Assembly: GCA_013298595.1 (NCBI GenBank)
Contig: JAAFIG010000022.1
Coordinates: 13,765-77,764, forward strand
Length of the DNA: 64,000 nt
Direction of reading: 5' to 3'
From: Deinococcales bacterium
GTDB lineage: Bacteria > Deinococcota > Deinococci > Deinococcales > JAAFIG01
The position numbers were made by a program, and so were the translations under genes. Position 1 is the stretch's first letter. Each line of letters begins with the position of its first letter. Below are positions 1 through 64,000 of the stretch, piece after piece. The notes under the pieces were generated by a model. The model worked only from the letters and a program-made list of their open reading frames with translations. It did no database searches and was not told the DNA's origin.

Positions 1-366
1 GAAACCACAGCATTAACTTGCCTCGAGCAACTTTCGGGTATACAGCAAATCGCAGCTCGGCTTGAATTGGCACGGTACGCTAAACAGATCAGCACCCTCG
101 AGCAATGCCGTATCGAAGCAGGACAAAACCGTTCGTATCAATTGCAAATGCAGTTACTTGAGTTGCGTTTAGCCAAATTGCAAAAACGCCGTTTTGATAC
201 CAGCCAATTACTGGTTTTACTCGAGGATGAACCACGCTTAGATAGCCTTCGGGCTTGGCAATTACTATCAAAAACCAAATCTGATACTTTTGCAGCTCGA
301 GCCAGTACTGCTCTTACCTTACAAGCCGAAGGTTTACCAAAGATCCTACGGCAGACACTCCTTTGA
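1..366 (+). CDS. 3' end of an unrecognised gene (partial)
   Basis: The frame is open from the first base and stops with TGA at 364-366, so the last 121 residues of a longer protein are seen. They are rich in Leu, Gln, Glu and Arg and look helical, with a coiled-coil-like stretch around visible residues 20-75 and a Leu-rich end. No domain is recognised. A TTG at 67 could start a 99-residue ORF, but no ribosome binding site precedes it and the frame continues upstream, so a run-in from outside the window is preferred. Four CTCGAG sites (22, 97, 220, 296) lie in it, as in neighbouring resident genes. Confidence 0.6.
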   Translation, partial: ETTALTCLEQLSGIQQIAARLELARYAKQISTLEQCRIEAGQNRSYQLQMQLLELRLAKLQKRRFDTSQLLVLLEDEPRLDSLRAWQLLSKTKSDTFAARASTALTLQAEGLPKILRQTLL

Positions 367-400
367 CGCTGTTTTGACGCACCCTAGTGCACAATAAACC

Positions 401-586
401 ATGGCAGCCGAACCACGCAGCAAACCCACAGATGAAAGCATCTATGTCCTCCGTGTTTGGTCGGATGGCACTGCTTACCGAGCCTCACTTGAAAATGTAC
501 TTTTACAACAAACCAAAGAATTTCAGAACGTTCAAGAACTCGAGGTTTTTCTCGAGGAGCGTATGGTCAGTAAAAGCGGCTCATAG
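401..586 (+). CDS. small hypothetical protein, 61 aa
   Basis: Begins at ATG 401 after a short gap and ends with TAG 584-586. The product is 61 residues, acidic in its second half, with an N-terminal motif ESIYVLRVWSDGTAYRASLE that looks like a compact beta-sheet domain followed by a helix (VQELEVFLEERM). No signal peptide or membrane segment. CACAAT (390-395) ends five bases before the ATG, fitting the leaderless promoters of this genome. It lies between the partial gene and a secreted peptidase. Function unknown; the codon pattern and two CTCGAG sites (539, 551) support a real gene. Confidence 0.6.
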   Translation: MAAEPRSKPTDESIYVLRVWSDGTAYRASLENVLLQQTKEFQNVQELEVFLEERMVSKSGS

Positions 587-628
587 CTCCGTCAAGATTT
601 TGTCAGAATTAAAGTGCACAATAGAGCT

Positions 629-1846
629 ATGAAAATGATTGTTGTTTTATTACTGGTTTTTTGCTCGAGTGCCTTTGCCAGCCCAGCCCAAGATTTACTC
701 AATCAGGCAGCTTATTTTGTGGCAGTTCGTTATAATGGTTTCTCCAGTGCCGATACCAGTAATTTGGCACAAAAATACCAACCCGATTTGGATATCGCTT
801 GTAAAGATCAACTCGAGACCTGTCCGTTTAGTGTGGCTGTGCCAATTGTACAAAAAATGCTGACCGAGCTTGGCGATGGTCATTCGTATTACTTAACACC
901 AAGCCAATACGCCGATCAATTACAACAAGCTCGGGGCTTGGGTAGCTCGAGTCCGCGTTTGGGTGTGATTACTGCCGATGTCAAAGATGGTTTTGATCGG
1001 TTAATTGCCGATGTCTGGGCTGGTTCAGCAGCCGATAAAGTTGGTTTAAAACGTGGTGATCGCATTACGGGCATCAATAATCAAAGCTCGAGTATTTTTG
1101 CCGAGAATTTCCGTACTGCCATTGGTAAAGAAGTGGCAACGGGTAAAGATGTGCTCTTGAATATTCGCCGCGCTGGTTTGCCACTCGAGATTCGGGTGCG
1201 TGGCAGCAGTGTGCGTTCGCCTTTACCAACCTATAAAAGTTTGAATGCAAAAACAGGGTATTTGCGTTTACCCATTTTTGATACCAATGGGCAAGTTGCC
1301 AGCACAGTCCATACTTTGTTACGACAACAAAAACCATTACCTGAACGCCTGATTATTGATGTTCGAGACAACCCAGGTGGGCTTGCCACCGAAATGATTG
1401 GCGCAGTTGGTGCTTTTGTTGAAAAAAGCGGTTTTATCCTCGAGACCAGAGATGGCAGCAGCCAAACCAGTGTTGAAAAAGGTACTGTTTCTATTTCATC
1501 CGTTAAACTCAATATTGTGCCACAACCAATACTCTATAAAGGCAAAGTGATTGTACTGATTAACCAGAATTCGTATAGCGGCGCAGAGTACTTTGCACAA
1601 CTGCTGCAAGACGCAGCTCGAGCCACCATTATTGGCGAAACCAGTGGAGGACTGGGCAACACCGCCACTATTCCCTTTGAATTACTCGATGGTAGCGCCA
1701 TTTTTATTACTATCTCGAAAAGTTTGCGTTTAACTGGCGGTTATTTACCTGCGGCTGTCACCCCAGATATTCTGGTAACCGATAATCTCGAGTTGCAAAG
1801 TCAAACAGGTAAAGATACTGTGCTCGAGCAAGCCTTAAACAGGTAA
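629..1846 (+). CDS. secreted S41 family peptidase (C-terminal processing protease type)
   Basis: 405 residues. The start is placed at ATG 629, which gives a typical signal peptide (MKMIVVLLLVFCSSAFAS); an upstream in-frame GTG at 614 would put charged residues before it. A PDZ-like segment lies at about residues 115-190 (AADKVGLKRGDRITGINN) and the S41 catalytic domain at about 195-390. The likely nucleophile is the Ser of NSYSGAEYFAQLL. The usual catalytic Lys of CtpA enzymes is not obvious: the equivalent region reads GETSGGLGN, as in tricorn/IRBP-like S41 members. Probably a periplasmic or exported serine protease. A 405-410 residue paralogue lies at 16791. Its 3' end overlaps the convergent DUF309 gene by 12 bases. 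CACAAT at 617-622 ends six bases before the start. Confidence 0.85.
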   Translation: MKMIVVLLLVFCSSAFASPAQDLLNQAAYFVAVRYNGFSSADTSNLAQKYQPDLDIACKDQLETCPFSVAVPIVQKMLTELGDGHSYYLTPSQYADQLQQARGLGSSSPRLGVITADVKDGFDRLIADVWAGSAADKVGLKRGDRITGINNQSSSIFAENFRTAIGKEVATGKDVLLNIRRAGLPLEIRVRGSSVRSPLPTYKSLNAKTGYLRLPIFDTNGQVASTVHTLLRQQKPLPERLIIDVRDNPGGLATEMIGAVGAFVEKSGFILETRDGSSQTSVEKGTVSISSVKLNIVPQPILYKGKVIVLINQNSYSGAEYFAQLLQDAARATIIGETSGGLGNTATIPFELLDGSAIFITISKSLRLTGGYLPAAVTPDILVTDNLELQSQTGKDTVLEQALNR

Positions 1847-2170
1847 TTGCGGTTGCAATAAATCATCCTCAAGTGCCGCCAGCACTTGTTGCTTGAGGGT
1901 CTCGAGCATAAAACCATCTAAGCTCGAGAAATCGTTGCCTTCGAGTTTACCCAGAGCTTTTTGGTAATTGCGTTGACCACCGTTTAGGTTGTTGTAATGA
2001 CGACGTTTATGAATAGCTGCCGCCAGTAAAATCAGCCCTTGGATATATCTGGCACTGGCTGTGTCCCCTTGGGCTTTAGCTGCATTCCACGGAATTTCCC
2101 AGACTTCATGGGCTTCCCAATATTCGCCTGCATTAAAAAGTTTAGCTCCCTCGAGTAATTCTGGACGCAT
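1835..2170 (-). CDS. DUF309 family protein
   Basis: 111 residues with the DUF309 signature near the N-terminus (AKLFNAGEYWEAHEVWE), followed by an Ala-rich helix (ILLAAAIHKRR). The family is small, helical and cytoplasmic; its biochemical role is unknown. The start ATG overlaps the stop of the upstream gene as TAATG at 2168-2172, so translation is probably coupled to the secreted protein encoded at 2170-2625. The 3' end overlaps the convergent S41 peptidase gene. Confidence 0.8.
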   Translation of the reverse strand: MRPELLEGAKLFNAGEYWEAHEVWEIPWNAAKAQGDTASARYIQGLILLAAAIHKRRHYNNLNGGQRNYQKALGKLEGNDFSSLDGFMLETLKQQVLAALEDDLLQPQLPV

Positions 2171-2625
2171 TAGGCTTTCTTTTTAGCTACTAAAAAAAAG
2201 ACTTTATCGGTACGGCGTACCACCAGTAACATCAAAAATTTATTGGTATCAAAATTTTGGTATTCCGAACGTGTCCGAATTTCACCTGTTGGTGCTGGTA
2301 GATTGATTCTGCCATTCTCGAAGTAACCCGCAGCAGCAAAACCATTGGCAAGGTTAGCAATATACGCATCGGCAAGTTTTGTCGCAATACCTTGTGCCAA
2401 ATAAAGCGTAAACCCTTCGTATTTATTTTTGTCGGCACCAAGAATATCAGCAAATTGATTGGTTAATTGCGGATTAATCACTTGAAAAGAACCTGTTGGT
2501 AAGCGCACCGAACTATCTAAACTGGCACTGATACTGGCAACTGTTAATAATTCAGCGGCTGTTTGGGCTACCACTGCTGCACTCGAGAACACCAATATGG
2601 CTGCAATCATTCGTAAGATTTTCAT
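2170..2625 (-). CDS. secreted hypothetical protein, 151 aa
   Basis: Starts with an N-terminal signal peptide (MKILRMIAAILVFSSAAVVAQ) and has no further membrane segment, so export is likely. The mature part of about 130 residues contains no motif I recognise; it ends KVFFLVAKKKA. The promoter is visible: TACACT ends six bases before the ATG and its last bases merge into a CTCGAG site (TACACTCGAGGC then ATG), a leaderless arrangement. It forms a two-gene unit with DUF309 through a TAATG overlap. Confidence 0.65.
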   Translation of the reverse strand: MKILRMIAAILVFSSAAVVAQTAAELLTVASISASLDSSVRLPTGSFQVINPQLTNQFADILGADKNKYEGFTLYLAQGIATKLADAYIANLANGFAAAGYFENGRINLPAPTGEIRTRSEYQNFDTNKFLMLLVVRRTDKVFFLVAKKKA

Positions 2626-2653
2626 GCCTCGAGTGTACGCCTCAAAACGGGTT

Positions 2654-3214
2654 TTAGCTGGTTATTTCTGACACTAATTTTTCAGGAGTCGCGTAACCTT
2701 GCACCCTCGAGTCGGCTGCAACTTCTAGGGCTGGCACAATCATTTGTGAATGCACCAAAGTCAGTGTTGGCACATCCACAGGTGCACCTTTGGCGGAAAA
2801 ACCAAAACCTTTAGAAAGCCTTGCCCCAGATACATCCAGTACAACACTGGCAATCACTGCCACTTCGACAGCCTCGAGTGACGTATTGATACCAAAAACC
2901 TGAAAATTTTCGATACGGGCAGCGGCTTTATCCACACCCTCGAGTTTCCAGTACGTATTTTTTTTAGTGCGATGCGGCACAATGAGTACATACCCAGCCT
3001 CGAGTAACATGCCCCGCAATGGCAGTAACACAGCTTCCATACCCACTAAAATAGTGGTGTGCCCAAGCAATAAGGGATGCTTGATTAAGTGCTTAGCAGC
3101 AGCTCGAGCACCCTTAAAATTAGGATTATGCCCATGTGGTGGCAATGGATAAGCCGCCGCATTTTGTCGGACAAGTTCAGACCAAATCTGTTCGCGTAAT
3201 TCACCAGCGGTCAT
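2654..3214 (-). CDS. 5-formyltetrahydrofolate cyclo-ligase family protein
   Basis: 186 residues. The family pattern is visible: an N-terminal helix with LREQIWSEL, the FKGARAAAKHL segment, the LLPLRGMLLEAGYVLIVP core, then VEVAVIASVVLDVSGARLSKGFGF, which corresponds to the conserved V(A)VD-G-R-GKG-GY region of 5-FCL proteins, and a late TLVHSQMIV. True 5-FCL converts 5-formyl-THF to methenyl-THF using ATP; this version is divergent and could be one of the 5-FCL-like proteins without proven activity. It is divergent from holA, the two starts being 50 bases apart. TAGGCT sits six bases before the ATG on the minus strand. Confidence 0.65.
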   Translation of the reverse strand: MTAGELREQIWSELVRQNAAAYPLPPHGHNPNFKGARAAAKHLIKHPLLLGHTTILVGMEAVLLPLRGMLLEAGYVLIVPHRTKKNTYWKLEGVDKAAARIENFQVFGINTSLEAVEVAVIASVVLDVSGARLSKGFGFSAKGAPVDVPTLTLVHSQMIVPALEVAADSRVQGYATPEKLVSEITS

Positions 3215-3230
3215 GGGTATAGCCTAGCAT

Positions 3231-3258
3231 TTGTATCTTTGCAACAAAGCCGTATACT
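3231..3258 (+). promoter_or_regulatory. leaderless promoter of holA
   Basis: TTGTAT (3231-3236), a 16-base spacer and TATACT (3253-3258) stand exactly six bases before GTG 3265. Transcription would begin at or next to the start codon. The opposing promoter of the 2654-3214 gene overlaps this region. Confidence 0.6.
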
Positions 3259-3264
3259 TTGCCT

Positions 3265-4212
3265 GTGACACTGGCTTTGGTTGGCAATGCTTTTTTGATT
3301 CACGAGGTAGCCAGAAGCTATCTGGTGCAACAACAATTAAATCCTCGAGATGTGCCTTGGCTGGATGATGAAGTTTCGGTTCAAAGTATCGAACCGCATT
3401 TACAAGGTGGTTTGTTTGGCGCGGCATCTTTAGTAGTAGACATTTCTAGCACCAAGGAAGCCAAAGCCATTGCCGAGGCATTGGGGTCTGCACCTGAAGC
3501 CATTGCTGTTTTACTGGATGCAGAAAATTGGAACAGTACCGAAGCGAGTAGCGAAGTGATGCGAAAGAAAAAAGCCCAAGAATCTCGAGTGAAACAATAC
3601 GAGAAACTAGGGTTTACAGTGCAAAACCATGCCACACCAACCAAAGGGGCTTTGATTGCTTGGGTGGCTGAACGTGCTAAGCGCTTAAAACTAGCCGTAG
3701 AACGCGATGTACCCAAATTATTAGCCGATACTTTTCCAGATGATCTTGCCAGTATTGCCAGCGAACTCGAGAAACTGTCTTTACTTGATACCAAACTTGA
3801 TGCTGCAACAGTGGCAAAAGTGGTTAATGCAGTTCAACCCACCACCATGTTTGCAGTGACAGATGCACTGGTCGCCAAAAAGCCACGTGAAGCTTGGGAT
3901 CACCTCGAGCGATTACTCAACAGCAACGAAGACCCTTTTAAGTTACTTGGTGCATTGCAAGGGCATTATCAATTGCTGGCTCGAGCCTTTGCTCTTTCGC
4001 AACGCGATGGAATAGTGAACAGCAAAGAAGCCGCTAAGATATTATCAGTACACGAATTTCGTGCTCAAAAAGCCCTCGAAGCCACCAGACGATACAAAGA
4101 AAGCACCATTCGCCGCGAAATGCGTTTGTTACTCGAGGCAGATGCTGGTATGAAAAGCGGACTTGAAGCCAATTTAACCTTGGAGCGTTTGATTCTCGAG
4201 TTATGTATTTAA
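3265..4212 (+). CDS. holA: DNA polymerase III subunit delta
   Basis: 315 residues from GTG 3265. The start is chosen because TATACT ends six bases upstream; a TTG at 3259 in frame would lie inside the promoter spacing. The delta pattern is recognisable: an N-terminal nucleotide-binding-like fold (LALVGNAFLIHEVARSYL), a middle segment with LLADTFPDDLASIASELEKLSLL typical of HolA, and the C-terminal helical collar domain (DPFKLLGALQGHYQLLARA). Delta opens the sliding clamp as part of the clamp loader. No other replisome gene is adjacent. It converges on the DoxX-like gene with a four-base overlap. Confidence 0.85.
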   Translation: MTLALVGNAFLIHEVARSYLVQQQLNPRDVPWLDDEVSVQSIEPHLQGGLFGAASLVVDISSTKEAKAIAEALGSAPEAIAVLLDAENWNSTEASSEVMRKKKAQESRVKQYEKLGFTVQNHATPTKGALIAWVAERAKRLKLAVERDVPKLLADTFPDDLASIASELEKLSLLDTKLDAATVAKVVNAVQPTTMFAVTDALVAKKPREAWDHLERLLNSNEDPFKLLGALQGHYQLLARAFALSQRDGIVNSKEAAKILSVHEFRAQKALEATRRYKESTIRREMRLLLEADAGMKSGLEANLTLERLILELCI

Positions 4213-5243
4213 ACTGTTTTTTCTTGAATAGGCATTGGACCTTCGCGCATACCTCGTAACCATAATTCGGTATTTTGCGTAGAGTTTTCCCAGATCAGTA
4301 AAACCGCCATTGTGCCATAAATAGGTAGGTGCCCAATCAACTCTGTCCAATCAAAAATGGTCAATGTTAAATTGAGTGGAAACCAAGCAATAACGATAAT
4401 TTCTCGAGTAAAAACATTGGCAACCAAAGCTAAACCAACCAGTAATTCGACACTACCTGCCAGACGAATAAAAATTTCATCTGGAATGGGGAAACCAAGA
4501 CCAGCCGTAAAATTTAATGGTTGCTGCCCAAGGAAAGCTGTGGCAAGGCTTGGATTCCCAAGTTTTTCGCTAAAAGCCGCTGCCATTAAACCCAATCCAA
4601 CCCCAATCCGTAAAGCACTGACGGCATAGCGCATCAGGGTAACGCTTGGCTCGAGTTTAGGAAAAATCAGGCGGTCTATGGCAATTGGTCCACGTCCTGC
4701 TAGGTAGAAAAACCCAGCAAAGCCAAGCACATGGGCATTATCGAGCGCAGCTTCAAGACCAATAAAAGCAATGCTGACAACCCAAAGCCAAGCCAGTACA
4801 ACTGCGGCGGCTCGAGCAAATCCACCATAAAAAAGTGCAAGTGCAATACCGGCTTGTAATAATCCAATCAGGTATGCCCATACTCCTGGTAGTTTAAGTT
4901 CGGGGGCGAACATATTGCCTTGTACACTGGCAACAAAAAGCGGCACAGCAAAATGCACAGCTAAGATAATTGGCACCACACCATACAATGCCATACGGCG
5001 TTGTGGTTGTGCACCAAACCATTCCAGTGTTGGTAAAAAACCACGCTTGTTGCGTTGTTTTTGCCAGAAGCCAAGCACTAAAACCAGCAATACCACGGCA
5101 CCCGCAAAACCCAGTGTGAGTGGTGAAAATACAGCCTTCCAATCGAAAGGCGGGCGTTCACCTGTGTAAAACCATTTGACATGAGCCTCGGCGGGACTCG
5201 AGAGGAGGAGTAATGCGGGTAAGCAGTAAAGCAACCTAAGCAT
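4209..5243 (-). CDS. DoxX-like integral membrane protein
   Basis: 344 residues from ATG 5243, giving a signal-like first helix (MLRLLYCLPALLLLSSPAEA). About eight further hydrophobic helices follow; the part from about residue 190 (SALRIGVGLGLMAAAFSEKLGNP) resembles DoxX/SURF4-type domains, with the typical E-L(V)-G-L-A-L helix at about 265. Function of such proteins is uncertain; they sit in the cytoplasmic membrane and have been linked to redox or oxidative stress. TATTAT ends six bases before the start on the minus strand. A longer start 10 codons upstream is possible but breaks the signal sequence. Confidence 0.7.
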   Translation of the reverse strand: MLRLLYCLPALLLLSSPAEAHVKWFYTGERPPFDWKAVFSPLTLGFAGAVVLLVLVLGFWQKQRNKRGFLPTLEWFGAQPQRRMALYGVVPIILAVHFAVPLFVASVQGNMFAPELKLPGVWAYLIGLLQAGIALALFYGGFARAAAVVLAWLWVVSIAFIGLEAALDNAHVLGFAGFFYLAGRGPIAIDRLIFPKLEPSVTLMRYAVSALRIGVGLGLMAAAFSEKLGNPSLATAFLGQQPLNFTAGLGFPIPDEIFIRLAGSVELLVGLALVANVFTREIIVIAWFPLNLTLTIFDWTELIGHLPIYGTMAVLLIWENSTQNTELWLRGMREGPMPIQEKTV

Positions 5244-5301
5244 GTGAAAATAATAGCAAGCGACTCGAGGCAAGATGTCCCAGAGCCAAAAAATCTCAAC
5301 T

Positions 5302-6012
5302 TTACTTATGAATCTCGAGTTCTAATTTGATATTGCCGCGTCTGGTTTCGCCTTCAATCCGCTTAAACTCAATCCGACCCAAACCCTCAGCCGACAAAGT
5401 ATCACCAGCCCGCACACCCGTACTCGAGGTAGCAATATTGCCATTAACCCGCACTTTTTTACCTTCAATACCCGCTTGGAAGTACGCCCGCGAAACACCA
5501 AAACCTTTAGCCCCCACCACATCCAAACGCAAACTTGGCACAACCACACTACGGGTTTTTATACCACGCTCGAGCAACTTGCCTTCGGCTGCCACAAAAC
5601 GCACAGGCAACGTTCGACCTTGCAAAACCAATTCGGTCATCGCCTCGAGTTGCTTAGCCATTTTTTGCGTCGTCGCCAGCAAAAAATCGTTACGATCAGC
5701 TCGGATATCACCCAACACTTCTGCAGGTAATGCCAATGCCACCCGCACATCCTCGGCATCCACATCCAAAGAAACATCCGCCTCGAGCCGCAAAACCCGC
5801 ACAGGATCATCCACATTGGGAATATGCTCTGGATACAAGGTATAAATCACACGATTTGCATCCGAAAAACCACCATGCGCCGCAAAACGCACACCATCGG
5901 CTGCTAACGCCCGACGATCCAAATCTGTACCTTCAAGAAAACCTGTGCGAATCACTCGACCACCACGTGCTTGTTGCACCAAGGCACGGGTATCAATCGG
6001 GGTGGCACTCAT
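5302..6012 (-). CDS. YlmH-like S4-domain RNA-binding protein
   Basis: 236 residues. The C-terminal S4 domain is clear (VVVPSLRLDVVGAKGFGVSR ... GKKVRVNGNIA ... GLGRIEFKRIEGETRRGN). The N-terminal half contains YTLYPEHIPNVDDPVRVLRL, wording I associate with Deinococcus members of the YlmH family. YlmH proteins bind RNA and act on ribosomes or in cell-division clusters of Gram-positives; the precise role here is not known. TAAACT ends six bases before ATG 6012, another leaderless start. This gene is the best single pointer to Deinococcota. Confidence 0.85.
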   Translation of the reverse strand: MSATPIDTRALVQQARGGRVIRTGFLEGTDLDRRALAADGVRFAAHGGFSDANRVIYTLYPEHIPNVDDPVRVLRLEADVSLDVDAEDVRVALALPAEVLGDIRADRNDFLLATTQKMAKQLEAMTELVLQGRTLPVRFVAAEGKLLERGIKTRSVVVPSLRLDVVGAKGFGVSRAYFQAGIEGKKVRVNGNIATSSTGVRAGDTLSAEGLGRIEFKRIEGETRRGNIKLELEIHK

Positions 6013-6102
6013 ACACGGAGTTTAACTCGAGATGAGCAGGACAAGCAAGAATAAAAAAGTATCAAGCTAAAACCACTCACTTGATACGCAAAAGATTGTT
6101 GA

Positions 6103-6660
6103 TTAACGACCAAAAAACGCAGTGAAACTGGTTTTTGCAATTGCATTACCATTGATATTAAAACCCACAAAAGCTTGCGAAGCATTGCTTGGCAACTCGA
6201 GTTTTTCCGTACCCAAAGCGTACAATGTAAATGTATACCGATGTGGTTTTTCGCCGCTTGGTGGACAAGGTCCACCATAACTGGCAGAGCCAAAACTGGT
6301 TGTAGCTTGAACCGCACCAGCAGGTAAGGTTTTACTGTTCTCCAGTCCCGCATTTTTCTCGAGTTGCGTGGTGCTGGCTGGAATGTTGTAAACAATCCAG
6401 TGGGTAAAGCCACCAACGCCGGTTTGAGCATCCGAGTCATGCAGTATCAGTGCAAAGCTTTTTGTACCAGCAGGTGTGCCGCGCCAAGTTAAAGCAGGTG
6501 AAATATTTTTGCCAGTGCAACCAAAACTGTTAAAAACGTGCTCGAGTTTGATGGTTGAACCAGCCGCAATATCAGGACTTTGCAATGTAAATACAGTACT
6601 TTGAGCAAAAGCGGCAACCGTTAAAGCAAGCATGACCATCAGAGCAACAATTTTTTTCAT
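6103..6660 (-). CDS. YbhB/YbcL family (PEBP, Raf kinase inhibitor-like) exported protein
   Basis: 185 residues from ATG 6660, preceded by a good GGAGG four bases upstream and starting with a signal peptide (MKKIVALMVMLALTVAAFAQ). PEBP hallmarks are seen: SPALTWRGTPAGTKSFALI, the acidic HDSDAQ segment, GFTHWIVYNIP, and YGGPCPPSGEKPHRYTFTLYAL. The fold binds anionic ligands such as phosphate groups; the bacterial role is unclear. It follows the DJ-1-like gene on the same strand with 36 bases between them, so the two may be co-transcribed under the same LysR control. Confidence 0.9.
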   Translation of the reverse strand: MKKIVALMVMLALTVAAFAQSTVFTLQSPDIAAGSTIKLEHVFNSFGCTGKNISPALTWRGTPAGTKSFALILHDSDAQTGVGGFTHWIVYNIPASTTQLEKNAGLENSKTLPAGAVQATTSFGSASYGGPCPPSGEKPHRYTFTLYALGTEKLELPSNASQAFVGFNINGNAIAKTSFTAFFGR

Positions 6661-6696
6661 AAAACCTCCAAAGAATTCTTCTAACAACCCCAAGTA

Positions 6697-7359
6697 TTAA
6701 GCCTCGAGCATGGCAACAACCGCCTCAGCGACACCTCGAGCCGAAGCTGGGTTTTGTCCAGTAATTAAGCGCTCAGAAATTTGCACATTGGCTTGGAAAT
6801 TATCTGTAGCCACATGTTTAGCACCACGCTCCAACAAGGCTGACTCGAGTAAAAATGGCACAGTATTGGTTAAACCCACCGAGGCTTCTTCGGCATTGGT
6901 AAAAGCTGCCACTTGCTTGTTTGCCACCAAGTACTCGCCATTCTCGAGCCGAATGTTGATCAGCGCGGCTGGTCCATGACAGACAGCAGCCACCACACCA
7001 CCAGCATCGTAAATCTTGGCTGCTACACTCGAAAGGGCTGTGTTATTAGGAAAATCCCACATGGTGCCGTGTCCACCAACATAAAAAATGGCAGCGTAAT
7101 CCTTAGGATTAATCTGCTCGGCAGGTAGACTATTTTCGAGTTTAATTTTGTTTTGCTCGAGAAATGCGACATGCTCTGGGTTATCGGCTTTGAAACCATC
7201 CACGGGTGGTACGCCACCTTTAGGGCTGGCAAAATCAATTTTGTACCCTTGAGCAGCAAATACTTGAAATGGATGTATCGCTTCGGGCAGGTAATACCCT
7301 GTTTTTCGTAAGCCACCAAGGTCATCATGACTGGTCAGCACCATCAAAATCTTTTTCAT
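6697..7359 (-). CDS. DJ-1/PfpI type 1 glutamine amidotransferase-like protein (Hsp31-like)
   Basis: 220 residues from ATG 7359, with AGGAG upstream. The nucleophile elbow AAVCHGPAAL holds the catalytic Cys; the Glu/acid and the late TGQNPASARGVAEAV segment are as in Hsp31/glyoxalase III-like proteins. Members degrade methylglyoxal or repair glycated molecules; which applies cannot be told. A LysR regulator is transcribed divergently from the adjacent 95-base gap, a common arrangement for regulator and target, suggesting stress- or electrophile-induced expression. Confidence 0.85.
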   Translation of the reverse strand: MKKILMVLTSHDDLGGLRKTGYYLPEAIHPFQVFAAQGYKIDFASPKGGVPPVDGFKADNPEHVAFLEQNKIKLENSLPAEQINPKDYAAIFYVGGHGTMWDFPNNTALSSVAAKIYDAGGVVAAVCHGPAALINIRLENGEYLVANKQVAAFTNAEEASVGLTNTVPFLLESALLERGAKHVATDNFQANVQISERLITGQNPASARGVAEAVVAMLEA

Positions 7360-7441
7360 AGAACTCCTTGCACTCATCTCGAGGCACAATCAGATTAGGT
7401 GGTTTTTTGCCATAAAACAAATAGTTTAATTGCATATCAGC

Positions 7442-7447
7442 TATAAT
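7442..7447 (+). promoter_or_regulatory. -10 box of the LysR gene
   Basis: TATAAT stands seven bases before ATG 7455, with no room for a ribosome binding site. The 95-base divergent gap 7360-7454 also has to hold the LysR operator for the DJ-1-like gene; AT-rich ATAGTTTAATTGCATATCAG just upstream is the likely binding stretch. Confidence 0.6.
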
Positions 7448-7454
7448 TTTTATT

Positions 7455-8342
7455 ATGGATAATCTCAATCAACTTCGTACATTTCTAGCTGTGTACCAAA
7501 ACAATTCGATTTCCAAAGCTGCCGAACAATTACACATCACGCAACCTGCGGCTACTAAGCAATTACAACAACTCGAGGCGCGTTTAGCTCGGCAATTATT
7601 TGCCAGAGTCGCTCGAGGCGTGCTGCCAACCCCAGCCGCCCATGAATTAGCCAGACAAGTTGGTGTGCATCTCGAGGCACTAGATAACGTGACCAATGCC
7701 ATGAAATTAGGCACGAAAAACCTCACTGGAACTGTTTTTCTTGGTGGACCCGCCGAGTTCATTGGTGAGAAAATCCTGCCGAGTCTCAAAGCCTTACCCG
7801 AGCAACAAATTCAAATTCGGGTACAACTCGAGCAACCCGAAAATCTGAAAAGCGCGTTACTGGCTGGTACCTTAGACTTAGCCGTTTTTACCGTGCGGCG
7901 CAGTGATAGTAAACTTGAGAGTGCAGCCCTGTACCAAGAAGAACTTGTTTTGGTCGGCAGCCGATTCTGGGCAGAACGCTTACCCAAACAACAGATCAAT
8001 GCTGCCATGCTCGAGCAAGTGCCATTGCTGGCATACGCCGAGGATTTACCAATGCTACGGCGTTACTGGCGCAAAGTTTTTAATACTACACCGAAAGTCA
8101 GTGCCGCCCTTGTGATACCTGATTTACACGCCCTCGAGCATGCCGTAGTTGCAGGGTATGGAATAACCGTTTTACCACGTTACTTGGTTGAAAAAAACCT
8201 TTCTACCAGTGCATTAGTCGAGTTAGTGATACCAAATCAAGCCCCGACTAATCAATTGTATTTAGGTTGGCGTTCCAACAAATTGCAAGCTCGAGTAATT
8301 TTTGTCAGAGATACCCTGCTTCGAGCCTCGAGTATCTGGTGA
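7455..8342 (+). CDS. LysR family transcriptional regulator
   Basis: 295 residues. The N-terminal winged helix (MDNLNQLRTFLAVYQNNSISKAAEQLHITQPAATKQLQQLEARL is the region, residues 1-45) is canonical; the rest is the periplasmic-binding-like effector domain, ending with the LVELVIP/LGWRSNK strand pattern. It is divergent from the DJ-1/PfpI gene, which it probably regulates. Leaderless start at ATG 7455. Effector unknown. Confidence 0.9.
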   Translation: MDNLNQLRTFLAVYQNNSISKAAEQLHITQPAATKQLQQLEARLARQLFARVARGVLPTPAAHELARQVGVHLEALDNVTNAMKLGTKNLTGTVFLGGPAEFIGEKILPSLKALPEQQIQIRVQLEQPENLKSALLAGTLDLAVFTVRRSDSKLESAALYQEELVLVGSRFWAERLPKQQINAAMLEQVPLLAYAEDLPMLRRYWRKVFNTTPKVSAALVIPDLHALEHAVVAGYGITVLPRYLVEKNLSTSALVELVIPNQAPTNQLYLGWRSNKLQARVIFVRDTLLRASSIW

Positions 8343-8343
8343 T

Positions 8344-9276
8344 TTAATACCCTCGAGTTCGATCTACCACATGCTCGAGTGGTTGCCCTGAGCGTAAACG
8401 CAAAACATTTGTTGCCACCACTTTGGCTGCTGTGATTGGATTGGTGGCGGCTGCCACATGCGGCAAGACTGTGATTTGAGGATGATGCCAGAACAGATGA
8501 TCTGTTGGTAATGGTTCGGTGGTAAAGACATCGAGAATCGCATGTTGCAAATGCCCAGAATCAAGAGCTGCAAGCAAATCCGCTTCGATGATATGTGCTC
8601 CTCGAGCCAGATTGATGATACTCGAGCCAACAGGTAAGTAACTCAGTGTTTGTGCATTGAGAATCCCTCGAGTTTCGTCGGTAAGTGGTAATAAATTGAC
8701 CAGAATTTCGCTTTGCTCGAGCATGGTTTGTAAGCCATCCTGACCAGAAAAAGTCTGTATACCCTCGAGATTTGTTGGGCGTGAACTCCACCCGAGTACA
8801 ACAAAACCCAATTGCTTGAGTTGCACAGCAGCAACCCGTCCGAGATGCCCTAAACCCAGCACAGCAACTTTTCGTTCAGCAGCGCTGGGTTGCGGTAATT
8901 GCTGCCAAACCTTGGCTTGTTGCTGCGCCTGATAAGCTGGAATTTGCCGATGCAAACTTAGCACATGGGTTAAAACCGTCTCGAGCATGGCTTGGGTGAG
9001 AGCAGGGTCTACCAATCGTGCTAAAGGAATGTCTCGAGGGAGCGTCGCATCGCGCAGTAACGCATCCACTCCTGCCCATAAGGACTGAATCAATTTTAGA
9101 TTTGGCAGTGTTGCCAGCACACCCGCAGGCGGGTTTGCCACCAATGCCACATCAATATCAGCTAAATTTGGCAAATCAGGATACACACAAAACTGCTCGG
9201 CGGGTAAAGCTTGCTCGAGTAATGGCAACCACATTTGTACTTCGTTACTGGTAAAATTCGTTAAGAGCAAAATCAC
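8344..9276 (-). CDS. D-isomer specific 2-hydroxyacid dehydrogenase (glyoxylate/hydroxypyruvate reductase-like)
   Basis: 310 residues from GTG 9276 (MILLLTNFTS); a longer frame exists but would run into recR, and GAGG lies just before the GTG. The Rossmann motif VAVLGLGHLGRVAA is at about residue 137, followed by NLARGAHIIEADLLAAL and the DVF-TEPLP and HVAAATNP segments that carry the catalytic Glu and His. The conserved Arg lies in INLARG. Closest in style to GhrA, reducing glyoxylate or hydroxypyruvate with NAD(P)H. It starts 14 bases after the recR stop on the same strand, so it is likely co-transcribed with recR. Confidence 0.8.
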   Translation of the reverse strand: MILLLTNFTSNEVQMWLPLLEQALPAEQFCVYPDLPNLADIDVALVANPPAGVLATLPNLKLIQSLWAGVDALLRDATLPRDIPLARLVDPALTQAMLETVLTHVLSLHRQIPAYQAQQQAKVWQQLPQPSAAERKVAVLGLGHLGRVAAVQLKQLGFVVLGWSSRPTNLEGIQTFSGQDGLQTMLEQSEILVNLLPLTDETRGILNAQTLSYLPVGSSIINLARGAHIIEADLLAALDSGHLQHAILDVFTTEPLPTDHLFWHHPQITVLPHVAAATNPITAAKVVATNVLRLRSGQPLEHVVDRTRGY

Positions 9277-9289
9277 GTAAACCTCGAGA

Positions 9290-9898
9290 TTAACGAACTT
9301 TTTGTCGTCCAGCAATGGCTCGCCCAAGTGTGATCTCATCGGCATACTCGAGCGAACCGCCCACAGGTAAACCATAGGCAATACGCGTCACATTCGCCCC
9401 TAACGGCTCGAGATTGCGCTGCACATGCAAACTGGTGGCATCACCTTCGACAGTGGTACTGGTGGCTAAAATAATCTCGAGCGCACCTGCTTCAAGTAAT
9501 TTCTTGGTGCGTTCGACCAAGGATTTAATTTTTAATTGATCAGGTCCAACCCCATTCATTGGGCTGAGCACACCATGTAACACATGGTACAAACCATCGA
9601 ATTCGCCACTGCGCTCAATCGCAATCACATCGCCAGGTTCTTCAACCACACAAATCGTGGTTTGGTCACGCTTGCTATCCTCGCAAACCGCACACAAATC
9701 CTTATCGGTAATGTTAAAACACACAGGACACAATTTTAACTGCGCCTTCGCCTCGAGTAGCGCTTGTGCCAGCACTTCGACATCTTCCTTCGGGCTGGCA
9801 AACAAATGAAAAGCCAATCGCTGAGCACTTTTCGGACCAACACCGGGTAATCTCGAGAGTTCACGAATCAATTGAATAAGAGCGTTCGGATATTTCAT
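9290..9898 (-). CDS. recR: recombination mediator RecR
   Basis: 202 residues, the normal family length. In order: helix-hairpin-helix (SRLPGVGPKSAQRLAFHL), zinc motif with four Cys (CPVC ... CAVC), Toprim domain beginning ICVVEEPGDVIAIERSGEFDGLYHVL, and the Walker-like GLPVGGSLEYAD end. RecR works with RecO/RecF to load RecA at gaps. Strong Shine-Dalgarno (AAGGAG) before ATG 9898. Divergent from a rhodanese gene. Confidence 0.95.
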   Translation of the reverse strand: MKYPNALIQLIRELSRLPGVGPKSAQRLAFHLFASPKEDVEVLAQALLEAKAQLKLCPVCFNITDKDLCAVCEDSKRDQTTICVVEEPGDVIAIERSGEFDGLYHVLHGVLSPMNGVGPDQLKIKSLVERTKKLLEAGALEIILATSTTVEGDATSLHVQRNLEPLGANVTRIAYGLPVGGSLEYADEITLGRAIAGRQKVR

Positions 9899-9952
9899 GC
9901 GGTCTCCTTCGTTGGGTGCATACCGCTATTATATCGTAGACTCGAGCTGAAA

Positions 9953-10225
9953 ATGCGGCGAATCACTTCCCAAGAAATCCCAGCCAATGCCATACTTGTG
10001 GACATCCGCGATGACCTCGAACGCAGCGCAGTGCCAATAAACTCGAGCTTTCAATCAATCGCCATTGCCTTAATCGAACTCGAGGATGGCAACCCAGTCC
10101 TGCCCGATAACACATTGGTCGTGGTGTGCAGCACAGGACGGCAATCCGAGTACGCTGGAGCCTTACTTGTCGCATTAGGCGCAAATGAAGTGCTGATACT
10201 CGAGGGTGGTATCAGGGGCTTATAA
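9953..10225 (+). CDS. single-domain rhodanese-like protein
   Basis: 90 residues from ATG 9953. It shows the rhodanese strand/loop order: AILVDIRDDLER, LPDNTLVVVCSTGRQSEYAGALLVALG with the active-site Cys, and LILEGGIRGL. The domain carries persulfide sulfur on Cys. Starting further upstream is possible (9872) but adds sequence without homology. TAGACT (9937-9942) lies ten bases before the ATG and runs into a CTCGAG. The stop overlaps the convergent AraC gene by six bases. Confidence 0.8.
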   Translation: MRRITSQEIPANAILVDIRDDLERSAVPINSSFQSIAIALIELEDGNPVLPDNTLVVVCSTGRQSEYAGALLVALGANEVLILEGGIRGL

Positions 10226-11041
10226 GTTCTTGGTGGCATGGTATTGCTGTCCGGGCGTGAAACCATAGACCGCTTTGTACTGACGAATCAGGTGACTTTG
10301 GTCATAAAAACCTGTTTCGGTGGCAACCTGAGCAGGGTGCTGACCACGAATAATTTTGGCTCGAGCCAATTGCACACGGCGCAGGGTTTGGTATTGATGC
10401 AAGGATAATCCTATGGCTTGCTTAAAAATTCTGGTTAAGTAAAAATGAGTCAGTCCGACTTCTTGGGCTATTTCTTGTAAGGTAATGTTTTTGGCTAGGT
10501 TTGATTCAATTATTTCTTGGCTGCGTTTGACTGCTTGGTGTTCTAAGCGCTTGGTGATTTGAACTGGTTTGGTGTTGGTGTGTTGCACAAAAAAAGCAAC
10601 CAGTGTTTCAAGTAAAAGACTTTGTTGGGTCAGCAATGAATTGGGTTGCTCAAAGGCTTTGTGCATTTGCAAAAATTGTTGTGCCAAAACCTTATTTTCG
10701 GCGGTAGCAGCATTAAAACGGGGTAATTCACGAAATCCCGCGCTGGCTAAGATGCGTTGTACAAAATCACTGGTTGGATAAATGGCACGGTAGACCAATG
10801 GGATTGTTGAAGCAGAATATCCAGTGTGAATATCTTCTGGGTTGACCATCATTAAGTTGCCTGTTGGTGAAATCACTTTCTTGCCCAGATACGTCAGACC
10901 TTCAGTACCAGCCTCTACTAAACCTAGCATGTATTCTTCATGGCTGTGTGGTGCAAAAGCATGATTGGTAAATGAAGCCCGTAGAATATCAAAATCCCCT
11001 AGCTGTTGGATTCGCCAAACTTTGGTTTTATCGGCTTGCAT
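10220..11041 (-). CDS. AraC family transcriptional regulator
   Basis: 273 residues: an N-terminal cupin-like sensing domain (APHSHEEYMLGLVEAG, residues about 30-130) and a C-terminal double helix-turn-helix (ITLQEIAQEVGLTHFYLTRIFKQAIG and QVATETGFYDQSHLIRQYKAVYGFTPGQQY). Effector and target unknown; adjacent genes give no clear partner. It holds a single CTCGAG (10360), and the 810 bases from 10366 to 11175 have none, although neighbours average about seven per kilobase, which suggests more recent acquisition or a different selective history. Confidence 0.9.
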   Translation of the reverse strand: MQADKTKVWRIQQLGDFDILRASFTNHAFAPHSHEEYMLGLVEAGTEGLTYLGKKVISPTGNLMMVNPEDIHTGYSASTIPLVYRAIYPTSDFVQRILASAGFRELPRFNAATAENKVLAQQFLQMHKAFEQPNSLLTQQSLLLETLVAFFVQHTNTKPVQITKRLEHQAVKRSQEIIESNLAKNITLQEIAQEVGLTHFYLTRIFKQAIGLSLHQYQTLRRVQLARAKIIRGQHPAQVATETGFYDQSHLIRQYKAVYGFTPGQQYHATKNL

Positions 11042-11105
11042 CGATGGTCAGTTTAGCGCAAGTTTATCCAATACCAAAGTATTCCAAGCTTGTTAGACTA
11101 AGGGC

Positions 11106-11798
11106 GTGTTCCGAATTCTTGTTGACCCCAGTATTTTGCAGCGTTTTCCACAGTATTCTTTAATTGTGATTTATGCTCGAGGTTTGCAGAACTTGGCAAG
11201 TCAACCGTGGAGTACAAGTATTTTGCGGCAAGCCGAGGAACAACAACGAGTCCTTGTCGAAAAACCTGCTGAGCATCCGCACATTGCAGCGTGGCGCTTA
11301 GCATATGCCGATTTTGGTTTGAAACCCAGTAAATTTCCTTGTTCAGTCGAAGCACTGCTGTCTCGAGTGGTTAAAGATCAGGAATTACCAATCATTAACA
11401 CCTTAGTTGATTTGTATAACGCTGTCAGTATCAAACATGTGATTCCGATTGGTGGTGAGGATTGGGATCAACTCGAGCATGATTTGATGTTGCGTTTTTC
11501 TAATGGTACCGAAAGTTTTGATATCATGAAAAACGGTGAACCGACGATTGAGCAGCCAAATCTTGGTGAAGTGATTTGGGCGCAGGCGAATAGTGTGACA
11601 TGCCGAGCTTGGAATTGGCGACAAGGTATCCGCACGCGCTTAACCGATACTTCGCAAAATGCGTATTTTATTTTGGATCGCTTAGCACCTTATCCACTCG
11701 AGCAAATGCAAATTGCCAGTCAGGAATTGATCAGTTATTTGCAACGCGTATCGCCAGATTGTCAAATCGAAACCGAGTTTTTTGGAGCCACCACTTGA
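11106..11798 (+). CDS. B3/B4 tRNA-binding domain protein
   Basis: 230 residues from GTG 11106. TAGACT (11094-11099) ends six bases before it. The core PHIAAWRLAYADFGLKPSKFPCSVEALLSRV and LPIINTLVDLYNAVSIKHVIPIGGEDWDQL match the B3/4 domain of phenylalanyl-tRNA synthetase beta chains found as stand-alone proteins. Such proteins may edit mischarged tRNA or bind amino acids, but no function is proven. Directly followed by an EamA transporter gene with a 22-base gap. Confidence 0.8.
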   Translation: MFRILVDPSILQRFPQYSLIVIYARGLQNLASQPWSTSILRQAEEQQRVLVEKPAEHPHIAAWRLAYADFGLKPSKFPCSVEALLSRVVKDQELPIINTLVDLYNAVSIKHVIPIGGEDWDQLEHDLMLRFSNGTESFDIMKNGEPTIEQPNLGEVIWAQANSVTCRAWNWRQGIRTRLTDTSQNAYFILDRLAPYPLEQMQIASQELISYLQRVSPDCQIETEFFGATT

Positions 11799-11820
11799 AC
11801 ACCAATACTCGAGGTGAGCC

Positions 11821-12663
11821 ATGAGTGCTGATGTTCTAGCAGCTTTGTGGGGTTTAGCGGCAGCTTTTGCGTGGGGTTCGGGCGATTTTGCGGGTGGGCT
11901 TGCCACACGGCGTTCAGGTGAATTAACAGTCATGCGGGTCTCGAGTGTGATTGGACTGGTTTTCTTGGTGGCTTTGGCATTGATACGCGGTTCGCCTTTA
12001 CCAAGCGTGCGTGATGCCTTGCTTGGGGTTGCAGGTGGAGCGTTTGGGGTGATTGGTTTAATTACTTTGTACCGTGCTTTAGCCACTGGGCAAATGAGTC
12101 TGGTTGCGCCGATCACAGCCGTGGTGGCAAATACTGTGGCTGTCACCGTCAGTGCATTGACCGAAGGCGTACCGGGAATGCTGAAATGGGTTGGGTTTAT
12201 TTTGGCTGCTTTTGGTGTTTGGTTACTCAGTCGCCCCGAAGGTACAGTTCGACTCTCGAGTTCAGCACTGGTTTTATCGCTCATAGCTGGTGTAACTTTT
12301 GGTGGGATTTTTTCGGTAACAGCCCAATTTTCAAAAGCTGATGTGAGTTGGAGTATTGTGGCACTGCGGTTCACCACAGTCATATTGATTTTTGCCATTA
12401 TCGCTTTTCGGCGCGGTGTTCCAGCCTTACCAAAAGCTTTGCTACCGTATGTCGCTGTGGCAGGTATTTGCGATAGCCTAGGCAATGTTTTCTTTGCATT
12501 GGCAGGGCAAGCAGGAAGGCTTGATGTCAGTGCAGTCTCGAGTTCGTTATACCCTGCTTTTACACTTTTTCTAGCAGTGATTGTTTTGCGTGAACGCTTG
12601 CAAGGGTGGCAATTGTTTGGCGCAGCTTTGTGTTTAATCAGTATTGGTTTGATTGTTGTTTAG
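11821..12663 (+). CDS. EamA/DMT family transporter
   Basis: 280 residues with ten predicted membrane helices in two EamA halves; the first helix carries WGLAAAFAWGSGDFAGGLATRRSG, and the second half ends SSLYPAFTLFLAVIVLRERLQGWQ, the typical EamA signature. The substrate is unknown (the superfamily exports amino acids, nucleosides or other metabolites). GAGG lies six bases before the ATG. Probably co-transcribed with the B3/4 gene. Confidence 0.9.
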   Translation: MSADVLAALWGLAAAFAWGSGDFAGGLATRRSGELTVMRVSSVIGLVFLVALALIRGSPLPSVRDALLGVAGGAFGVIGLITLYRALATGQMSLVAPITAVVANTVAVTVSALTEGVPGMLKWVGFILAAFGVWLLSRPEGTVRLSSSALVLSLIAGVTFGGIFSVTAQFSKADVSWSIVALRFTTVILIFAIIAFRRGVPALPKALLPYVAVAGICDSLGNVFFALAGQAGRLDVSAVSSSLYPAFTLFLAVIVLRERLQGWQLFGAALCLISIGLIVV

Positions 12664-12693
12664 TTTTTAAAAATAGGCTCGAGTTTTCTGACA

Positions 12694-12957
12694 TCAATGT
12701 TTTGCTACTGGGTAATTGATCCAATCGTGTTGGCAGTTTGGTAATGGGTCTGGAATGGTTGTCCAGTCGGTTGGTAAAACGGCGTATTCTGTCAGACAGA
12801 TGTCTTGTAAGTCTTCGAGGTTTTCGTACCAATGATCTGCATAACAAGCACTATCCTCGAGACGATCATAGAAAAATAAGTAGCAACCACCATCTGATTT
12901 GTAGACCATCAATCGTTTGATTTTCGCATTGTTTTTGACTGTGGCAATTTGTCGCAT
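12694..12957 (-). CDS. small hypothetical protein, 87 aa
   Basis: 87 residues, rich in aromatic and acidic residues: GCYLFFYDRLEDSACYADHW then ENLEDLQDICLTEYAV and a C-terminal DPLPNCQHDWI. This reads as a conserved small cytoplasmic protein of unknown function. On the minus strand TAAAGT ends six bases before ATG 12957. It sits alone between the EamA gene (convergent) and the divergent XRE unit. Confidence 0.65.
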   Translation of the reverse strand: MRQIATVKNNAKIKRLMVYKSDGGCYLFFYDRLEDSACYADHWYENLEDLQDICLTEYAVLPTDWTTIPDPLPNCQHDWINYPVAKH

Positions 12958-13036
12958 TTATCTACTTTAGCAGCTCTATTACTCAAGAAAACCGACTGGT
13001 GTTGAGTTTTTCTGTTCGCAACCAATGTCACAAGTA

Positions 13037-13065
13037 TTGACAAATTGTTGTATATATGCAACAAT
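13037..13065 (+). promoter_or_regulatory. promoter with overlapping palindromic operator of the XRE gene
   Basis: TTGACA (13037-13042), 17 bases, AACAAT (13060-13065), then seven bases to ATG 13073: a strong leaderless promoter. A near-perfect 20-base palindrome with arms TTGTTG and CAACAA around TATATATG occupies 13045-13064, covering spacer and -10. This is where a Cro/C1-type repressor would autoregulate. Confidence 0.7.
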
Positions 13066-13072
13066 AAATTTT

Positions 13073-13339
13073 ATGAAGGCAACAAAAGATAGTCCCTCTG
13101 CAATAGCCATTCATAATCGCTTACCTGTCCTACGAGCCGAACGCAACCTGTCACGCCAAGAACTCGCCGATGCTGTCGGCATCAACTTTCAAACCATTGG
13201 CTATCTCGAGCGCGGAGATTACAACCCAAGTTTAGAGTTGGCTTTTAAGTTATCAGAATTTTTTGGCTTACCCATCGAAGCGATTTTCTCGAGAACACCG
13301 TTTAAGCCCTTGTCAGAAACACTCTATAACAAAGGATGA
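13073..13339 (+). CDS. XRE (Cro/C1-type, YozG-like) transcriptional regulator
   Basis: 88 residues from ATG 13073; the frame extends upstream to 13025 but the promoter described above places the start here. The helix-turn-helix is at about residues 18-60 (RLPVLRAERNLSRQELADAV, then INFQTIGYLERGDYNPSLELA). It heads a tight three-gene unit with two membrane proteins, a common arrangement in which the small regulator represses its own operon. Its stop overlaps the next start (ATGA). Confidence 0.9.
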   Translation: MKATKDSPSAIAIHNRLPVLRAERNLSRQELADAVGINFQTIGYLERGDYNPSLELAFKLSEFFGLPIEAIFSRTPFKPLSETLYNKG

Positions 13340-13806
13340 CCATGACAACTATGAAACAAGAACCGCTCAATTTTAAGCTCACTCGAGTCACACCGAAATG
13401 GGCATTTAAGCAGCAAGCTCGACGAATTTTAGTGCTGACACTGGCAGCTTCACCAATTGCACTAGGCATTCTCCCAATCATCGTACCACAAACATTTGTT
13501 TACTTTTTTGCACCATTGTTACTGATTCCAATCCTATGCTTTGTGTGGTTAATCGGAGCAACTTACGCTCGAGCCGACAGCCCAGACGAATACTTGGATG
13601 AACGAGAAATCGTTGTTCGTAACGAGGTTTATCTCGATTCTTTTCGGATTATCGGTGCAATTATCGCTTTGGGTTTTATTGTCTTTACGATCTTCCCAGA
13701 TACCCGTATAGATGCTAAAACAGTTTTTTATTTGCTCTTTCCAATCAGTATGTTCTTACCAACCTGCGTACTGGCATGGAAGCAACCCGACCCACTCGAG
13801 GAATAA
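13336..13806 (+). CDS. membrane protein of the XRE operon (first)
   Basis: 156 residues with four predicted membrane helices (two at about 30-75, two at about 100-150) and a cytosolic loop with SPDEYLDEREIVVRNEVYLDS. The DE-R loop between helix pairs resembles DUF2178-like small membrane proteins. The start may be ATG 13336, overlapping the XRE stop, or ATG 13342, which is better placed after AAAGGA. Role unknown. Confidence 0.75.
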   Translation: MTMTTMKQEPLNFKLTRVTPKWAFKQQARRILVLTLAASPIALGILPIIVPQTFVYFFAPLLLIPILCFVWLIGATYARADSPDEYLDEREIVVRNEVYLDSFRIIGAIIALGFIVFTIFPDTRIDAKTVFYLLFPISMFLPTCVLAWKQPDPLEE

Positions 13807-13807
13807 C

Positions 13808-14290
13808 ATGACACAGCCTGTAAAAAATCCGTTTCCAACGCCAATCCGTCCACTTCGTAGCCGTCAAAACCGACGTATTCTCGTCGTGCTGAGCAATTTC
13901 TTTCTGGTTGTTGCAATTGGCTTAGCATTCTCGAGTTTAGGTCTATGGGCATTGGTTGCTTTTATCATCAGTGCTATTCTTGGCATCGTACTTCAATTTG
14001 CTACCCGTAACTTATCCAATTCCGTGAACCTCATCACTGATGAACGCGAACGTTACCTACGCGATCATGCACACCGCATTGCTTATTGGGCTTTCTCGGG
14101 AATCGTTGGCGCTATCGTTGGATTTGCATTTTCCTACATCACCAGACGCAACCCAGATGAAGCCATATTATTTGTCCGTGACATGATGCGCCTCGAGACA
14201 CAAGTGATATTACTGGCATTCTTTGCGATTTTTCTGGGCTTACCAACCACGATTATTGCTTGGCTCGAGCCAGATGCGTTAGAAGACTAA
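13808..14290 (+). CDS. membrane protein of the XRE operon (second)
   Basis: 160 residues from ATG 13808, one base after the previous stop. Four predicted helices and the loop NLITDERERYLRDHAHRIAYW between pairs make it a homologue in architecture of the preceding protein; the two are probably ancient duplicates acting together. Its last codons (CTCGAG...GAAGAC TAA) have a degenerate echo at 15951-15974 upstream of the duplicated leader. Confidence 0.75.
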   Translation: MTQPVKNPFPTPIRPLRSRQNRRILVVLSNFFLVVAIGLAFSSLGLWALVAFIISAILGIVLQFATRNLSNSVNLITDERERYLRDHAHRIAYWAFSGIVGAIVGFAFSYITRRNPDEAILFVRDMMRLETQVILLAFFAIFLGLPTTIIAWLEPDALED

Positions 14291-14391
14291 AACTTCACAT
14301 TGCGACCAATTGTTGATTTAAAACGTACTAGAACCTCGAGGTGTACTCGAGATTGGTTAAGTGTTTTCAAAGGAGTTGTATGAAAAAAGTT
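14288..14391 (+). repeat. duplicated leader, copy A
   Basis: 104 bases from the stop codon of the preceding gene to the first codons of the hydrolase (ATG 14380). Copy B is at 15972-16076. The copies share about 90% of bases, including the stop TAA, a CTAGAACCTCG block, the AAAGGAGTTGT ribosome binding site and MKKV codons. One CTCGAG of the pair CTCGAG-GTGTA-CTCGAG is kept only in this copy; copy B has CTCGGG. Confidence 0.9.
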
Positions 14392-15792
14392 ATTGGGTTG
14401 GTTATTGGAGCGGCTTTGATAATATGTATGCCAAATGCTGCGGGGCAAATGAATTCGGCTTTTGAAAAAGTGGCTTGCCCAGCAGAAATAGTGGCTACCA
14501 TGTGCGGCTTTGTCAGTGTGCCAGAAAACCGAGCAAAACCCGAAAAGAAAATTAAGCTTTTTGTGACCGTCTCTAAAGCCAAATCTGAAAAGCAAGAACC
14601 CCTATTTTTCTTATCTGGTGGACCTGGTGAGTTTGGCGCTCAGTACGCTGCTCTTGCACCCATTTTCCCCTCTCGAGATCTGGTTGCGTTCGATCAACGC
14701 GGTATTGGTCAATCATTACCTGCACTGAATTGTGTTGATGAAACAAACAGCAGTGACCTTGATACTTCAGACGCTTTGAAGTTATACACTGCGTGTGGTG
14801 AACGTTGGAAAAGCCAAGGCATTGATTTAACTGCTTATAACGCGACTGAAAGCGCAGCCGATGTCAACGATATTCGTCTGGCACTGGGTTATGAGAAAAT
14901 CAGTTTATACGGCATTTCTTATGGTACTCGGTTAGCCCAAGAAGTGATGCGAACCTTTAGTCCAGTTTTAAAAAGCGTTGTTATTGATAGTGTTATTCCA
15001 CCACAAATTGATCGCAGTGCCGACACAATGTATAGCATTGATGAATCACTCAAAAAAGTATTTGCAACCTGCAAAGCCCAAACGAACTGCAACACCAAAT
15101 ACCCTAATCTCGAGGTGACGTACCAAGATTTATACAACAGTTTGAATATTAAGCCTTTAGAAGTGGTGTTGGGTAAGCAAAAATTTCAATTAAATGGCGA
15201 TGCCATGCAAGGCTTTATTTTTACAAGTTTATACAGCGCAGATGGCATTGCTGAATTACCACAAATTATCAGTAACCTCAAAGCAGGTAAAAGTACAGCT
15301 TTACAAGGTTCATTTATTGAACAATTTGTGGACAGCGTTAATTCAAGTATCTCGTTCGGTGCTTTTATAACGCACGAATGCCGAGGCGAAATTGCTTTCT
15401 CGAGCATCGAAAAACTCAGAATTACGTATGCGGCTTTGCCACAATGGGCAAATTTCTTTAGAAACGCCGTTGGCATGGCAAGTGAAAATATTTTTGGTTT
15501 ATGCCAGAACTTGGGTTTAACTGTTCCTAGTGGACTCGAGAATACAGCTGTAACCAGCAATGTACGAACTTTACTGATAGCTGGTGAATTTGATCCTGTC
15601 ACACCTGTGCGTTACTTATCGGTTGCACAAGCTGGCTTAAAAAATAGTGTTAGTATCGAAATGAAAGGTTCAGCGCATGCTGCTTCTTTAGCAAATTTGT
15701 GTGGTGTACAAATTATGTTAGCTTTCTTCACGAATCCTGATGCAACACCCGATTCGACTTGTGCTAGTCAGGGTCGTATTGCTTTCAAGTAA
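14380..15792 (+). CDS. secreted alpha/beta hydrolase (tripeptidyl aminopeptidase/proline iminopeptidase-like)
   Basis: 470 residues from ATG 14380 with AAAGGAG upstream. A signal peptide (MKKVIGLVIGAALIICMPNAAGQ) leads to an alpha/beta hydrolase: oxyanion segment FLSGGPGEFGAQY, DQRGIGQS, nucleophile elbow GISYGTRLAQE with the Ser, catalytic Asp in IAGEFDPVTPVRY and His in GSAHAAS. A C-terminal TAP-like region with paired Cys fits exported peptidases that release N-terminal amino acids or tripeptides. It sits among other secreted proteins, including an S41 protease, so extracellular peptide use is plausible. Confidence 0.85.
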   Translation: MKKVIGLVIGAALIICMPNAAGQMNSAFEKVACPAEIVATMCGFVSVPENRAKPEKKIKLFVTVSKAKSEKQEPLFFLSGGPGEFGAQYAALAPIFPSRDLVAFDQRGIGQSLPALNCVDETNSSDLDTSDALKLYTACGERWKSQGIDLTAYNATESAADVNDIRLALGYEKISLYGISYGTRLAQEVMRTFSPVLKSVVIDSVIPPQIDRSADTMYSIDESLKKVFATCKAQTNCNTKYPNLEVTYQDLYNSLNIKPLEVVLGKQKFQLNGDAMQGFIFTSLYSADGIAELPQIISNLKAGKSTALQGSFIEQFVDSVNSSISFGAFITHECRGEIAFSSIEKLRITYAALPQWANFFRNAVGMASENIFGLCQNLGLTVPSGLENTAVTSNVRTLLIAGEFDPVTPVRYLSVAQAGLKNSVSIEMKGSAHAASLANLCGVQIMLAFFTNPDATPDSTCASQGRIAFK

Positions 15793-15950
15793 GATTATCC
15801 GTGACACATTCTTAGCTTTGATTTTCACCTGCTACTCGAGCCAACCCGAATGAACCTGATTTATATTTCATAGGCATGGTGCGGCTCGAAATGCGAGTTT
15901 GATTACTTTCGGAGTTCACTATGGTTCTAGGTGAAACAAGCTCTATTATG

Positions 15951-15974
15951 ACTTTGCTCGAGCTGGAAGATTAA
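15951..15974 (+). pseudogene. possible 3' remnant of a second copy of the upstream membrane-protein gene
   Basis: Eight codons before copy B of the leader read T-L-L-E-L-E-D-stop, echoing the W-L-E-P-D-A-L-E-D-stop end at 14290. Together with the shared stop codon this suggests that the duplicated segment reached into the end of the upstream gene. Very short; could be coincidence. The rest of 15793-15950 holds nothing recognisable. Confidence 0.3.
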
Positions 15975-16076
15975 AACTTCACATTGCAACCAATGACTGG
16001 TTTGTATCGTACTAGAACCTCGGGGTGTACTCGAGATTGGCAAAGTGTTTTTCAAAGGAGTTGTATGAAAAAAGTT
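15972..16076 (+). repeat. duplicated leader, copy B
   Basis: 105 bases, one T longer than copy A, with about a dozen substitutions, most clustered in the first half around 15993-16007. It contains the same AAAGGAGTTGT and ATGAAAAAAGTT as copy A and starts the secreted protein at 16065. Confidence 0.9.
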
Positions 16077-16784
16077 TTATTAACAGGTTTTGCAGCAATC
16101 GCTCTCGGTTTGACTGGTTCAGTAGCTCAGGACGGCGCAATAGCCTTATTTGATAAAGTTAAAATATTGCATGGCGGCGCAGCACTCGAGGGTTTAACAA
16201 CCTACCGTGACAATGGCACACTTTCGTTGTTTGATGAAAAAGGACAAGTTGTAGCGATTGTTGGCTATAAGCAATTACTGGATTTTAGTAATCAACGCAT
16301 TCGTATCGAAATTTTGCAAGATAAAAATTTGCTACAAGTTCAGCAAGCAACACCAACCGAAGCATGGTCTTGGTCGCAACAAAGTGGTGTAGTGCGTTTA
16401 CCACCAGCCCAATCAAAAGTGTTACGCGATTCGTTGTTTCAAGAATTGTATGGATTTCGGGCAAAAGCTGCTGATATCAAAGACTTAAAAGTGGTGAAAA
16501 CTGTCAAGATAGGAACTGTTGAAGGGACACAACTCGGTTTTTCCTTGAATGGTGCGATCAATAATCCTGTTGTGGCAGCTGATGGTACTTTGTTAGCTTC
16601 AATCAGTGGATCAGGTGATGCAGAAACAACCAATGTCTACGCGGATTTCCGTGATGTCAAAGGTGTGCGTTTTCCTTGGAAAATGGCTTTACAAGTGGCT
16701 GGTAAAGCCGCTGCCGAATCAAAAGCCGAAGTTGTAGAACCCAATGTGGTTTTTAGCGAAACCGATTTTGCACGTCCTAAGTGA
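16065..16784 (+). CDS. secreted hypothetical protein, possibly LolA-like
   Basis: 239 residues from ATG 16065. Signal peptide MKKVLLTGFAAIALGLTGSVAQ, then a beta-rich mature part with strands such as LEGLTTYRDNGTLSLFDEKG and NVYADFRDVKGVRFPWKM, reminiscent of LolA/LolB-type outer-membrane lipoprotein carriers, but no diagnostic motif is present. It starts from a duplicated leader shared with the hydrolase at 14380 and ends six bases before an S41 peptidase gene, so the two are co-transcribed. Confidence 0.6.
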   Translation: MKKVLLTGFAAIALGLTGSVAQDGAIALFDKVKILHGGAALEGLTTYRDNGTLSLFDEKGQVVAIVGYKQLLDFSNQRIRIEILQDKNLLQVQQATPTEAWSWSQQSGVVRLPPAQSKVLRDSLFQELYGFRAKAADIKDLKVVKTVKIGTVEGTQLGFSLNGAINNPVVAADGTLLASISGSGDAETTNVYADFRDVKGVRFPWKMALQVAGKAAAESKAEVVEPNVVFSETDFARPK

Positions 16785-16790
16785 GTATCT

Positions 16791-18023
16791 ATGAAAAAAA
16801 TCTTGATTACCGCATTTACTTTGTTGTTTGGCTCGAGTGTTTTAGCCAGTCCTGCCCAAGATATTTTTGATGAAGTTTCCTATTACTTGGTGATCAATTA
16901 CGGTGGGGCTTCCAGTGCTGATGTACGCGGCTTACCTGATAAGTACCAAGCACAACTCGAGGCTACTTGTGTTGGCATGGCAAATACTTGCCCAGCCGAA
17001 AAAGCCTACCCTGTTATTTATGCCATGCTGCAAGAATTAAATGATGAACACACAGGTTTTTATCCTAAATTAGCCACACAAATTCAGCAATTAATTTCTG
17101 GTAACTCGAGTCAAACCAGTGTTGGTATTGGTTTAGCCATTCTCGAGAATCGGGTTTTTGTAAAAACCGTGGCAAATAATTCGGCTGCCGAGCAAGTAGG
17201 TATCAAACGAGGCGACCAGATAACACATCTAAACTTTGCGGTTGTGCGCGAAAAAACGTTTAATCAGGCTTGGACTGCTATCAATAAGCAAGGTGGTTTT
17301 ATTACGCTTACACGTCAAGGACAAGTTTATCGTGTTCAATTGCAACCCAGTAAACTCGAGGGCGAATTACCTTCTTTGCAAATCCGACCCGATGGCATTG
17401 CCATTATTCGTATCCCAGATTTCTTTGGTCGAGGTCAAGGCACCATTGCTAATCAAGTCCATGCTTTGCTGGCACAAGCCAAAAACCCTAAAGGTCTGAT
17501 TCTCGAGTTGCGCGATAACCCAGGTGGTTTTGTCTCCGATTGCACAGGTATTGCTGGGGCGTTCCTCGAGAATGCCAGCAATCGTTTTGTGGCTCGCACC
17601 GCTTTTGGGAATGCCGAGTATTTGTACCGCGATGCCAAGCTTTTTTTGCGTCGTGGCAATGTCGAAAGTACTGTTTTTAATGTGGCAACACCAAGCCAAT
17701 ACACTGGTAAAGTCGCGGTGTTACAAAACGCAGGCAGCGCGTCGTGTTCCGAATTTCTTGCCAGCAACTTACAAGAAGCCAAACGTGCCAAAATCTTTGG
17801 CGAACTGAGCGCAGGTGTTTCTAATACATCCACAGGCTTTATTTTCTTATCTGAACAAAGTGTTTTACAAGTCAGTTTGAACACTCGAGTGGATAAAAAT
17901 AATCAACGGTACGCCTCGAAAGTCACCCCAGACCAAATAGTTGCTGATAACCTCGAGCAAATCAACAGCACAGGTTTAGATGCTGTCTTGGAAAGCGCTG
18001 TGGCGTACTTAAACACACCATAA
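16791..18023 (+). CDS. secreted S41 family peptidase, second paralogue
   Basis: 410 residues; signal peptide MKKILITAFTLLFGSSVLAS followed by PAQD exactly as in the 629-1846 paralogue. A PDZ-like part (AAEQVGIKRGDQITHLN) precedes the catalytic domain with LELRDNPGGF and the nucleophile in NAGSASCSEFLASNL. As in the paralogue, the position of the catalytic Lys is occupied by a different sequence (GELSAGVSN), so a Ser-only or variant mechanism is likely. Conserved Cys pair near residues 56/66 suggests a disulfide outside the cytoplasm. Ends just before a strong terminator. Confidence 0.85.
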   Translation: MKKILITAFTLLFGSSVLASPAQDIFDEVSYYLVINYGGASSADVRGLPDKYQAQLEATCVGMANTCPAEKAYPVIYAMLQELNDEHTGFYPKLATQIQQLISGNSSQTSVGIGLAILENRVFVKTVANNSAAEQVGIKRGDQITHLNFAVVREKTFNQAWTAINKQGGFITLTRQGQVYRVQLQPSKLEGELPSLQIRPDGIAIIRIPDFFGRGQGTIANQVHALLAQAKNPKGLILELRDNPGGFVSDCTGIAGAFLENASNRFVARTAFGNAEYLYRDAKLFLRRGNVESTVFNVATPSQYTGKVAVLQNAGSASCSEFLASNLQEAKRAKIFGELSAGVSNTSTGFIFLSEQSVLQVSLNTRVDKNNQRYASKVTPDQIVADNLEQINSTGLDAVLESAVAYLNTP

Positions 18024-18036
18024 AGTCGTACCGAGT

Positions 18037-18066
18037 AAAAGACGCAGCCTAGGCTGCGTCTTTTTT
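18037..18066. terminator. bidirectional intrinsic terminator
   Basis: Perfect stem AAAGACGCAGCC / GGCTGCGTCTTT with almost no loop (TA centre) and T-run to 18066. It lies between convergent genes ending at 18023 (+) and 18065 (-) and can serve both. Confidence 0.9.
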
Positions 18067-18502
18067 ATCCAATACTCGAGATCGCCAGCGGTAAAACTGG
18101 CACAATTGCTTCAAGCGCAACTCGAGTGTCTTGGGCTGGCAAATTAATAACCAGCGTTTTGCCTTTCCAACCCACAATGCCTCGCCATAATGCAGCTCGT
18201 CGTGATTTTTGTACACCCGCTAAACGCATTAACTCGGCAAGTCCGGGCAATTCGCGTTCAATAATTTCTCGAGTGATTTCTGGGACGCGTTCTTTGATGC
18301 CAATAAAACTACCACCAATCGTAATCACCAATGGTAAATTCTTGGTTTCTACCAGCATTCGCAGCACCCGACGAATATTCGGATTATCGTCGGTTACATT
18401 CTCGAGAATGGCTTCTTTGTACGCATTGCTGGGGAGCAATTCATGAACTGCCGCTAAGCCTTCGGCTTGATTTTCGATGCACAACACTGCGTATTCGATC
18501 AT
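18065..18502 (-). CDS. MogA/MoaB-like molybdopterin-binding domain protein (degenerate)
   Basis: 145 residues with the MoCF-binding fold order: YAVLCIENQAEG, LPLVITIGGSFIGIKERVPEITREIIERELPGLAELMR, then SRRAALWRGIVGWKGKTLVINLPAQ. Canonical MogA/MoaB proteins read TTGGTG...RD at the glycine loop; here it is TIGGSFIGIKE, so substrate binding may be altered. No other molybdenum cofactor gene is nearby. TATTCT ends six bases before ATG 18502. Could act in cofactor synthesis or be a repurposed relative. Confidence 0.7.
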   Translation of the reverse strand: MIEYAVLCIENQAEGLAAVHELLPSNAYKEAILENVTDDNPNIRRVLRMLVETKNLPLVITIGGSFIGIKERVPEITREIIERELPGLAELMRLAGVQKSRRAALWRGIVGWKGKTLVINLPAQDTRVALEAIVPVLPLAISSIG

Positions 18503-18563
18503 ACATACAGAATACTGCTTTTTGTACTCGAGAGGCGAACCCCTGAATGTGGGAGGGAGTTAC

Positions 18564-18612
18564 GGAGGAAGGATAAAGCTTTTGGTTTTTTGCTTTCTTC
18601 CTTCCTCTTTTT
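18564..18612 (+). other. large imperfect hairpin between genes
   Basis: GGAGGAAGG plus AAAGC on one arm and GCTTT plus CCTTCCTC on the other (18564-18607), followed on the + strand by five T. It lies downstream of rtcB (minus strand) where it could protect the 3' end; as a terminator the T-run would serve the + strand, which has no gene here. Confidence 0.45.
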
Positions 18613-18633
18613 ACGTTCCTCAATTTGTTCTCG

Positions 18634-20304
18634 TCAGTCTTCACTCGTTCCATCGTCTGCCATTTTGACAATTCTTGGGTCAAATCGTGCTACCACTTTG
18701 ACCAAATCGGTTTGGGCGTTCATGACTGAATCAATGTTTTTATAAGCCAGTGGATTCTCGTCAATACCCGCCGATAAGAGGGTTACACCTGCTGCCTCGA
18801 GTTGCGGTTTAATCATTTTCCAATTGAATTGCTCTTTGGCTTTGGTGCGGCTCATGGCTCGTCCCGCACCGTGGCTGGCACTATGTAAGCTGTTGGCGTT
18901 GCCCAGTCCTCGAACCACAAAACCTGGGGTTGCCATGCTGCCCGGAATCATGCCAAGGACTCCGTTGCCAGCTGGCGTTGCACCTTTGCGGTGCACGTAG
19001 ACATCCTTGGGTGTGCCGTCTATGTTGTGTTGCTCGAGCCATGCAAAGTTATGATGGTTTTCTAAACCAAATAGCACACTGGCGCCAATGGCTTTGATCA
19101 CTTTTTTGTGAATCAGTGCATGGTTAGCACTGGCATACTCGCCCATTAAGTTCATGGCTGCCCAGTACTCGAGTCCTGCTTCTGAGGTCATATCGAGCCA
19201 AGAAAGGTGCTTGAGTTCCTTAGGTAATTCTGGGTGTAAACCCATGGCAAGGTTCGAGTAATGGTTTGCCACTTTCGCACCAGCGCCTCGTGAACCACTG
19301 TGCGATAACAAAGCTAGGTACTCGCCTGCTTCGAGTCCAAGGTCTGGTTTCTCGAGGGTGATAACGCCAAATTCAACAAAGTGATTACCACTGCCTGAGG
19401 TGCCAAGTTGCTCTCGAGCTTTACTGAACACTTCTCGAGTGACTCGGGTGACATTCCAGTCCATATCGAGTACAGCATGCTCGAGTGGGCGTTGCCAAGT
19501 TGCTCCTGCACCGAATTTGGTTTCGGATTCGATGGCTCGTTTTAATTCCTCGAGGTTACGGGTAAAGGCTTTAGAAACAGGGATATCCAGAATGGATAAT
19601 TTCATTCGGCAAGCAATATCCACACCAACAGCATACGGAATAATCGCACCTTCGGTGGCGAGTACCCCACCAATTGGTAAACCATAACCAAGGTGAGCAT
19701 CGGGCATCAGTGCGCCACGAACAGCCACAGGTAAACGCGCCGCATGACGCATTTGCTCGAGTGCCCCATTTTCGATTCCTTCGCCCCAAACTTGGTATGG
19801 CACTGGTTCATCTCGAGCCACAATCGGTTTTGGTTTGGTGAGTTCTGGAATTAAATCTGCAAAATGCCCGCTGTAATCGAGCGGATTAGCCATCAGCACT
19901 TTTAGATCGCGCAGCATTTCGCGCTTATCAGGGTGCGATTTTAAGAGTTGCGCGGTTAAAGCAAGGGCGCTTTGTGGAATGCCAAGGGCTAATAATTCTT
20001 TTGCTTTCATGATTGGTTTTTCCTTGTGTTGTGTTCGGATTGGTTCAGCGGCAATTGCTCCTGGAGTTGCTCCTGCTTCGCCTGAATGGGTTAAGTCATC
20101 AAACTTTGTGCGTCTATCCCAACGTATACCGCGATCATCACGAATGTACTGTACTCGATGCCACGGAATTTCGCTTTGTCCAAAAGATTCAAGACTGGTT
20201 TCTTGTAAACCATCGAATCTTGAGTCGAAACCAACGCTGAAATCCGAGATTTCAAAACGTGGATCATGACTGATTTGTTTGTAAATGCTTTTTGCGGGGG
20301 TCAT
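18634..20304 (-). CDS. rtcB: RtcB RNA ligase with N-terminal DUF504 (MJ1316-type RNA repair) domain
   Basis: 556 residues from ATG 20304 (GAGGA upstream). Residues about 1-75 resemble the DUF504/MJ1316 domain that recognises RNA ends (SEIPWHRVQYIRDDRG then RWDRR). After a linker, RtcB begins at about residue 99 and contains the metal and guanylation motifs: DAHLGYGLPIGG, GVDIACRM, HSGSRGAG, ENHHNFAW, and SASHGAGR with the nucleophilic His. RtcB joins 2',3'-cyclic phosphate or 3'-phosphate to 5'-OH ends using GTP and Mn. An internal ATG at 20010 with AAGGA ahead of it would make a 457-residue RtcB alone, so both fused and separate products are possible. Alone in its transcription unit. Confidence 0.88.
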   Translation of the reverse strand: MTPAKSIYKQISHDPRFEISDFSVGFDSRFDGLQETSLESFGQSEIPWHRVQYIRDDRGIRWDRRTKFDDLTHSGEAGATPGAIAAEPIRTQHKEKPIMKAKELLALGIPQSALALTAQLLKSHPDKREMLRDLKVLMANPLDYSGHFADLIPELTKPKPIVARDEPVPYQVWGEGIENGALEQMRHAARLPVAVRGALMPDAHLGYGLPIGGVLATEGAIIPYAVGVDIACRMKLSILDIPVSKAFTRNLEELKRAIESETKFGAGATWQRPLEHAVLDMDWNVTRVTREVFSKAREQLGTSGSGNHFVEFGVITLEKPDLGLEAGEYLALLSHSGSRGAGAKVANHYSNLAMGLHPELPKELKHLSWLDMTSEAGLEYWAAMNLMGEYASANHALIHKKVIKAIGASVLFGLENHHNFAWLEQHNIDGTPKDVYVHRKGATPAGNGVLGMIPGSMATPGFVVRGLGNANSLHSASHGAGRAMSRTKAKEQFNWKMIKPQLEAAGVTLLSAGIDENPLAYKNIDSVMNAQTDLVKVVARFDPRIVKMADDGTSED

Positions 20305-20386
20305 AAAAAATCCTCTTGCCACTATTGTGCAATAAAGATTTTTTGAATGCGCCTTTGTAATAGCGTAAGCAAGATGAGCTACTGGC

Positions 20387-21025
20387 TTAGAACTTCTCGA
20401 GTAATTTATGTTTGTACGCTAGATGAATAGCTTCGGCTCGGCTTTTGGCACCGAGTTTCGAGAAAATATTGTTGGCATGGAATTTCACGGTGGGCAACGC
20501 CACTTTAATTTCATCGGCGATGTCTTGGTTACTTTTACCAACGCTCATCAGGTGCAGCACTTCGCGTTCTCGAGCGGTTAAGTCCTCGCCAATATTGGCA
20601 TTTTGCACAGCTTGGATCAGGGCTTCAGTAGCTTCTGGGGCAAGGGTACGGCGACGCATGGCAGCGTTGCGAATTGCCTCGAGAATTTCGTTTGCCCCCG
20701 AGGTTTTTAATAAGTAACCGATGGCTCCTGCTTGCATGGCATTTTGTACCAAATCAGGGTCGTAGAAACTGGTCAGCATAATAATTTGAACATGCCGATT
20801 ATTGGCACGAATGGCAGCTGCGGCAGTGGCACCATCCATCGTTGGCATTTTCAAATCCATTAAAATCACATCAGGCTCGAGGGTTTCGGTTTGTTCGATT
20901 GCCTGTTGTCCGTTAATCGCTTCGCCAACCCATTCGATACCATTAGCGGTGCGTAACATGGTGCTTAGCCCTGCCCGTACCATCGGGTGGTCATCGACAA
21001 TTAAAACACGAATTGGGTTATTCAT
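20387..21025 (-). CDS. NarL/LuxR-type response regulator
   Basis: 212 residues: receiver domain with the phospho-acceptor Asp in EPDVILMDLKMPTMDG and the Lys in LLKTSG, and a C-terminal LuxR HTH (LTAREREVLHLMSVGKSNQD). No histidine kinase is adjacent; the kinase at 62597 is of the other (OmpR-partner) style and far away. The target genes are unknown. The 173 bases upstream (21026-21198) hold no gene and no clear promoter. Confidence 0.9.
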   Translation of the reverse strand: MNNPIRVLIVDDHPMVRAGLSTMLRTANGIEWVGEAINGQQAIEQTETLEPDVILMDLKMPTMDGATAAAAIRANNRHVQIIMLTSFYDPDLVQNAMQAGAIGYLLKTSGANEILEAIRNAAMRRRTLAPEATEALIQAVQNANIGEDLTAREREVLHLMSVGKSNQDIADEIKVALPTVKFHANNIFSKLGAKSRAEAIHLAYKHKLLEKF

Positions 21026-21198
21026 CGCTGCCTCGAGACATAAATAAAGGGGGGTTCATCGCTCCCTCCCATGTCTCCCACACAGAGCAACGAACCTCCC
21101 AACTTTTGCGATTGCCAACAGCAATCGTGGGTATAGAATACGAATCAGGCGTTGTTCTAAAAACCATCATGCGAATAGCATACTCCCTAAACCTTCGG

Positions 21199-21852
21199 TT
21201 AGGCGTGTTTTAAAGCCTCTCGCTTGGTTAAGGCTGATAACTCAGGATGCTCGAGAATAAATTGTTTCACTGCTTCAGCGTTGGTGTATGCATATTCGCG
21301 TAATGCCCAGCCAATAGATTTACGAATAAAAAATTCTGGCTCGAGTGCATTGGCTAGAATGAACCGAAATAAACGTGGCTGATTGGTTTTTTCTTTGTAG
21401 GCTAATTGATGCTGAATTGCCATGCGGCGCAACCAAAAATTAGGATGCACCGACCAAAGCTCGAGCCGAGCCTCCGCTGTTGGGTCACGTAAAGCAATAC
21501 TGCCAGCCGCACCGTCAAGCGAATCTATGGTATCCCACCAACTTTTTTGCAACACACATGCCTCGAGTAAATCCAGATGCGAAACATCCAAGGTTTTACT
21601 GCGCCACAAAATATAATCACACGCTGCGTACTGATACTCGCGTTCGGGTAATGCCCAGAGTTGCCTTACCAATTCAGTCTCAAGGGGGGTCTTCAGTAAA
21701 CCTAATTCAAGCAAAGCTGCTTTAACAGCTTTGACTCGAGTTGGGCTTGGCACGCCCAGAAAAGGAAATTGGTTTCGCATATAAGCACGCATTGCAACAG
21801 CTTTTTCGGCGTTGCGTAAAGGCTCGAGGTGGTTGCGGATGGTTTCAATCAT
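21199..21852 (-). CDS. AlkD-like DNA alkylation repair protein
   Basis: 217 residues from ATG 21852 (MIETIRNHLEPL); the frame is open further up but overlaps ruvB. HEAT-like helical repeats and the AlkD landmarks are present: PFLGVPSPTRVKAVKAAL, YQYAACDYIL, KSWWDTIDSLDGAAGS, and IRKSIGWALREYAYTNAE. AlkD removes N3/N7-alkylated purines without base flipping. It starts eight bases after the ruvB stop on the same strand, making a small DNA-repair unit with ruvB. Confidence 0.88.
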   Translation of the reverse strand: MIETIRNHLEPLRNAEKAVAMRAYMRNQFPFLGVPSPTRVKAVKAALLELGLLKTPLETELVRQLWALPEREYQYAACDYILWRSKTLDVSHLDLLEACVLQKSWWDTIDSLDGAAGSIALRDPTAEARLELWSVHPNFWLRRMAIQHQLAYKEKTNQPRLFRFILANALEPEFFIRKSIGWALREYAYTNAEAVKQFILEHPELSALTKREALKHA

Positions 21853-21859
21853 AAGGGTG

Positions 21860-22837
21860 CTACTCAAGCAACATATCTTGTGGAATGGCGTAACCAAGGT
21901 GGTCGTATGCCAGTGGGGTGAGCATTCTGCCCCTCGAGGTTCGTTTCATAAATCCGAGTTGGATTAAATACGGTTCGTATAAATCTTCGATGGTCAGGGC
22001 ATCTTCGGAAATAGCCGTGGCGAGGGTGTCCAAGCCAACAGGTCCACCTGCAAATTTGGTAATCATGGTCTCGAGCAGGTTTTTGTCACGATCGGTTAAA
22101 CCAACAGTGTCTAAACCAAGTTGGTCAAGGGCAGCGTGGGTTCTGGCAGAATCTATGCGGAATTCTCCTGCAACTTGGGCGTAATCTCGAATGCGGTTGA
22201 GTAGGTTCTTGGCAATTCGCATTGTGCCTCGAGAACGTGCTCCGATTTCCAGAGCAGCTTCAGGGGATATTTCTAAGCCTTGCAGTACAGCTTCTTTCTC
22301 GAGATTCTGGGCTAGTTCGGTTGGGCTGTAGTATTCCAAATGCTCGATGATGCCAAAACGGCTTCGCATTGGTTGGGTTATTAAGCCTGGGCGAGTGGTG
22401 GCACCAATTAAGGTAAACCGTGGAATCGGTAATTGAATGCTGCGGGCAGCGGGTCCTTGCCCAATGACAATATCTAACCGAAAATCTTCCATAGCTGGGT
22501 AGAGGTGTTCTTCGGCAACCCTGCCTAAACGATGAATTTCGTCTATGAAAAGCACATCGCCTTCCTCGAGTGAATTGGTTAAAATCGCTGCTAAGTCACC
22601 TGGTTTTTCGATGGCGGGTCCGGAAGTTGGACGAATACCTACGCCCATTTCATAAGCAATAATATGGGCTAAAGTGGTTTTACCAAGCCCAGGGGGTCCA
22701 AAAACCAGCACATGATCAAGTGCTTGGTTGCGTCCTTTAGCGGCTTGAATGTAAACCTCGAGTTTGCGTTTAAGTTTGTCCTGTCCGACATAATCGGCAA
22801 GGCGTTTCGGGCGATTTGCACCAGCTGGTTGAGTCAT
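21860..22837 (-). CDS. ruvB: Holliday junction branch migration ATPase RuvB
   Basis: 325 residues, normal length. Walker [12 protein letters not shown], Walker [12 protein letters not shown], sensor GATTRPGLI, and the C-terminal winged helix ([25 protein letters not shown]). Forms hexamers that drive branch migration with RuvA; ruvA is not in the window. First gene of the ruvB-alkD pair. The region upstream to 23017 is shared with a divergent gene and holds a tandem repeat. Confidence 0.97.
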
Positions 22838-22930
22838 GGGGTTTCCTAAAGGGGTGAGTGATTGGTAACTTGTTGTGGGTAGTATACGACGTTAGCCTAT
22901 TTTATTCGGTTTTTAACGTAATTACCAGTT

Positions 22931-22999
22931 CTCGAGTAACTAATCTTCATCTTCTCGAGTAATCAATCTTCATCCTCTCGAGTAACCAATCTTCATCTC
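22931..22999. repeat. tandem repeat of 23 bases containing CTCGAG
   Basis: Three consecutive units begin with CTCGAG at 22931, 22954 and 22977; each continues as TAA(C/T)(T/C)AATCTTCATC. The third unit runs straight into the leaderless promoter of the gene at 23018. Located in the divergent gap between ruvB and that gene. Confidence 0.85.
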
Positions 23000-23005
23000 T
23001 TCGCG

Positions 23006-23011
23006 TAAAAT
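23006..23011 (+). promoter_or_regulatory. -10 box, leaderless start
   Basis: TAAAAT ends six bases before ATG 23018. The tandem repeat occupies the place of the -35 region and upstream element. Confidence 0.5.
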
Positions 23012-23017
23012 ACAAGT

Positions 23018-24046
23018 ATGAAACCAGATGAGTCCCCACAAACTCGAGTATCAAATTGGTTAGATGAAATCAATCAACAAGCTTCGTGGTTGCCTTTAGG
23101 GGCTTTTTTGATTGTCTTATTATTCACTCCGCTAGGGCGTTTATGGTGGTTGTGGTTACTGGTTGTTGCTTTAGTATTTTTACTGCGACGCATGACATTA
23201 CCAATAGCGGCAGTATGGGCAGCTGTGGCAATTGCTGGTGGTTTATTTACTGCTGGTGGTTGGAATGGACGCACCCTTAGCCCAACCCTGCGCGACGACC
23301 CCGAAGATCAACAAAGTATTGATTGGACAGGTATTCAGCGGCTCGAGATTAAGAATTTTAATGGTGATATCAAAATTTTGGCACAACAAGGCAATGGTGG
23401 TTTGCGATTAGACCGTAAAGGTGATGCCAGTGTCAGTTTAGAACGTGCCGATACAACCCTACGGATTACCGCTCGTAAACCATTTTTTAGTTTCTCGAGT
23501 GGCGTGAATATGGTTTTAACAATTCCCGAGAGTTTATTGGTGAGCATTCAAAATAGTAATGGCATGGTGCACAGTTCGGGGTTGATTCGGGATTTAACAA
23601 TCAATAACAGCAATGGACGCATCGAAATTCAAGATTCTGGCAAAAGCCAAGTGAAACTCGAGAGTAGCAATGGCGAAATTCAATTACAACGCGTTTCAGG
23701 CGAAATCAAAGCCAAAACTAGCAATGCTAAAATTCGTTTGTTACAAGCCAGCAATCTGCAATTCAACCTCGAGACCAGTAATGGCAGCATTCAACTTGAA
23801 CAACTGAATCTGGAAAACAATACAACCTCTAAAGTCCAAACCAGCAATGGCAGCATCCAACTCGAGAATATCCAAGCACCCAGTGGTTTACTGATTCGTG
23901 GCAATACCAACAATGCGCGAGTCGATGTGAACTTACCCGGTTTTGAATTGCGGCTCGAGGATCAGAGTTTTGAAGCCAAAAAAGAGGGATTTGGACAAGC
24001 TATCCTTGAATTACAAACCAGCAACGACCGAATTATTGTGCGTTGA
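23018..24046 (+). CDS. membrane-anchored DUF4097 beta-helix protein
   Basis: 342 residues. Two or three membrane helices at about residues 24-85 precede a long right-handed repeat region with regular NSNG/SSNGEIQ/TSNGSIQLE motifs spaced about 20 residues apart (residues 105-330), the DUF4097 adhesin-like pattern. The repeat domain probably faces the outside. Such proteins often accompany sensors of envelope state; here the next gene encodes a Ser/Thr kinase. Role otherwise unknown. Confidence 0.8.
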   Translation: MKPDESPQTRVSNWLDEINQQASWLPLGAFLIVLLFTPLGRLWWLWLLVVALVFLLRRMTLPIAAVWAAVAIAGGLFTAGGWNGRTLSPTLRDDPEDQQSIDWTGIQRLEIKNFNGDIKILAQQGNGGLRLDRKGDASVSLERADTTLRITARKPFFSFSSGVNMVLTIPESLLVSIQNSNGMVHSSGLIRDLTINNSNGRIEIQDSGKSQVKLESSNGEIQLQRVSGEIKAKTSNAKIRLLQASNLQFNLETSNGSIQLEQLNLENNTTSKVQTSNGSIQLENIQAPSGLLIRGNTNNARVDVNLPGFELRLEDQSFEAKKEGFGQAILELQTSNDRIIVR

Positions 24047-24071
24047 TTGCTTTTCAACCTTGGCTATCTGG

Positions 24072-24077
24072 TATTCT
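24072..24077 (+). promoter_or_regulatory. -10 box of the kinase gene
   Basis: TATTCT ends six bases before GTG 24084 and fixes that start; the open frame begins far upstream inside the DUF4097 gene. Confidence 0.5.
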
Positions 24078-24083
24078 ACAGCT

Positions 24084-24893
24084 GTGCCAATCCCAGGAAC
24101 GATTCTGCTCGAGAAGTATCGTATTGTGCGACCAATTGCACGCGGTACTTCGAGTGTGGTCTATTTGGCTTTTGATATGTTTGGCGCACCTTTTGCTGTG
24201 AAATTATTCCCTCCCGAAATGGCTTCTCGAGCCGACCGCGAGTATTTAGTGGGTAGTCGGTTGCAACACAAAAATGCGAATCCTGTACTCGAACGAATTG
24301 TGGTCGAAGGGCAGCCTGGGGTGCTGATGCCATTTGCGCCTGGTTTGCGTTTCTCGGAATATGTTGGACAGCACGGCTTAAAACAATTTATGGATGTCTT
24401 TGTGCAAGCCCTCGAGGGTTTAGCCCATATGCACCAACGTGGCATGGTGCATCGGGATTTTAAACCAGAGAATCTGGTGGTTTCCCCCGGCGATGCCCCT
24501 GGTGGTCTCGAGGTAAAACTGATTGATTATGATTTATCGGGTCCGACTCAGGAATTATTTAAGGATCGAGTCACTGCTGGAACAATTGCTTATATCTCGC
24601 CTGAGGCAATTCTGGGTGTGCCATTAACCCAAAGTGCCGATTTATATAGCGCTGGTATTATGTTGTACTGGGGTATTACTGGACAGCATCCATTTGATGG
24701 CGAACCCCAAGAAGTGCTGCAAGCACATTTGCACACTGTGCCACCTGAACCCTCGAGTGTGCGCGAGGGACATGTTTCGCATGTGCTTGACCGCGTAGCA
24801 TTGCGGTTATTGCGGAAAAATCCTGCTGAGCGTTACCCCGATGCTCTCTCGGTTTTAACCGAATTATTAAAGCTGACCACCATTGCTGAATAA
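24084..24893 (+). CDS. Hanks-type Ser/Thr protein kinase
   Basis: 269 residues, a kinase domain without membrane segment. Visible: glycine-rich loop ARGTSSVVYLAFD, Lys in FAVKLFP, catalytic loop MVHRDFKPENLVV, activation segment LIDYDLSG (DYD in place of DFG), GTIAYISPEAILG, and C-lobe helix SADLYSAGIMLYW. The domain is complete, so activity is likely. It follows the DUF4097 gene closely, which hints at envelope signalling, and precedes crtB. Confidence 0.88.
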   Translation: MPIPGTILLEKYRIVRPIARGTSSVVYLAFDMFGAPFAVKLFPPEMASRADREYLVGSRLQHKNANPVLERIVVEGQPGVLMPFAPGLRFSEYVGQHGLKQFMDVFVQALEGLAHMHQRGMVHRDFKPENLVVSPGDAPGGLEVKLIDYDLSGPTQELFKDRVTAGTIAYISPEAILGVPLTQSADLYSAGIMLYWGITGQHPFDGEPQEVLQAHLHTVPPEPSSVREGHVSHVLDRVALRLLRKNPAERYPDALSVLTELLKLTTIAE

Positions 24894-24930
24894 CCTTGGA
24901 AGCACTTCAGATGGTAAGCCAGTACGAAGT

Positions 24931-24953
24931 GTAGGCAATGACTTGTCGCCTAC
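24931..24953. repeat. short hairpin, possible member of a dispersed family
   Basis: GTAGGC, an 11-base loop AATGACTTGTC, and GCCTAC. The start GTAGG and the loop CTTGT resemble the hairpins at 32298 and 55196. Lies between the kinase and crtB genes. Confidence 0.5.
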
Positions 24954-24977
24954 GATAAGAACAAGCGAGGAAAGAGC

Positions 24978-25874
24978 ATGTTTTTTCAAAAACCCGCACA
25001 ACTCAGCGGCGCACTCAGCGGTGCTATTAGCTATTGTCGCAATGTCACTTCACATCATAGTAAAACCTTTTATTTTGGCAGTTGTTTCTTTCCGATGCAG
25101 CAACGCCAAGCTGTTTGGGCTGTGTACGCAGCTTGCCGCCTCGGTGATGACACCGTAGACGAATTACAAGGGCAGGCTGCCAGAAATGCCCTCGAGTTGT
25201 GGCGTGAACGGGTACAAAATGCCATTGCTGGCTCGCCAGACACCGACCCCATGGCGCAAGCCTTAGCTTGGGCTGCCAAACAGTACCCAATTCAATTTGA
25301 CCCGTTTGCCGAACTCTACCTTGGTCTTGAAATGGATTTGGTTCAGCATCGTTATCAGACGCTCGAGGAATTGTTGTTGTACTGCCGCCGAGTGGCTGGT
25401 GTGGTTGGTTGGATGATTACACCAATTGCTGGGTTTGATGGTGGCGAAGCAACCCTCGAGCGTGCCTTAAAACTGGGTATGGCAATGCAGATCACCAATA
25501 TTCTGCGCGATGTTGGCGAAGATTTAGATCGTGGCAGAATTTATTTACCTGCCGATTTAATGCAGAAATATGGTGTTACAGAACGTGATTTACTCGAGCG
25601 CCGCGTCACCCCAGCCTACATTGCATTGATGCGCGAATTAGATCGTATTGCCCGAGATTTATACCGCGAAGGCTGGAAAGGTTTACCACATTTACACGGC
25701 ACAGCGCGTATTGCTGTGGCTGTGGCAGCTCGGGCTTACGAAGCCATTTTGGGTGCATTAGAACTCAATGGTTTTGATAATTTTAATAAACGCGCCAGTA
25801 TTTCGGGGCAGAAAAAACTTGCCATGATTCCAGGGGTTTTCCTCGAGTTACGACGCACGACACATTTGCATTGA
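24978..25874 (+). CDS. crtB: phytoene/squalene synthase family protein
   Basis: 298 residues with both Asp-rich motifs of head-to-head prenyl synthases: AACRLGDDTVDE near residue 50 and ITNILRDVGEDLDRGRIYLP near 175. Catalyses condensation of two geranylgeranyl-PP to phytoene, the first carotenoid step; squalene cannot be excluded. AGGAAAGAG precedes the ATG. No other carotenoid gene is adjacent. Confidence 0.9.
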   Translation: MFFQKPAQLSGALSGAISYCRNVTSHHSKTFYFGSCFFPMQQRQAVWAVYAACRLGDDTVDELQGQAARNALELWRERVQNAIAGSPDTDPMAQALAWAAKQYPIQFDPFAELYLGLEMDLVQHRYQTLEELLLYCRRVAGVVGWMITPIAGFDGGEATLERALKLGMAMQITNILRDVGEDLDRGRIYLPADLMQKYGVTERDLLERRVTPAYIALMRELDRIARDLYREGWKGLPHLHGTARIAVAVAARAYEAILGALELNGFDNFNKRASISGQKKLAMIPGVFLELRRTTHLH

Positions 25875-26064
25875 ATTTGTTTTGCCAAATACCGCAAGGC
25901 AGACACAAATTTCACTGAATTGTCATGATTGTCCCGTAAACACTTGCTAAGCTGTACTGGAAAGTCTGCATAACCTGACCATACTTGGGTTGGGTGTTTT
26001 GCAGAACATTATTTTGTATGCTGGTGTGACAAAGTTGTACTCGAGTCCTATCGGGAGAAAAAAC

Positions 26065-27915
26065 GTGAATCAGACCATTCAACCAAAGCCTGTAATCAAA
26101 ACCACCAATAAGAATACTCGTGTCTGGATGCCATTGGTTGGCATTGCTGCTCTTGGTACCGCTTGGGGTGGTTTTGAGTTGTATCACGCTGATCGTATTT
26201 TGCCAGGAGTCAGTGCCGCTGGTATTAACATTGGTGGGCAAACCAGCAGTGAAGCCAAAGCAACCCTGCAAGCCGCTAAACTAGCAGCCCCTGTGATTGC
26301 TGTTCAAGCAGGCGACCAGACCTTACGTGTTCAGGGTCCAGAACTTGGTTGGCGTGTTGATTATGACGGTATGGTTGCCGGTGCAATGCAAATTGGACGC
26401 AGCAGCGATGCCTTGGGCAACATTGCTAAACGCTTTAGTGGCGATAAAAACGTTGTCTTAGCCGCTAAAGTGGATCCAAAAACCTTTCGTAACCGCCTCT
26501 CGAGTTTAGCTGAACCATTTGCCATTGCCCCAAAAGATGCGGCTTTGGTGTTTACCGACAATAAATATGTGATTCGTCAGGACAAAGATGGACAAGGTGT
26601 GGATTTTGAAAATGCCGTCAAAGCTTTTAGTGCCAATCCATTACTGACCAACCTCGAGTTGAACATTTCTGATATTCCAGCCCAAATTCAAGCTGAATCC
26701 TTGCAAACATTGGCAAATCAAGCCAACAGTATTTTGCGTCCATTAAAATTGACTTACCCAACACCTAGCGCTGCTCAGGCACTAGCAAAAACACTCAGTA
26801 GTGCCCAAGTCGCCAATTTATTCTTTGTTGAACGCCAAGGTTTACGCATAGACGAAAAAGCCATTGCTGATACCTTGCGAGGTGTCTCGAGTGCCTTTGA
26901 TCAAGAAGCTGCTGATGCGCGTTATTACCGTCAGGGTGGTCAGTTGTTACGCCGTCCTTCCAAAGACGGCTATGCTTTAAATTTAGGCGAAGCTAAGAAA
27001 TTATTAGCCACAGCCATTCTCGAGCCAAACACCCCAGAAGTACAATTACCTGTGGTTGTGACCACACCAGCAGTCACTACAAAATCCTTACCTGATCCAA
27101 AAACCTTAGCTTTGCTTTCCTCGAGCACCACACGGTATTACGGCTCAAGCCGTGAACGAGTACTGAATGCTGCGATTGCTGCTAACAAATTAGATGGCTA
27201 CGTTGTACCTGCTGGTGATACTTTTAGTTTTAACGAAGCCGTTGGCGAAATTTCTCGAGCCACAGGTTTCGTTGAAGGTCTGATTATTTCTGGTGGTCGA
27301 ACAGCCAAAGGTGTCGGCGGTGGTGTTTGCCAAGCCAGTACCACAGCTTTTTCGGCACTGTACCGCGCTGGTTTACCAATTGTAGAACGCAACCAACACA
27401 GTTATAAAGTGCGTTGGTATGACGATGTCATGGGATTAGATGCCGCTGTATACTACCCAAGCCTCGATTTAAAAATGCAGAACAACACCCCAGGACCACT
27501 CGTTGTGCGTGCCAGTACCAGTGGCGCAAGTATGACAATCCAACTGTACGGCGTTTCTGATGGACGCAAAGTGGGTGTTTCTCGAGCCAGAATCTTGCGC
27601 CGCACCCCACACCCACCGACCAGAACTATTTTTAACTCGAGCTTACCACCAGGTGTCAGTAAACAAGTGGATTATGCTGTAGATGGTTACAATGTCAATG
27701 TGGTACGTAGCATCAACGGACAAGCCGAAAGCCTTTATACAGCTTATCGTCCGTGGCAAGCCGTCTACGAAGTCGGACCAAGTTTCCGCCCAAGAGTTCG
27801 CCCAGCCGCCTCGAGACTCCGTACCAACAGCAACCGAAGCACAGTCAGACCCGCAATAACAGCTCCTGCTGCGAAACCAACCGCCGCGCCTGCTCCAAAA
27901 CCACTGAACCGCTAA
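26065..27915 (+). CDS. VanW family protein with peptidoglycan-binding domains
   Basis: 616 residues from GTG 26065, which has GGGAG seven to ten bases ahead; the longer frame from 25990 lacks one. One N-terminal membrane helix (about 22-40), then two PG_binding_4-like domains (VSAAGINIGGQTSSEAKATL; LELNISDIPAQIQ), and the VanW domain at about 380-510 with VPAGDTFSFNEAVGEISRAT, GGGVCQASTTAFSALYRAGL and VERNQHSYKVRWYDDV. A Pro/Arg-rich tail ends the protein. Attached to the outer face of the membrane and likely cell-wall related. The 190 bases upstream hold no gene. Confidence 0.9.
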   Translation: MNQTIQPKPVIKTTNKNTRVWMPLVGIAALGTAWGGFELYHADRILPGVSAAGINIGGQTSSEAKATLQAAKLAAPVIAVQAGDQTLRVQGPELGWRVDYDGMVAGAMQIGRSSDALGNIAKRFSGDKNVVLAAKVDPKTFRNRLSSLAEPFAIAPKDAALVFTDNKYVIRQDKDGQGVDFENAVKAFSANPLLTNLELNISDIPAQIQAESLQTLANQANSILRPLKLTYPTPSAAQALAKTLSSAQVANLFFVERQGLRIDEKAIADTLRGVSSAFDQEAADARYYRQGGQLLRRPSKDGYALNLGEAKKLLATAILEPNTPEVQLPVVVTTPAVTTKSLPDPKTLALLSSSTTRYYGSSRERVLNAAIAANKLDGYVVPAGDTFSFNEAVGEISRATGFVEGLIISGGRTAKGVGGGVCQASTTAFSALYRAGLPIVERNQHSYKVRWYDDVMGLDAAVYYPSLDLKMQNNTPGPLVVRASTSGASMTIQLYGVSDGRKVGVSRARILRRTPHPPTRTIFNSSLPPGVSKQVDYAVDGYNVNVVRSINGQAESLYTAYRPWQAVYEVGPSFRPRVRPAASRLRTNSNRSTVRPAITAPAAKPTAAPAPKPLNR

Positions 27916-27930
27916 AATATTTACAAAAAA

Positions 27931-27957
27931 AACGAACCCCGCTGGGGTTCGTTTTTT
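27931..27957. terminator. bidirectional intrinsic terminator
   Basis: AACGAACCCC - GCT - GGGGTTCGTT followed by four more T, preceded by A-run. Ten perfect pairs. Between the convergent VanW gene and the ABC substrate-binding protein gene. Confidence 0.95.
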
Positions 27958-27967
27958 ACTGAAAAGA

Positions 27968-29065
27968 TTATTTGTACATACTGGCTTTTTTCTTGGTTGC
28001 CAATTCCCAAACGCTATAATCCACAGCACCTTTATCTGGAGCTTTCTTCAACACACCAAGGTCTACCAGCATATCAGTGTTGGCTTTATACACAGCTGGA
28101 TCTAGGAAACCAGCAAAGCCTTTCAGGGTTGGACCGCTGTAATACAACTTAGCAATTTCTTTCATTTGCCATGTTTGGTGATCTCGAGCATCTATTGAGC
28201 CGCTGCCATTGCAGGTCTTACCGCATTTTGGCAAGACAATATCAACTGCACCACCTTGGTTTTGCACCGACCAATTCCAGCCTTTGATGCTGGCTCTGAG
28301 CAAACGCGCAGCCACATCTTTGCCGCTCATGCCAGAACCTTTGAAGTTCTTATCGGCAAGCACTTTTTCGGGAGCAAACATCAAATCCTCGAGTAAGTTC
28401 ACACCCATATCTGGCAGTGGCATGACATTGAGTTTATTGAGTGGGAAACCAAGCCCAACAATTTGATTGACTTCGTTGTAGGTCATGGCAGAAACAGCGT
28501 CCACTTTGTCCGGGAAAACCAGTGCGGGATCGAAATTAAACGAAATTGCAGTGATATCAGGGCTGGCAACACTCGAGTCTAAGCTGGTGGTCATACCCGC
28601 TTTTTTAGCAAGGGCAATAATTGGTAATTCGTTACCAAAAGGCCATACGCCAACTTTTTTACCTTTTAAGTCGGCAACGGTTTTAATGCCGCTACTGGCA
28701 AGCGTTACTAGGGTAAAACCAGATTTTTGGAACATCTGACCAATGTGCACCACTTTCTGCCCTTTTTCACGATTGATTAAAAAATCGGTAATCCAAGTGG
28801 TACCAAAATCGGCTGCACCAGACAACACAGCATTGACAGGTGGGGCATCACCAGCAGGAATCAAGGTGACTTCCAGACCTTCGTCTTTATAGTACCCTCG
28901 AGCTTGGGCAGCGAAATACCCAGCGAATTGTGCTTGTGGAAACCATTTTAATTGCAGTTTCACTTGCACAGGTTTTTTCATCTGCGCTTGGGCATTGCCA
29001 ATCATGGCAGCGCCTGCCAGACCAGCGGTGAGAAGAGCGGCACTTGCTAACACGGCTTTCTTCAT
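27968..29065 (-). CDS. ABC transporter substrate-binding protein, NMT1/THI5-like
   Basis: 365 residues; signal peptide MKKAVLASAALLTAGLAGA and AGGAGG upstream. The family signature VKLQLKWFPQAQFAGYFAAQ and EGLEVTLIPAGD place it with ThiY/RibY-type binding proteins for pyrimidine precursors of thiamine or for riboflavin. A Cys pair (KCGKTCNGS) near residue 290 may form a disulfide. Last gene of an ATPase-permease-permease-binding protein operon. No TPP or FMN riboswitch is visible ahead of the operon, so the substrate remains open. Confidence 0.85.
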   Translation of the reverse strand: MKKAVLASAALLTAGLAGAAMIGNAQAQMKKPVQVKLQLKWFPQAQFAGYFAAQARGYYKDEGLEVTLIPAGDAPPVNAVLSGAADFGTTWITDFLINREKGQKVVHIGQMFQKSGFTLVTLASSGIKTVADLKGKKVGVWPFGNELPIIALAKKAGMTTSLDSSVASPDITAISFNFDPALVFPDKVDAVSAMTYNEVNQIVGLGFPLNKLNVMPLPDMGVNLLEDLMFAPEKVLADKNFKGSGMSGKDVAARLLRASIKGWNWSVQNQGGAVDIVLPKCGKTCNGSGSIDARDHQTWQMKEIAKLYYSGPTLKGFAGFLDPAVYKANTDMLVDLGVLKKAPDKGAVDYSVWELATKKKASMYK

Positions 29066-29083
29066 ACATCCTCCTATTAAGCG

Positions 29084-30109
29084 TTAATCCTCGGCGCGGA
29101 ACGAACTGTGCCAACCGGTGACTCGACGCTCAAGTAATGCCAGTAGATTATAAACGGTAATTCCTAAAAAACTAGCAACCACAATCGCAGCCCAAACAGC
29201 ATCCAAGCTAACCGTGCCAATTTCGACCACAATCCGAAAACCTAAACCCGAACCATTGGCACCAAAAAACTCGGCAACAATTGCCGAAATTAACCCCAGC
29301 ACCGCTCCTGTTTTTAAGCCCGTAAAAATAAACGGCATGGCATTTGGTAAACGTAAACTCTGAAAAGTCCGACGCGAATCGGCTGCGTAAGAACGCATTA
29401 AATCCACTTGCAGCGGATTGACCTCGGTTAACCCTCGAGCCGTATTTAGCAGCATTGGGAAAAACACGGTAATCGCTACAATCACCGCTTTGGATTGCCA
29501 ATCCACCCCCATCGCCCGAATCACCACAGGTGCCAGCGCCACAATCGGCACACTCGAGAACAAAGTCGCATACGGCATTAAGCCTCGCTCGAGAAACGGG
29601 TATCGCTGCGTGGCAATTGCCATCAGCACACCAAGTGAACCGCCAGCCACAAACCCAACAATCGTCTCGAGTAACGTTGTGCTGGTGTCACGCCAAAGCA
29701 CATCTCGAGCTTCCCAGAGGCGTTGCACCACCAGACTTGGTGGCGGAATTTGCGCCAGTGGCACTGCGTAGCCACGCACCAACCCTTCAACAGCAATCAG
29801 CACCACCACGGCTAACAAACCTGCAGGCAGCAACGCCACCAATTGCCGTTGTAACCAATCGGCATTATCCTTGGCTTTCGGACGAGCTAAAAACCGCACC
29901 ACAGCACTTGAAGCCAAAGCCACACCCAGTAAACCCAGCAACAACCACGCATACAACCAAATTAAATCCGATGACTGCCACGCCTCGGTCAAAGCGAACC
30001 GATCAGCAATTAATTTCAACGAAAAAAACGCAGAGCCAAGCACACAAACCACTGCTAAAACAATTAAATTCGTCTCGAGGAAACTGGGTTTTAACGCACG
30101 CGTCGCCAC
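29084..30109 (-). CDS. ABC transporter permease (second of two)
   Basis: 341 residues, seven or eight membrane helices. The BPD_transp_1 EAA loop reads MRSYAADSRRTFQSLRLPNAMPFIFTGLKTG. Forms the channel with the permease at 30091, whose 3' end it overlaps by 19 bases. Importer for the ligand of the NMT1-type binding protein. Confidence 0.9.
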   Translation of the reverse strand: MATRALKPSFLETNLIVLAVVCVLGSAFFSLKLIADRFALTEAWQSSDLIWLYAWLLLGLLGVALASSAVVRFLARPKAKDNADWLQRQLVALLPAGLLAVVVLIAVEGLVRGYAVPLAQIPPPSLVVQRLWEARDVLWRDTSTTLLETIVGFVAGGSLGVLMAIATQRYPFLERGLMPYATLFSSVPIVALAPVVIRAMGVDWQSKAVIVAITVFFPMLLNTARGLTEVNPLQVDLMRSYAADSRRTFQSLRLPNAMPFIFTGLKTGAVLGLISAIVAEFFGANGSGLGFRIVVEIGTVSLDAVWAAIVVASFLGITVYNLLALLERRVTGWHSSFRAED

Positions 30110-30945
30110 GGAGTCACCAACCTTTCCACCACACCAACCAACGCCACCAACGCAATCCCCAACGCCGCACTACCAAACATCACCAACCATAAACTCCGCG
30201 AATCCGAAGCCCTCGAGTTCTCCGACAATAACCGCCCCAAACCAGCATCGGTAATCGTACTCGACTCCGAAACAATCGCCCCAATCAGCGCCGCTGTCAT
30301 CGCAATTTTAAACGCCGTAAACAAAAACGGCACACTGGCAGGAAACCGCAACTTGGCAAACATCTGCACCGAACTGGCGTTATACGTCCGCATCAAATCC
30401 ACCTGCAACAAATCCGGACTTTTCAAACCCTTCGCCACCCCAACCGCAATCGGAAAAAACGCAATATAGGCACTAATCAACACCTTCGGCAACAACCCCT
30501 GCACACCATTAGAACCAAGCACCACCGCCAACATCGGCGCAATCGCAATCACAGGCACCGTCTGTGAAGCCACCAACCAAGGCAACACCGCCCGCTCAAA
30601 CGCCCTCGAGACAGTCAACAACACCGCCAAACCAAGCCCAACCACACCCGCTAACAACAAACCCAACACCGTTGCTAACGCCGTAAAAAAACCATGAAAC
30701 GGAATCGAATTCGGATCAGTTAACGGAAAAAAAGCCTTAGGAAAATCCTCGAGCAACTGATTCGGCGCAGGAATCACAGGAGAACGCAAATTAAAGGCAC
30801 AAGACAACGCCGAACCACACGGCAACTCCGCCCCGCGATCCAACAAACGCTGCGCCGACTGCGCATTCAAAAACACCATCAGCGGAAACGAAAGAACAAC
30901 AACAACAAGAGCCACTGTTAACATAGGAATAAACGATTTATTCAT
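30091..30945 (-). CDS. ABC transporter permease (first of two)
   Basis: 284 residues from ATG 30945 (GAAGG upstream). Six membrane helices and the EAA loop LMRTYNASSVQMFAKLRFPASVP. An extracytoplasmic stretch near residues 45-60 has a Cys pair (ELPCGSALSCAF). Separated from its ATPase gene by the DUF559 insertion at about 30987-31442. Confidence 0.9.
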   Translation of the reverse strand: MNKSFIPMLTVALVVVVLSFPLMVFLNAQSAQRLLDRGAELPCGSALSCAFNLRSPVIPAPNQLLEDFPKAFFPLTDPNSIPFHGFFTALATVLGLLLAGVVGLGLAVLLTVSRAFERAVLPWLVASQTVPVIAIAPMLAVVLGSNGVQGLLPKVLISAYIAFFPIAVGVAKGLKSPDLLQVDLMRTYNASSVQMFAKLRFPASVPFLFTAFKIAMTAALIGAIVSESSTITDAGLGRLLSENSRASDSRSLWLVMFGSAALGIALVALVGVVERLVTPWRRVR

Positions 30946-30986
30946 GCGTGTACCTTCGAGGGAAATGTGGAAAAGATGTCGCTGCA

Positions 30987-31063
30987 AACCCTCTCCCCCA
31001 ACCCCTCCCCCGCGCAGCGCGGGGGAGGGGCGTTCAAGCGAAGCGCGAACCGGGGAGAGGGTT
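30987..31063. mobile_element. GC-rich nested inverted repeat attached to a DUF559 gene
   Basis: Outer arms AACCCTCTCCCC (30987-30998) and GGGGAGAGGGTT (31052-31063) pair perfectly over 12 bases. Inside them are perfect 14-base arms CCCCTCCCCCGCGC / GCGCGGGGGAGGGG (31002-31015 and 31017-31030), and a GTTC...GAAC pair at 31032-31050. The base composition is far more GC-rich than the surroundings. The DUF559 gene starts 23 bases downstream. The whole lies within an ABC operon. Confidence 0.75.
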
Positions 31064-31073
31064 GCCCGTCACG

Positions 31074-31079
31074 TATACT
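31074..31079 (+). promoter_or_regulatory. -10 box of the DUF559 gene
   Basis: TATACT ends six bases before GTG 31086, the spacing of a leaderless start in this genome; it sets the start within a much longer open frame. Confidence 0.5.
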
Positions 31080-31085
31080 GAATTC

Positions 31086-31442
31086 GTGCCTAAGGCGTAT
31101 CTGACAAGATTGGCTCGAGAGAATCGGCGAGCACAAACGCCTGCTGAGGCGATTTTGTGGGAAGCTTTGCGGCGCAAAAATTTTGCTGCTATCAAGTTCA
31201 AACGTCAGAAACCCATTGGGCGTTACATCGCAGATTTTTGTGCGCCTAGTGCAAAATTGATTATTGAATTGGATGGCAGTGTGCACGATTCCACGGATGC
31301 TCGAGCTTATGATGCTGTGCGAACCAGTTTTCTCGAGGCGGCTGGGTATCGTGTGCTGCGTTTTGGTAATCAGGTTGTACTCGAGGATTTGGCTTCTGTG
31401 CTCGGGGTGATTGCTGGGGTTGTTCATACTTCTTCCTCGTAG
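31086..31442 (+). CDS. DUF559 (Vsr-like endonuclease fold) protein
   Basis: 118 residues. The DUF559 pattern is complete: RRAQTPAEAILWEALRRKNF, IKFKRQKPIGRYIADFCAPS, LIIELDGSVHD, and the end EAAGYRVLRFGNQVVLEDL. The conserved Asp of ADF and the E-x-D-G-S-x-H motif match the PD-(D/E)XK core shared with Vsr nucleases. It is oriented against the ABC operon in which it sits, and its last codons overlap the end of the ATPase gene by 19 bases. Likely a selfish or mobility-linked endonuclease; no activity has been shown for most of the family. Confidence 0.85.
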   Translation: MPKAYLTRLARENRRAQTPAEAILWEALRRKNFAAIKFKRQKPIGRYIADFCAPSAKLIIELDGSVHDSTDARAYDAVRTSFLEAAGYRVLRFGNQVVLEDLASVLGVIAGVVHTSSS

Positions 31443-32239
31443 CCATGTCCGTGGCGGAGGCTTTCGCGGACTTCGGTAGCGATTTCAAAGAATCTTGGGG
31501 TTTCTCTGGTGTCGAAGTTGCGTGGTTGTGGTAAGTCTACGTTGATGATTTTTTCGATTTTTCCAGGGCGTGGTGTCATCACTACAATGCGAGTGGATAA
31601 AAACACAGCTTCGGGGATGCTGTGCGTAACAAAGATAATGGTTTTGCCTGTTTCGCGCCATAAGCGTAATAACTCGAGGTTGAGGTTTTCTCGAGTGATT
31701 TCGTCGAGAGCACCAAATGGTTCGTCCATGAAAATCAGTTGTGGGTCAAACGCCAAGGCTCGAGCAATACTGGCGCGTTGTTGCATACCACCTGATAATT
31801 GCCACGGGTAATTACGAGCAAATTTTTCGAGTCCAACGAGTTTTAACATTTTTTCGGCTCGAGTGATGCGTTCTTCTTTGCTAAATCCCATGATCTCGAG
31901 GGGCAGCATGACGTTTTGTTGTACGGTACGCCAGTCGAATAGCGCTGGGGCTTGGAAAACATAGCCGTAAGCTCGAGATTCTCTGGCTTGTTGCGGGGTT
32001 TTCCCACCAATCAGCAAAGACCCTTTGCTTGGTTGGATTAAATCGGCAAGTAAGCGTAACAGCGTGGTTTTGCCACAACCCGAAGGTCCGATCAGACTGA
32101 TAAATTCGCCTGTGCCAATTTCGAGATTAGCGTCTTTTAAAGCGATGGTCTCGAGGGCTTGTCCGCGTGAATCCTTGGTTTTGTAGATCATGCTGACATC
32201 TTGAACAGATACCAACAGAGATGATGTTTGAAGTGCCAT
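31424..32239 (-). CDS. ABC transporter ATP-binding protein (SsuB/TauB/ThiZ type)
   Basis: 271 residues from ATG 32239. Walker A GPSGCGKTTLLRLL, Q-loop YVFQAPALFDWRTV, signature LSGGMQQRASIARAL, Walker B LIFMDEPFGALDE, and the switch His in FVTHSIPEAV. First gene of the importer operon continued at 30945. Ends GHGYEEEV, the final bases being shared with the opposing DUF559 gene, so the terminal residues may have been altered by that insertion. Confidence 0.9.
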   Translation of the reverse strand: MALQTSSLLVSVQDVSMIYKTKDSRGQALETIALKDANLEIGTGEFISLIGPSGCGKTTLLRLLADLIQPSKGSLLIGGKTPQQARESRAYGYVFQAPALFDWRTVQQNVMLPLEIMGFSKEERITRAEKMLKLVGLEKFARNYPWQLSGGMQQRASIARALAFDPQLIFMDEPFGALDEITRENLNLELLRLWRETGKTIIFVTHSIPEAVFLSTRIVVMTPRPGKIEKIINVDLPQPRNFDTRETPRFFEIATEVRESLRHGHGYEEEV

Positions 32240-32297
32240 GCAAGAACATACCAAGTTTTGACGCACTACGGCAAAGGGGTGGCAGAAAGCAATCGTA

Positions 32298-32320
32298 AGG
32301 GCGAACCTTGTGTTCGCCCT
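32298..32320. repeat. dispersed hairpin repeat
   Basis: AGGGCGAA - CCTTGTG - TTCGCCCT, eight perfect pairs, preceded by GTA. The same design occurs at 55140 (reverse orientation) and 55196. It stands in the gap between the haloperoxidase gene and the ABC ATPase gene. Confidence 0.8.
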
Positions 32321-32359
32321 CTTGACAAAAAACGTTTTAGGATTTTCTCGAGAAAGTAA

Positions 32360-33670
32360 TTATCTAAACTTTAACGCATTAATTTTCGCTGCGATACAAC
32401 GTCCCTGCTCGAGTCCTCGAGTGACTGCAGTTCGGTAATGAATACCGCCGTAAAGTCTCGAGATACCGGCTTCTTCAGCAGCCGCGTTGAACGATACAAA
32501 TTTGCGAGCTGCCAGTCCGTTATTGCTGCCTGTGGTGTCGGTAAAGGCATAATTTTCGCCTAGCATGGCGGTAAGAACACCTGCTGCAGCTCCGCTTTGG
32601 GTGCTGTGTCCACTTGGGTATTCTGGGAATGGTGGCACGGGCAAAATGGCTTCCCATGCTGGGTCTATGTGCCGCCTGATATAAGTGATTGGGCGTAACA
32701 AATTGTATTGGTATTTGGTTTGCCAGCAACCAATAAACGCATCGTTGACGGCTAAGCCAACTCGGGTTTGGCTTTCGACAAATTGCTCGAGTTGCCAATT
32801 TTTTTCTAAAGCTAAATTGAGCACAATGTTAATCCAATGTCCGGGTGGGGTGACTGTCAGCATTGGGTCGTCCGACCAGAAACGAGCAATTTGTTTTTGT
32901 TCTGGACTGATATTTTTAACGGTTTCGTAAACCTCGAGTGCTTCTTTGTAAAAAGCGGATGCTTTGTCGCTCGAGTAGACCAATGGAGCAGGTAAAGCGC
33001 ATCCGTTACTGGTTTTCATGACCAACGGACGATTCTGCCCCCAATTTGGCAGCAATGGTGTTTGTTGCATGCCTAGGGCAGCAGTAGGAATCCAATCTTG
33101 TGGGTTGCTGGCTTTAGGGTAGGTGAGTGGAAAGCCCAAATTCGAGATGCTGGCTCCGCCATCAGTTGCGGCAAACGCCAGTATTTCGGTTGCCACTTTG
33201 CGCCCATACATAAGACTTCGTTCGAGTATATCGGCTTTAATCTGACTCGAGAGTTCAGTACTTAATTTGTTGTTGAGACTAATAAAAACCCGTTGACCTG
33301 TTGGTCCTGTGTTGCCATACAGCTTTTCGATAGCACTCGAGAAAGCGCCATGTAACACAGCAGCAGTGCTATATTGCAGTTTTGCATCTACTTGGCTGAC
33401 AGCTTGAAAACCATTGAGTTGCCCTGCCATTGAACGCAGTGTTTTACGTTGTGAAGCAACCGTTTCTTGGGCAATCAAACCAATATAAGCAAAGGTTCGA
33501 GCTGCCACTGGCGGCGAGTACGTGGCTGTGTGCCGCGTTAAATTCAGCATTAAGTTGTACCACTGAGTTGCAACTTGCATCTCGAGTGATCTTGTGGTTT
33601 GTGCGCCACCCACACTGAATAGCGCAGCACTCGAGACGAAAATAATCAGTAACACGCCATAACGTTTCAT
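32360..33670 (-). CDS. secreted vanadium-dependent haloperoxidase/PAP2 family protein
   Basis: 436 residues; signal peptide MKRYGVLLIIFVSSAALFSVGGAQ. The phosphate/vanadate-binding residues of the superfamily are in KYQYNLLRPITYIRRH, PPFPEYPSGHSTQSGAAAGVL and SRLYGGIHYRTAVTRG. It could oxidise halides or hydrolyse phosphates; bacterial members of this branch are mostly uncharacterised. It starts nine bases after the stop of the second XylF paralogue, so it is probably co-transcribed with it. Confidence 0.85.
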   Translation of the reverse strand: MKRYGVLLIIFVSSAALFSVGGAQTTRSLEMQVATQWYNLMLNLTRHTATYSPPVAARTFAYIGLIAQETVASQRKTLRSMAGQLNGFQAVSQVDAKLQYSTAAVLHGAFSSAIEKLYGNTGPTGQRVFISLNNKLSTELSSQIKADILERSLMYGRKVATEILAFAATDGGASISNLGFPLTYPKASNPQDWIPTAALGMQQTPLLPNWGQNRPLVMKTSNGCALPAPLVYSSDKASAFYKEALEVYETVKNISPEQKQIARFWSDDPMLTVTPPGHWINIVLNLALEKNWQLEQFVESQTRVGLAVNDAFIGCWQTKYQYNLLRPITYIRRHIDPAWEAILPVPPFPEYPSGHSTQSGAAAGVLTAMLGENYAFTDTTGSNNGLAARKFVSFNAAAEEAGISRLYGGIHYRTAVTRGLEQGRCIAAKINALKFR

Positions 33671-33679
33671 TTGGTTTCC

Positions 33680-34729
33680 TTATTGGCAAATTGGAACAAT
33701 TTTACGATCCACACCTTCGCATAAAACTTCTTTAGAAATCCATTTGGCATCTATTACCACTTTTAAATTGCTACGTGTGATCGGTACTGGTTTAATAAAA
33801 ATAGAATTCATTCGCACTTTTTTGGGTCCTTTACTAAAAATAGCACGACCTGCAATTTTATCCATTGTCACACCTTTAGCCAATTGCAATGCCACCTGAG
33901 CTGCTTTTGTACCAAGGGTACGCGCATCTTTCCAAACTGAAACAGTTTGCGTCCCTCGAGCCACTCGGTTCAGCGCAGCTAAGTCACCATCTTGTCCTGA
34001 AACTGCAACTCTACCAGCTAATTTCACAGCAGCTAATGCAGCAACAGCACCACCTGCCATACCATCGTTGCTGGCAACGACAGCATCTACTTTGTTTGCA
34101 TTACGAGTCAGAAATTGCTCCATGATGCGTTGAGCATTTTCGGGTTTCCAACTTTCAGTAAATTGCTCACCTACAACTTTGATATCACCACGTTTAATAG
34201 CAGGATTTAACACCTCGAGTTGACCATTATGTAAAAACACACTATTGGGATCGCCTGGATCACCTTTAATGAACACATAATTGCCCTTAGGTTTTACCTT
34301 GAAAACTTCTCGAGCTTGCATCCTACCAACTTCGACATTATCAAAAGTCATATAAAAAACACTGGGTTCTTCGATTAAACGATCATACGCAATCACAGGT
34401 ATTTTGGCTTTTTTAGCTTTAGCAATAGCTGGTAAAATGGCATCTTTATCCATTGCTAAAATAATTATGGCTTTTACCCCTCGAGAAATTAAATTATCAA
34501 TATCATTTAATTGTTTTTCACTCGAGGCTTGTGCATCAGTGCTTGTCATGTCAGCATTACCAAAAGCAAACACTTGTCCCATTGCAGATTCATCGGTACG
34601 CCAACGTTCTTCTTGGAAATTACTCCAACTGACCCCAATAATTATTTTACTTTGTTGTGCTTGCCCAATGACTAAGCTCGAGCAGGTCGCAAGTACTGTG
34701 ATGCCAAGAATCGTTTTCCAGTACTTCAT
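33680..34729 (-). CDS. xylF: XylF-like sugar-binding protein, second paralogue
   Basis: 349 residues from ATG 34729 (seven bases after GGAG; an adjacent ATG at 34732 is too close). Signal peptide [20 protein letters not shown]. Aligns by eye along its length with the 36973 paralogue: [87 protein letters not shown]. Binds xylose or a related sugar in the periplasmic-type space. Separated from the transporter genes by a terminator and has its own unit together with the haloperoxidase, so it may serve a different condition or ligand. Confidence 0.85.
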
Positions 34730-34828
34730 CATTTCACTCCTTTTGACATCTGCCAATACATCAGAACTTTGTGTGCTGATACATATCGCCATAAAAAACT
34801 TGCGATAATTTCGATAACCCAAGTATGG

Positions 34829-34883
34829 CAAAAAAATTGTCAATGCAGTGTAAAAATCAGACATTTACCATTGCACTGACAAT
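34829..34883 (-). terminator. intrinsic terminator after the xylose-type transporter operon
   Basis: Arms ATTGTCAATGCAGTG (34836-34850) and CATTGCACTGACAAT (34869-34883) pair with two mismatches; on the minus strand the stem is followed by seven T (34829-34835). It ends transcription eleven bases beyond the ATPase stop. Confidence 0.85.
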
Positions 34884-34893
34884 AGTTATACTT

Positions 34894-35646
34894 TTATGTT
34901 GCATTGGGGACATTAGGCATGACACCACCGATAATCATGCCAAGCACTTGGTCATGGTTGACATCTTTGGTGTTGACTGTACCAACCACTTTGCCGTTCT
35001 TCATGACGGTACAACGGTCAGCTAAGTCAAAAACATCGTGTAAATCGTGACTAATTAAAAAAATGCCTACACCTTCAGCTTTGAGGGCAGCTATTAATTC
35101 AGATACTTTAGCAGTTTCTTCTGGTCCTAAGGCGGCTGTAGGTTCATCCATAATCAGCACTTTGGCTTTGAAATACACTGCCCTTGCAATTGCCACGGTT
35201 TGTCGTTGACCACCGCTCATATTTTGCACAGGTACGCGTAAACTCGGGATTTTGACTCGTAATCTGTCTAGTACTTTACGAGCTTCGATTTCCATTTCGT
35301 CTTCGGATAAAACAATGCCATTGACTTTTTCGCGCCCAAGAAAAACATTTGCCACAGCATCCAAATTATCTGCTAAAGCCAGTGTTTGATAAATGGTTTC
35401 GACACCGTGGCGCTGAGAATCCTGAGGGCTACGAATTTCGACTTCTTGTCCAGCAATTTTAATGCTGCCAGAATCGGCTTGGTACGCTCCAGAAAGCACT
35501 TTGATCAGTGTGCTTTTGCCAGCACCATTATGCCCAAGTAAACCCACCACTTCGCCTGGTCGTAGATTCACCGAAACATCATCCAGTGCTTGGTTACCAC
35601 CGAAACGCAAGGAAATATTGTTCATTTCGATAATTGGAGTAGTCAT
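34894..35646 (-). CDS. xylG: sugar ABC transporter ATP-binding protein, single-domain XylG/FrcA type
   Basis: 250 residues with one ATPase domain: Walker [17 protein letters not shown], signature [15 protein letters not shown], Walker [23 protein letters not shown]. XylG, RbsA and MglA proteins have two fused domains of about 500 residues; this one is half that size, like FrcA, and must work as a homodimer. TAATG overlap with xylH. No CTCGAG occurs from 34683 to 35762, the longest empty stretch I found, which may mark different ancestry. Confidence 0.9.
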
Positions 35647-36884
35647 TAACGACCTCCTTTACGACGATTACTAATCGAATTCCACAGCACAGCCAGCAGC
35701 AACACAATGCCTAAATAAATTTTTTGTTGCTCGGTTCGTACACCCACCAAACCAAGTCCGTTCTCGAGGCTACTCATCAGTAGTGCTCCAAGGGCAGCGC
35801 CAAGAATTGTGCCACTACCGCCCGATAGAACTGTCCCACCAATTACTGCTCCTGCAATAACTGTCAGCTCGAGATCACGTCCTAAGGTTGGTGTGGCGCT
35901 GTTTAAACGTGCGGCTTGCACTGCGCCTGCAATAGCAGTTAAAAACCCCATCAGCATGAAAATGTAAACCATCATGCGTTTAACGTTAATACCAGCGAGG
36001 TTTGCCGCTTCTGGGTTACCACCAATAGCAAAAATGTAACGCCCAAAGCGTGTGGCTCGAGTCATCCAATTTAAGTAACCAAGTACAGCCAGTGCAATTA
36101 AGGTTGGTACGGGCATACCACTGGCAACAGCTGGAATGTTGTCCACACCTGTTCCAGGGACGTTGTAACTGTTCATGACGATCACAAATGCCAGAATCAG
36201 CACTGTGGTCACACCAAGTACTAAAGCTTCTGCCCAAACGGGTCGAACTGAAAATTCGTTTCGTTGCCGTCTGACCCGTCCAGTGAGGGTTTGCCAAACA
36301 ACAAAAGCAATAATTGCCAGCCCAATAATCCATGTCCAAGTGGCACCAATTGAACCGTTAATACCACCACCCAGAATTTGAAAGGTTTCGTCGAGTGGTC
36401 CAATGGTAAAACTCGAGACACTAAATGTGCCGTTGCGAAATACCAGCATTCCTGCCAATGTGACCACAAAGGCGGGTACGCCCCAAAACGCAGATAAGTA
36501 CCCGTTAAAAGCACCAATCAGTACGCCAACAGCAATACCAATCAGCACTGCTAGAATCCAGTTTAAGCCTGCACCTATTGGTGGTGGGGCTTGTAACAAC
36601 GCCATAATCATGGCAGTAAAACCCAGCACACTACCAACACCAAGGTCTATTTGTCTGGCAACAATCACCAGCACCATACCACCAACCATGATGCCAACCA
36701 CTGCGGTTTGTGCGGTTAAAGTCCAAAGGTTACGTGGTGATAAAAAAATGCCACCACTCCAAATTTGAAAACCAATCCAAACGACCACCAAAGCCAACAG
36801 CAACGTTAAGAGTTGATTATCTACTCCTAAGGCTGCCAGTAACGAGCGTCGCTCGGGTGGGCGATTTTTTTCTGCGTTCTGCAT
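35646..36884 (-). CDS. xylH: sugar ABC transporter permease XylH
   Basis: 412 residues, about ten to twelve membrane helices. The BPD_transp_2 core is evident: [63 protein letters not shown], and [20 protein letters not shown]. The long cytoplasmic stretch with [14 protein letters not shown] is typical of XylH. Lies between the first xylF and the ATPase gene. Confidence 0.92.
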
Positions 36885-36929
36885 AAAAACCTCGAGGGAA
36901 ACTTGCTATGAGTTGTTTCAATTAAAACA

Positions 36930-36959
36930 GGCGGATACGCTACTCTCAGCGTATCCGCC
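36930..36959 (-). terminator. strong hairpin after xylF (attenuator or mRNA 3' stabiliser)
   Basis: GGCGGATACGCT and AGCGTATCCGCC pair perfectly over 12 bases around a six-base loop; on the minus strand TGTTTTAATT follows. Hairpins between binding-protein and permease genes commonly raise the binding protein level by stopping or protecting part of the transcript. Confidence 0.85.
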
Positions 36960-36972
36960 CGCAGCTTTTAGC

Positions 36973-38031
36973 TTACTTGCAAACTGGTACGAGGACTTTA
37001 TTAACGCCTTTGCACAAAACGTCTTTTTTGATCCAACCAGCGTCAAGAACCAAATTGAGGTTCTTACGGGTAATGCCGACTGGTGCAAGAAGTGTCGAGT
37101 TCATAGCGACTTTCTTTGGACCATCTTTAAAGATTTTGGTGCCTTTGATGGCGCTGAGGGCTGTACCTTTAGCCAGTTGCAATGCAATATCGCCTGCGGC
37201 TTTACCTAAAGCGCGTGAATCTTTCCAGACCGAAACGGTTTGGGTTCCAAGGGCAACACGGTTAAGTGCGCCAAGGTCGCCATCTTGACCTGAAACAGCA
37301 ACTTTACCAGCCAATTTAACAGCAGCTAATGCAGCAATCGCGCCACCTGCCATACCATCGTTGCTGCTCATGACTGCATCAACTTTGTTGTTGATACGGG
37401 TCAGAATTTGTTCCATGTTGCGTTGTGCATTTTCTGGCTTCCAGCCTTCGGTAGCTTGTTCGCCAACAACTTTGATTTTGCCACTCTTGATGCTTGGCTC
37501 GAGGATTTCGCGTTGACCACCGTAAACAAAGCCTGCATTGGCATCGCCTGGGTCACCACGAATGAATACGAAATCGCCTTTTGGTTTGACCTTGAGTACT
37601 TCTCGAGCCATAATACGTCCAACTTCGACGTTATCGAATGTCAAGTAGTAAGCGTAGTTATCTTCAACCAAACGGTCGTAAGCAAGGACTGGGATTTTTG
37701 CGGCTTTGGCAGCAGCGATAGCTGGTCCGATTGCGTCTTTGTCTTGGGCAAGCAAAATAATGGCTTTTGCACCTTTGGAAATCAGAGTGTTGACATCGTT
37801 AATTTGCTTTTCAGCGCTGGATTGAGCGTCGGTGCTGGCATATTCTGCGCCAGCAGCTTCGAGAGCGCCTTTAATGGCAGCTTCGTCTGTCTTCCAGCGT
37901 TCTTCTTGAAAGTTTGACCAGCTTACGCCAACCACAACTTTATCCATTGTTTGAGCTGTTGCGCCGAGGTACACACCACCAAGTAAACCGAGTGACAGTG
38001 CGCCGATTGCTCCTAGTTGCCATTTTTTCAT
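36973..38031 (-). CDS. xylF: XylF-like sugar-binding protein, first paralogue
   Basis: 352 residues; signal peptide [20 protein letters not shown] and GAGGAGG upstream. Family motifs as in E. coli XylF: the ERW-TDE segment, [42 protein letters not shown], and [19 protein letters not shown]. First gene of the operon, divergent from the ROK regulator. Two Cys near the end ([14 protein letters not shown]) probably form a disulfide and occur in both paralogues. Confidence 0.92.
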
Positions 38032-38522
38032 ACAACCTCCTCAGGTTGAAAAACACTTCCTTCGATAACGATAAAGCCGTGACCTCGAAACTCGAGGAAA
38101 ACACAGAAGCTGTTGCAGGAAGCCCTGAGAGTATACCCGATTTAGGGTAGCCTTTGGATTAGTTCCGTTGCAGCTTGGTGTTTTGAATTCATTCGTTTGT
38201 CGAACAAAACAAAGGTAACTCAAGGATTAAAGCCTTGTCAAGTCAGTTAAAAAATAAAAGCGGTTACAGCATATAACTCGAGTCTAAAAAGCTAAACTTT
38301 TATTGGGATATTAGATTTCAAGTTGCAATAAATTATTTTCTGTACGAATTTTTCATTTTTTTATAGTATTGGTGGCGTACCCACCCCGCAGTGTACTACC
38401 AGAAAATCTGTGACCGCTCTTTAGGGCTTGCTCAAAACTTCATCATCAGGTATATTTAATTCAATCAACGAATCAAATAATCACCGATTCCTCAGTAGCT
38501 CGAGGGTGAAAACAGGAGCATC
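38032..38522. promoter_or_regulatory. 491-base divergent control region between xylF and the ROK regulator
   Basis: No gene is seen. For xylF on the minus strand, TTGACA (38236-38241), 18 bases and TACCTT (38212-38217) are a plausible promoter, and a 13-base palindrome TTTGTCGAACAAA (38196-38208) lies at the expected transcription start, a suitable site for the ROK repressor. A TATACT (38130-38135, minus) is an alternative nearer the gene. The stretch 38250-38370 is very AT-rich. The assignments are by eye. Confidence 0.4.
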
Positions 38523-39716
38523 ATGCGTGGTATCGCTGGCGAAAAAACATTACTGAAACGTCTCAACCGCGCAGCCACACTGCGTTTAGTCTGGCAAGAA
38601 CCAGGAATTTCCCGCAGCGCCCTCGCTGAACGCATAGGTATTACAAAAAGTACTGTTTCGCAAAGCGTTGCTGAACTCGAAGCCGAAGGTTGGCTCGAGA
38701 GTGGTAACAACGACCTCAGCACCGCCCCCGGCAGACCTTCCATTCCTTTAAAACTCAACCATCAAAACTTTGCTTTAATAGGTGCAGAAATCCGCGTGAA
38801 AGATATCAACGTTGTTGCAGTAGACGCATATGGCACAGTCTTAGCCCAAGTGCAACAGCATGGCGATTACCGCAATGTCTCACAGGCTTTGGATCATCTC
38901 GAGCAAAGTATTCGCAGTATTCTTGTACACCCTCATCTCGAGCAACGCCGAGTGCTTGGCGTTGGTATTGGCGCTCCAGGACCTGTGGATACTGCTCAAG
39001 GCTTAGTGCTACACGCTCCAAATTTAGGTTGGAAACGAATTGCGCTGCACACCATGATTCTCGAGCGATTACCTGATTTACCAAATTTACATGTGGATAA
39101 CGATGCTAATTTTGCTGTGTTTGCCGAATACATGTTTGGACAGTACAAACAAAGCGCCGATTTAATGTACTTGTATATCGAAACAGGTATTGGTGGTGGT
39201 TTGATCCTTGGGCATCAATTACACCGAGGCAGACGTGGTTTTGCAGGTGAAATCGGACATATGACGATTTTACCCAATGGTTCACGTTGCTCTTGTGGCA
39301 ACCAAGGTTGCGCCGAGACACTGTTCAGCACTTGGGCATTACTCGAGAGTTACCAAAAAGAAACCAATCAAACCATCAATATCGAAACATTCCTCGAGAA
39401 ACTACGTGCCCAAGACCCAGTTGTGAAACGCATTGTGCATAAAGCAGGTATGTACCTTGGTATTTTTCTTGGCAGCTTAGCCAACGTCTTTGATCCAAAA
39501 CTGATGATTATTGGTGGTTCTTTCGCGCAATTAGGTAACAACATCCTCGAGCCAGCCGAAAAAGAAATTCATAAACGCCTCTTTGGTGATGAATTCCGTA
39601 GTATTGCCCTCGAGACCTGTGTTTTTGGCACCAATGCCAGTGCTATAGGGGCAGCCGGTTTTGTCTGGCACGACATTTTACAAAATACCGAAGAGTTACC
39701 AGCGTTGAAACACTAA
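38523..39716 (+). CDS. ROK family (XylR/NagC-like) transcriptional regulator
   Basis: 397 residues. N-terminal winged helix (GISRSALAERIGITKSTVSQ) followed by a ROK sugar-kinase-like domain with GVGIGAPGPVDTAQG, VDNDANFAVFAEY, ETGIGGGLILG, GEIGHMTI and the zinc motif CSCGNQGCAET. These proteins repress sugar genes until the sugar binds. Divergent from xylF, the likely target. AGGAG precedes ATG 38523. Confidence 0.92.
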   Translation: MRGIAGEKTLLKRLNRAATLRLVWQEPGISRSALAERIGITKSTVSQSVAELEAEGWLESGNNDLSTAPGRPSIPLKLNHQNFALIGAEIRVKDINVVAVDAYGTVLAQVQQHGDYRNVSQALDHLEQSIRSILVHPHLEQRRVLGVGIGAPGPVDTAQGLVLHAPNLGWKRIALHTMILERLPDLPNLHVDNDANFAVFAEYMFGQYKQSADLMYLYIETGIGGGLILGHQLHRGRRGFAGEIGHMTILPNGSRCSCGNQGCAETLFSTWALLESYQKETNQTINIETFLEKLRAQDPVVKRIVHKAGMYLGIFLGSLANVFDPKLMIIGGSFAQLGNNILEPAEKEIHKRLFGDEFRSIALETCVFGTNASAIGAAGFVWHDILQNTEELPALKH

Positions 39717-39864
39717 ACAGCAAGGTCAAAGCTTAGAAACATTTGATATTTTTGTTGTCCAACCGCTTTGCGTCCCTAGGTTATGCCTCTATATCTTGTA
39801 TGAAAACCTTGATAAACCCTATTTCTGGTGGATTTGCTGAATCTGGAGTAGACTAAGCGCAATT

Positions 39865-40716
39865 GTGCGACGTGCCTTAGTGTTCACCGAATTAAACCGC
39901 AGTGCATTTTTAGTGCTGAGCAGGCACGGTAATTCATTACCCCTCGAGACCTTAACCAATCATATTGGTTTGGAATCTCCATTAGCTGCCGCTTGGCTCG
40001 AGCCTCGACTAGATGGTCGTTTTGCTGTGACTGATGGCATGGTTGGCTTGCGAGCTTGGCAGCGGAGCTTTCCACCTCAGGGGGAAATTATTGTGGCTTT
40101 AGACTTAGAAGCCACCAACGGCGACCCTATACGCGAAGATATTATCGAAATTGGCGCAGTGCGTTTAGATGCCAACGGCATTCAAGAATTTCAATCCTTT
40201 GTGCCTTCAAACCGTCCAATCAATCCATTTGTGCAACGTATGACAGGTATTAACGCTGCTATGATCGAAGGCGCACCCCCTATTGCTGAGACCTTAACCA
40301 AACTCGAGGCTTTTCTTGAAGGAGCAACTTTGGTGGTGCACAATGCTGGGTTTGATGCTGCATTGTTGTCTCGAGAATTTGGTAAGCTAGGGCGCACGTT
40401 GGTCAATCCGATTGTTGATACGGTGAATCTCGCCCAAGCGGTACTTCCGGGAAGGCGTAAGCGCGGACTCGAGACCTTATCGAGGTTATACGACGAACCA
40501 CAACAATCTCACCATCGCGCATTGGATGATGCTCGGGTTACACTAGCAGTCGCAAAACATTTATACTTTTCACTTGCGGGTTCCCGCGAGTTAACTTTGA
40601 AAGAACTCCACGATGACCTTACCCAAATTACTCTCTCCCAAAGTCACCCCAAACCCCCTTCCTCAGCCCAACATGGGCGGCAGCAGCGCCGTCGGAGGTC
40701 TCGTCGTGAGCGCTAA
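39865..40716 (+). CDS. DnaQ-type 3'-5' exonuclease with N-terminal extension
   Basis: 283 residues. About 75 N-terminal residues of unknown fold (contains LETLTNHIGLESPLAAAWLE, possibly a winged helix) precede the exonuclease: Exo I IVALDLEATNGD, a middle LVVHNAGFDAALL (Exo II), and SHHRALDDARVTLAVA (Exo III, DEDDh type). The tail is strongly basic (RQQRRRRSRRER), suited to nucleic acid binding. TAGACT (39849-39854) lies ten bases before GTG 39865. The next gene overlaps its end. Confidence 0.85.
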   Translation: MRRALVFTELNRSAFLVLSRHGNSLPLETLTNHIGLESPLAAAWLEPRLDGRFAVTDGMVGLRAWQRSFPPQGEIIVALDLEATNGDPIREDIIEIGAVRLDANGIQEFQSFVPSNRPINPFVQRMTGINAAMIEGAPPIAETLTKLEAFLEGATLVVHNAGFDAALLSREFGKLGRTLVNPIVDTVNLAQAVLPGRRKRGLETLSRLYDEPQQSHHRALDDARVTLAVAKHLYFSLAGSRELTLKELHDDLTQITLSQSHPKPPSSAQHGRQQRRRRSRRER

Positions 40717-41938
40717 ACAAATGCGGTACACCTTAACTCGTCTTTGCTTAGATACTGGCAGCATTGCAATTCTCAAATACCTCGAGCCATTTATCCCCAC
40801 AGAAAGCACGTTAAGTGCTGCTCTTGATGGCGGACGTGAACTCAATTTAGATATTCGCAATGGGCGTGTCTATGGTTTTACAGATTTCTTTGCTCAACAA
40901 AAAGTTTCCGTTAACGATGCCCTGATGATTACACCACTCGAGTCAAATCGTTGGCAACTCGAAATTGCCCAAAAAGCTCGGGCTATCCCAGCGGCAACTC
41001 TACCTGTTGTAGCGGCGGCAGCAATGGAAAGTATCATCGAAGATGAAAGCACCCATATCCGCGTGGTTCGCAAGCAGCCCGCTACAGTATCGCCATACCC
41101 CAATGGTATTTTGTACCCTGGAAGCGAAAAAACCGAAAATAAAATCGAAGCGCCCACGCAAATCAGCAAACCTGAACCAGCTCCACAGCCAACAGCATTA
41201 AGTAAAATCAGCAGTCCAAAAACCATTTCACCACTCGAGCCTTTGCTGCGTTCATTTAGTAACCTTGGCTATTTGGTTTCGCCACTCGAAACGGGTTTGC
41301 AACTCGAGGTGCGTTTACCGCGTGGCACTCATAAAATAGCTGTGGCACTAGAAGGTTTTAGCGATATCAGCGCAGTGCTTAAAGCAGGGCGTTTACAGGG
41401 TGCCAAGTACTTAGCTGTAGCAGCCAGCGCCGACCGAATGAATTTTGTGGACACCGCCACTGCCTTTGGTAACATTGCCCGTGTCGAACTTGAAGCTTTA
41501 TCCACCCTCGAGAAACTACAAGAACACTTTGCATTAACGCCACTGGAATTAGAAGGCTACTGGAACGCTGGTGGGATTCGTCAAGAATCGCTCGAGAGTA
41601 TTCAACACAGCATCAATCAACGCCTCGAGACCCGTGGTGAATTTAGTTTTGTGATGTTGGCATTGCGTCACTTTAGTGCCCCTTGTCTAATTACCCCAGA
41701 AGATATTGTGGCAAAACTCCCAGGCAGTGGCATTGGTACCAGCAATGTTTTACAAGTACTCGAGACATTATCCAAAGCCCCTTTTATGATGGTTACCCCA
41801 CTTGGCATGGGTGAGTACCACTTAAAAATGAATTTGGAACGCGGACTCGAGGAACTGAGTTCTTATGTTTCAAGTGTCAAAATGCGAATTGGTGCAACTG
41901 CACCTGTTAAAGCTGACAATACCCTGATACGTGCATAG
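40706..41938 (+). CDS. hypothetical protein coupled to the exonuclease, 410 aa
   Basis: GTG 40706 is chosen because GGAGG stands seven bases before it inside the end of the exonuclease gene; an ATG at 40613 would give a 104-base overlap without a ribosome site. The product has an N-terminal beta-rich part (LSAALDGGRELNLDIRNGRV, VNDALMITPLESNRWQLEI), a Pro-rich linker at about residues 125-170, and a C-terminal part with FSDISAVLKAGRLQGAKYLAVAAS and two winged-helix-like segments. No family recognised. The coupling suggests a shared function with the nuclease. Confidence 0.65.
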   Translation: MSAKQMRYTLTRLCLDTGSIAILKYLEPFIPTESTLSAALDGGRELNLDIRNGRVYGFTDFFAQQKVSVNDALMITPLESNRWQLEIAQKARAIPAATLPVVAAAAMESIIEDESTHIRVVRKQPATVSPYPNGILYPGSEKTENKIEAPTQISKPEPAPQPTALSKISSPKTISPLEPLLRSFSNLGYLVSPLETGLQLEVRLPRGTHKIAVALEGFSDISAVLKAGRLQGAKYLAVAASADRMNFVDTATAFGNIARVELEALSTLEKLQEHFALTPLELEGYWNAGGIRQESLESIQHSINQRLETRGEFSFVMLALRHFSAPCLITPEDIVAKLPGSGIGTSNVLQVLETLSKAPFMMVTPLGMGEYHLKMNLERGLEELSSYVSSVKMRIGATAPVKADNTLIRA

Positions 41939-41965
41939 TAAGAGATTCCAAGTTTAGCGGGTTTT

Positions 41966-44900
41966 TTATGACCGATCCGAAGAACGGCGCTTAGGTGGTG
42001 GCGGTAACTCGAGTTCTTCGCCAAGTAAATAGGGTTTACCCGCTGCTTTAGCGTTATACATACGATTATCGGCAAGAGATTGCAACTGATCTAAGTTGCT
42101 GGCTTCGTTTGGGTATGAAGCCAAACCAATATTTAACAAAATTTTGATATCACCATCAAATTCCATTTGTTCAATAGCACCCACAATGTACATCAGCAAC
42201 TCAAGGGCTGCTTGTTCGGGCGGGATAATCAAAGCAAATTCATCACCACCTGTTCGGTAAGCTTTATGACTGGCACGACCAAGTTGATTGGGTCCACTGG
42301 CAAGCACTTTTGCCACTCGAGCCAGAACAACATCGCCAGCCGCATGTCCGAATTGATCGTTGACTAACTTAAAACCTGTTAAATCTATGGCTGCTAAACC
42401 AAAGTTTTGATATTGCTCAAGGCTGCGTTGCAAATCTTCATCAAAAGCTCGACGGTTACGTAAATTGGTTAGTGGGTCAAACCGCGCAGCTCGTTCGGCT
42501 TGGAATCGTAAGAATTCCATCTCGCTGGCTTTACGCTCGAGTTGTTCGTGTAGTAAAACATTTTCTAAAGCTGTGCTGATTGGATTACTCAGGCTGACAA
42601 TCATGGCTAAATCTGATTTGGTTAATGGTTGCTCGAGTGTAGATTCAATATTTAATGTACCTAAAACCCCAACTGAACCTTTTAACGGCACAGCAATCAA
42701 CGAAACCAAGTCGGGCGAAGCCACAATAAAATCGGGATCTTTTCTGCCATCAGTAATCAGTTCGGGTGTACCTGAACGGGCAACTCGACCAATCACACCA
42801 TTGGCTAATGGCACTTCAAAATACGGTGTGGGAATACCAAGTTGCCCTTGTAAACGCAAGGTTTGCCCCTCAAGTAAATACAAACTACTATGCTGAAAAC
42901 CAAGGGCATCTTCTAAAACATGAAGCACTGCTCGCACTAAGTCTGGTAAGCTCCGCAAACGCGCAACTTCTTGACTGATACGCGTTCGCACCCGTTCATC
43001 ACGCAAACTAGCCCGTTCTCGGACATATAATCGTGCATTCTCGAGGGCGATACTGGCAAGGGCAGCAAAGCGTTCTAAAGTTTCTAAATCGTAAGAATCA
43101 AACCGTGCAACAATAGCGGTGTCGGCGAGGGTTAAAGCACCAATCACATTTTTACCTTGGCGTAAAGGCACACTGGCGACACTGCGCCACGGCGAAACAA
43201 TATCGGCTGCTCGCAATTCCCAAATCTGATAATCTTCGATCAGAAGCAGTTCACCAAGTTCTGCCACCTGTCCAGACACACCTGTACCCAAAGCAAAACG
43301 CGTTTCAGGAAAGTCTCCGATACCCGCAGCTAAAACAATTTCTTGATGCTCGATTAAAAACACACCACCAGCATTAGCACCCAGCAACGCCGAGGCGCGT
43401 TCCAAAATACTCGAGAGTAAAGCTTCGGGTTCTAAATTCTTACTAACCTCTAAAGACACTTGGTATAACGCCTCGAGTTGCCTGGCTCGAGCTAACGCTT
43501 TACCTTCTGCGTGACGAGCATCGTCGAGCAACTGAGCGCGTTCCAAAGCAATACTGGCACTGGCAGCAAATCGCTCGAGGGTATCTAAATCGCTATCCGC
43601 AAAACGGTATGTATTTTGGGTATCGGCAATCACTAAAGCCCCTGTGATTTCTTTGCCACGCTTTAACGGTACCGATAACACAGATTGCCAAACACTTGCA
43701 CCACGACGACCCGCTTGAGTCCAATTTTGATAATCATCAATTCGTAATGCCTGACCTGTCAAAGCTGTGACACCACTGGCACCATATCCTAAAGGCATAA
43801 TAGGACTGGCACTAGCCCCAATTGTGGCAGCTAAATGCAATTCCTCGAGTTCAGATTGCAACAAATACAACCGCCCAGCATGTGCTCCAAAAAGCATCAC
43901 TGCTCGCTCGAGAATACTCTCTAAAAGCATATCTAATTCGATGTAATGCCCAAGTTCTAAATTAATTTCATGTAAAGCTTCCATCAGTGCAGTGCGTTCC
44001 TGAGCACTCTGCTCGGCAACTCGCAAGGAATCAAACAACCGCGTGGTCTCGAGAGCAGCACTGGTTGCTGCGGCAAAACGTTCTAAAGCTTCAAGATCAT
44101 TAGCATCAAACCGATTGGTGGCTCGAGTATCAGCAATGGTTAAAGCACCAATCACTTGATCTCCACGCCATAACGGTGCGCTCATAGCAGCTTGCCATGA
44201 GACAATTTCGTTATCACGAATATCTTGCCCATCCCAGTTTTTGTAATCCTGCACCACTCGAGCTTGTTGTTGCACAATCACTTTGCCCGATAAACCTTCA
44301 CCTAAAGTACCAGAAACACTCGGACTTTCCCCATGCACTGCAACCCGTTCAAACAAATTGCCACTGACCAGATAGACCGCGCCAGCATCGGCAGAAAACA
44401 AGGCTGTGACTCGATCAACCACTTGTTGCAACATTGCACTTGGTTCAAACTGCCCAGCCAATGCCAAACTGGTCTGGTACAACGCCTCGAGCAAACGTGT
44501 CTGACGCTGATTATGCAAACTGGTCTGCTCGGCTTTTTCCAGTAAGGCAGCATTCTCGAGGGTCACATTGGCAACTGCTGCAAAACGCTCGAGACCCACT
44601 AAATCTTCGGGTTGAAAACACATTGGATTTGTGGTGTGTGCCAATGTTAAAGCACCAATCACTTTGCCGTCCAAATGCAATGGCACAGATAAGGCAGCTT
44701 GCCAAAGTGGTGAAATTTCGTTAGCGGGTTTTCCATCCCACGCTTGATACTGATTCATTAATAACGGTAAACCCGCAGCAATAACCCGCCCCGATAAACC
44801 ATGATCTAAAGTAATGATTTGTTGAACATTGGGGTCAGTCAAATCGGTCGAAGCTCGAATTGTTCCATCAGCTTGCAACATATACACCGAACCAGCATTG

Positions 44901-46576
44901 GCTCCAAGTAAATTCGCTGCTCGTTCCAACAAAGAACGCAACAACTGCTGACTAGGAACATGCCGAGTCACAGCTAAACTTGCCTGATGTAGTGCCTGCA
45001 ATTGATTGGCTTGCACTCGAGCACGTTGTTCAGCTTGGCGTGCCGCATCGAGTAACAAAACATTTTCTAAAGATAAACTAGCAATAGCCGCAAACCGCTC
45101 GAGCACAGCGACATCTGCAACTGTAAAACGCTCTGGGAAACGCGTATCAACAATGGTTAAAGCACCTAGTACATGCTGTTGCCAACGAAGTGGCACACTT
45201 ATTACTGCTCGCCAATCCACACCTGGGTCGTTGCCATTATAAAAATCAGAGAATTCATGGTTGCCAAGTAAAATTGGCTCGCCATTTTGCGCCACCCGAC
45301 CCGAAACCCCGTACCCCAATGGTGCTCGAGGTACAAGTTCATCGCCATAATCGGCAAGTAAGCGAATTTCATCAGCTTCACGCAAGTAAATACCACCAAC
45401 GTTCGCGCTAAACAAAGCCACCACCCGTTGCAATAAATCGTGCGCTACAGCCTGCACATCTTGTGTATTACCCACTTCGACTTGGGTTTTATACAAAGCC
45501 TCGAGCAAACCAGCCCGATGCTCGGCTTCAGAACGTGCCGCTCGAGCTTCAACATACAACCGAGCATTCTCGAGTAAACCCGCAACAATCGGAGCTATTT
45601 GTAAAACAAAATCAACATCTTCGTTATCAAACTCTAAGCCATGATGACGCTCAAAAAACACCACACCAATTCGGATATCGCCATGTAACAAAGGCACAGC
45701 AATCAAACCCTGCAAACCAGCATCCACATATCCAGAGATAGCCAAAGGATGTTCAGGATAGTAATTGAGTAACAATGGGGTGCTATGCAAAGTTGCTTGC
45801 AATAACACCTCATGACCAGAATGCAGCAAACCCACAGTTACATCATCAGCATCCACAACCAACTCGAGTCGCTTAGAACCGTCACGCAACAAAACCAAAC
45901 CACCAACAGCTTCAAGCATCACCCCAGAACGCCGAATTAACTCATGCAAAGCTGCAAACGGCTCGAGCGAAGCAATAATCTCAGAAAAATGCTTTTGCAA
46001 TTGCTCACGGCGCACTAAACGAGATTCTGATATACGCTGTTGTTGCTCCTGAGCTGCGCGTAAACTCGCATTTTCTAGGGCTACACTTGAAAACGCTGCA
46101 AACCGCTCGAGCAACAACAACTGCTCTGATTGGTACGCCGCAACTTGTTCATCCCAAATCGCCATCAAAACCCCAAAAACACGTCCGCCACGACGCAAGG
46201 GGGTCGCAATCATCGAACGTTGCAAACCAGCATACCGAGCACTCCGCAACGCCGACGCTTGATAATCATCAATCAATACCGACTCGCCATGCCCAAAAAC
46301 CCAACCGCAGACCCCTTCATCAGGCGCAAATCGCTGTCCCACTCGAGTAATTAACTGCCCAACGCCATGACGCATCTCGAGGCTACCGTCGGGCAAACCA
46401 ACATACACGGCCGCCGAAGTGCCACCACAAAAACGCAGCACCCCCTCAAGCAACCGCACAAATAGCTCTGCATCATTTTCCTGAGCACCAAGTGTCAATG
46501 TCAATTGATGCAGCAACTCAAGCGCCTCGAGGCTCGAGTTATTTTGCCACCGCACCACCGAAGACGACACAGACAT
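41966..46576 (-). CDS. giant diguanylate cyclase: eight GAF domains plus GGDEF
   Basis: 1536 residues, no membrane segment or signal peptide. Eight GAF domains follow each other at about 15-170, 195-350, 355-510, 520-680, 690-850, 860-1020, 1030-1190 and 1195-1345, with helical linkers; domains 3-7 are near repeats of each other, about 168 residues apart, each with an LEALYQ-S-E linker, a GVSG(R/K)V motif, a VSVPL strand and an LERFAA-AS-ALENA end. The GGDEF domain (about 1360-1525) has DPLTNLRNRRAF and an intact RTGGDEFALI, so c-di-GMP synthesis is likely; no EAL domain and no RxxD inhibitory site is evident. Probably a cytoplasmic integrator of many small-molecule signals. Confidence 0.9.
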   Translation of the reverse strand: MSVSSSVVRWQNNSSLEALELLHQLTLTLGAQENDAELFVRLLEGVLRFCGGTSAAVYVGLPDGSLEMRHGVGQLITRVGQRFAPDEGVCGWVFGHGESVLIDDYQASALRSARYAGLQRSMIATPLRRGGRVFGVLMAIWDEQVAAYQSEQLLLLERFAAFSSVALENASLRAAQEQQQRISESRLVRREQLQKHFSEIIASLEPFAALHELIRRSGVMLEAVGGLVLLRDGSKRLELVVDADDVTVGLLHSGHEVLLQATLHSTPLLLNYYPEHPLAISGYVDAGLQGLIAVPLLHGDIRIGVVFFERHHGLEFDNEDVDFVLQIAPIVAGLLENARLYVEARAARSEAEHRAGLLEALYKTQVEVGNTQDVQAVAHDLLQRVVALFSANVGGIYLREADEIRLLADYGDELVPRAPLGYGVSGRVAQNGEPILLGNHEFSDFYNGNDPGVDWRAVISVPLRWQQHVLGALTIVDTRFPERFTVADVAVLERFAAIASLSLENVLLLDAARQAEQRARVQANQLQALHQASLAVTRHVPSQQLLRSLLERAANLLGANAGSVYMLQADGTIRASTDLTDPNVQQIITLDHGLSGRVIAAGLPLLMNQYQAWDGKPANEISPLWQAALSVPLHLDGKVIGALTLAHTTNPMCFQPEDLVGLERFAAVANVTLENAALLEKAEQTSLHNQRQTRLLEALYQTSLALAGQFEPSAMLQQVVDRVTALFSADAGAVYLVSGNLFERVAVHGESPSVSGTLGEGLSGKVIVQQQARVVQDYKNWDGQDIRDNEIVSWQAAMSAPLWRGDQVIGALTIADTRATNRFDANDLEALERFAAATSAALETTRLFDSLRVAEQSAQERTALMEALHEINLELGHYIELDMLLESILERAVMLFGAHAGRLYLLQSELEELHLAATIGASASPIMPLGYGASGVTALTGQALRIDDYQNWTQAGRRGASVWQSVLSVPLKRGKEITGALVIADTQNTYRFADSDLDTLERFAASASIALERAQLLDDARHAEGKALARARQLEALYQVSLEVSKNLEPEALLSSILERASALLGANAGGVFLIEHQEIVLAAGIGDFPETRFALGTGVSGQVAELGELLLIEDYQIWELRAADIVSPWRSVASVPLRQGKNVIGALTLADTAIVARFDSYDLETLERFAALASIALENARLYVRERASLRDERVRTRISQEVARLRSLPDLVRAVLHVLEDALGFQHSSLYLLEGQTLRLQGQLGIPTPYFEVPLANGVIGRVARSGTPELITDGRKDPDFIVASPDLVSLIAVPLKGSVGVLGTLNIESTLEQPLTKSDLAMIVSLSNPISTALENVLLHEQLERKASEMEFLRFQAERAARFDPLTNLRNRRAFDEDLQRSLEQYQNFGLAAIDLTGFKLVNDQFGHAAGDVVLARVAKVLASGPNQLGRASHKAYRTGGDEFALIIPPEQAALELLMYIVGAIEQMEFDGDIKILLNIGLASYPNEASNLDQLQSLADNRMYNAKAAGKPYLLGEELELPPPPKRRSSDRS

Positions 46577-46643
46577 GAACAGTTATCATGTTATCAAACT
46601 CTGACCTGTTCTAAGCAAAAAAACGCACACATCCAAAAAACCA

Positions 46644-47024
46644 TCAATAACGCTTCAAATAAGCAGGACTAGCCACTTGTAATTTTGCAACAGCCACCTC
46701 AGACAAGACAGTGAGTGTACCCACTGGTACAATTCCCAAACGAATCTGACTGGCTAATTGCGAATTCAAATCCAACACCACAGCATCCAAACTGGCTCGA
46801 GAATCCCAATTTGGCACAGCCACCCCAAGCAAAACCGCTAAATGTTCAGCCTCGAGTTGTAACAAACCCTCCTCGAGTGGTGCTCGCCCCAGCATCGAAA
46901 GAGCATTCATTGCCACCAACAAACGAAATTTCAACCGAGCATCTGCCACCACAGGCATGATTTCAGACTCGAGAAATTCTCGCACCGCAACAGCGAGTTC
47001 GGCATTATCAGGACGAGGCTGCAT
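46644..47024 (-). CDS. DUF6285-like protein
   Basis: 126 residues beginning RPDNAELAVAVREFLESEIMP and continuing FRLLVAMNALSMLGR, the pattern I associate with DUF6285, a family usually adjacent to aminoglycoside-phosphotransferase-like genes and acyl-CoA dehydrogenases. The phosphotransferase is indeed the gene immediately upstream on the same strand (47079). TAAACT ends six bases before ATG 47024, so it has its own leaderless promoter. Confidence 0.65.
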   Translation of the reverse strand: MQPRPDNAELAVAVREFLESEIMPVVADARLKFRLLVAMNALSMLGRAPLEEGLLQLEAEHLAVLLGVAVPNWDSRASLDAVVLDLNSQLASQIRLGIVPVGTLTVLSEVAVAKLQVASPAYLKRY

Positions 47025-47078
47025 GGAAGTAGTTTAACGTAAAGGCAGAGGAAAAAGGAAAAACAAAGTAGCTCGAGA

Positions 47079-48068
47079 TTAGAATTCTTTTTGCAATAAA
47101 TGCAGTAACTCGAATTCCATCTCGGCACTTAAACGCCCCAGCACAGCCAATTCCACACTACGCTCGAGCTTATCGAGGTGGCGTTTAGCTTGGGTTAACG
47201 CCGCCACAGCCCATTTAACATTGCCTAGTACCTCCCAAAAATGCAGGGTCTCGAGGGTGATATTTTGTTTTGTTAACAAATTGTAATGCGCTAAGTACGG
47301 CTCGAGGTTAGCAACACCACCAAGATGCAAATGATCGTTACCAAAACGCCACGCCCGAATTAACGTCCAGGCTAAATCCTCGGCAGGATCGCCAATATGG
47401 GCGAACTCCCAATCCAGCACCGCCACCAAATCGGTTTCAGAAATCATCAGATTGCCAATGCGAAAATCCCCATGCACCAAGACCTTGCCATGCGACGGTG
47501 GCAAATGCGTTTTCAACCAATGCAACGCCAATTCAATGGTTGGATGCGGCTCAACAACAGAATCTAATTCCGCGTACAAACGCAAAATACTATGCTCCGC
47601 TCCAGACAAATCACTGCGCGGCAAAAAACCAAGTATTCCCAAATCCACCGCATGAATCCGTGCCAATTGCTCTGCCATTCGCAACGGCAAGACTTCTCGA
47701 GCCACCGCAAACTCAGGCTTAGATACCACCCGCCGCCCCACCGCCTCACCACGAACTCGAGCCGACACAAACGCCTCACGCCCCAACGAATCCGCCACAT
47801 ACAACACAGGCTCAGGCACCAACACCCCCGCTGCAAACACCGACTCGAGAACCCGAAATTCCTGCTCAAGACTGAGTTGCTCGAGATTCATCGCCCCACC
47901 ACCCGCCCGACGCACAATCAACTCACGCAGCACCCCAGCTTGCTCGAGATTCAAAAACCAAGCTTCTTTACTGGCACCACCCGCCAACAAATGCAAATCC
48001 AAGACTTTGCTATTTGGGAACAAAGACTCGAGCAACGCCGACAAAGCGGAATGGGTATCGGAAGGCAT
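47079..48068 (-). CDS. phosphotransferase (APH/ACAD10-like) family protein
   Basis: 329 residues from ATG 48068; the open frame upstream lacks homology. APH-fold kinase: LLAGGASKEAWFL nucleotide loop, LIVRRAGGG Lys strand, catalytic loop VLVHGDFRIGNLMIS and metal-binding LDWEFAHIGDPAEDLAW. ACAD10-like members are linked to acyl-CoA or hydroxyacid catabolism rather than antibiotic resistance. TAAACT ends five bases before the start. Pairs with DUF6285. Confidence 0.85.
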   Translation of the reverse strand: MPSDTHSALSALLESLFPNSKVLDLHLLAGGASKEAWFLNLEQAGVLRELIVRRAGGGAMNLEQLSLEQEFRVLESVFAAGVLVPEPVLYVADSLGREAFVSARVRGEAVGRRVVSKPEFAVAREVLPLRMAEQLARIHAVDLGILGFLPRSDLSGAEHSILRLYAELDSVVEPHPTIELALHWLKTHLPPSHGKVLVHGDFRIGNLMISETDLVAVLDWEFAHIGDPAEDLAWTLIRAWRFGNDHLHLGGVANLEPYLAHYNLLTKQNITLETLHFWEVLGNVKWAVAALTQAKRHLDKLERSVELAVLGRLSAEMEFELLHLLQKEF

Positions 48069-48140
48069 ACAACAGTTTAGGGGAAAAGCAAAGGAAGGAT
48101 GAAGAGGATGTGAAAGAGCTTGCATGTTTTGAGTCAAGAG

Positions 48141-48155
48141 GCGACACCGTGTCGC
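48141..48155. repeat. short perfect hairpin
   Basis: GCGACAC - C - GTGTCGC in the 218-base gap 48069-48286, which otherwise holds no gene. Preceded by G and followed by ACC; resembles dispersed GC-rich hairpins found elsewhere in the window. Confidence 0.6.
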
Positions 48156-48244
48156 ACCAAAAACAGTATTGGCAAAACCGTACATCTCCCTTGTTACAAA
48201 AATGCTGTGACAGTTCTTCGAGAAACCATGATTAGCACAGCAAA

Positions 48245-48260
48245 GCGAGGCATGCCTCGC
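48245..48260. repeat. short perfect palindrome
   Basis: GCGAGGCATGCCTCGC, 16 bases, followed by CGCTACGG; in reverse it reads CCGTAGCG then the palindrome, so it opens with GTAG like the hairpins at 32298 and 55196. It lies 27 bases beyond the stop codon of metF, where it could also stabilise the mRNA end. Confidence 0.6.
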
Positions 48261-48286
48261 CGCTACGGTTAGCAACAAGCTTCTAG

Positions 48287-49153
48287 CTATTTCAATCTCG
48301 AGATGGGGTCGGTTAATGCTCCGAGGACATCCATGACAACTTTTGGTCTGCCTAATGGGTAAAGGTGCACACCAGATACGCTGGCTTGGCGTAAATCTTG
48401 GACGATTTGTTTTGCCCACTCGAGACCAGCTTTTTTGCCGTTCTGCTCGAGGTCTTGTAGTAGTGCGGATGGTACGGTTGTCCATTTGGCAACACGCACT
48501 GCCATCTCGAGATTACGAATCGGTAGAACTCCGAATAATACAGGAATACTGGGTTGCACAATGTCGAGGAATCGGTGCACTGTGTCGATGTCAAAGACTG
48601 GTTGGGTTTGGGCAAAATGCGCTCCAGCAGCAACTTTTGCTGCGAATCTTTCGCGCTCGAGTATCAAATCGGCTGCGCCTGGATTGGCAGCCACGGCAAT
48701 ACTAAAATTGGTTGGCTCGAGGTCACGCCCTGCTTTGGATTGACCATTATTTAAGCTGCGAACAATGCTGGCAAGTCCAACCGCATCCACTTCAAAAACG
48801 CCTTTGGTATCAGGGTGGTCGCCTCGTTCGGGTGGGTCGCCACGCAAACACAAAATGTTTTGCACCCCAAGCGCGGCAGCGCCTAATAATTCGGATTGCA
48901 AACCCAGAATGTTACGGTCACGGCAAGTAAAATGGGCAATCACCTCGAGTCCTGTGCGTTCTTGCACAAGTTTGGCTGCGACCAACGGACTCATTCGCAA
49001 ATTGGCTTGTGGACTATCGGAAATATTGACTGCATCCACATACCCACGCACCGCTAAGGCTTCCTCGAGGGTTTTGGTGGGGTCGCTGCCTCGAGGTGGG
49101 TCGAGTTCGGCTGTGACCACAAACACCTTACCAAGTTTATCGATTAGTTTCAT
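48287..49153 (-). CDS. metF: methylenetetrahydrofolate reductase
   Basis: 288 residues. TIM-barrel MTHFR landmarks: catalytic Glu in VVTAELDPPRGSDP, FAD/folate segment VDAVNISDSPQANLRMS, IAHFTCRDRN, LCLRGDPPERGDHP, and AAGAHFAQTQPVFD. Reduces 5,10-methylene-THF to 5-methyl-THF. The start overlaps the metY stop by four bases (ATGA), so both are translated together. Confidence 0.93.
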   Translation of the reverse strand: MKLIDKLGKVFVVTAELDPPRGSDPTKTLEEALAVRGYVDAVNISDSPQANLRMSPLVAAKLVQERTGLEVIAHFTCRDRNILGLQSELLGAAALGVQNILCLRGDPPERGDHPDTKGVFEVDAVGLASIVRSLNNGQSKAGRDLEPTNFSIAVAANPGAADLILERERFAAKVAAGAHFAQTQPVFDIDTVHRFLDIVQPSIPVLFGVLPIRNLEMAVRVAKWTTVPSALLQDLEQNGKKAGLEWAKQIVQDLRQASVSGVHLYPLGRPKVVMDVLGALTDPISRLK

Positions 49154-50418
49154 TGGCTCACCAACGCACTTTGCAGTGCAGCCTCGAGGGCTTGACCAAA
49201 ATCGGTTTGTAAATCTTGTACATCCTCGAGTCCTACCGAAACCCGAATGGTTTCAGGAGCAACCCCTGCGGCGCGTTTACCCGCTTCGGGCAAACGCCCA
49301 TGTGTGGTCGTCCACGGATGCACCACCATTGTACGCGTATCGCCGAGGTTAGCTGCATGACGCACCAATCGTAAACTGCTGATAAAAGCGCTAGCACCAG
49401 CTTGTCCACCTTTGACACCAAAGGTTAAAACGGCTGGATGATGGCGCAAATATTTTTTGGCTAAATCATGATGCTCGTGACTGGCTCGGCTCGAGTGATT
49501 GACCCAAACCACCCCAGGATGCGTCTCGAGCCACGCAGCTAAATCGGCAGCATTGCTGCATTCTTTTTGTAAACGCACCGCCACGGTTTCTAAACCAAGA
49601 TTGATTTGCCAAGCACTGGCAGGTGCCAGTGTCATACCCATTTGGTGCAAACCAATGAACCGTGCTCGAGTGATAAATGCCATTTCGCCAAGCCGAGCAT
49701 TCCAACTTGTACCACTGGCATCAGGTTCGGAAAGTGTTGCACTGCTCGAGATAAATCCTTTACGAGCCAATACCGCACCACCCAGCACCGAACCATGCCC
49801 AGCTGCCCATTTGGTCAGGCTATGCACCACCACATCGGCACCAAGCTCGAGCGGACGACACAAATACCCAACTGCACCCCAAGTGTTATCGACTACCAAC
49901 GCAATACCAGCGGTTTTACAAACCGCACTGATGGCAGCAAAATCCGGAATATCCCCAGCTGGATTACCAATTGTCTCGAGTAAAACAAGACGGGTATTGG
50001 TTTGAATCGCGGTTTGAATTTGCGTGGCATCGTTCGGTACCACACTCGAGGTGATACCAAAATTGGGTAGCACATTTCGTAACAAACCAAGGCTACCACC
50101 AAACAAACTACTGGTTGCCACAATATGATCGCCAGCTTTACACAAATTAATCAAAGCCAGCAAAGTCGCTGCTTGCCCAGTTGCCGTGACAACACAGCCC
50201 GCAGCGTTCTCGAGCGCTGTTAAACGCACCTCGAGTGCCTCTGTGGTTGGATTCTGCACTCGGGAGTATTGCAAACCCTCTACGCGCCCCTGAAAAACAT
50301 CGGCAGCATTCTCGAGTGAATCAAATTCAAAGGTAGCTGTTTGCTGAATTGCCAAACCCACACCTTGCCCCTCAACTCGAGACAAACCAACATGCACCGC
50401 ATTGGTATCAAATTCCAT
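49150..50418 (-). CDS. metY: O-acetylhomoserine sulfhydrylase (MetY)
   Basis: 422 residues of the Cys/Met metabolism PLP family: SRVQNPTTEALEVRLTALE, ATSSLFGGSLGLLRNVLP, LVVDNTWGAVGYLCRPLELG, and the PLP Lys in VVHSLTKWAAGHGSVLGG. The length and LFGGS wording fit O-acetylhomoserine (or O-acetylserine) sulfhydrylases, which make homocysteine directly from sulfide. AAGGGG lies nine bases ahead of ATG 50418. Behind a structured leader (50419-50702). Confidence 0.9.
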   Translation of the reverse strand: MEFDTNAVHVGLSRVEGQGVGLAIQQTATFEFDSLENAADVFQGRVEGLQYSRVQNPTTEALEVRLTALENAAGCVVTATGQAATLLALINLCKAGDHIVATSSLFGGSLGLLRNVLPNFGITSSVVPNDATQIQTAIQTNTRLVLLETIGNPAGDIPDFAAISAVCKTAGIALVVDNTWGAVGYLCRPLELGADVVVHSLTKWAAGHGSVLGGAVLARKGFISSSATLSEPDASGTSWNARLGEMAFITRARFIGLHQMGMTLAPASAWQINLGLETVAVRLQKECSNAADLAAWLETHPGVVWVNHSSRASHEHHDLAKKYLRHHPAVLTFGVKGGQAGASAFISSLRLVRHAANLGDTRTMVVHPWTTTHGRLPEAGKRAAGVAPETIRVSVGLEDVQDLQTDFGQALEAALQSALVSQ

Positions 50419-50702
50419 AAGTTCGACCCCTTAGAAAACTCGGCAAAAAACTCCGATATAATATTGACGCGTTCAACCACCAAAAATCTCGAGCCAGACG
50501 AAAACCCGCGTTCAAAACGCGGGGCAAAACATTCGCATGGTCAAAAAATAATTCATCTCGGGATTGGTTGCTGCAACGGTCAATGCACCAGAACGCTTGC
50601 ATTGCTCTGAATGCGTTCCCCAAAATGGGTTGGTTTTAGTGTGCCACTTGGTATACCAAAAGTCAAGGTGCTGTACGTGGCACCTTTTTGTTCAAAAGTA
50701 TA
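50419..50702 (-). promoter_or_regulatory. structured 5' leader of metY with intrinsic terminator (unrecognised riboswitch-like element)
   Basis: The 400-base gap 50419-50818 has no gene. On the minus strand TATACT (50697-50702) would start a leader of about 270 bases. It contains two mutually exclusive stems: AAGGTGC/GCACCTT (50665-50671 with 50680-50686) and GTGCCAC/GTGGCAC (50641-50647 with 50677-50683) enclosing the palindrome TTGGTATACCAA (50648-50659). Further pairs are GAACGC/GCGTTC and GTTGC/GCAAC. Near the gene the stem CCCGCGTT/AACGCGGG (50505-50523) is followed by TTTT on the minus strand. I do not recognise SAM-I, SAM-II, SAH, cobalamin or T-box consensus. Alternatively a + strand ncRNA: TATAAT at 50457 and a stem with T-run ending at 50689. 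Confidence 0.5.
50501..50523 (-). terminator. terminator stem inside the metY leader
   Basis: Eight perfect GC-rich pairs around a three-base loop, followed on the minus strand by TTTTCG. Position between the presumed promoter and the metY start makes it a candidate attenuator. Confidence 0.7.
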
Positions 50703-50818
50703 TTGCCCTTAAATTTTAGATTTTGGATATCAATGATTTTCCGTTCAACATGTGACAAAATTCTTATTTTTATCCAGTTTTTGAAATCAGGGTTTTGAAG
50801 CGTATCACAAAAGCATAT

Positions 50819-51817
50819 TTAACGAATCCGCCGTGCTAAATAGACAAAAAACGGTGCGCCAATCGCGGTAATTAAAATTCCCACAGGAGTCTCGAGTGGC
50901 ATATCCACAACCCTCGCACCAACGTCCGCGAGTAACAAAATACTCGAGCCAATTAGCGCCGACATTGGTATCACCAAGCGGTTATCTACCCCGACCAAGC
51001 CCCGAGCCAAATGCGGCGACATCAAACCCAAGAAACCAATCGGACCTGCCACACTGGTGGCGGCACTGGCAAGCAACACCGCAATTCCAGCCAAACCAAA
51101 GCGAGCCAGATTGACATTGACTCCGAGTCCTCTGGCAACATCCTCACCGAGCGAAACCAGATTGAGCAATTGGCTCGAGAGTAATGCCAGCAACACACCA
51201 ATCATAAACCACGGCACGATGCTCAAAACATGATCCCATGTGCGTCCAGCCAAACTGCCTGCTAAACTAAAAATGGCGGCTCGGGCGCGTTCTTCAAACA
51301 GAATTTGAATCCCATTGGTTAGGGCAGCCAACATTGCTCCCACAGCAATACCCGCCAATGCCAAACGCACAGGGGTGATCCCGACCGCCGCCGTCACCCC
51401 AAAGGTCAGGGCAGCAGCGCCCACCCCACCGAGAAACGCCATCAGGATGGACAACTCAGATGGCAAACCAGGAAAAAAAACAATGCCAACCAGAATGCCC
51501 AGTGCCGCTCCAGCATTGACCCCAAGAATCCCTGGTCCTGCCAGCGGATTACGCGTCACACCTTGCAGTAGTGCAGCACTGATTGCCAAGCTCGAGCCAA
51601 CCATCAGCGCAATCACAGCCCTTGGTAAACGCAGGGTTTGCACAATTAAACTATTGGTGCTGTTATCAGGATTAAACACCAAATGCCAAACCTCGAGCAG
51701 AGGAATACTGGCTGCACCCACAGAAATTGAAAGCAAAAAAGCAAAAAGCAAAACACCCAGTAGAAGCGGAAAAATCAACCATGTCCAGCGTGTTCTCGAG
51801 ACTTGGGATTTGGTCAT
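50819..51817 (-). CDS. FecCD-type iron/siderophore ABC permease
   Basis: 332 residues, about nine membrane helices. FecCD pattern: LRLPRAVIALMVGSSLAISAALLQGVTRNPLAGPGILGVNAGAA, LGEDVARGLGVNVNLARF, GPIGFLGLMSPHLAR, and LLADVGARVVDMPLETPVGILTA-like end. Last gene of a permease-ATPase-permease unit; start overlaps the ATPase stop (ATGA at 51814-51817). Confidence 0.92.
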   Translation of the reverse strand: MTKSQVSRTRWTWLIFPLLLGVLLFAFLLSISVGAASIPLLEVWHLVFNPDNSTNSLIVQTLRLPRAVIALMVGSSLAISAALLQGVTRNPLAGPGILGVNAGAALGILVGIVFFPGLPSELSILMAFLGGVGAAALTFGVTAAVGITPVRLALAGIAVGAMLAALTNGIQILFEERARAAIFSLAGSLAGRTWDHVLSIVPWFMIGVLLALLSSQLLNLVSLGEDVARGLGVNVNLARFGLAGIAVLLASAATSVAGPIGFLGLMSPHLARGLVGVDNRLVIPMSALIGSSILLLADVGARVVDMPLETPVGILITAIGAPFFVYLARRIR

Positions 51818-52602
51818 TTTTTAACTGCCAATGCAAAAGGAATCACATGGGGTTTGCCATTGCTCGGGTCAAGAATCAAATGTGCTTCGATACCAAAAAC
51901 ATCTCGCATGACCTGATTGGTCAGCACCAACTCGGGTGTGTTCTGTGCCATGATCTGACCGTTCTGCACTGCAATTAATTGATGGCTATACCGAGCAGCT
52001 TGGTTAAGGTCGTGCAGCACCATCACCACAGTTTTACCGGTTTTGGTGTTCAGTTCTTCGAGCAGGTGCAACACCTCGAGTTGATGCTTCATATCCAAGT
52101 ACGTGGTTGGTTCGTCTAGCAAAAGTATTGGTGTGTCCTGAGCTAAACTCATGGCAATCCAAGCCCGTTGCCGTTGCCCACCCGATAGTGTCTCGAGCGA
52201 ACGGGTTCTGAATTCGGTCATTTTGGTTTGCTCGAGGGCTTGTTCGATGGCGGTGTTGTCTTCGACATTGGGTTGTTGTAAAAATTTTTGGTGCGGATAA
52301 CGTCCGAAACGCACCAAGGCTTCAACCGTAATGCCTTCGGGGGCAGTTGGCGTTTGTGGCAAAATCGCCAGTTGTTGTGCCACTATTTTGCTGGGCAGAG
52401 TGTGAATCGCTTTGCCATCTAGCAGCACCGTGCCCATTTTGGGTTTTAAGAGCCGTGCAATTGAACGCAATATCGTGCTTTTACCACACCCATTTGAACC
52501 GATAATCGTGGTGATTTTTCCCATCTCGAGGGTTAGGTTTAAGTCCTCGACAATGATTTTGTCGTCATAACCTAGGCTTAAATGCTGCGTCTCGAGTTTC
52601 AT
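51814..52602 (-). CDS. FecE-type ABC transporter ATP-binding protein
   Basis: 262 residues: Walker A GSNGCGKSTILRSIA, signature LSGGQRQRAWIAMSLAQ, Walker B ILLLDEPTTYLDMKHQLEVL, and MVLHDLNQAARYSH. Powers uptake of ferric siderophores, haem or cobalamin. Encoded between two FecCD permeases. No substrate-binding protein gene is in the unit. Confidence 0.93.
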   Translation of the reverse strand: MKLETQHLSLGYDDKIIVEDLNLTLEMGKITTIIGSNGCGKSTILRSIARLLKPKMGTVLLDGKAIHTLPSKIVAQQLAILPQTPTAPEGITVEALVRFGRYPHQKFLQQPNVEDNTAIEQALEQTKMTEFRTRSLETLSGGQRQRAWIAMSLAQDTPILLLDEPTTYLDMKHQLEVLHLLEELNTKTGKTVVMVLHDLNQAARYSHQLIAVQNGQIMAQNTPELVLTNQVMRDVFGIEAHLILDPSNGKPHVIPFALAVKK

Positions 52603-52624
52603 CGGATACTCCAGTGACCGTATT

Positions 52625-53632
52625 TCATGAAATTCTACCTTGTTGGCGCATTAAAAAAAGAAAATATGGCGCTCCGATTAAAGTGGTGAGGATACCAGCA
52701 GGCACTTCTATCGGCGGAATCAACCCGCGTCCAAGCGCATCGGCACAGACCACCAGAATTGCCCCAAGTAAACCACTGGTTGGAATTAAAAACACGTGAC
52801 TCGAGCCGACCAAAAGCCGAGCCGCGTGTGGTGCGAGCAAACCCACAAATCCCAACACCCCAACCCCAGTTACAGCCGCCGCCGCCAGTGCCACTGCCAC
52901 GCTCATACACACCACTCGAGCCAGCATTAAACGCATTCCCAAGCCACTAGCGACATCATCGGAGAATGCCAAGACATCGAGTTTATAAGCTAAAAACCAT
53001 GCCACAGGCAGCAACGCCAACCACGGCAACAAACGCTCAACTCGAGACCAATCCGCGCCGTAAACCGTGCCAGCCAAAAAAGTTAATGCCCGTCCAATGT
53101 CGTCCGGAGCGCGAACCAAAATCAGTTGTTGCACTGCACCCAAAGCTGCTCCAACAGCAATGCCAATCAAGGCAACGCGCACAGGTGCAATTTCATTGTT
53201 TTTTTGGGCAAGCAACAGCACCAGTGCAAAACCAAGCCACGCGCCAATAAATGCCCCAACGGGCAAGAACCAACTTGGAGCGCTTGGCAGTAAAATCAGG
53301 GTGATGACCGCAAAAACCCCTGCGCCCGCTCCGACCCCCACAAGGTCAGGGCTTGCCAGTGGATTACGCACCACACCTTGTAAAACTGCTCCTGATACTG
53401 CAAATAATGCACCACAAATCAGGGCAACCAGAATTCGTGGCAATCGTAATTCTTGAATAATTCGGGCATTCAAGCTACCAGACGAATCAAACAACGCTGT
53501 GATGACCTCGAGTGGGGCAATCCGAATTGCTCCAATACCAATCGAAACAATGCTACAAATCACTGTTATCAGCAGCAGCAACCCTATGATTGTGGCTCGA
53601 GCCAATGGTTTTTTTGGTCTGGCAATCAACAC
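52625..53632 (-). CDS. FecCD-type iron/siderophore ABC permease
   Basis: 335 residues from GTG 53632 with GAGGG upstream. Same pattern as the permease at 50819: LRLPRILVALICGALFAVSGAVLQGVVRNPLASPDLVGVG region, SDDVASGLGMRLMLARV, and VLGFVGLLAPHAARLLVG. The two permeases probably form a heterodimer. First gene of the unit; no Fur box identified. Confidence 0.92.
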   Translation of the reverse strand: MLIARPKKPLARATIIGLLLLITVICSIVSIGIGAIRIAPLEVITALFDSSGSLNARIIQELRLPRILVALICGALFAVSGAVLQGVVRNPLASPDLVGVGAGAGVFAVITLILLPSAPSWFLPVGAFIGAWLGFALVLLLAQKNNEIAPVRVALIGIAVGAALGAVQQLILVRAPDDIGRALTFLAGTVYGADWSRVERLLPWLALLPVAWFLAYKLDVLAFSDDVASGLGMRLMLARVVCMSVAVALAAAAVTGVGVLGFVGLLAPHAARLLVGSSHVFLIPTSGLLGAILVVCADALGRGLIPPIEVPAGILTTLIGAPYFLFLMRQQGRIS

Positions 53633-53712
53633 AAATAATCCCTCGGTACATCATTGCATGGTTATTAAGGTTTGTTGACTACACAAAACCATAAACGCCA
53701 TTAGCGAATTGA

Positions 53713-54093
53713 TTAAACTTCCTGCCATACAACGATTTCCTCGAGTGCAATATGCGTGCGCGGTTGCGGATTGGCTTTTGGGTAGCCCATAAAGTAAAAA
53801 CCAAGCAATTTATTCGGTGCTGCCCAACCAAAATGCTTGGCGAGTTCTGGGTGTGTCCAAACTGCCCCACTTTTCCAGAGCGCTCCTAAACCTTGGGCTT
53901 GTGCCATCAGGTGAATGTTCTGGGCTGCCATGCTGACGGCTGCGAGTTCTTCCCACTCGGGCATGGGTTTTTCTTGGCGCGGGGTAAATCCAATGGCAAT
54001 CCAAACGGGTGCATTGAGAATCAGGTTTCGGATGGCTTCAAGACTTTTTTCGGTTGGGTTTTGATGAATCAAAGGCACAACGTTGGCAAAAAC
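53713..54093 (-). pseudogene. nitroreductase family gene lacking its N-terminal part
   Basis: The frame is open from a stop at 54094-54096 to 53713. It encodes about 125 residues matching the C-terminal two thirds of FMN-dependent nitroreductases: IRNLILNAPVWIAIGFTP, WEELAAVSMAAQNIHLMAQAQGLGALW, LLGFYFMGYPK and the final strand. The R-R-S-I-R-x-F and FMN-phosphate-binding N-terminus (about 60 residues) is absent; a GTG at 54078 would start a 121-residue product. The break lies only 50 bases from the start of the methyltransferase gene on the other strand, so replacement of the N-terminus by that gene is likely. Confidence 0.75.
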
Positions 54094-54130
54094 CTATTTG
54101 GCTTTCCAATGCTTTATGAAGTAATAATGG

Positions 54131-54136
54131 TAACAT
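54131..54136 (+). promoter_or_regulatory. -10 box of the DNA methyltransferase gene
   Basis: TAACAT ends six bases before ATG 54143: leaderless start. Confidence 0.5.
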
Positions 54137-54142
54137 TCTGTT

Positions 54143-55273
54143 ATGCCCGAAGTTGTATTGCCTTTATTCCCAGATTTTCAGCTTTCAAATGCCACGCATT
54201 TCCGATTTGCTGATATTTTCGCTGGCATTGGCGGAATGCGCTTGGGTTTTGAAGCGACTGGTGGGCAATGCGTTTTTTCATCAGAATGGGATGTATATTC
54301 CCAAAAAACCTATTTTGCCAATCATAGTGATTACCCCAAAGGCGACATCACCCAAATTCCCTCGAGTGAAATCCCAGATTTTGATGTGTTACTGGCAGGT
54401 TTTCCATGCCAACCATTTAGCAGCATTGGTTTACGCCAAGGCTTTTTACACCAAACCCAAGGCACATTGTTTTACGAAATTGCCCGTATTCTCAAAGATA
54501 AAAAACCACTTGCATTCTTGCTCGAGAATGTCAAAGGTTTACTCAGCCACAATAACGGCGAAACCATGCAAATTATTCTCGAGACACTCAGCGAATTGGG
54601 TTACACCGTGCAACACCAAGTGCTGGATGCCTCGGAATTTGGCGTACCCCAAAAACGCGAACGCATTTACATTGTCGGCTATAGAACAACAGCTTTCCTC
54701 GAGAAACCACAATTTAGCTTTCCCAAAGCCACAAAAACCGATGTCTACATTGGGCAATTTATTGAATCCAATGTGACAGGTTACGAAATTTCCGAGCATT
54801 TACAAAAAACCTATATCTTCAAAAAAGACGATGGCAAACCCGCCATTGTTTCACCAGACTCGAGCATCCAAATCAAAACCCAAGTGGCTTCGTATCATAA
54901 AATTCAACGCTTAACTGGCACTTTTGTACGCGATAGCAAAACAGGTTTACGATTACTAACCGAAAACGAATGCAAAGCCATCATGGGATTCCCAAAGCAT
55001 TTTGTATTCCCAGTCTCGAGAACCCAAATGTACCGACAGATTGGGAATTCGGTAGCTGTACCCGTGATTATAGAAATTGCTCAAGCTACGCGAAAACAGA
55101 TTATTGGAAAAAACGTGAACAAAAAATTATTGATAGAAAGGGCAAACACGAGGTTTGCCCCTACGAAAACACAATCCAAAAAAGAATTTTTACATGTAGG
55201 GGCGATGCTTGTCATCGCCCTGCTTTTACATCCAATGCAATGGTCTACCCTTGCCCACGCGGTACTCGCATGA
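54143..55273 (+). CDS. solitary C5-cytosine DNA methyltransferase
   Basis: 376 residues. Motifs in order: I FADIFAGIGGMRLGFEATGG, IV AGFPCQPFSSIGLRQG with the catalytic Cys, VI FLLENVKGLLSHNNG, VIII QKRERIYIVGYR, a target-recognition region of about 90 residues, then IX/X RLLTENECKAIMGFPKHF and YRQIGNSVAVPVI. No restriction endonuclease gene is adjacent. The specificity cannot be read. The last 45 or so residues (from about 332) are not family sequence: they are encoded by two hairpin repeats at 55140 and 55196. The stop overlaps the next start (ATGA, 55270-55273). CTCGAG density in the gene is like that of residents. Confidence 0.93.
   Translation: MPEVVLPLFPDFQLSNATHFRFADIFAGIGGMRLGFEATGGQCVFSSEWDVYSQKTYFANHSDYPKGDITQIPSSEIPDFDVLLAGFPCQPFSSIGLRQGFLHQTQGTLFYEIARILKDKKPLAFLLENVKGLLSHNNGETMQIILETLSELGYTVQHQVLDASEFGVPQKRERIYIVGYRTTAFLEKPQFSFPKATKTDVYIGQFIESNVTGYEISEHLQKTYIFKKDDGKPAIVSPDSSIQIKTQVASYHKIQRLTGTFVRDSKTGLRLLTENECKAIMGFPKHFVFPVSRTQMYRQIGNSVAVPVIIEIAQATRKQIIGKNVNKKLLIERANTRFAPTKTQSKKEFLHVGAMLVIALLLHPMQWSTLAHAVLA
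55140..55164. repeat. dispersed hairpin repeat, reverse orientation
   Basis: GGGCAAAC - ACGAG - GTTTGCCC then CTAC. Read on the minus strand it begins GTAGGGGCAAACCTCGTG, matching the design of the copy at 32298. It lies inside the 3' end of the methyltransferase frame. Confidence 0.85.
55196..55220. repeat. dispersed hairpin repeat
   Basis: GTAG then GGGCGATG - CTTGT - CATCGCCC, eight perfect pairs. Second copy within the methyltransferase frame, in opposite orientation to the one at 55140, so the two enclose 31 bases between them. Confidence 0.85.
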
Positions 55274-56481
55274 ATCCGATTCTTTCTAAACCCCAAACCC
55301 TCGAGTTATTCGCTGCGCCGGGTTGTCTCGAGGAAGCTTCGCTCGAAGTTGAAGCCATTGTTGCCAATCCGTGGAAGCCTTTAAAATTTGCCCCGCGTGT
55401 TGAATTACAAAAAGGTTTTGTGCGGGTGAAAAATGCCTCATGGGATTTTGCTTGTGAGCTGGCGGCGAGGTGCAGCACGTTGCACGATGTGCGCTTGATG
55501 TTTCCTGCGGCTCGAGTACATGGTTGGAATGATTTACCTCGGGTTTTGCAGCGCTTACCGTGGGGGGTGTTGCTGCCCGAATTTGAACCGCTCGAGTTTC
55601 GTTGTGAGGCGTTTGCAGGTGTGATGCCACACGCGGCTCGAATGACTAAAATTGCCGAGGAATTATTTGTTGAAAATGGTTTTGTGCTGTCTGCCGATGA
55701 ACCGCATACCAAAATTTATCTAACCTCGAGTGGCGATTACTTACGAGTCGCGGTGAGTCTTGGCAACGATGCTTTGCATAAACGCGGTTGGCGTGCCAGC
55801 ACTGGCACGCTGGCAACGCTGCGTGAAGATATTGCTAGTGCGGCATTGCAACGCTTAGCCGCGTTTGAACCTCGAGTCCGTGAAACAACGCAAATTGCTG
55901 TGCCTTTCGCAGGCAGTGGCACTTTGGGTATCGAAGCGTGGCATAGTTTATTTGGATTACCACCAAGTATTTGGGCAGCTGAACGCCCGTGGCATCGTCT
56001 GAGCATGCCGAGCGCTGCAACCCTCGAGTGGTGGCAGAAACGCAGTCGTAAAGCTGCCGATGCTACTAACTTGCCCGAAATTGTTTTTCTGGAAAATAAT
56101 GCCGAGCAAATTAAAGAACTCGAGCGCAACACAAAAAAAGTTCGGAGTATCCTCGAGTCGGCTCAGATTTCGGTGATTCATGCCGATGCGTTTAGTACCA
56201 ATTTTCTGGCTCGAGATGGCATTGTTTTGCTGCCATTACACCCGCCGTATGGGTTGCGTTTAGATACCCAAGAAGAAAACCCCGAAACCTTATTTGCTCG
56301 GCTTGGAAAAAGTGTTCAAGCATGGCAACTCGAGTCAAACATCATTGGTTTTTGTTTGTGCCCTAGCGAAGCAGCATGGCGAGCATTCAAGAATACTCTC
56401 GAGGGAATGCGGGTACAAACCACGCATTTAACCCAAGGTGGATTGGATATTCGCTTGTGCTGTTTTACAAACTTAGTCTAA
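55270..56481 (+). CDS. THUMP/RlmL-type class I SAM-dependent RNA methyltransferase
   Basis: 403 residues from ATG 55270 (MNPILSKPQTLELFAAPGCLE). The N-terminal part is THUMP-like; the SAM-binding motif is IAVPFAGSGTLGIEAWHS at about residue 215, preceded by KRGWRASTGTLATLREDIA, the equivalent of the H-RGYR and AP-RE-LAA motifs of RlmL/TrmN. The catalytic NPPY appears as LHPPYGLRL, with His in place of Asn, which is unusual for a guanine-N2 methyltransferase. Acts on rRNA or tRNA. Translationally coupled to the DNA methyltransferase. Confidence 0.8.
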   Translation: MNPILSKPQTLELFAAPGCLEEASLEVEAIVANPWKPLKFAPRVELQKGFVRVKNASWDFACELAARCSTLHDVRLMFPAARVHGWNDLPRVLQRLPWGVLLPEFEPLEFRCEAFAGVMPHAARMTKIAEELFVENGFVLSADEPHTKIYLTSSGDYLRVAVSLGNDALHKRGWRASTGTLATLREDIASAALQRLAAFEPRVRETTQIAVPFAGSGTLGIEAWHSLFGLPPSIWAAERPWHRLSMPSAATLEWWQKRSRKAADATNLPEIVFLENNAEQIKELERNTKKVRSILESAQISVIHADAFSTNFLARDGIVLLPLHPPYGLRLDTQEENPETLFARLGKSVQAWQLESNIIGFCLCPSEAAWRAFKNTLEGMRVQTTHLTQGGLDIRLCCFTNLV

Positions 56482-56548
56482 GAATCTACCTTCTTCTTGT
56501 ATCAGAAATCACAATAAACTTGAGTCTACTTGTGTTAGATTATGCAAC

Positions 56549-56794
56549 ATGGAACAGAACTTCTCGGAGATTATGAAACAACTCAAAGCCCAACATGCCG
56601 AAAACCTGCAACAAATGCCATTGCCACCCGGAGTAGAAGACTTCCTCAAAGCCAAAATCCTCGAGCAGGATGTGGAAACAGTAACATTTATGCTTAAACT
56701 TGCATGGGTTTTTGGAGCACAAGCAGGGCAGCAAGCTGTGGCTCAAGCGCAAGTGCTCGAGACTCAACCTCGTAAAAAGCGTATTGAAGCGTAA
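56549..56794 (+). CDS. small hypothetical protein, 81 aa
   Basis: Helical, Gln- and Ala-rich: NFSEIMKQLKAQHAENLQQM, then VEDFLKAKILEQDVETVTFM and AQAGQQAVAQAQV, with a basic end (RKKRIEA). TAGATT (56536-56541) ends seven bases before ATG 56549. No family recognised. Followed by a terminator. Confidence 0.6.
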   Translation: MEQNFSEIMKQLKAQHAENLQQMPLPPGVEDFLKAKILEQDVETVTFMLKLAWVFGAQAGQQAVAQAQVLETQPRKKRIEA

Positions 56795-56824
56795 ACTCGA
56801 GTAGAACAACAGGATAAAAAATAA

Positions 56825-56854
56825 GAAGTGCTCGAGGTATTCCCTCGAGCACTT
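56825..56854. terminator. terminator whose stem is built from two CTCGAG sites
   Basis: GAAGTGCTCGAGG (56825-56837) and CCTCGAGCACTTC (56842-56854) pair perfectly over 13 bases around TATT. On the minus strand TTATTTTTTA follows, serving the nuclease gene that ends at 56871; on the + strand it follows the small gene at 56549. Confidence 0.85.
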
Positions 56855-56870
56855 CTTTGCTGGTAAAAGT

Positions 56871-59800
56871 TTATGGATTGATCGTTCCTGGAGTTAATGT
56901 TGTTACTAATGTCCAATCAGTATTTGCATTATTGGTATCCAAACCGACAGATGAACGAGCTAATGCACTATTTCCTACTCCTGAATCTAAAGCTACTAGA
57001 GCTGTACCCTCAACCAAGTTTACAGTGCCCAAAAAACCTGTGATTACTGCGGCTGTCACACTACCTTCATAACTGAGCGCATCTAATACTGTAAGTGCAA
57101 CTGTATCAATCAGGGCAATTCCATCTGGAGCACCGTTTTGAATTCGGTCGGTTTGCACGGCTCCTGCAAATCGGATAACCCCAGCCGAAACGGGAACAGT
57201 TACATTAGTAGAAGCTACGACGAGATAACCACCTGCTGGAATGCTTGAAACACTTCCTAAGCTGACTCTCAAGTATTCCGCATTGCCGTTACCATTAATA
57301 AAAACAAGTGCCAAATTTGCAGTTGAAATAGCAGAACTTGTAGGATTAAAAATCTCAACGTATTCAGTCGAATCTGGATTAACACTTTGGTCATAATCAA
57401 CTTCGTTAATAACTAAGCCACTCGCTGCGACACTTGCAGTAACCGTAATTGCACTCGAGGCACTTAATGCACCTGAAGTTGCTGTGATGTTAATTGGTCC
57501 GCCAGCTGCTACTCCTGTCACAACACCACTCAGAGTATTAACCGAAGCAATGTTTGTATCGGCACTACTCCAAGAAACAGCGGCGCTTGGTACGCAACCA
57601 CTTGGTGTGAGAGTAGCAGTTAGGTTTTGTGTTCCAGCCACAGCAATACTGGCAGATGTCGGGGTCACACTAATGCCTGTGCAAGGTTGTGCCACGACAA
57701 TGTTTAATGTGTTACTCGAGATAACGGTTGCATTGCTTGTACCTTTAACAGTTAAAGTGTAATTGCCTGCGGCGACGGTGGTGTCCACATTCAAATTCAA
57801 TGTACTTGTACCAGTCGAGTTTGGATTATTGGTAAATGAAGTGGCTGTAATTCCTGCGTTGGTTGGGCTAACCTCGAGACTAAGTGTAATCGGGTCTGGG
57901 AAGCTGGTTCGGTTGATGGTGATGGTACTTGTAGCTGTACCAGCTGTTCCGCTGACGTAGTTGCTGTTGCTCAGTGCTGCTGCGTTAATTGAAAATGTGG
58001 GTGTTACTGGGGCGGTTAAGTTCATTTCAACCACAACAGGGTCGTGGTCACTCGAGCGGAATGGGTTAGCGGCGTATAAACCTGTTACTTGACCAGCGGA
58101 TTTGAATTCCACATTGTAATCAAGAATGTTTGGTTCGTCGCTGTTGATGTGTAATTTGCTTGCGCTAGTAACTTGTGTGTTCAAAGTGGTGTTGGTTAAA
58201 GCATGATCTAATGAACCCCAAGTTCCATCAAAGACATAGGAGTAACTGCTGTTGGCGCTGACATTAGAGTACCCAGCTGTTTCGAGTGTGGTCATTGGGT
58301 CTTCTTCGGCGTAAGCGTTGAAATCTCCCATCAGGATGAAGTCTGGGTCTGTGGTTGCTGTTGGGTTAGTGGCTAACCAATTTTTGAGGTCGTTGGCGTT
58401 ACGAACTCGAGTTCCGTTTGATAATCCTTGTCCATCACTACTATCAGCGTCGCCGATGCCGCCAGCACTCGAGCTTTTGGATTTGAAGTGATTCATTACG
58501 GCAGTAAATGTTGCACCGTTACTGATTTGTTGGAATGTTGCAGCGACAGGGCTTCGAGCTTGGGTAAATGAGGTGTAGACGGTTGTGTCTGGGCTGGCAA
58601 TACTAAGTAAATTCACTCGAGCTGGTTTGTAAATAAAATCTACTTTGATGGCATCGCACCCGTAGCCATTGCTTGGGGCGGTGGCAGCTGCGAATGTGCC
58701 AGCACCTGCGATGCTGTTTAATCCGCTGATTAAATCGTTAATGGCTGTAGTACCATTGTTTTGCATTTCGATAACACCAAGGACATCTGGGTTGATACCA
58801 AGTATGGCTTGCACAATTTTATCTTTTTGACGGGTGAATTCGGCAGCTGTGTTTGCTCCGCGTGGGTCTTGGGAGTTACCACAAGAATTTGTAAAATTAT
58901 CAGCTGGATTATCTGGTGAGTCATTAGGTAGGGTGTTTAAGTCCACAAAGAAGTTGAGCACATTAAAACTAGCGATTCTCAAACCTGTTAGATCTGCTAA
59001 TGGCAAACTTGGTTGGATGTTGGTCGCAGAAAAATTTGCGACAATTGTTGGTTGCAAACGGTATGTGTTATTTGCTGAATCTGCACTACTGGAATTGAGG
59101 CGTTGCTCGAGAATCCCTGTGAGATTAATCGCAGTATCTCCGCCGCGTAAGGTGTTTGCTGCGCTGAGTGGGTTTCCACCTCGAGCTAAAACGATTGGGT
59201 CGGCATTTTGATTTGTTTGTGCGTCATCAATGACTAAGCGGCGTTTACCAAGTTCGGCTAAGTGAGCTGCATACCCAGAAACACTTGGAGCATTGTTTTG
59301 AGTGAATTGATCTAAGCGATTGTCTGTACCAGTAATTTCGCCATTGCCACTCGAGGAAACAGTGATTTGTCCGAAACGTCCGAGTAAGAAGTGTTCGGAA
59401 ACTGTCATGGTTTGAGGAATTGTGACGAGCATATTCTCGAATTTCTCGAGGTCGTTTTGTCCGTTTGGCAGTGGAAAATTGAGGGTGGTTGGTGTTACAG
59501 CCACACCTGTTTGGCATTCTGTGAAACTGGTTATGGTACTGAGTTGGGTTTGGGTAATATTTGTTGGGTCGGCTGCATTGGTGCGTTTAAATTCTGCAAC
59601 TGTACCTGTGACTCGCACGTAGTCTCCAACGTCAGCAGTGTTGATTGAGTTAAAAATATACAAACCTTCTGAGGTATTTGAGTTGCCATCAGGGTTGCTG
59701 CTTTGTATGTAGTAACCACCTAAAGCTGGTGCTACTCCTTGAAAATCAGCTACAACCACGCCTTCGGTAGTAACAACTGCTCCTGTTTGGCTACTTTGTA

Positions 59801-60764
59801 CGTTTGCACCTTGAATCTCTGCAATGGTTAAGTAATTTGAGGGTGGGGCACCACAAGCATTATTAAATGGTTTGAGTAAATAAGTTGGATTGGTACTAAT
59901 CGCTGCGTTTGCCAATGGAATTTGTGTACCACCATATGTGGATGTTACACCACCCAGTACCACTTGATTAGCGGTTAATGCACTGGCTCGAGCATTGGCA
60001 TCGCTATCTGTTTCTTCTGGGCTACGGGTGACTCGAGGTGTTGTTTCATTTGCCAGTAAGAATGTTGCCACAAAGCTGTATGGATTGCTGCTGTTGCTAA
60101 GTCCACCAATCGGGAATTTATAAGCAGCAGTCACACGCCCTTTTGCTCCCGAAGCAATGGTGCGTCCACCTGTGGGATTACCCAGATTATCGATGGCTCT
60201 GGCGACAAAACCATACTCGAGGACTGTGTCGGGGGTTGCGAGAATACTTGGCGTAGAAGCAGTTTCGGCAGTGCTTGCTTCGGTTGTACTAAAAACTTGT
60301 AAATCTTCTCGGGTGGCAAGGATGGTGCTTGAACCCGCACTGCCTGTTGTGCCGTGGGTTGGTAGTAAGCTTTGGGCACTGGTGGCTATACTGCTGCCAC
60401 CGAAGTTAACCAAGTTTTTAATGGCTGTTCCACCTGCGTTGTTAGTTGCTTGGTTATAAGCATAAAAAGTTAAGTTATCAAAGGTCGAACCGCTTGCATT
60501 GGTAAATTCGTAGGTGGCGTACACATAACGGTTTGTGCCGTCGTCGGTGGCTTGTCCCGCAACTTTTGTTAAGCCACTAATAACATTATCGGCTAGTACT
60601 GTTTGTGGGCGAATGTTCAGGCTTTGTCCGTTAATTCCAACTTCAAATGCCAGTTCGACTGTGCCTATCGCTTTGATAGTCGGTTTTTGTTGTGGAGCTT
60701 GTTGGGTACAAGCGGCTAAAACGGCTGTGCCAAGCACAGCTGTTATCACTCGAGTGAAGTTCAT
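56871..60764 (-). CDS. ExeM/NucH-type secreted nuclease lipoprotein with Big2 and lamin-tail domains
   Basis: 1297 residues. A lipoprotein signal (VLGTAVLAAC, Cys about 19) directs export. After about 300 residues of uncharacterised beta-rich sequence comes an OB-like NucH segment (YLTIAEIQGANVQSSQTGAV), then the endonuclease/exonuclease/phosphatase domain at about 590-915: LRIASFNVLNFF, VLGVIEMQNNG, VMNHFKSKSS, FILMGDFNAYAEEDP, SLDHAL, SSDHDPVVVEM. A Big2 domain (about 1025-1105) and a lamin-tail domain (about 1113-1295, LVINEVDYDQSVNPDSTEYV) end the protein. It probably degrades extracellular DNA for nutrients or matrix turnover. CTCGAG density is about half that of neighbours. ATGA overlap with a small upstream gene. 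Confidence 0.93.
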   Translation of the reverse strand: MNFTRVITAVLGTAVLAACTQQAPQQKPTIKAIGTVELAFEVGINGQSLNIRPQTVLADNVISGLTKVAGQATDDGTNRYVYATYEFTNASGSTFDNLTFYAYNQATNNAGGTAIKNLVNFGGSSIATSAQSLLPTHGTTGSAGSSTILATREDLQVFSTTEASTAETASTPSILATPDTVLEYGFVARAIDNLGNPTGGRTIASGAKGRVTAAYKFPIGGLSNSSNPYSFVATFLLANETTPRVTRSPEETDSDANARASALTANQVVLGGVTSTYGGTQIPLANAAISTNPTYLLKPFNNACGAPPSNYLTIAEIQGANVQSSQTGAVVTTEGVVVADFQGVAPALGGYYIQSSNPDGNSNTSEGLYIFNSINTADVGDYVRVTGTVAEFKRTNAADPTNITQTQLSTITSFTECQTGVAVTPTTLNFPLPNGQNDLEKFENMLVTIPQTMTVSEHFLLGRFGQITVSSSGNGEITGTDNRLDQFTQNNAPSVSGYAAHLAELGKRRLVIDDAQTNQNADPIVLARGGNPLSAANTLRGGDTAINLTGILEQRLNSSSADSANNTYRLQPTIVANFSATNIQPSLPLADLTGLRIASFNVLNFFVDLNTLPNDSPDNPADNFTNSCGNSQDPRGANTAAEFTRQKDKIVQAILGINPDVLGVIEMQNNGTTAINDLISGLNSIAGAGTFAAATAPSNGYGCDAIKVDFIYKPARVNLLSIASPDTTVYTSFTQARSPVAATFQQISNGATFTAVMNHFKSKSSSAGGIGDADSSDGQGLSNGTRVRNANDLKNWLATNPTATTDPDFILMGDFNAYAEEDPMTTLETAGYSNVSANSSYSYVFDGTWGSLDHALTNTTLNTQVTSASKLHINSDEPNILDYNVEFKSAGQVTGLYAANPFRSSDHDPVVVEMNLTAPVTPTFSINAAALSNSNYVSGTAGTATSTITINRTSFPDPITLSLEVSPTNAGITATSFTNNPNSTGTSTLNLNVDTTVAAGNYTLTVKGTSNATVISSNTLNIVVAQPCTGISVTPTSASIAVAGTQNLTATLTPSGCVPSAAVSWSSADTNIASVNTLSGVVTGVAAGGPINITATSGALSASSAITVTASVAASGLVINEVDYDQSVNPDSTEYVEIFNPTSSAISTANLALVFINGNGNAEYLRVSLGSVSSIPAGGYLVVASTNVTVPVSAGVIRFAGAVQTDRIQNGAPDGIALIDTVALTVLDALSYEGSVTAAVITGFLGTVNLVEGTALVALDSGVGNSALARSSVGLDTNNANTDWTLVTTLTPGTINP

Positions 60765-60922
60765 TGGTTTTCCTCCAATGGATTGCCCAATGTGCCAATC
60801 GGTAAACTGATCCCTGTACTTTGTACCCAGTGCTGATGTTGCTCCAGTTTGGGTGTGGTGTAAGGGGGTTTACTTGCAGTTTCTTGTGGCACAGGGTTGA
60901 CTGTGCTGGTTATATTTTGCAT
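60761..60922 (-). CDS. 53-residue peptide gene coupled to the nuclease; leader resembles lasso-peptide precursors
   Basis: ATG 60922 has AAGGAG five bases ahead; the stop TGA overlaps the nuclease ATG (60761-60764). The peptide has no signal sequence: it runs MQNITSTVNPVPQE, then PYTTPKLEQHQHW, then STGISLPIGTLGNP and LEENQ. The Y-x-x-P-x-L spacing followed by H and a T-G is the recognition pattern of lasso-type RiPP leader peptides. No cyclase or leader peptidase gene is in the window. It may be a RiPP-like precursor, a translational-coupling leader, or a small chaperone-type partner of the nuclease. Confidence 0.65.
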   Translation of the reverse strand: MQNITSTVNPVPQETASKPPYTTPKLEQHQHWVQSTGISLPIGTLGNPLEENQ

Positions 60923-61071
60923 TTTTCTCCTTGTGGTTTTTCCCGCTTGTTAGGGTATACAAAATTTGTGTCAGGTTTCATTCAGTTTTTCACAGTCATG
61001 TGTTACTTTTGTGGTTTCAAGTGTTGCATTGTTGTTTCAGACTCGAGAAACAAATATAGATTTGAATAACG

Positions 61072-61077
61072 TAGAAT
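61072..61077 (+). promoter_or_regulatory. -10 box of the DUF1653 gene
   Basis: TAGAAT ends six bases before ATG 61084. Leaderless start. Confidence 0.5.
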
Positions 61078-61083
61078 CTTGGT

Positions 61084-61335
61084 ATGAATTACCCAGTATC
61101 TGGTGTTTACGAACACCATAAAAGTACGCCAGAAGCTCGTAAGTATTATCAGGTGCTTGGTTGTGCTAAGCATACCGAAACTGATGAGGTTTTGGTCGTT
61201 TACATTCCGTTGTATGTTATTCCCGAACACACAGGTTTACGTTTACAAGTCCGCCCTGTTGCTATGTTTATGGAATCGGTTGAAAAAAATGGTGTGCTTG
61301 TGCCTCGGTTTAAGTACATTGGGGCGGAATTATAA
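61084..61335 (+). CDS. DUF1653 family protein
   Basis: 83 residues: GVYEHHKSTPEARKYYQVLG, CAKHTETDEVLVVYIPLY, LQVRPVAMFMESVEKNGVLV and PRFKYIG match DUF1653, a compact SH3-like beta barrel of unknown function. Slightly longer N-terminus than usual. Stands alone. Confidence 0.85.
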   Translation: MNYPVSGVYEHHKSTPEARKYYQVLGCAKHTETDEVLVVYIPLYVIPEHTGLRLQVRPVAMFMESVEKNGVLVPRFKYIGAEL

Positions 61336-61374
61336 GGCTGTTTTGCACTGAGTGCATTTCAGCTCAATTCGCGG

Positions 61375-61380
61375 TAAACT
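61375..61380 (+). promoter_or_regulatory. -10 box upstream of the gene at 61410
   Basis: TAAACT followed 30 bases later by ATG with AAGGAG in between: a leadered start, in contrast with most genes here. A 13-base palindrome TGCACTGAGTGCA (61344-61356) lies at the -35 side and could be an operator. Confidence 0.4.
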
Positions 61381-61409
61381 AAAAGTATGCACCAAGGAGA
61401 ACAATCCCC

Positions 61410-62156
61410 ATGCGTTTAGACGGAGCTGCTATTGTCTCTGCGGATAACCGCATTGCTGTCACAGCTGGTTGGATCATTGGCGTGCATCGTGATCGCCGTA
61501 AATCCAAAGGTGAAGTACGGGTTGGCGACTCGGCTCGTCGCCGTAAACCGCCTCAAGAGATTGCGGATTTGGTTGGTACGGGTCGGTTGTGGGTGGCTCG
61601 AGGTGAGTTTGAAATCCTTGAATCCGATGCTAAACGTCATGCTAAAGGTGTGACGATGCGTTTAGTGATTGGTGATTTACTGATGTATGTGGTGTCTTTA
61701 ACCCCACTCGAGTTAGCCGGTAAAGGTTCGATGCGTTGGGCATTTAGGGCTTTATTTGTTCCCACAGATGTGCAATTGGGGCGTTTACCTGTAGAAGAAT
61801 TAACTCGTCCTGGTACAAGCACACTCGAGGAACGGGTGGCTTTTCCACCTTTTCATCGGCAACCCCCTCCTGCCCCAGCAGTTCAACCACAACCTGCTGT
61901 AGAAGCAAAACCTGCCCCTGCGGTGATGAAACCACCCAATATCACGCCATTGTCTGCGCCGCTGATCACACCTCAAGAACCTGTGGGAAGTGCAGCAATG
62001 TTTGCACCACCACCGCCAATGAGTACCGATGATTTAGATTTAGAACTCGAGTTTGATGATGCCGATGCTGATGGCATTGTGATTAGCGAAGAGAGTACCG
62101 AAAAAACAGCTTTATTGGCGTATCTGCAAAGCCTTGCCTACCCAGAAGAGAATTAG
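61410..62156 (+). CDS. hypothetical protein with Pro-rich linker and acidic tail, 248 aa
   Basis: The first 125 residues form a basic, beta-rich domain (IAVTAGWIIGVHRDRRKSKG, then WVARGEFEILESDAKRHAKG and RWAFRALFVPTDVQLGRLP). Residues about 145-200 are rich in Pro and Ala, and the end is strongly acidic (DDLDLELEFDDADADG). No signal peptide or membrane helix. The basic head and acidic tail suggest a nucleic-acid or protein-binding role. AAGGAG precedes ATG 61410. Not recognised. Confidence 0.65.
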   Translation: MRLDGAAIVSADNRIAVTAGWIIGVHRDRRKSKGEVRVGDSARRRKPPQEIADLVGTGRLWVARGEFEILESDAKRHAKGVTMRLVIGDLLMYVVSLTPLELAGKGSMRWAFRALFVPTDVQLGRLPVEELTRPGTSTLEERVAFPPFHRQPPPAPAVQPQPAVEAKPAPAVMKPPNITPLSAPLITPQEPVGSAAMFAPPPPMSTDDLDLELEFDDADADGIVISEESTEKTALLAYLQSLAYPEEN

Positions 62157-62166
62157 TGTTTTGCTC

Positions 62167-62195
62167 TTGTCTTGTTTCATGTTTTACGAGACAAT
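62167..62195 (+). promoter_or_regulatory. leaderless promoter of the [2Fe-2S] protein gene
   Basis: TTGTCT (62167-62172), 17 bases, GACAAT (62190-62195), then six bases to GTG 62202. Confidence 0.65.
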
Positions 62196-62201
62196 AATGT
62201 G

Positions 62202-62540
62202 GTGGCAAAACCTTTTTTCTTTGATACCAAAGCCCATATGCTGATTTGTACCGATCCACGTTGTGCTGAAAGCGGCTCGAGTGTGTTATTTCAAGCTGTG
62301 TGGCAAGGCTTAGAAACCGAAAAATTAGCTTATTATAAAACAGGTGGCAATTTGCGTTTATCCGAAAGCGGTTGTCTTGGGGCATGCAATTTTGGTCCAA
62401 CTGTGGCTTGTTATTTTAAGCGCAATAATCATCTCGAGCAGGCATGGTTTGCCAATATGGATTACCCTAAAACCATGCAGTTAGCTAAGGCATTACAGGC
62501 TGACCTCGAGTTGCCTGTGCTTGGGCGTTTTGATTTGTAA
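62202..62540 (+). CDS. thioredoxin-like [2Fe-2S] ferredoxin domain protein
   Basis: 112 residues from GTG 62202; the frame upstream overlaps the promoter. Cluster ligands are ICTDPRC (two Cys) and SGCLGACNFGP (two Cys), the pattern of NuoE-like thioredoxin-fold [2Fe-2S] proteins. Electron carrier of unknown partner. No cobalamin or complex I gene is adjacent. Confidence 0.85.
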   Translation: MAKPFFFDTKAHMLICTDPRCAESGSSVLFQAVWQGLETEKLAYYKTGGNLRLSESGCLGACNFGPTVACYFKRNNHLEQAWFANMDYPKTMQLAKALQADLELPVLGRFDL

Positions 62541-62596
62541 AAGCGAAGCCGCTGCAAAGCGGGAGGTCAGTGCGCGACTTCAGACATAGTTTGTGG

Positions 62597-63904
62597 TTAG
62601 GTTATTAAATCCAGATGAAATGTCATACGGATTCGTGTACCACGACTTTGGCTACTATCAATCTCGAGTTGACCTTTATGTGCTCTAACCACGGCTTGCA
62701 CCACAGCTAAACCCAGTCCGCTGCCTTCTCGAGTACCAATTCGATGAAATGGCTCGAGAATATCTGATTGCACTGTTGCAGCAATACCAATGCCTGTATC
62801 GCTCACTTCAAGCCAGACTGTATTTGTGGTGCTTTGCACTTGGATTTCGATGCTGCCTGTGTCGGTAAATTTAATACCATTGGCAATCAGGTTTTCGATG
62901 GCTCGAGCCATTAAAATAGCGTCTCCCATCAGTAATCCTGCCTGACCATAGCAGCGAATCTCGAGATTTTTTTGTACAGCAAGTGGTGCGAGTAAATCGG
63001 TGGCATTGCCTGCAATTTCGAGTAAATCGATTGGGGTGGCACAAATGGTTCGTTCGGTGTTGGTTAAGGTTAATAAATTCTGGGCTAAGGCTTGTAAATG
63101 CTGCATTTGCTGTTCGGTTTTTTGCATGGTTTCTTGATCGCTTACTGCTGTTCTGGGTTCTTTGCGTCGTAGCTCGAGCATAGTCTGAATGGCTGTAATC
63201 GGTGTGCGAAGTTCATGGGCAGCATCGGCAAGAAAACGGTTTTCTTTTTGTCGTACCTCAAGCATGAGAACTCGGCACGTTTCCAGTGCTCGAGCCAAAA
63301 CCCCAATTTCATTTTGCTTATTTTGCCACGGCACTGGTTTTTGCAACATGGTTTTACCGTCTGCCCAAAGAGCCAATTGCTCGAGTTGACCTGTACGCCG
63401 ACGCGCCAAAATCAATGTGATACCACCCGTCAACAATGCCAATACAACCCCAATAATGCTGGCATTTTGCTGATAAATTGCCAGTACGCGCTGCATATTT
63501 TTTAAGGAACGCCCCATTTGAATAATCCTCGAGCCTTTTCGCCAACTGAGCACCCGCCACGCACCGACACTACCAATACGCGTATTTTCTGTGGTTGTAA
63601 AAAAACTGGCATCGAGTGGTTCTATTGCTTTAAAAAACCCTGCACCTATCAATAATTGCTTATTTTCGTAAACCCAAACAACACTGTTACCATCAGGAGT
63701 ATCTAAGGCATCTTGCACATATCGGTTCAAAGTTTGACTGATCTCGAGCGAAGTTTGTACCACGCGAAATTGAATTTTTAATTCAGCATCTAAATCTTGT
63801 TCTAAATTTCGTTGCAAAGCTAGACCACTAAAAATACCAAGTAATAACAATGCCATCAGTGTTAAAAACAAAGATACGTCGGGTGCTAGTGGATGACTTG
63901 CCAA
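62597..63904 (-). CDS. sensor histidine kinase
   Basis: 435 residues from TTG 63904; the true start is uncertain because no ribosome site is visible. Two membrane helices (about 12-30 and 148-170) flank an extracytoplasmic sensor of about 115 residues; a HAMP-like segment follows; then the H-box FLADAAHELRTPITAIQTML, N-box ENLIANGIKFTD, G1 VSDTGIGIA and G2 GSGLGLAVVQAVV. No response regulator is adjacent in the window. Divergent from an LptF/LptG-like gene 30 bases away. Confidence 0.88.
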   Translation of the reverse strand: MASHPLAPDVSLFLTLMALLLLGIFSGLALQRNLEQDLDAELKIQFRVVQTSLEISQTLNRYVQDALDTPDGNSVVWVYENKQLLIGAGFFKAIEPLDASFFTTTENTRIGSVGAWRVLSWRKGSRIIQMGRSLKNMQRVLAIYQQNASIIGVVLALLTGGITLILARRRTGQLEQLALWADGKTMLQKPVPWQNKQNEIGVLARALETCRVLMLEVRQKENRFLADAAHELRTPITAIQTMLELRRKEPRTAVSDQETMQKTEQQMQHLQALAQNLLTLTNTERTICATPIDLLEIAGNATDLLAPLAVQKNLEIRCYGQAGLLMGDAILMARAIENLIANGIKFTDTGSIEIQVQSTTNTVWLEVSDTGIGIAATVQSDILEPFHRIGTREGSGLGLAVVQAVVRAHKGQLEIDSSQSRGTRIRMTFHLDLIT

Positions 63905-63934
63905 AATTGTCTCAAAAGCGGAGGATGCAAATCT

Positions 63935-64000
63935 ATGAGAACCCGCACCCTCCTCGGCAAGTATATCATCTCTGACATCTTCATCGCTGTTTTCACAGTC
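63935..64000 (+). CDS. LptF/LptG (YjgP/YjgQ) family permease, 5' end (partial)
   Basis: Only 22 codons before the window ends: MRTRTLLGKYIISDIFIAVF and so on, the usual start of LptF/LptG permeases (R-x-L-x-K-Y-I, then a first membrane helix). GGAGG ten bases upstream supports ATG 63935. In didermous bacteria these proteins move lipopolysaccharide; Deinococcota lack classical LPS, so the cargo would be another envelope lipid. Tentative because so little is visible. Confidence 0.55.
   Translation, partial: MRTRTLLGKYIISDIFIAVFTV

Follow-up and report, generated by a model that had tools for sequence, protein, structure and literature searches.

We found that the hexamer CTCGAG is a highly iterated palindrome in a Deinococcales genome. 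It occurs 393 times in the window (the whole stretch of 64,000 nucleotides analysed here, positions 1..64000), which amounts to one copy per 163 bp in coding and non-coding DNA alike. The enrichment is independent of frame, gene strand and genes, and it is phylum-wide, with losses in some lineages. CTCGAG is probably a member of the class of highly iterated palindromes (HIPs) known from cyanobacteria, and probably serves as a methylation mark, a function that we infer from the evidence below.

CTCGAG is enriched in every frame and across the phylum

Base composition predicts 13.4 copies in the window, and dinucleotide shuffles yielded 6.29 +/- 2.52, with 15 as the largest count. Each 1-kb bin held 2-12 sites, the richest being 8001..9000 (n=12), and the nine positions that the earlier note had listed in bases 1-1000 were all recovered, as were its seven copies in 23001-24000. 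In the whole genome (4.58 Mb) we counted 27,159 copies, about 31 times expectation and one per 169 bp; the reversed control GAGCTC had only 15. A Markov check excluded a count near expectation: models of order 1-3, trained with CTCGAG masked, predicted 29-50 copies vs 2,709 counted, an excess of 50-90 fold. The order-4 ratio was just 1.2x, because that model already includes TCGAG and CTCGA. The iteration is stronger than the earlier note had claimed. The bases flanking CTCGAG are unconstrained and form no consensus. HIP1 (GCGATCGC) or its CGATCG core is not the repeat here, CGATCG having 1 copy in the window vs 13.4 predicted. Avoidance of GAG/CTC half-sites was also considered; general depletion of GA/AG dinucleotides accounts for most of it.

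The gene at 614..1846 (+) illustrates the indifference to frame, with sites read as Leu-Glu (812, frame 0), Ser-Ser (664, frame 2) and Ala-Arg-Ala (1617, frame 1), while the site at 12678..12683 lies between genes, 15 bp beyond the stop codon that closes the ORF at 11821-12663. Over codon expectation, CTCGAG is 16-40x enriched in all three frames, and its density is 5.67 per kb in intergenic vs 5.86 per kb in coding DNA. Together with the spread of the pattern through the whole clade, these results bear out the proposal that it acts at the DNA level, and they exclude dicodon preference in one frame as the full cause. The remark that sites lie in terminator stems fared less well: a simple scan returned one terminator-like hairpin (at about 56823) with CTCGAG in its arm, which supports it weakly.

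The signal saturates nearly every permitted position and spells 68% of Leu-Glu pairs. In the proteome, Leu-Glu pairs stand at 2.29x over expectation and Glu-Leu at 0.99x; a signal in DNA has reshaped protein composition across the proteome.

We counted CTCGAG in 111 genomes. By base composition, the excess is 20-31x in four members of the window's family and in two genomes from a neighbouring genus, and the rest of the phylum lies at roughly 2-12x, apart from a few lineages without enrichment. The enriched set comprises f1, g11, g8 and the f5 genera; G004, G107, G110, g7 and g16 are without enrichment. Site density in enriched genomes is 5,900-7,700 per Mb, one per 130-170 bp. Between f1 genomes, site positions could be compared in too few orthologues (54-70% protein identity), and at that identity positional conservation is uninformative because CTCGAG usage is saturated. 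A pattern scan of viral contigs, run as a phage check, returned low-complexity or GC-rich contigs and no clear CTCGAG-bearing case.

Spacing and mutational neighbours of the sites

In all the well-sampled lineages that we examined, CTCGAG sites avoid one another at distances under about 30-50 bp, even when the amino-acid sequence is held fixed. At a fixed dipeptide, the usage of CTCGAG is about 0.8, but only 0.24 once another site lies within 9 bp. A second frame behaves likewise, as do other f1 genomes, g11 and the f5 genomes. Spacings of 60-100 bp are in slight excess, and no 10-11 bp helical phasing between sites was seen. Generic hairpin avoidance was rejected: non-palindromic inverted 6-bp repeats stand at 1.1-1.25x at short distance and are not depleted. 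Since ordinary hairpin avoidance does not cause the repulsion, the placement of sites is governed either by selection or by a process that works on occupied DNA. This short-range mutual exclusion is new here, and its dependence on distance at a fixed dipeptide favours selection over replenishment.

For CTCGAG, all three transition neighbours show the same excess (1.9-2.1x), and some transversion neighbours, CACGAG and CGCGAG, are at half of expectation. The equality of the transition neighbours implies that CTCGAG is no deamination hotspot for 5-methylcytosine (m5C). The window does encode a C5-cytosine DNA methyltransferase (54143..55273, +), the only PF00145 protein found in its genome. G001, of the same genus, has an orthologue (73.6% identical), and G012 encodes a conserved relative. 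We found nothing that ties this enzyme to CTCGAG methylation, and the absent C-to-T signature speaks against it. Of the methylation site that the earlier note had offered as one option, the m5C form is thus disfavoured, and adenine methyltransferases are associated with CTCGAG in part of the phylum.

Candidate adenine methyltransferases and MutS

Two unrelated families of orphan adenine methyltransferases, A and B, occur in g13, g18 and part of f3. In g13 they are complementary: family A is present in 14/18 genomes and family B in 4/18, never both, so that all 18 are covered. Family A alone was rejected as an explanation: it is missing from several g13 genomes whose enrichment is just as high, and these led to family B. 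The locus of family A is constant in up to six genomes from five f3 genera, where dnaG lies on one side and ATP-synthase genes on the other, and no nuclease gene could be seen next to it. Family B aligns over its full length with M.BseCI (E 6e-35), which we take to be an m6A enzyme for ATCGAT, and in G009 a family-B gene adjoins a pseudogene of an XhoI-family nuclease. This neighbour and the homology suggest that the two families may recognise CTCGAG.

Median codon-corrected enrichment is 4.2 with A or B vs 1.6 without (p 6e-6, a value that ignores phylogeny and draws partly on 20-kb samples). We found neither family in the window's own genome, nor in G000, G001, G003, G012 and G016, the genomes with the most extreme enrichment. 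G002 has only a distant family-B relative, adjoining an ORF without assigned identity, and in g17 the enrichment occurs with neither A nor B. The gamma and beta DNA methyltransferases inspected in G000 mostly look like parts of restriction-modification systems. Among PF07669, PF02384, PF01555, PF00145 and PF02086, no single methyltransferase is conserved in all enriched genomes.

Restriction-modification systems of the XhoI/PaeR7I type have the same recognition sequence. Unlike their targets, CTCGAG in the enriched genomes G000-G003, G008, G012, G016 and the f5 genera stands without the cognate nuclease (XhoI, PF04555), and enriched genomes carry families A and B without XhoI. Intact XhoI-family genes occur in the phylum only in G018, G022 and G023, which have fewer CTCGAG sites than their congeners.

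MutS presence goes with enrichment more loosely than the presence of A or B. Codon-corrected enrichment is 3.45 in genomes with MutS vs 1.71 in the others (p 0.003, again ignoring phylogeny and partly from 20-kb samples), and within f3 MutS tends to occur together with family A (6/7 vs 3/32, p 2e-4, with the same two limits). MutS is not sufficient, as g7 and g16 have it and show no enrichment, nor clearly necessary, judging from G001, G078, G100 and G108 (partly incomplete assemblies).

Possible functions and known parallels

The explanation that we prefer, tentatively and as a plausible rather than a probable one, is that CTCGAG is a selected HIP-class signal, the site of an orphan m6A methyltransferase, and perhaps read in repair. 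It would be a 6-bp signal in double-stranded DNA, which selection on the DNA itself keeps close to saturation, and the mark would be m6A rather than m5C. Part of the phylum may use family A or B as the writer, and the window's family another enzyme. With less confidence, we suggest that the mark could be read once replication has passed, strand choice in MutS-dependent mismatch repair being one example. A mark near every mismatch would then pay, and two within one protein footprint (under about 30-50 bp) would add nothing. Against the repair reading, mismatch-repair theory gives a useful range near 1 kb and not an exclusion at 30-50 bp. A bolder form, which we consider unlikely though worth stating, is a phylum-wide epigenetic coordinate system. 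In it, interchangeable orphan methyltransferases would place m6A on CTCGAG within about 100-200 bp of every base and no nearer than a protein footprint, the mark would be read for repair strand choice or chromosome organisation, and the proteome would have been rewritten on the way (Leu-Glu 2.3x).

The most serious rival, itself on the unlikely side, is that CTCGAG binds an abundant DNA-organising protein of the nucleoid or chromosome structure, methylation being incidental. Density would then reflect the chromosome coverage needed, and sites nearer than the footprint would be redundant or mutually exclusive, hence the repulsion. The repulsion at 20-50 bp and the excess at 60-100 bp match the size of a protein footprint, and equal intergenic and coding density and free flanks fit as well; however, no candidate protein was identified, helical phasing is missing, and the complementarity of A and B in g13 is left unexplained.

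We judge it improbable that CTCGAG accumulated without selection, as a side effect of biased mismatch repair or of gene conversion that turns near-matches into it, an origin put forward for alternative HIPs (Elhai 2015, PMC4390886). Saturation would suit such a drive, as would the scarcity of CACGAG and CGCGAG, but the transition neighbours are in excess and not consumed. Moreover, a site-by-site drive gives no reason for the 3-fold drop in use near another site, and the Leu-Glu enrichment would cost fitness with no return. Of the three options left open by the earlier note, a mark or a binding site is thus favoured over simple conversion or mutation bias.

We doubt still more that CTCGAG is a DNA-uptake sequence built up by biased natural transformation. 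Natural competence is common in Deinococcota, and over-representation across the genome with effects on proteins is typical of known uptake sequences such as the Neisseria DUS and Haemophilus USS. Yet those are non-palindromic, 9-12 bp long and near one per kb, whereas CTCGAG is a perfect 6-bp palindrome at the far higher density given above; the 30-50 bp exclusion is far shorter than transformed fragments, and g7, which we take to be the highly competent Thermus, has no enrichment beyond codon use. Finally, codon-pair preference is retained for g7 (GC-rich, where codon use explains most of the zero-order excess and leaves a codon-corrected O/E of 0.6-1.1), g16 and part of f3, and the window is poor in many other palindromes, but as general causes codon preference and restriction-driven avoidance of all palindromes except CTCGAG are scarcely credible, the first being refuted for f1, g11 and g13 by frames 1 and 2 at 16x and 30x over codon expectation and by the intergenic density, and the second being unable to yield a 30x excess from an absence of avoidance.

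As the earlier note proposed, HIP1 holds as the closest parallel. HIP1 and the alternate HIPs are short, GC-rich, hyper-abundant palindromes, clade-wide with exceptional lineages, associated with orphan methyltransferases and of unknown function (Elhai 2015, PMC4390886). CTCGAG resembles them in its genome-wide excess, which has no coding, codon or intergenic-repeat cause, and in its spread through a clade with lineages that lack it. Unlike HIP1, it has 6 bp, free flanks and no GATC or GC core, and it belongs to another phylum. It is also denser than most HIPs (roughly 500-2,500 per Mb), and its candidate methyltransferases are adenine-specific and were not found in the most extreme genomes. 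The short-range repulsion is described here for CTCGAG only. Searches of the open-access literature turned up no description of CTCGAG as such an element in Deinococcota, in line with the earlier note, which knew of none. Beyond the cyanobacteria, CTCGAG is a second and denser case of a highly iterated palindrome, probably of independent origin.

The GATC/Dam/MutHLS system of enterobacteria offers another comparison: GATC is likewise palindromic, its density is comparable, at about one site every 240 bp in E. coli, its adenine methylation serves strand choice in repair, and MutS is present in genomes of this phylum too. GATC, however, is near chance frequency in E. coli, and CTCGAG is about 30x over.

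HIP1 has been unexplained since the 1990s, partly through its confinement to cyanobacteria. A palindrome several-fold denser in another phylum, ranging from absent to extreme among close relatives, provides the missing natural comparison. The enrichment extends to genera that appear to be cultivable: by size and GC, g13 and g18 apparently resemble Meiothermus and its allies. Families A and B are candidate enzymes for genetic work. CTCGAG is also an example of a DNA-level signal that alters composition proteome-wide, and its repulsion at a fixed amino-acid sequence is a quantitative hint at what reads the signal.

Abundance and distribution of CTCGAG

We found that the enrichment of CTCGAG is real, phylum-wide and very large. 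The counts and positions that an earlier note had listed for the window were correct on recount, and the window as a whole holds 393 copies, against 13.4 expected from base composition and 6.3 (maximum 15) in dinucleotide shuffles. Among the 64 six-base palindromes compared there, CTCGAG alone is strongly enriched (the runner-up reaches 2.8x) and 17 are missing. The bases flanking it in the window are unconstrained, and it is therefore not a piece of a longer repeat. The host genome, G000 (4.58 Mb), carries 27,159 copies, about 31x expectation; a Markov comparison of the kind proposed in the note, run at orders 1-3 with the sites masked, gave 29-50 expected copies in 464 kb versus 2,709 found. 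One sampled piece of G000 (L095 1-20000; G000:C12:1-20000) has 58 copies in 20 kb versus 95-144 in other samples, and is possibly a recently acquired island. The reversed sequence, GAGCTC, occurs 15 times in G000 and 2-25 times per genome in G000, G001, G002, G003, G012 and G016, all strongly enriched genomes, a near-absence that seems to exceed the effect of GAG/CTC depletion.

We surveyed 111 genomes of Deinococcota, with enrichment computed by composition and then corrected for codon use on about 2-340 kb per genome. The window's family f1 (four genomes) and genus g11 of family f2 (two genomes) hold 5,900-7,700 copies per Mb, that is 20-31x, or 10-29x after codon correction. By composition, G008 and the genera g13, g17 and g18 of family f5 reach about 4-10x (g7 and g19 of that family excepted) and parts of family f3 3-10x. 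After correction, most g13 genomes stand at 2-6x and G099 at 16x, with little or none in g7 (0.6-1.1x), G024 of genus g16 (1.3x), G107, G110 and G004 (0.2x).

Action on DNA and repulsion between sites

The proposal that selection or bias acts on DNA rather than on codons holds. Across 373 predicted genes, CTCGAG exceeds the expectation from codon usage 40x in frame 0, 16x in frame 1 and 30x in frame 2, which a dicodon preference in one frame would not produce, and its intergenic density equals the coding density (5.67 versus 5.86 per kb). It spells 68% of Leu-Glu pairs and is used in about 70% of Ala-Arg-Ala positions. The composition of the proteome is itself bent to fit the palindrome: Leu-Glu occurs at 2.29x its expected frequency versus 0.99x for Glu-Leu, and Ser-Ser is raised too (1.54x).

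Under a null that keeps the amino-acid sequence, spacings between neighbouring sites are depleted below 30 bp and enriched at 60-200 bp. In the cleanest test, the share of Leu-Glu written CTCGAG rises with distance to the nearest other site, from 0.24 below 9 bp to 0.34 at 9-15, 0.57 at 21-30 and about 0.81 at 60-100 bp. Use of CTCGAG in frame-1 arginine contexts likewise drops close to another site; the same distance test gave 0.45 climbing to 0.77 in the other f1 genomes, and g11 and f5 genomes show the same short-distance drop in smaller numbers.

The palindrome works like the highly iterated palindromes (HIPs) and belongs with them, sharing the genome-wide excess, the independence of codon use and the presence across a clade with losses; of the parallel drawn earlier, this part stands, whereas the specific sequence of the cyanobacterial HIP1 is not matched. 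As a best but tentative account, CTCGAG would carry an adenine-methylation mark that may be read after replication, with selection favouring dense but spaced coverage. Repulsion is predicted by selection with local redundancy or by protein occupancy, and the latter would fit the main rival, that CTCGAG is the binding site of a structural protein, which we consider rather unlikely. Repulsion is not expected from a mutational or conversion bias that acts only locally. Nor does a general avoidance of hairpins account for it, since other inverted 6-bp repeats within these genes are not depleted at such short distances (1.1-1.25x).

The three transition neighbours of CTCGAG each occur at 1.9-2.1x expectation and the transversion neighbours at 0.5-1.1x; we interpret this pattern as a halo left behind by sites that were lost not long ago. 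TTCGAG and CTTGAG show no specific excess over CCCGAG, which argues against C5-methylation of either cytosine.

Candidate methyltransferases (METHYLTRANSFERASES) and mismatch repair

In cyanobacterial genomes where palindromes are hyper-abundant, Elhai (2015, PMC4390886) found a methyltransferase that can modify those palindromes, and proposed that they originate in methylation-directed mismatch repair. We sought the equivalent of this enzyme in Deinococcota. With PF07669, PF02384, PF01555, PF00145 and PF02086, no DNA methyltransferase conserved throughout f1 was found, and the search identified no responsible methyltransferase in the genomes with the strongest enrichment. Elsewhere in the phylum, the methyltransferase expected of the HIP class may, judging from sequence, be supplied by two unrelated orphan adenine-methyltransferase families, A and B.

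Family A proteins are about 550 aa long with an NPPF motif, have CamA and M.BseCI as their nearest solved structures, and occur in 14 of the 18 g13 genomes. In G005, G087 and G100 the gene is flanked by dnaG and the ATP-synthase genes, and in G099, G017 and G101 it adjoins the latter; no neighbouring nuclease gene is visible in any of these. Family B, with an NPPY motif and a length of about 580 aa, matches M.BseCI, which methylates ATCGAT, over its full length, and occurs in exactly the four g13 genomes without A, as well as in g18. This non-orthologous replacement within one genus suggests that A and B share one function and one target. With f1 and g11 excluded and kinship ignored, median codon-corrected enrichment is 4.2 in genomes with A or B versus 1.6 without (p 6e-6).

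XhoI cuts CTCGAG. In G009 (L228 3787-6300; G009:C1:1093787-1096300), an intact family-B gene adjoins an XhoI-family nuclease pseudogene broken by stop codons, apparently a restriction system that has decayed and left the methyltransferase as an orphan. Only G018, G022 and G023 have intact XhoI-family genes, and they hold 1,390-1,947 CTCGAG versus 3,640-4,718 in their congeners G010, G014 and G021 (some assemblies are incomplete), as expected of a restricted target.

MutS was found in 70 of the 111 genomes; G004, G107 and G110, all three losses within palindrome-bearing families, gave no match. Ignoring kinship, codon-corrected enrichment is 3.45 with MutS versus 1.71 without (p 0.003), and within f3 family A and MutS tend to be found together (6/7 versus 3/32, p 2e-4). 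However, g7 and g16 have MutS and lack the palindrome, while G001, G050, G078, G100 and G108 (some fragmentary) are enriched yet without a MutS match; alternatively, a genome that loses mismatch repair may undergo more transitions, which would erode the sites. MutS is therefore a correlate of the enrichment, not a demonstrated cause.

Restriction systems and other features of the host genome

Most of the methyltransferases inspected in G000 seem to be accompanied by a nuclease gene; one such pair matches a PADLOC type II nuclease (E 3e-106) and another a NotI-family domain. Such pairing fits the marked avoidance of GGCC (2 copies in the window where 188 are expected, and 0.01x in 400 kb of the same genome), CCGG (0.1x in the window and sampled contigs) and other palindromes, which points strongly to several restriction systems and spares CTCGAG alone. 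At 54143-56481 the window carries the one C5-cytosine methyltransferase found in G000, for which an orphan-methyltransferase model is the best match in PADLOC, and after it an overlapping ORF that has a UPF0020-like domain. A hairpin-like repeat, GGGCAAACACGAGGTTTGCCCC (55139-55175), has close BLAST copies on several contigs of G001 and G002 and is a REP-like element present in more than one genus. At 18634-20322 the window encodes a fusion of an RtcB RNA ligase with an MJ1316 RNA-cyclic-group-end recognition domain.

Follow-up and report, generated by a model that had tools for sequence, protein, structure and literature searches.

Between the ATPase gene and the first permease gene of an ABC importer operon of the aliphatic-sulfonate/nitrate/NMT1 type, the genome of a Deinococcales bacterium carries a small nuclease gene in the opposing orientation, preceded by a GC-rich nested hairpin, which raises the question of what this unit is and whether the enzyme and the palindrome belong together. 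The 64-kb stretch of DNA analysed (hereafter the window) probably contains one copy of a widespread element in which a DUF559 gene is associated with BoxC/PIT/TM repeats, the nuclease likely cutting and spreading these palindromes in a REP/RAYT-like manner. Known since the 1990s, BoxC/PIT/TM repeats occur in hundreds of genomes, including that of E. coli, and destabilise their loci, and an account of their origin has so far been missing. The evidence considered here comprises the observed linkage, inverted flanks, co-occurrence, empty site, unit copies, co-divergence and active-site conservation; that DUF559 proteins recognise, cut and mobilise TM repeats is what we infer from it.

The insert in the importer operon

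The hairpin is a 77-bp unstranded palindromic element (30987..31063). Its outer stem, 12 bp long and perfect (30987-30998/31052-31063), surrounds both an equally perfect inner stem of 14 bp (31002-31015/31017-31030) and a further small stem-loop (31032-31050). The two nested stems are present as the initial annotation had described them, and the 83-nt hairpin stretch has a folding energy, as DNA, of -36 kcal/mol, whereas shuffled versions average -17.8 (z -7.7) and 0 of 200 fold as well. On the plus strand follows the gene for a PD-(D/E)XK nuclease of the DUF559 family (PF04480; 31086..31442, 118 aa), which has a likely GTG start and whose frame extends 19 nt into the 3' end of the ATPase gene. 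In the window unit, only the upstream flank of the nuclease gene bears a hairpin. The host genes lie on the minus strand in the order initially proposed: the importer ATPase (ABC_tran; 31424..32266), then, beyond the insert, permease 1 (30091..30945, with a likely ATG start at 30945 and a TTG start at 30987 that falls inside the hairpin), permease 2 (29084..30109) and an NMT1/THI5-like substrate-binding protein (27968..29065). A foreign composition is confined to the hairpin; the nuclease gene has the local GC content and four of the iterated CTCGAG palindromes of this lineage, which mark it as an old resident. Rfam gave no match within the 64-kb window, and the PADLOC defence models gave weak matches only.

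CTCGAG itself is a highly iterated palindrome comparable to cyanobacterial HIP1, with 393 sites in the 64-kb window against 6.3 expected from shuffles. In the loci compared, its density is 6.6-8.5/kb in four genomes of the window's family, 6.2 in a sister family and 0.4-2 in others. A TATACT box also lies just 5' of the DUF559 GTG (31072-31088) and reads TACACT in the sister species (G001, L033); its retention ahead of the GTG suggests a leaderless promoter between the hairpin and the nuclease gene.

Comparison with relatives delimits the insert to about 30946..31423 (unstranded) relative to the ancestral ATPase-permease junction, so that 30987, earlier taken as the start of the unit, is the edge of the hairpin. 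Empty sites are found in G003, G015, G019, G025, G037, G057, G008 and G012, that is, in G003 and every other relative with a readable junction, and the arrangement is therefore not fixed across the phylum. The ATPase stop and the permease start overlap or are directly adjacent in G003, which belongs to the same family, and in other families of the order. Inserts of 440-600 bp with DUF559 and hairpin are found only in the source genome (G000), in G001 of the same genus and in G002 of the same family; given this distribution, the unit most simply appears to have entered the importer junction once, in the window's family. It would have entered this tight junction before the two genera split, keeping a one-sided hairpin and an intact nuclease. 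The supposed rewriting of the last ATPase codons is not supported: relatives with or without the insert share the ATPase ending of the window, GYE followed by three residues and a stop (GYEEEV, GYEVDE, GYEVTE and GYEGNE), and the stop position is the same. The sequence ATGAA(C/T)AA is repeated at both insert borders, as ATGAACAA at the ATPase end (31420..31427, minus strand) and ATGAATAA at the permease start (30938..30945, minus strand), which match at 7 of 8 positions. These candidate halves could represent a target-site duplication, but the two genes also require the letters for their stop or start, which leaves the reading ambiguous.

The 77-bp hairpin is one of four dispersed copies in its own genome, on contigs C15, C20, C48 and C12. 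The three further copies, which do not adjoin a DUF559 gene, are those on C20 (96%), C48 (interrupted by an insert) and C12 (still palindromic, with a shorter inner stem). Two further DUF559 genes of this genome (L002 on C45 and L003 on C23), one of them truncated, each lie beside another hairpin type. The hairpins of L002 and L003 belong to differing sequence families, so at least three types of nuclease and hairpin coexist in this genome.

Probable assignment of the hairpin to the BoxC/PIT/TM repeats

By its letters, the window hairpin appears to belong to the BoxC/PIT/"triplex motif" (TM) repeats, with a loop and a spacer longer than the consensus. The published consensus is CCCTCNCCC N3-6 GGGNGAGGG N3 GGGNGAGGG (PMC4666352), and the window carries the three-block motif CCCTCCCCC-N-GGGGGAGGG-N-GGGAGAGGG (30989..31029, minus strand), an exact match to the relaxed TM consensus for which the reversed-pattern control gives 0. 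All blocks are exact, but the loop has 9 nt instead of 3-6 and the spacer 5 nt instead of 3, so that only the relaxed pattern matches this copy. The backward pattern has no match in the window's phylum.

TM repeats have been reported from more than 260 genomes, with 23 copies, including five inverted pairs, in E. coli MG1655; their loci in E. coli are highly unstable, undergoing small deletions and mutations, the E. coli motif forms an intrastrand triplex in vitro, and PIT elements have neither promoter nor terminator activity (PMC4666352). The same study, the largest on these repeats, states explicitly that it found no mobility gene near them (PMC4666352). In E. coli, a BoxC located 168 bp past the 3' end of the DUF559 gene ycjD fits a relaxed TM pattern, and a degenerate BoxC overlaps the 3' end of the gene. 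Hairpins beside DUF559 genes are mostly this motif or close variants of it, as with the BoxC adjoining ycjD; the known repeats, however, have been described without a mobility gene or a functional link to a neighbour, whereas a partner nuclease is proposed here. In the open-access literature searched, no report linking DUF559 or ycjD to BoxC/TM was found.

The DUF559 nuclease

The gene product was initially assigned a Vsr fold, which the predicted structure supports. It matches DUF559 with E = 9e-35 and 119 bits (gathering cut-off 20.6), and its AlphaFold model (pLDDT 89) has as its best solved counterpart a DUF559 protein of Neisseria (Z 16.2), followed by the catalytic domain of the homing endonuclease I-Bth0305I (Z 13.3, rmsd 2.6, 95 residues) and by Vsr (Z 11.2), with lower scores for TnsA and Holliday-junction resolvases (Z about 7-8). 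Within the conserved core, R40, D50, E61, G64 and H67 are invariant and D63 is conserved at 90% or more, and with these residues invariant or nearly so the window copy is probably an active nuclease.

Association of hairpins with DUF559 genes

The co-occurrence of hairpin and DUF559 gene, proposed as a check on the window unit, extends far beyond the source genome. Of 80 DUF559 loci from many phyla, surveyed for pyrimidine-purine GC hairpins, 65% have one no more than 150 bp upstream and 68% have one no more than 150 bp downstream; past 450 bp the share falls to 0-5%. With a limit of 200 bp, hairpins occur on either side in 60 of 74 multi-phylum loci and on both sides in 40 of 74, and beside DUF559 genes in 25/26 cases in Burkholderiales and 17/22 in Deinococcota; distant flanks of DUF559 genes have one in 3/142 (~2%). 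With pyrimidines at 11 of the 13 positions of its stem arm, the window hairpin itself falls just short of the survey threshold, so these counts are conservative. The two flanks of one DUF559 gene are mutual inverted repeats in 55 of 100 loci, against 1 of 82 for flanks 1 kb out.

Such hairpins might be supposed to be ordinary, either terminators of transcription or palindromes that happen to lie next to small genes, and some are indeed located downstream of genes. The controls refute this explanation, to which we attach next to no credence: upstream hairpins are as frequent as downstream ones (52/77 and 53/77), asparagine synthase genes have none (0/19) and permease genes few (3/22), PIT elements lack the corresponding activities, as noted above (PMC4666352), and the reversed-pattern control gives 0 in nearly every genome. 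Association with any Vsr-fold nuclease was likewise ruled out, as the Vsr genes of the same 250 Burkholderiales genomes have no such hairpins (0/27).

At the level of genomes, TM repeats are present in 57 of 72 Burkholderiales with DUF559 and in 31 of 178 without it (250 genomes; OR 18, p = 4e-20, statistics that ignore kinship), with a median of 11 copies versus 0; the consensus TM is absent from 15 of the 72 DUF559 genomes. Vsr does not co-occur with TM in the same order (OR 1.2, p = 0.62). In Deinococcota, TM is found in 6/16 genomes with DUF559 and 9/95 without (p = 0.008, again ignoring kinship), and all genomes with at least two copies have DUF559. Across several phyla, 36 of 50 DUF559 genomes carry the consensus TM, in up to 129 copies and with 0 for the control pattern; those lacking it are mostly Bacteroidota, several of which have a hairpin variant. 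Palindromes without the gene are dispersed in the same genomes in up to hundreds of copies, and among the pairs listed for Burkholderiales that are less than 200 bp apart, 26 of 28 are in opposite orientation, as in REPINs. Across 108 loci, protein identity correlates with hairpin similarity (Mantel r 0.45, with a maximum of 0.16 in 500 permutations), a correlation that arises partly through shared descent; in family f1, the hairpin type tracks the nuclease type and not the genome.

Units at unrelated loci and inside genes

The sister species G001 contains two units (L035 and L037) with 86% identical proteins, which are alike from hairpin to hairpin and have unrelated flanks; the ends of L035 are perfect inverted repeats of 41 bp, separated by about 0.5 kb, and the 3' end of L037 is disrupted. 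Similarly, L002 in the source genome and L039 in G001 encode 77% identical nucleases and share a hairpin type, with different neighbours. No target-site duplication is seen at L035 or L037 and no conserved one was found, nor is there a transposase among the ten proteins scanned as neighbours of solo or duplicated copies. Transport by phages or plasmids was considered and set aside: at the limit used, DUF559 was detected in just 3 phage records out of 50,697 and 46 plasmid records out of 72,556.

Units are also found within coding genes. In two genomes (G180 and G255), an asparagine synthase gene contains in-frame TM arrays, a DUF559 gene and further TM arrays at one site and a TM-only array at a second. 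In a further genome of the genus of G180 (G310), without a consensus TM and, at the limit used, without a DUF559 match, a plain linker occupies the first site and one decayed TM the second. Similar in-frame units lie in large genes resembling DNA methylases (L016 and L073; genes named by eye). In the asparagine synthase loci of G180 and G255 (L196 and L202), the in-frame arrays add long Pro-Ser-Gly-rich stretches (PSPPTPLPAGEGSGPHPQPLSQGERG) to this housekeeping enzyme at two sites, one of which holds the embedded nuclease.

Relation to known systems and alternative explanations

The RAYT/REP system has been defined by linkage, flanks in inverted orientation, solo copies scattered over the genome, doublets and the co-divergence of enzyme and palindrome (PMC2817692, PMC3116915). 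DUF559 genes resemble it in being flanked by inverted palindromes, which are dispersed as inverted doublets or clusters, and in the co-divergence of enzyme and palindrome; flanking on both sides is seen in the 40 of 74 loci above and at L035 and L037, and the window copy has the upstream hairpin alone. The enzyme there is an HUH tyrosine transposase (IS200/IS605, PF01797) and here a PD-(D/E)XK Vsr-fold nuclease, the palindrome here is a three-block purine/pyrimidine motif, and several nuclease copies often occur per genome. Because the transposase family differs, the DUF559-hairpin system is, as far as sequence comparison can tell, one that works like REP/RAYT without being a member of it, with cleavage and mobilisation put forward as its probable mode. 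The initial impression of a selfish nuclease travelling with structured DNA, following REP/RAYT logic with another enzyme, is accordingly supported by the wide co-occurrence and the empty sites.

Vsr-like homing endonucleases are found within introns or inteins, and each homes to a single site. I-Bth0305I of this group has the nearest characterised fold after the DUF559 structure itself, but DUF559 units have palindromic ends and occupy many sites, and the window gene is free-standing in an intergenic insert. The very-short-patch repair endonuclease Vsr (PF03852) shares the fold and the catalytic core, but has neither adjacent hairpins nor TM co-occurrence. MITEs, which rely on the transposases of their parent IS, and Rickettsia palindromic elements, for which we know of no driver, are likewise short palindromic repeats, some of them in frame in coding genes; the terminal inverted repeats typical of IS and MITEs are seen at L035, and the window copy has its one-sided hairpin.

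The occurrence of the nuclease gene, in many unrelated bacteria, beside hairpins that are dispersed over the same genomes suggests that this enzyme is the missing driver of BoxC. In complete units, palindromes of opposite orientation lie on either side of the gene, and solo palindromes, often in inverted pairs, would be non-autonomous copies. The nuclease probably recognises the hairpin or triplex palindrome in single-stranded DNA, as at a replication fork, and nicks or cuts it, whereupon repair or strand transfer would place new copies of the palindrome alone, or of palindrome and nuclease together, elsewhere in the genome. RAYT transposases are thought to play the same role for REP sequences. 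More tentatively, and with somewhat more doubt than belief, DUF559 units may be regarded as a new class of very small (~0.5-kb) mobile elements, autonomous and powered by just one PD-(D/E)XK nuclease acting on hairpin or triplex DNA, with the BoxC/PIT/TM repeats of several phyla as their non-autonomous offspring.

The main rival, which we judge unlikely, holds that TM repeats spread or persist by another route, such as replication slippage or another enzyme, and that DUF559 genes only insert at these palindromes or recombine between them, the nuclease being cargo or using the hairpins solely as landing sites. The 31 of 178 DUF559-free Burkholderiales genomes with TM, the small deletions and mutations at unstable E. 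coli TM loci (PMC4666352) and the exchangeability of ycjD with an efflux operon are in keeping with it, but TM copy number follows the presence of DUF559, hairpin type follows nuclease type both in family f1 and overall, the inverted flanks form bounded units, and the TM relic in the DUF559-free genome is single and decayed. Less probable still is a host function, in which DUF559 would remove or resolve hairpins or triplexes, as Vsr repairs mismatches, and would be kept where TM repeats are many and adjacent to them through autoregulation; such a role would fit the Vsr-like fold and would produce co-occurrence from need, but leaves unexplained the two-sided inverted hairpins, the several nuclease copies per genome, the units inside coding genes and the like-ended units at unrelated loci.

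If a nuclease that spreads palindromes is indeed the partner of these repeats, a common domain of unknown function would acquire a function, and a second, independent enzyme family would do for palindromes what RAYTs do for REPs. A partner nuclease also makes TM spread testable in E. coli K-12, which has ycjD and 23 copies. No clean ycjD empty site was found in the E. coli genomes examined, because strains without the gene carry the efflux operon there: in the fabI-sapF interval (L072 and E. coli genomes), ycjD with BoxC alternates among lineages with the 8-kb eefRABCD efflux operon, a swap that has been published (PMC12817139).
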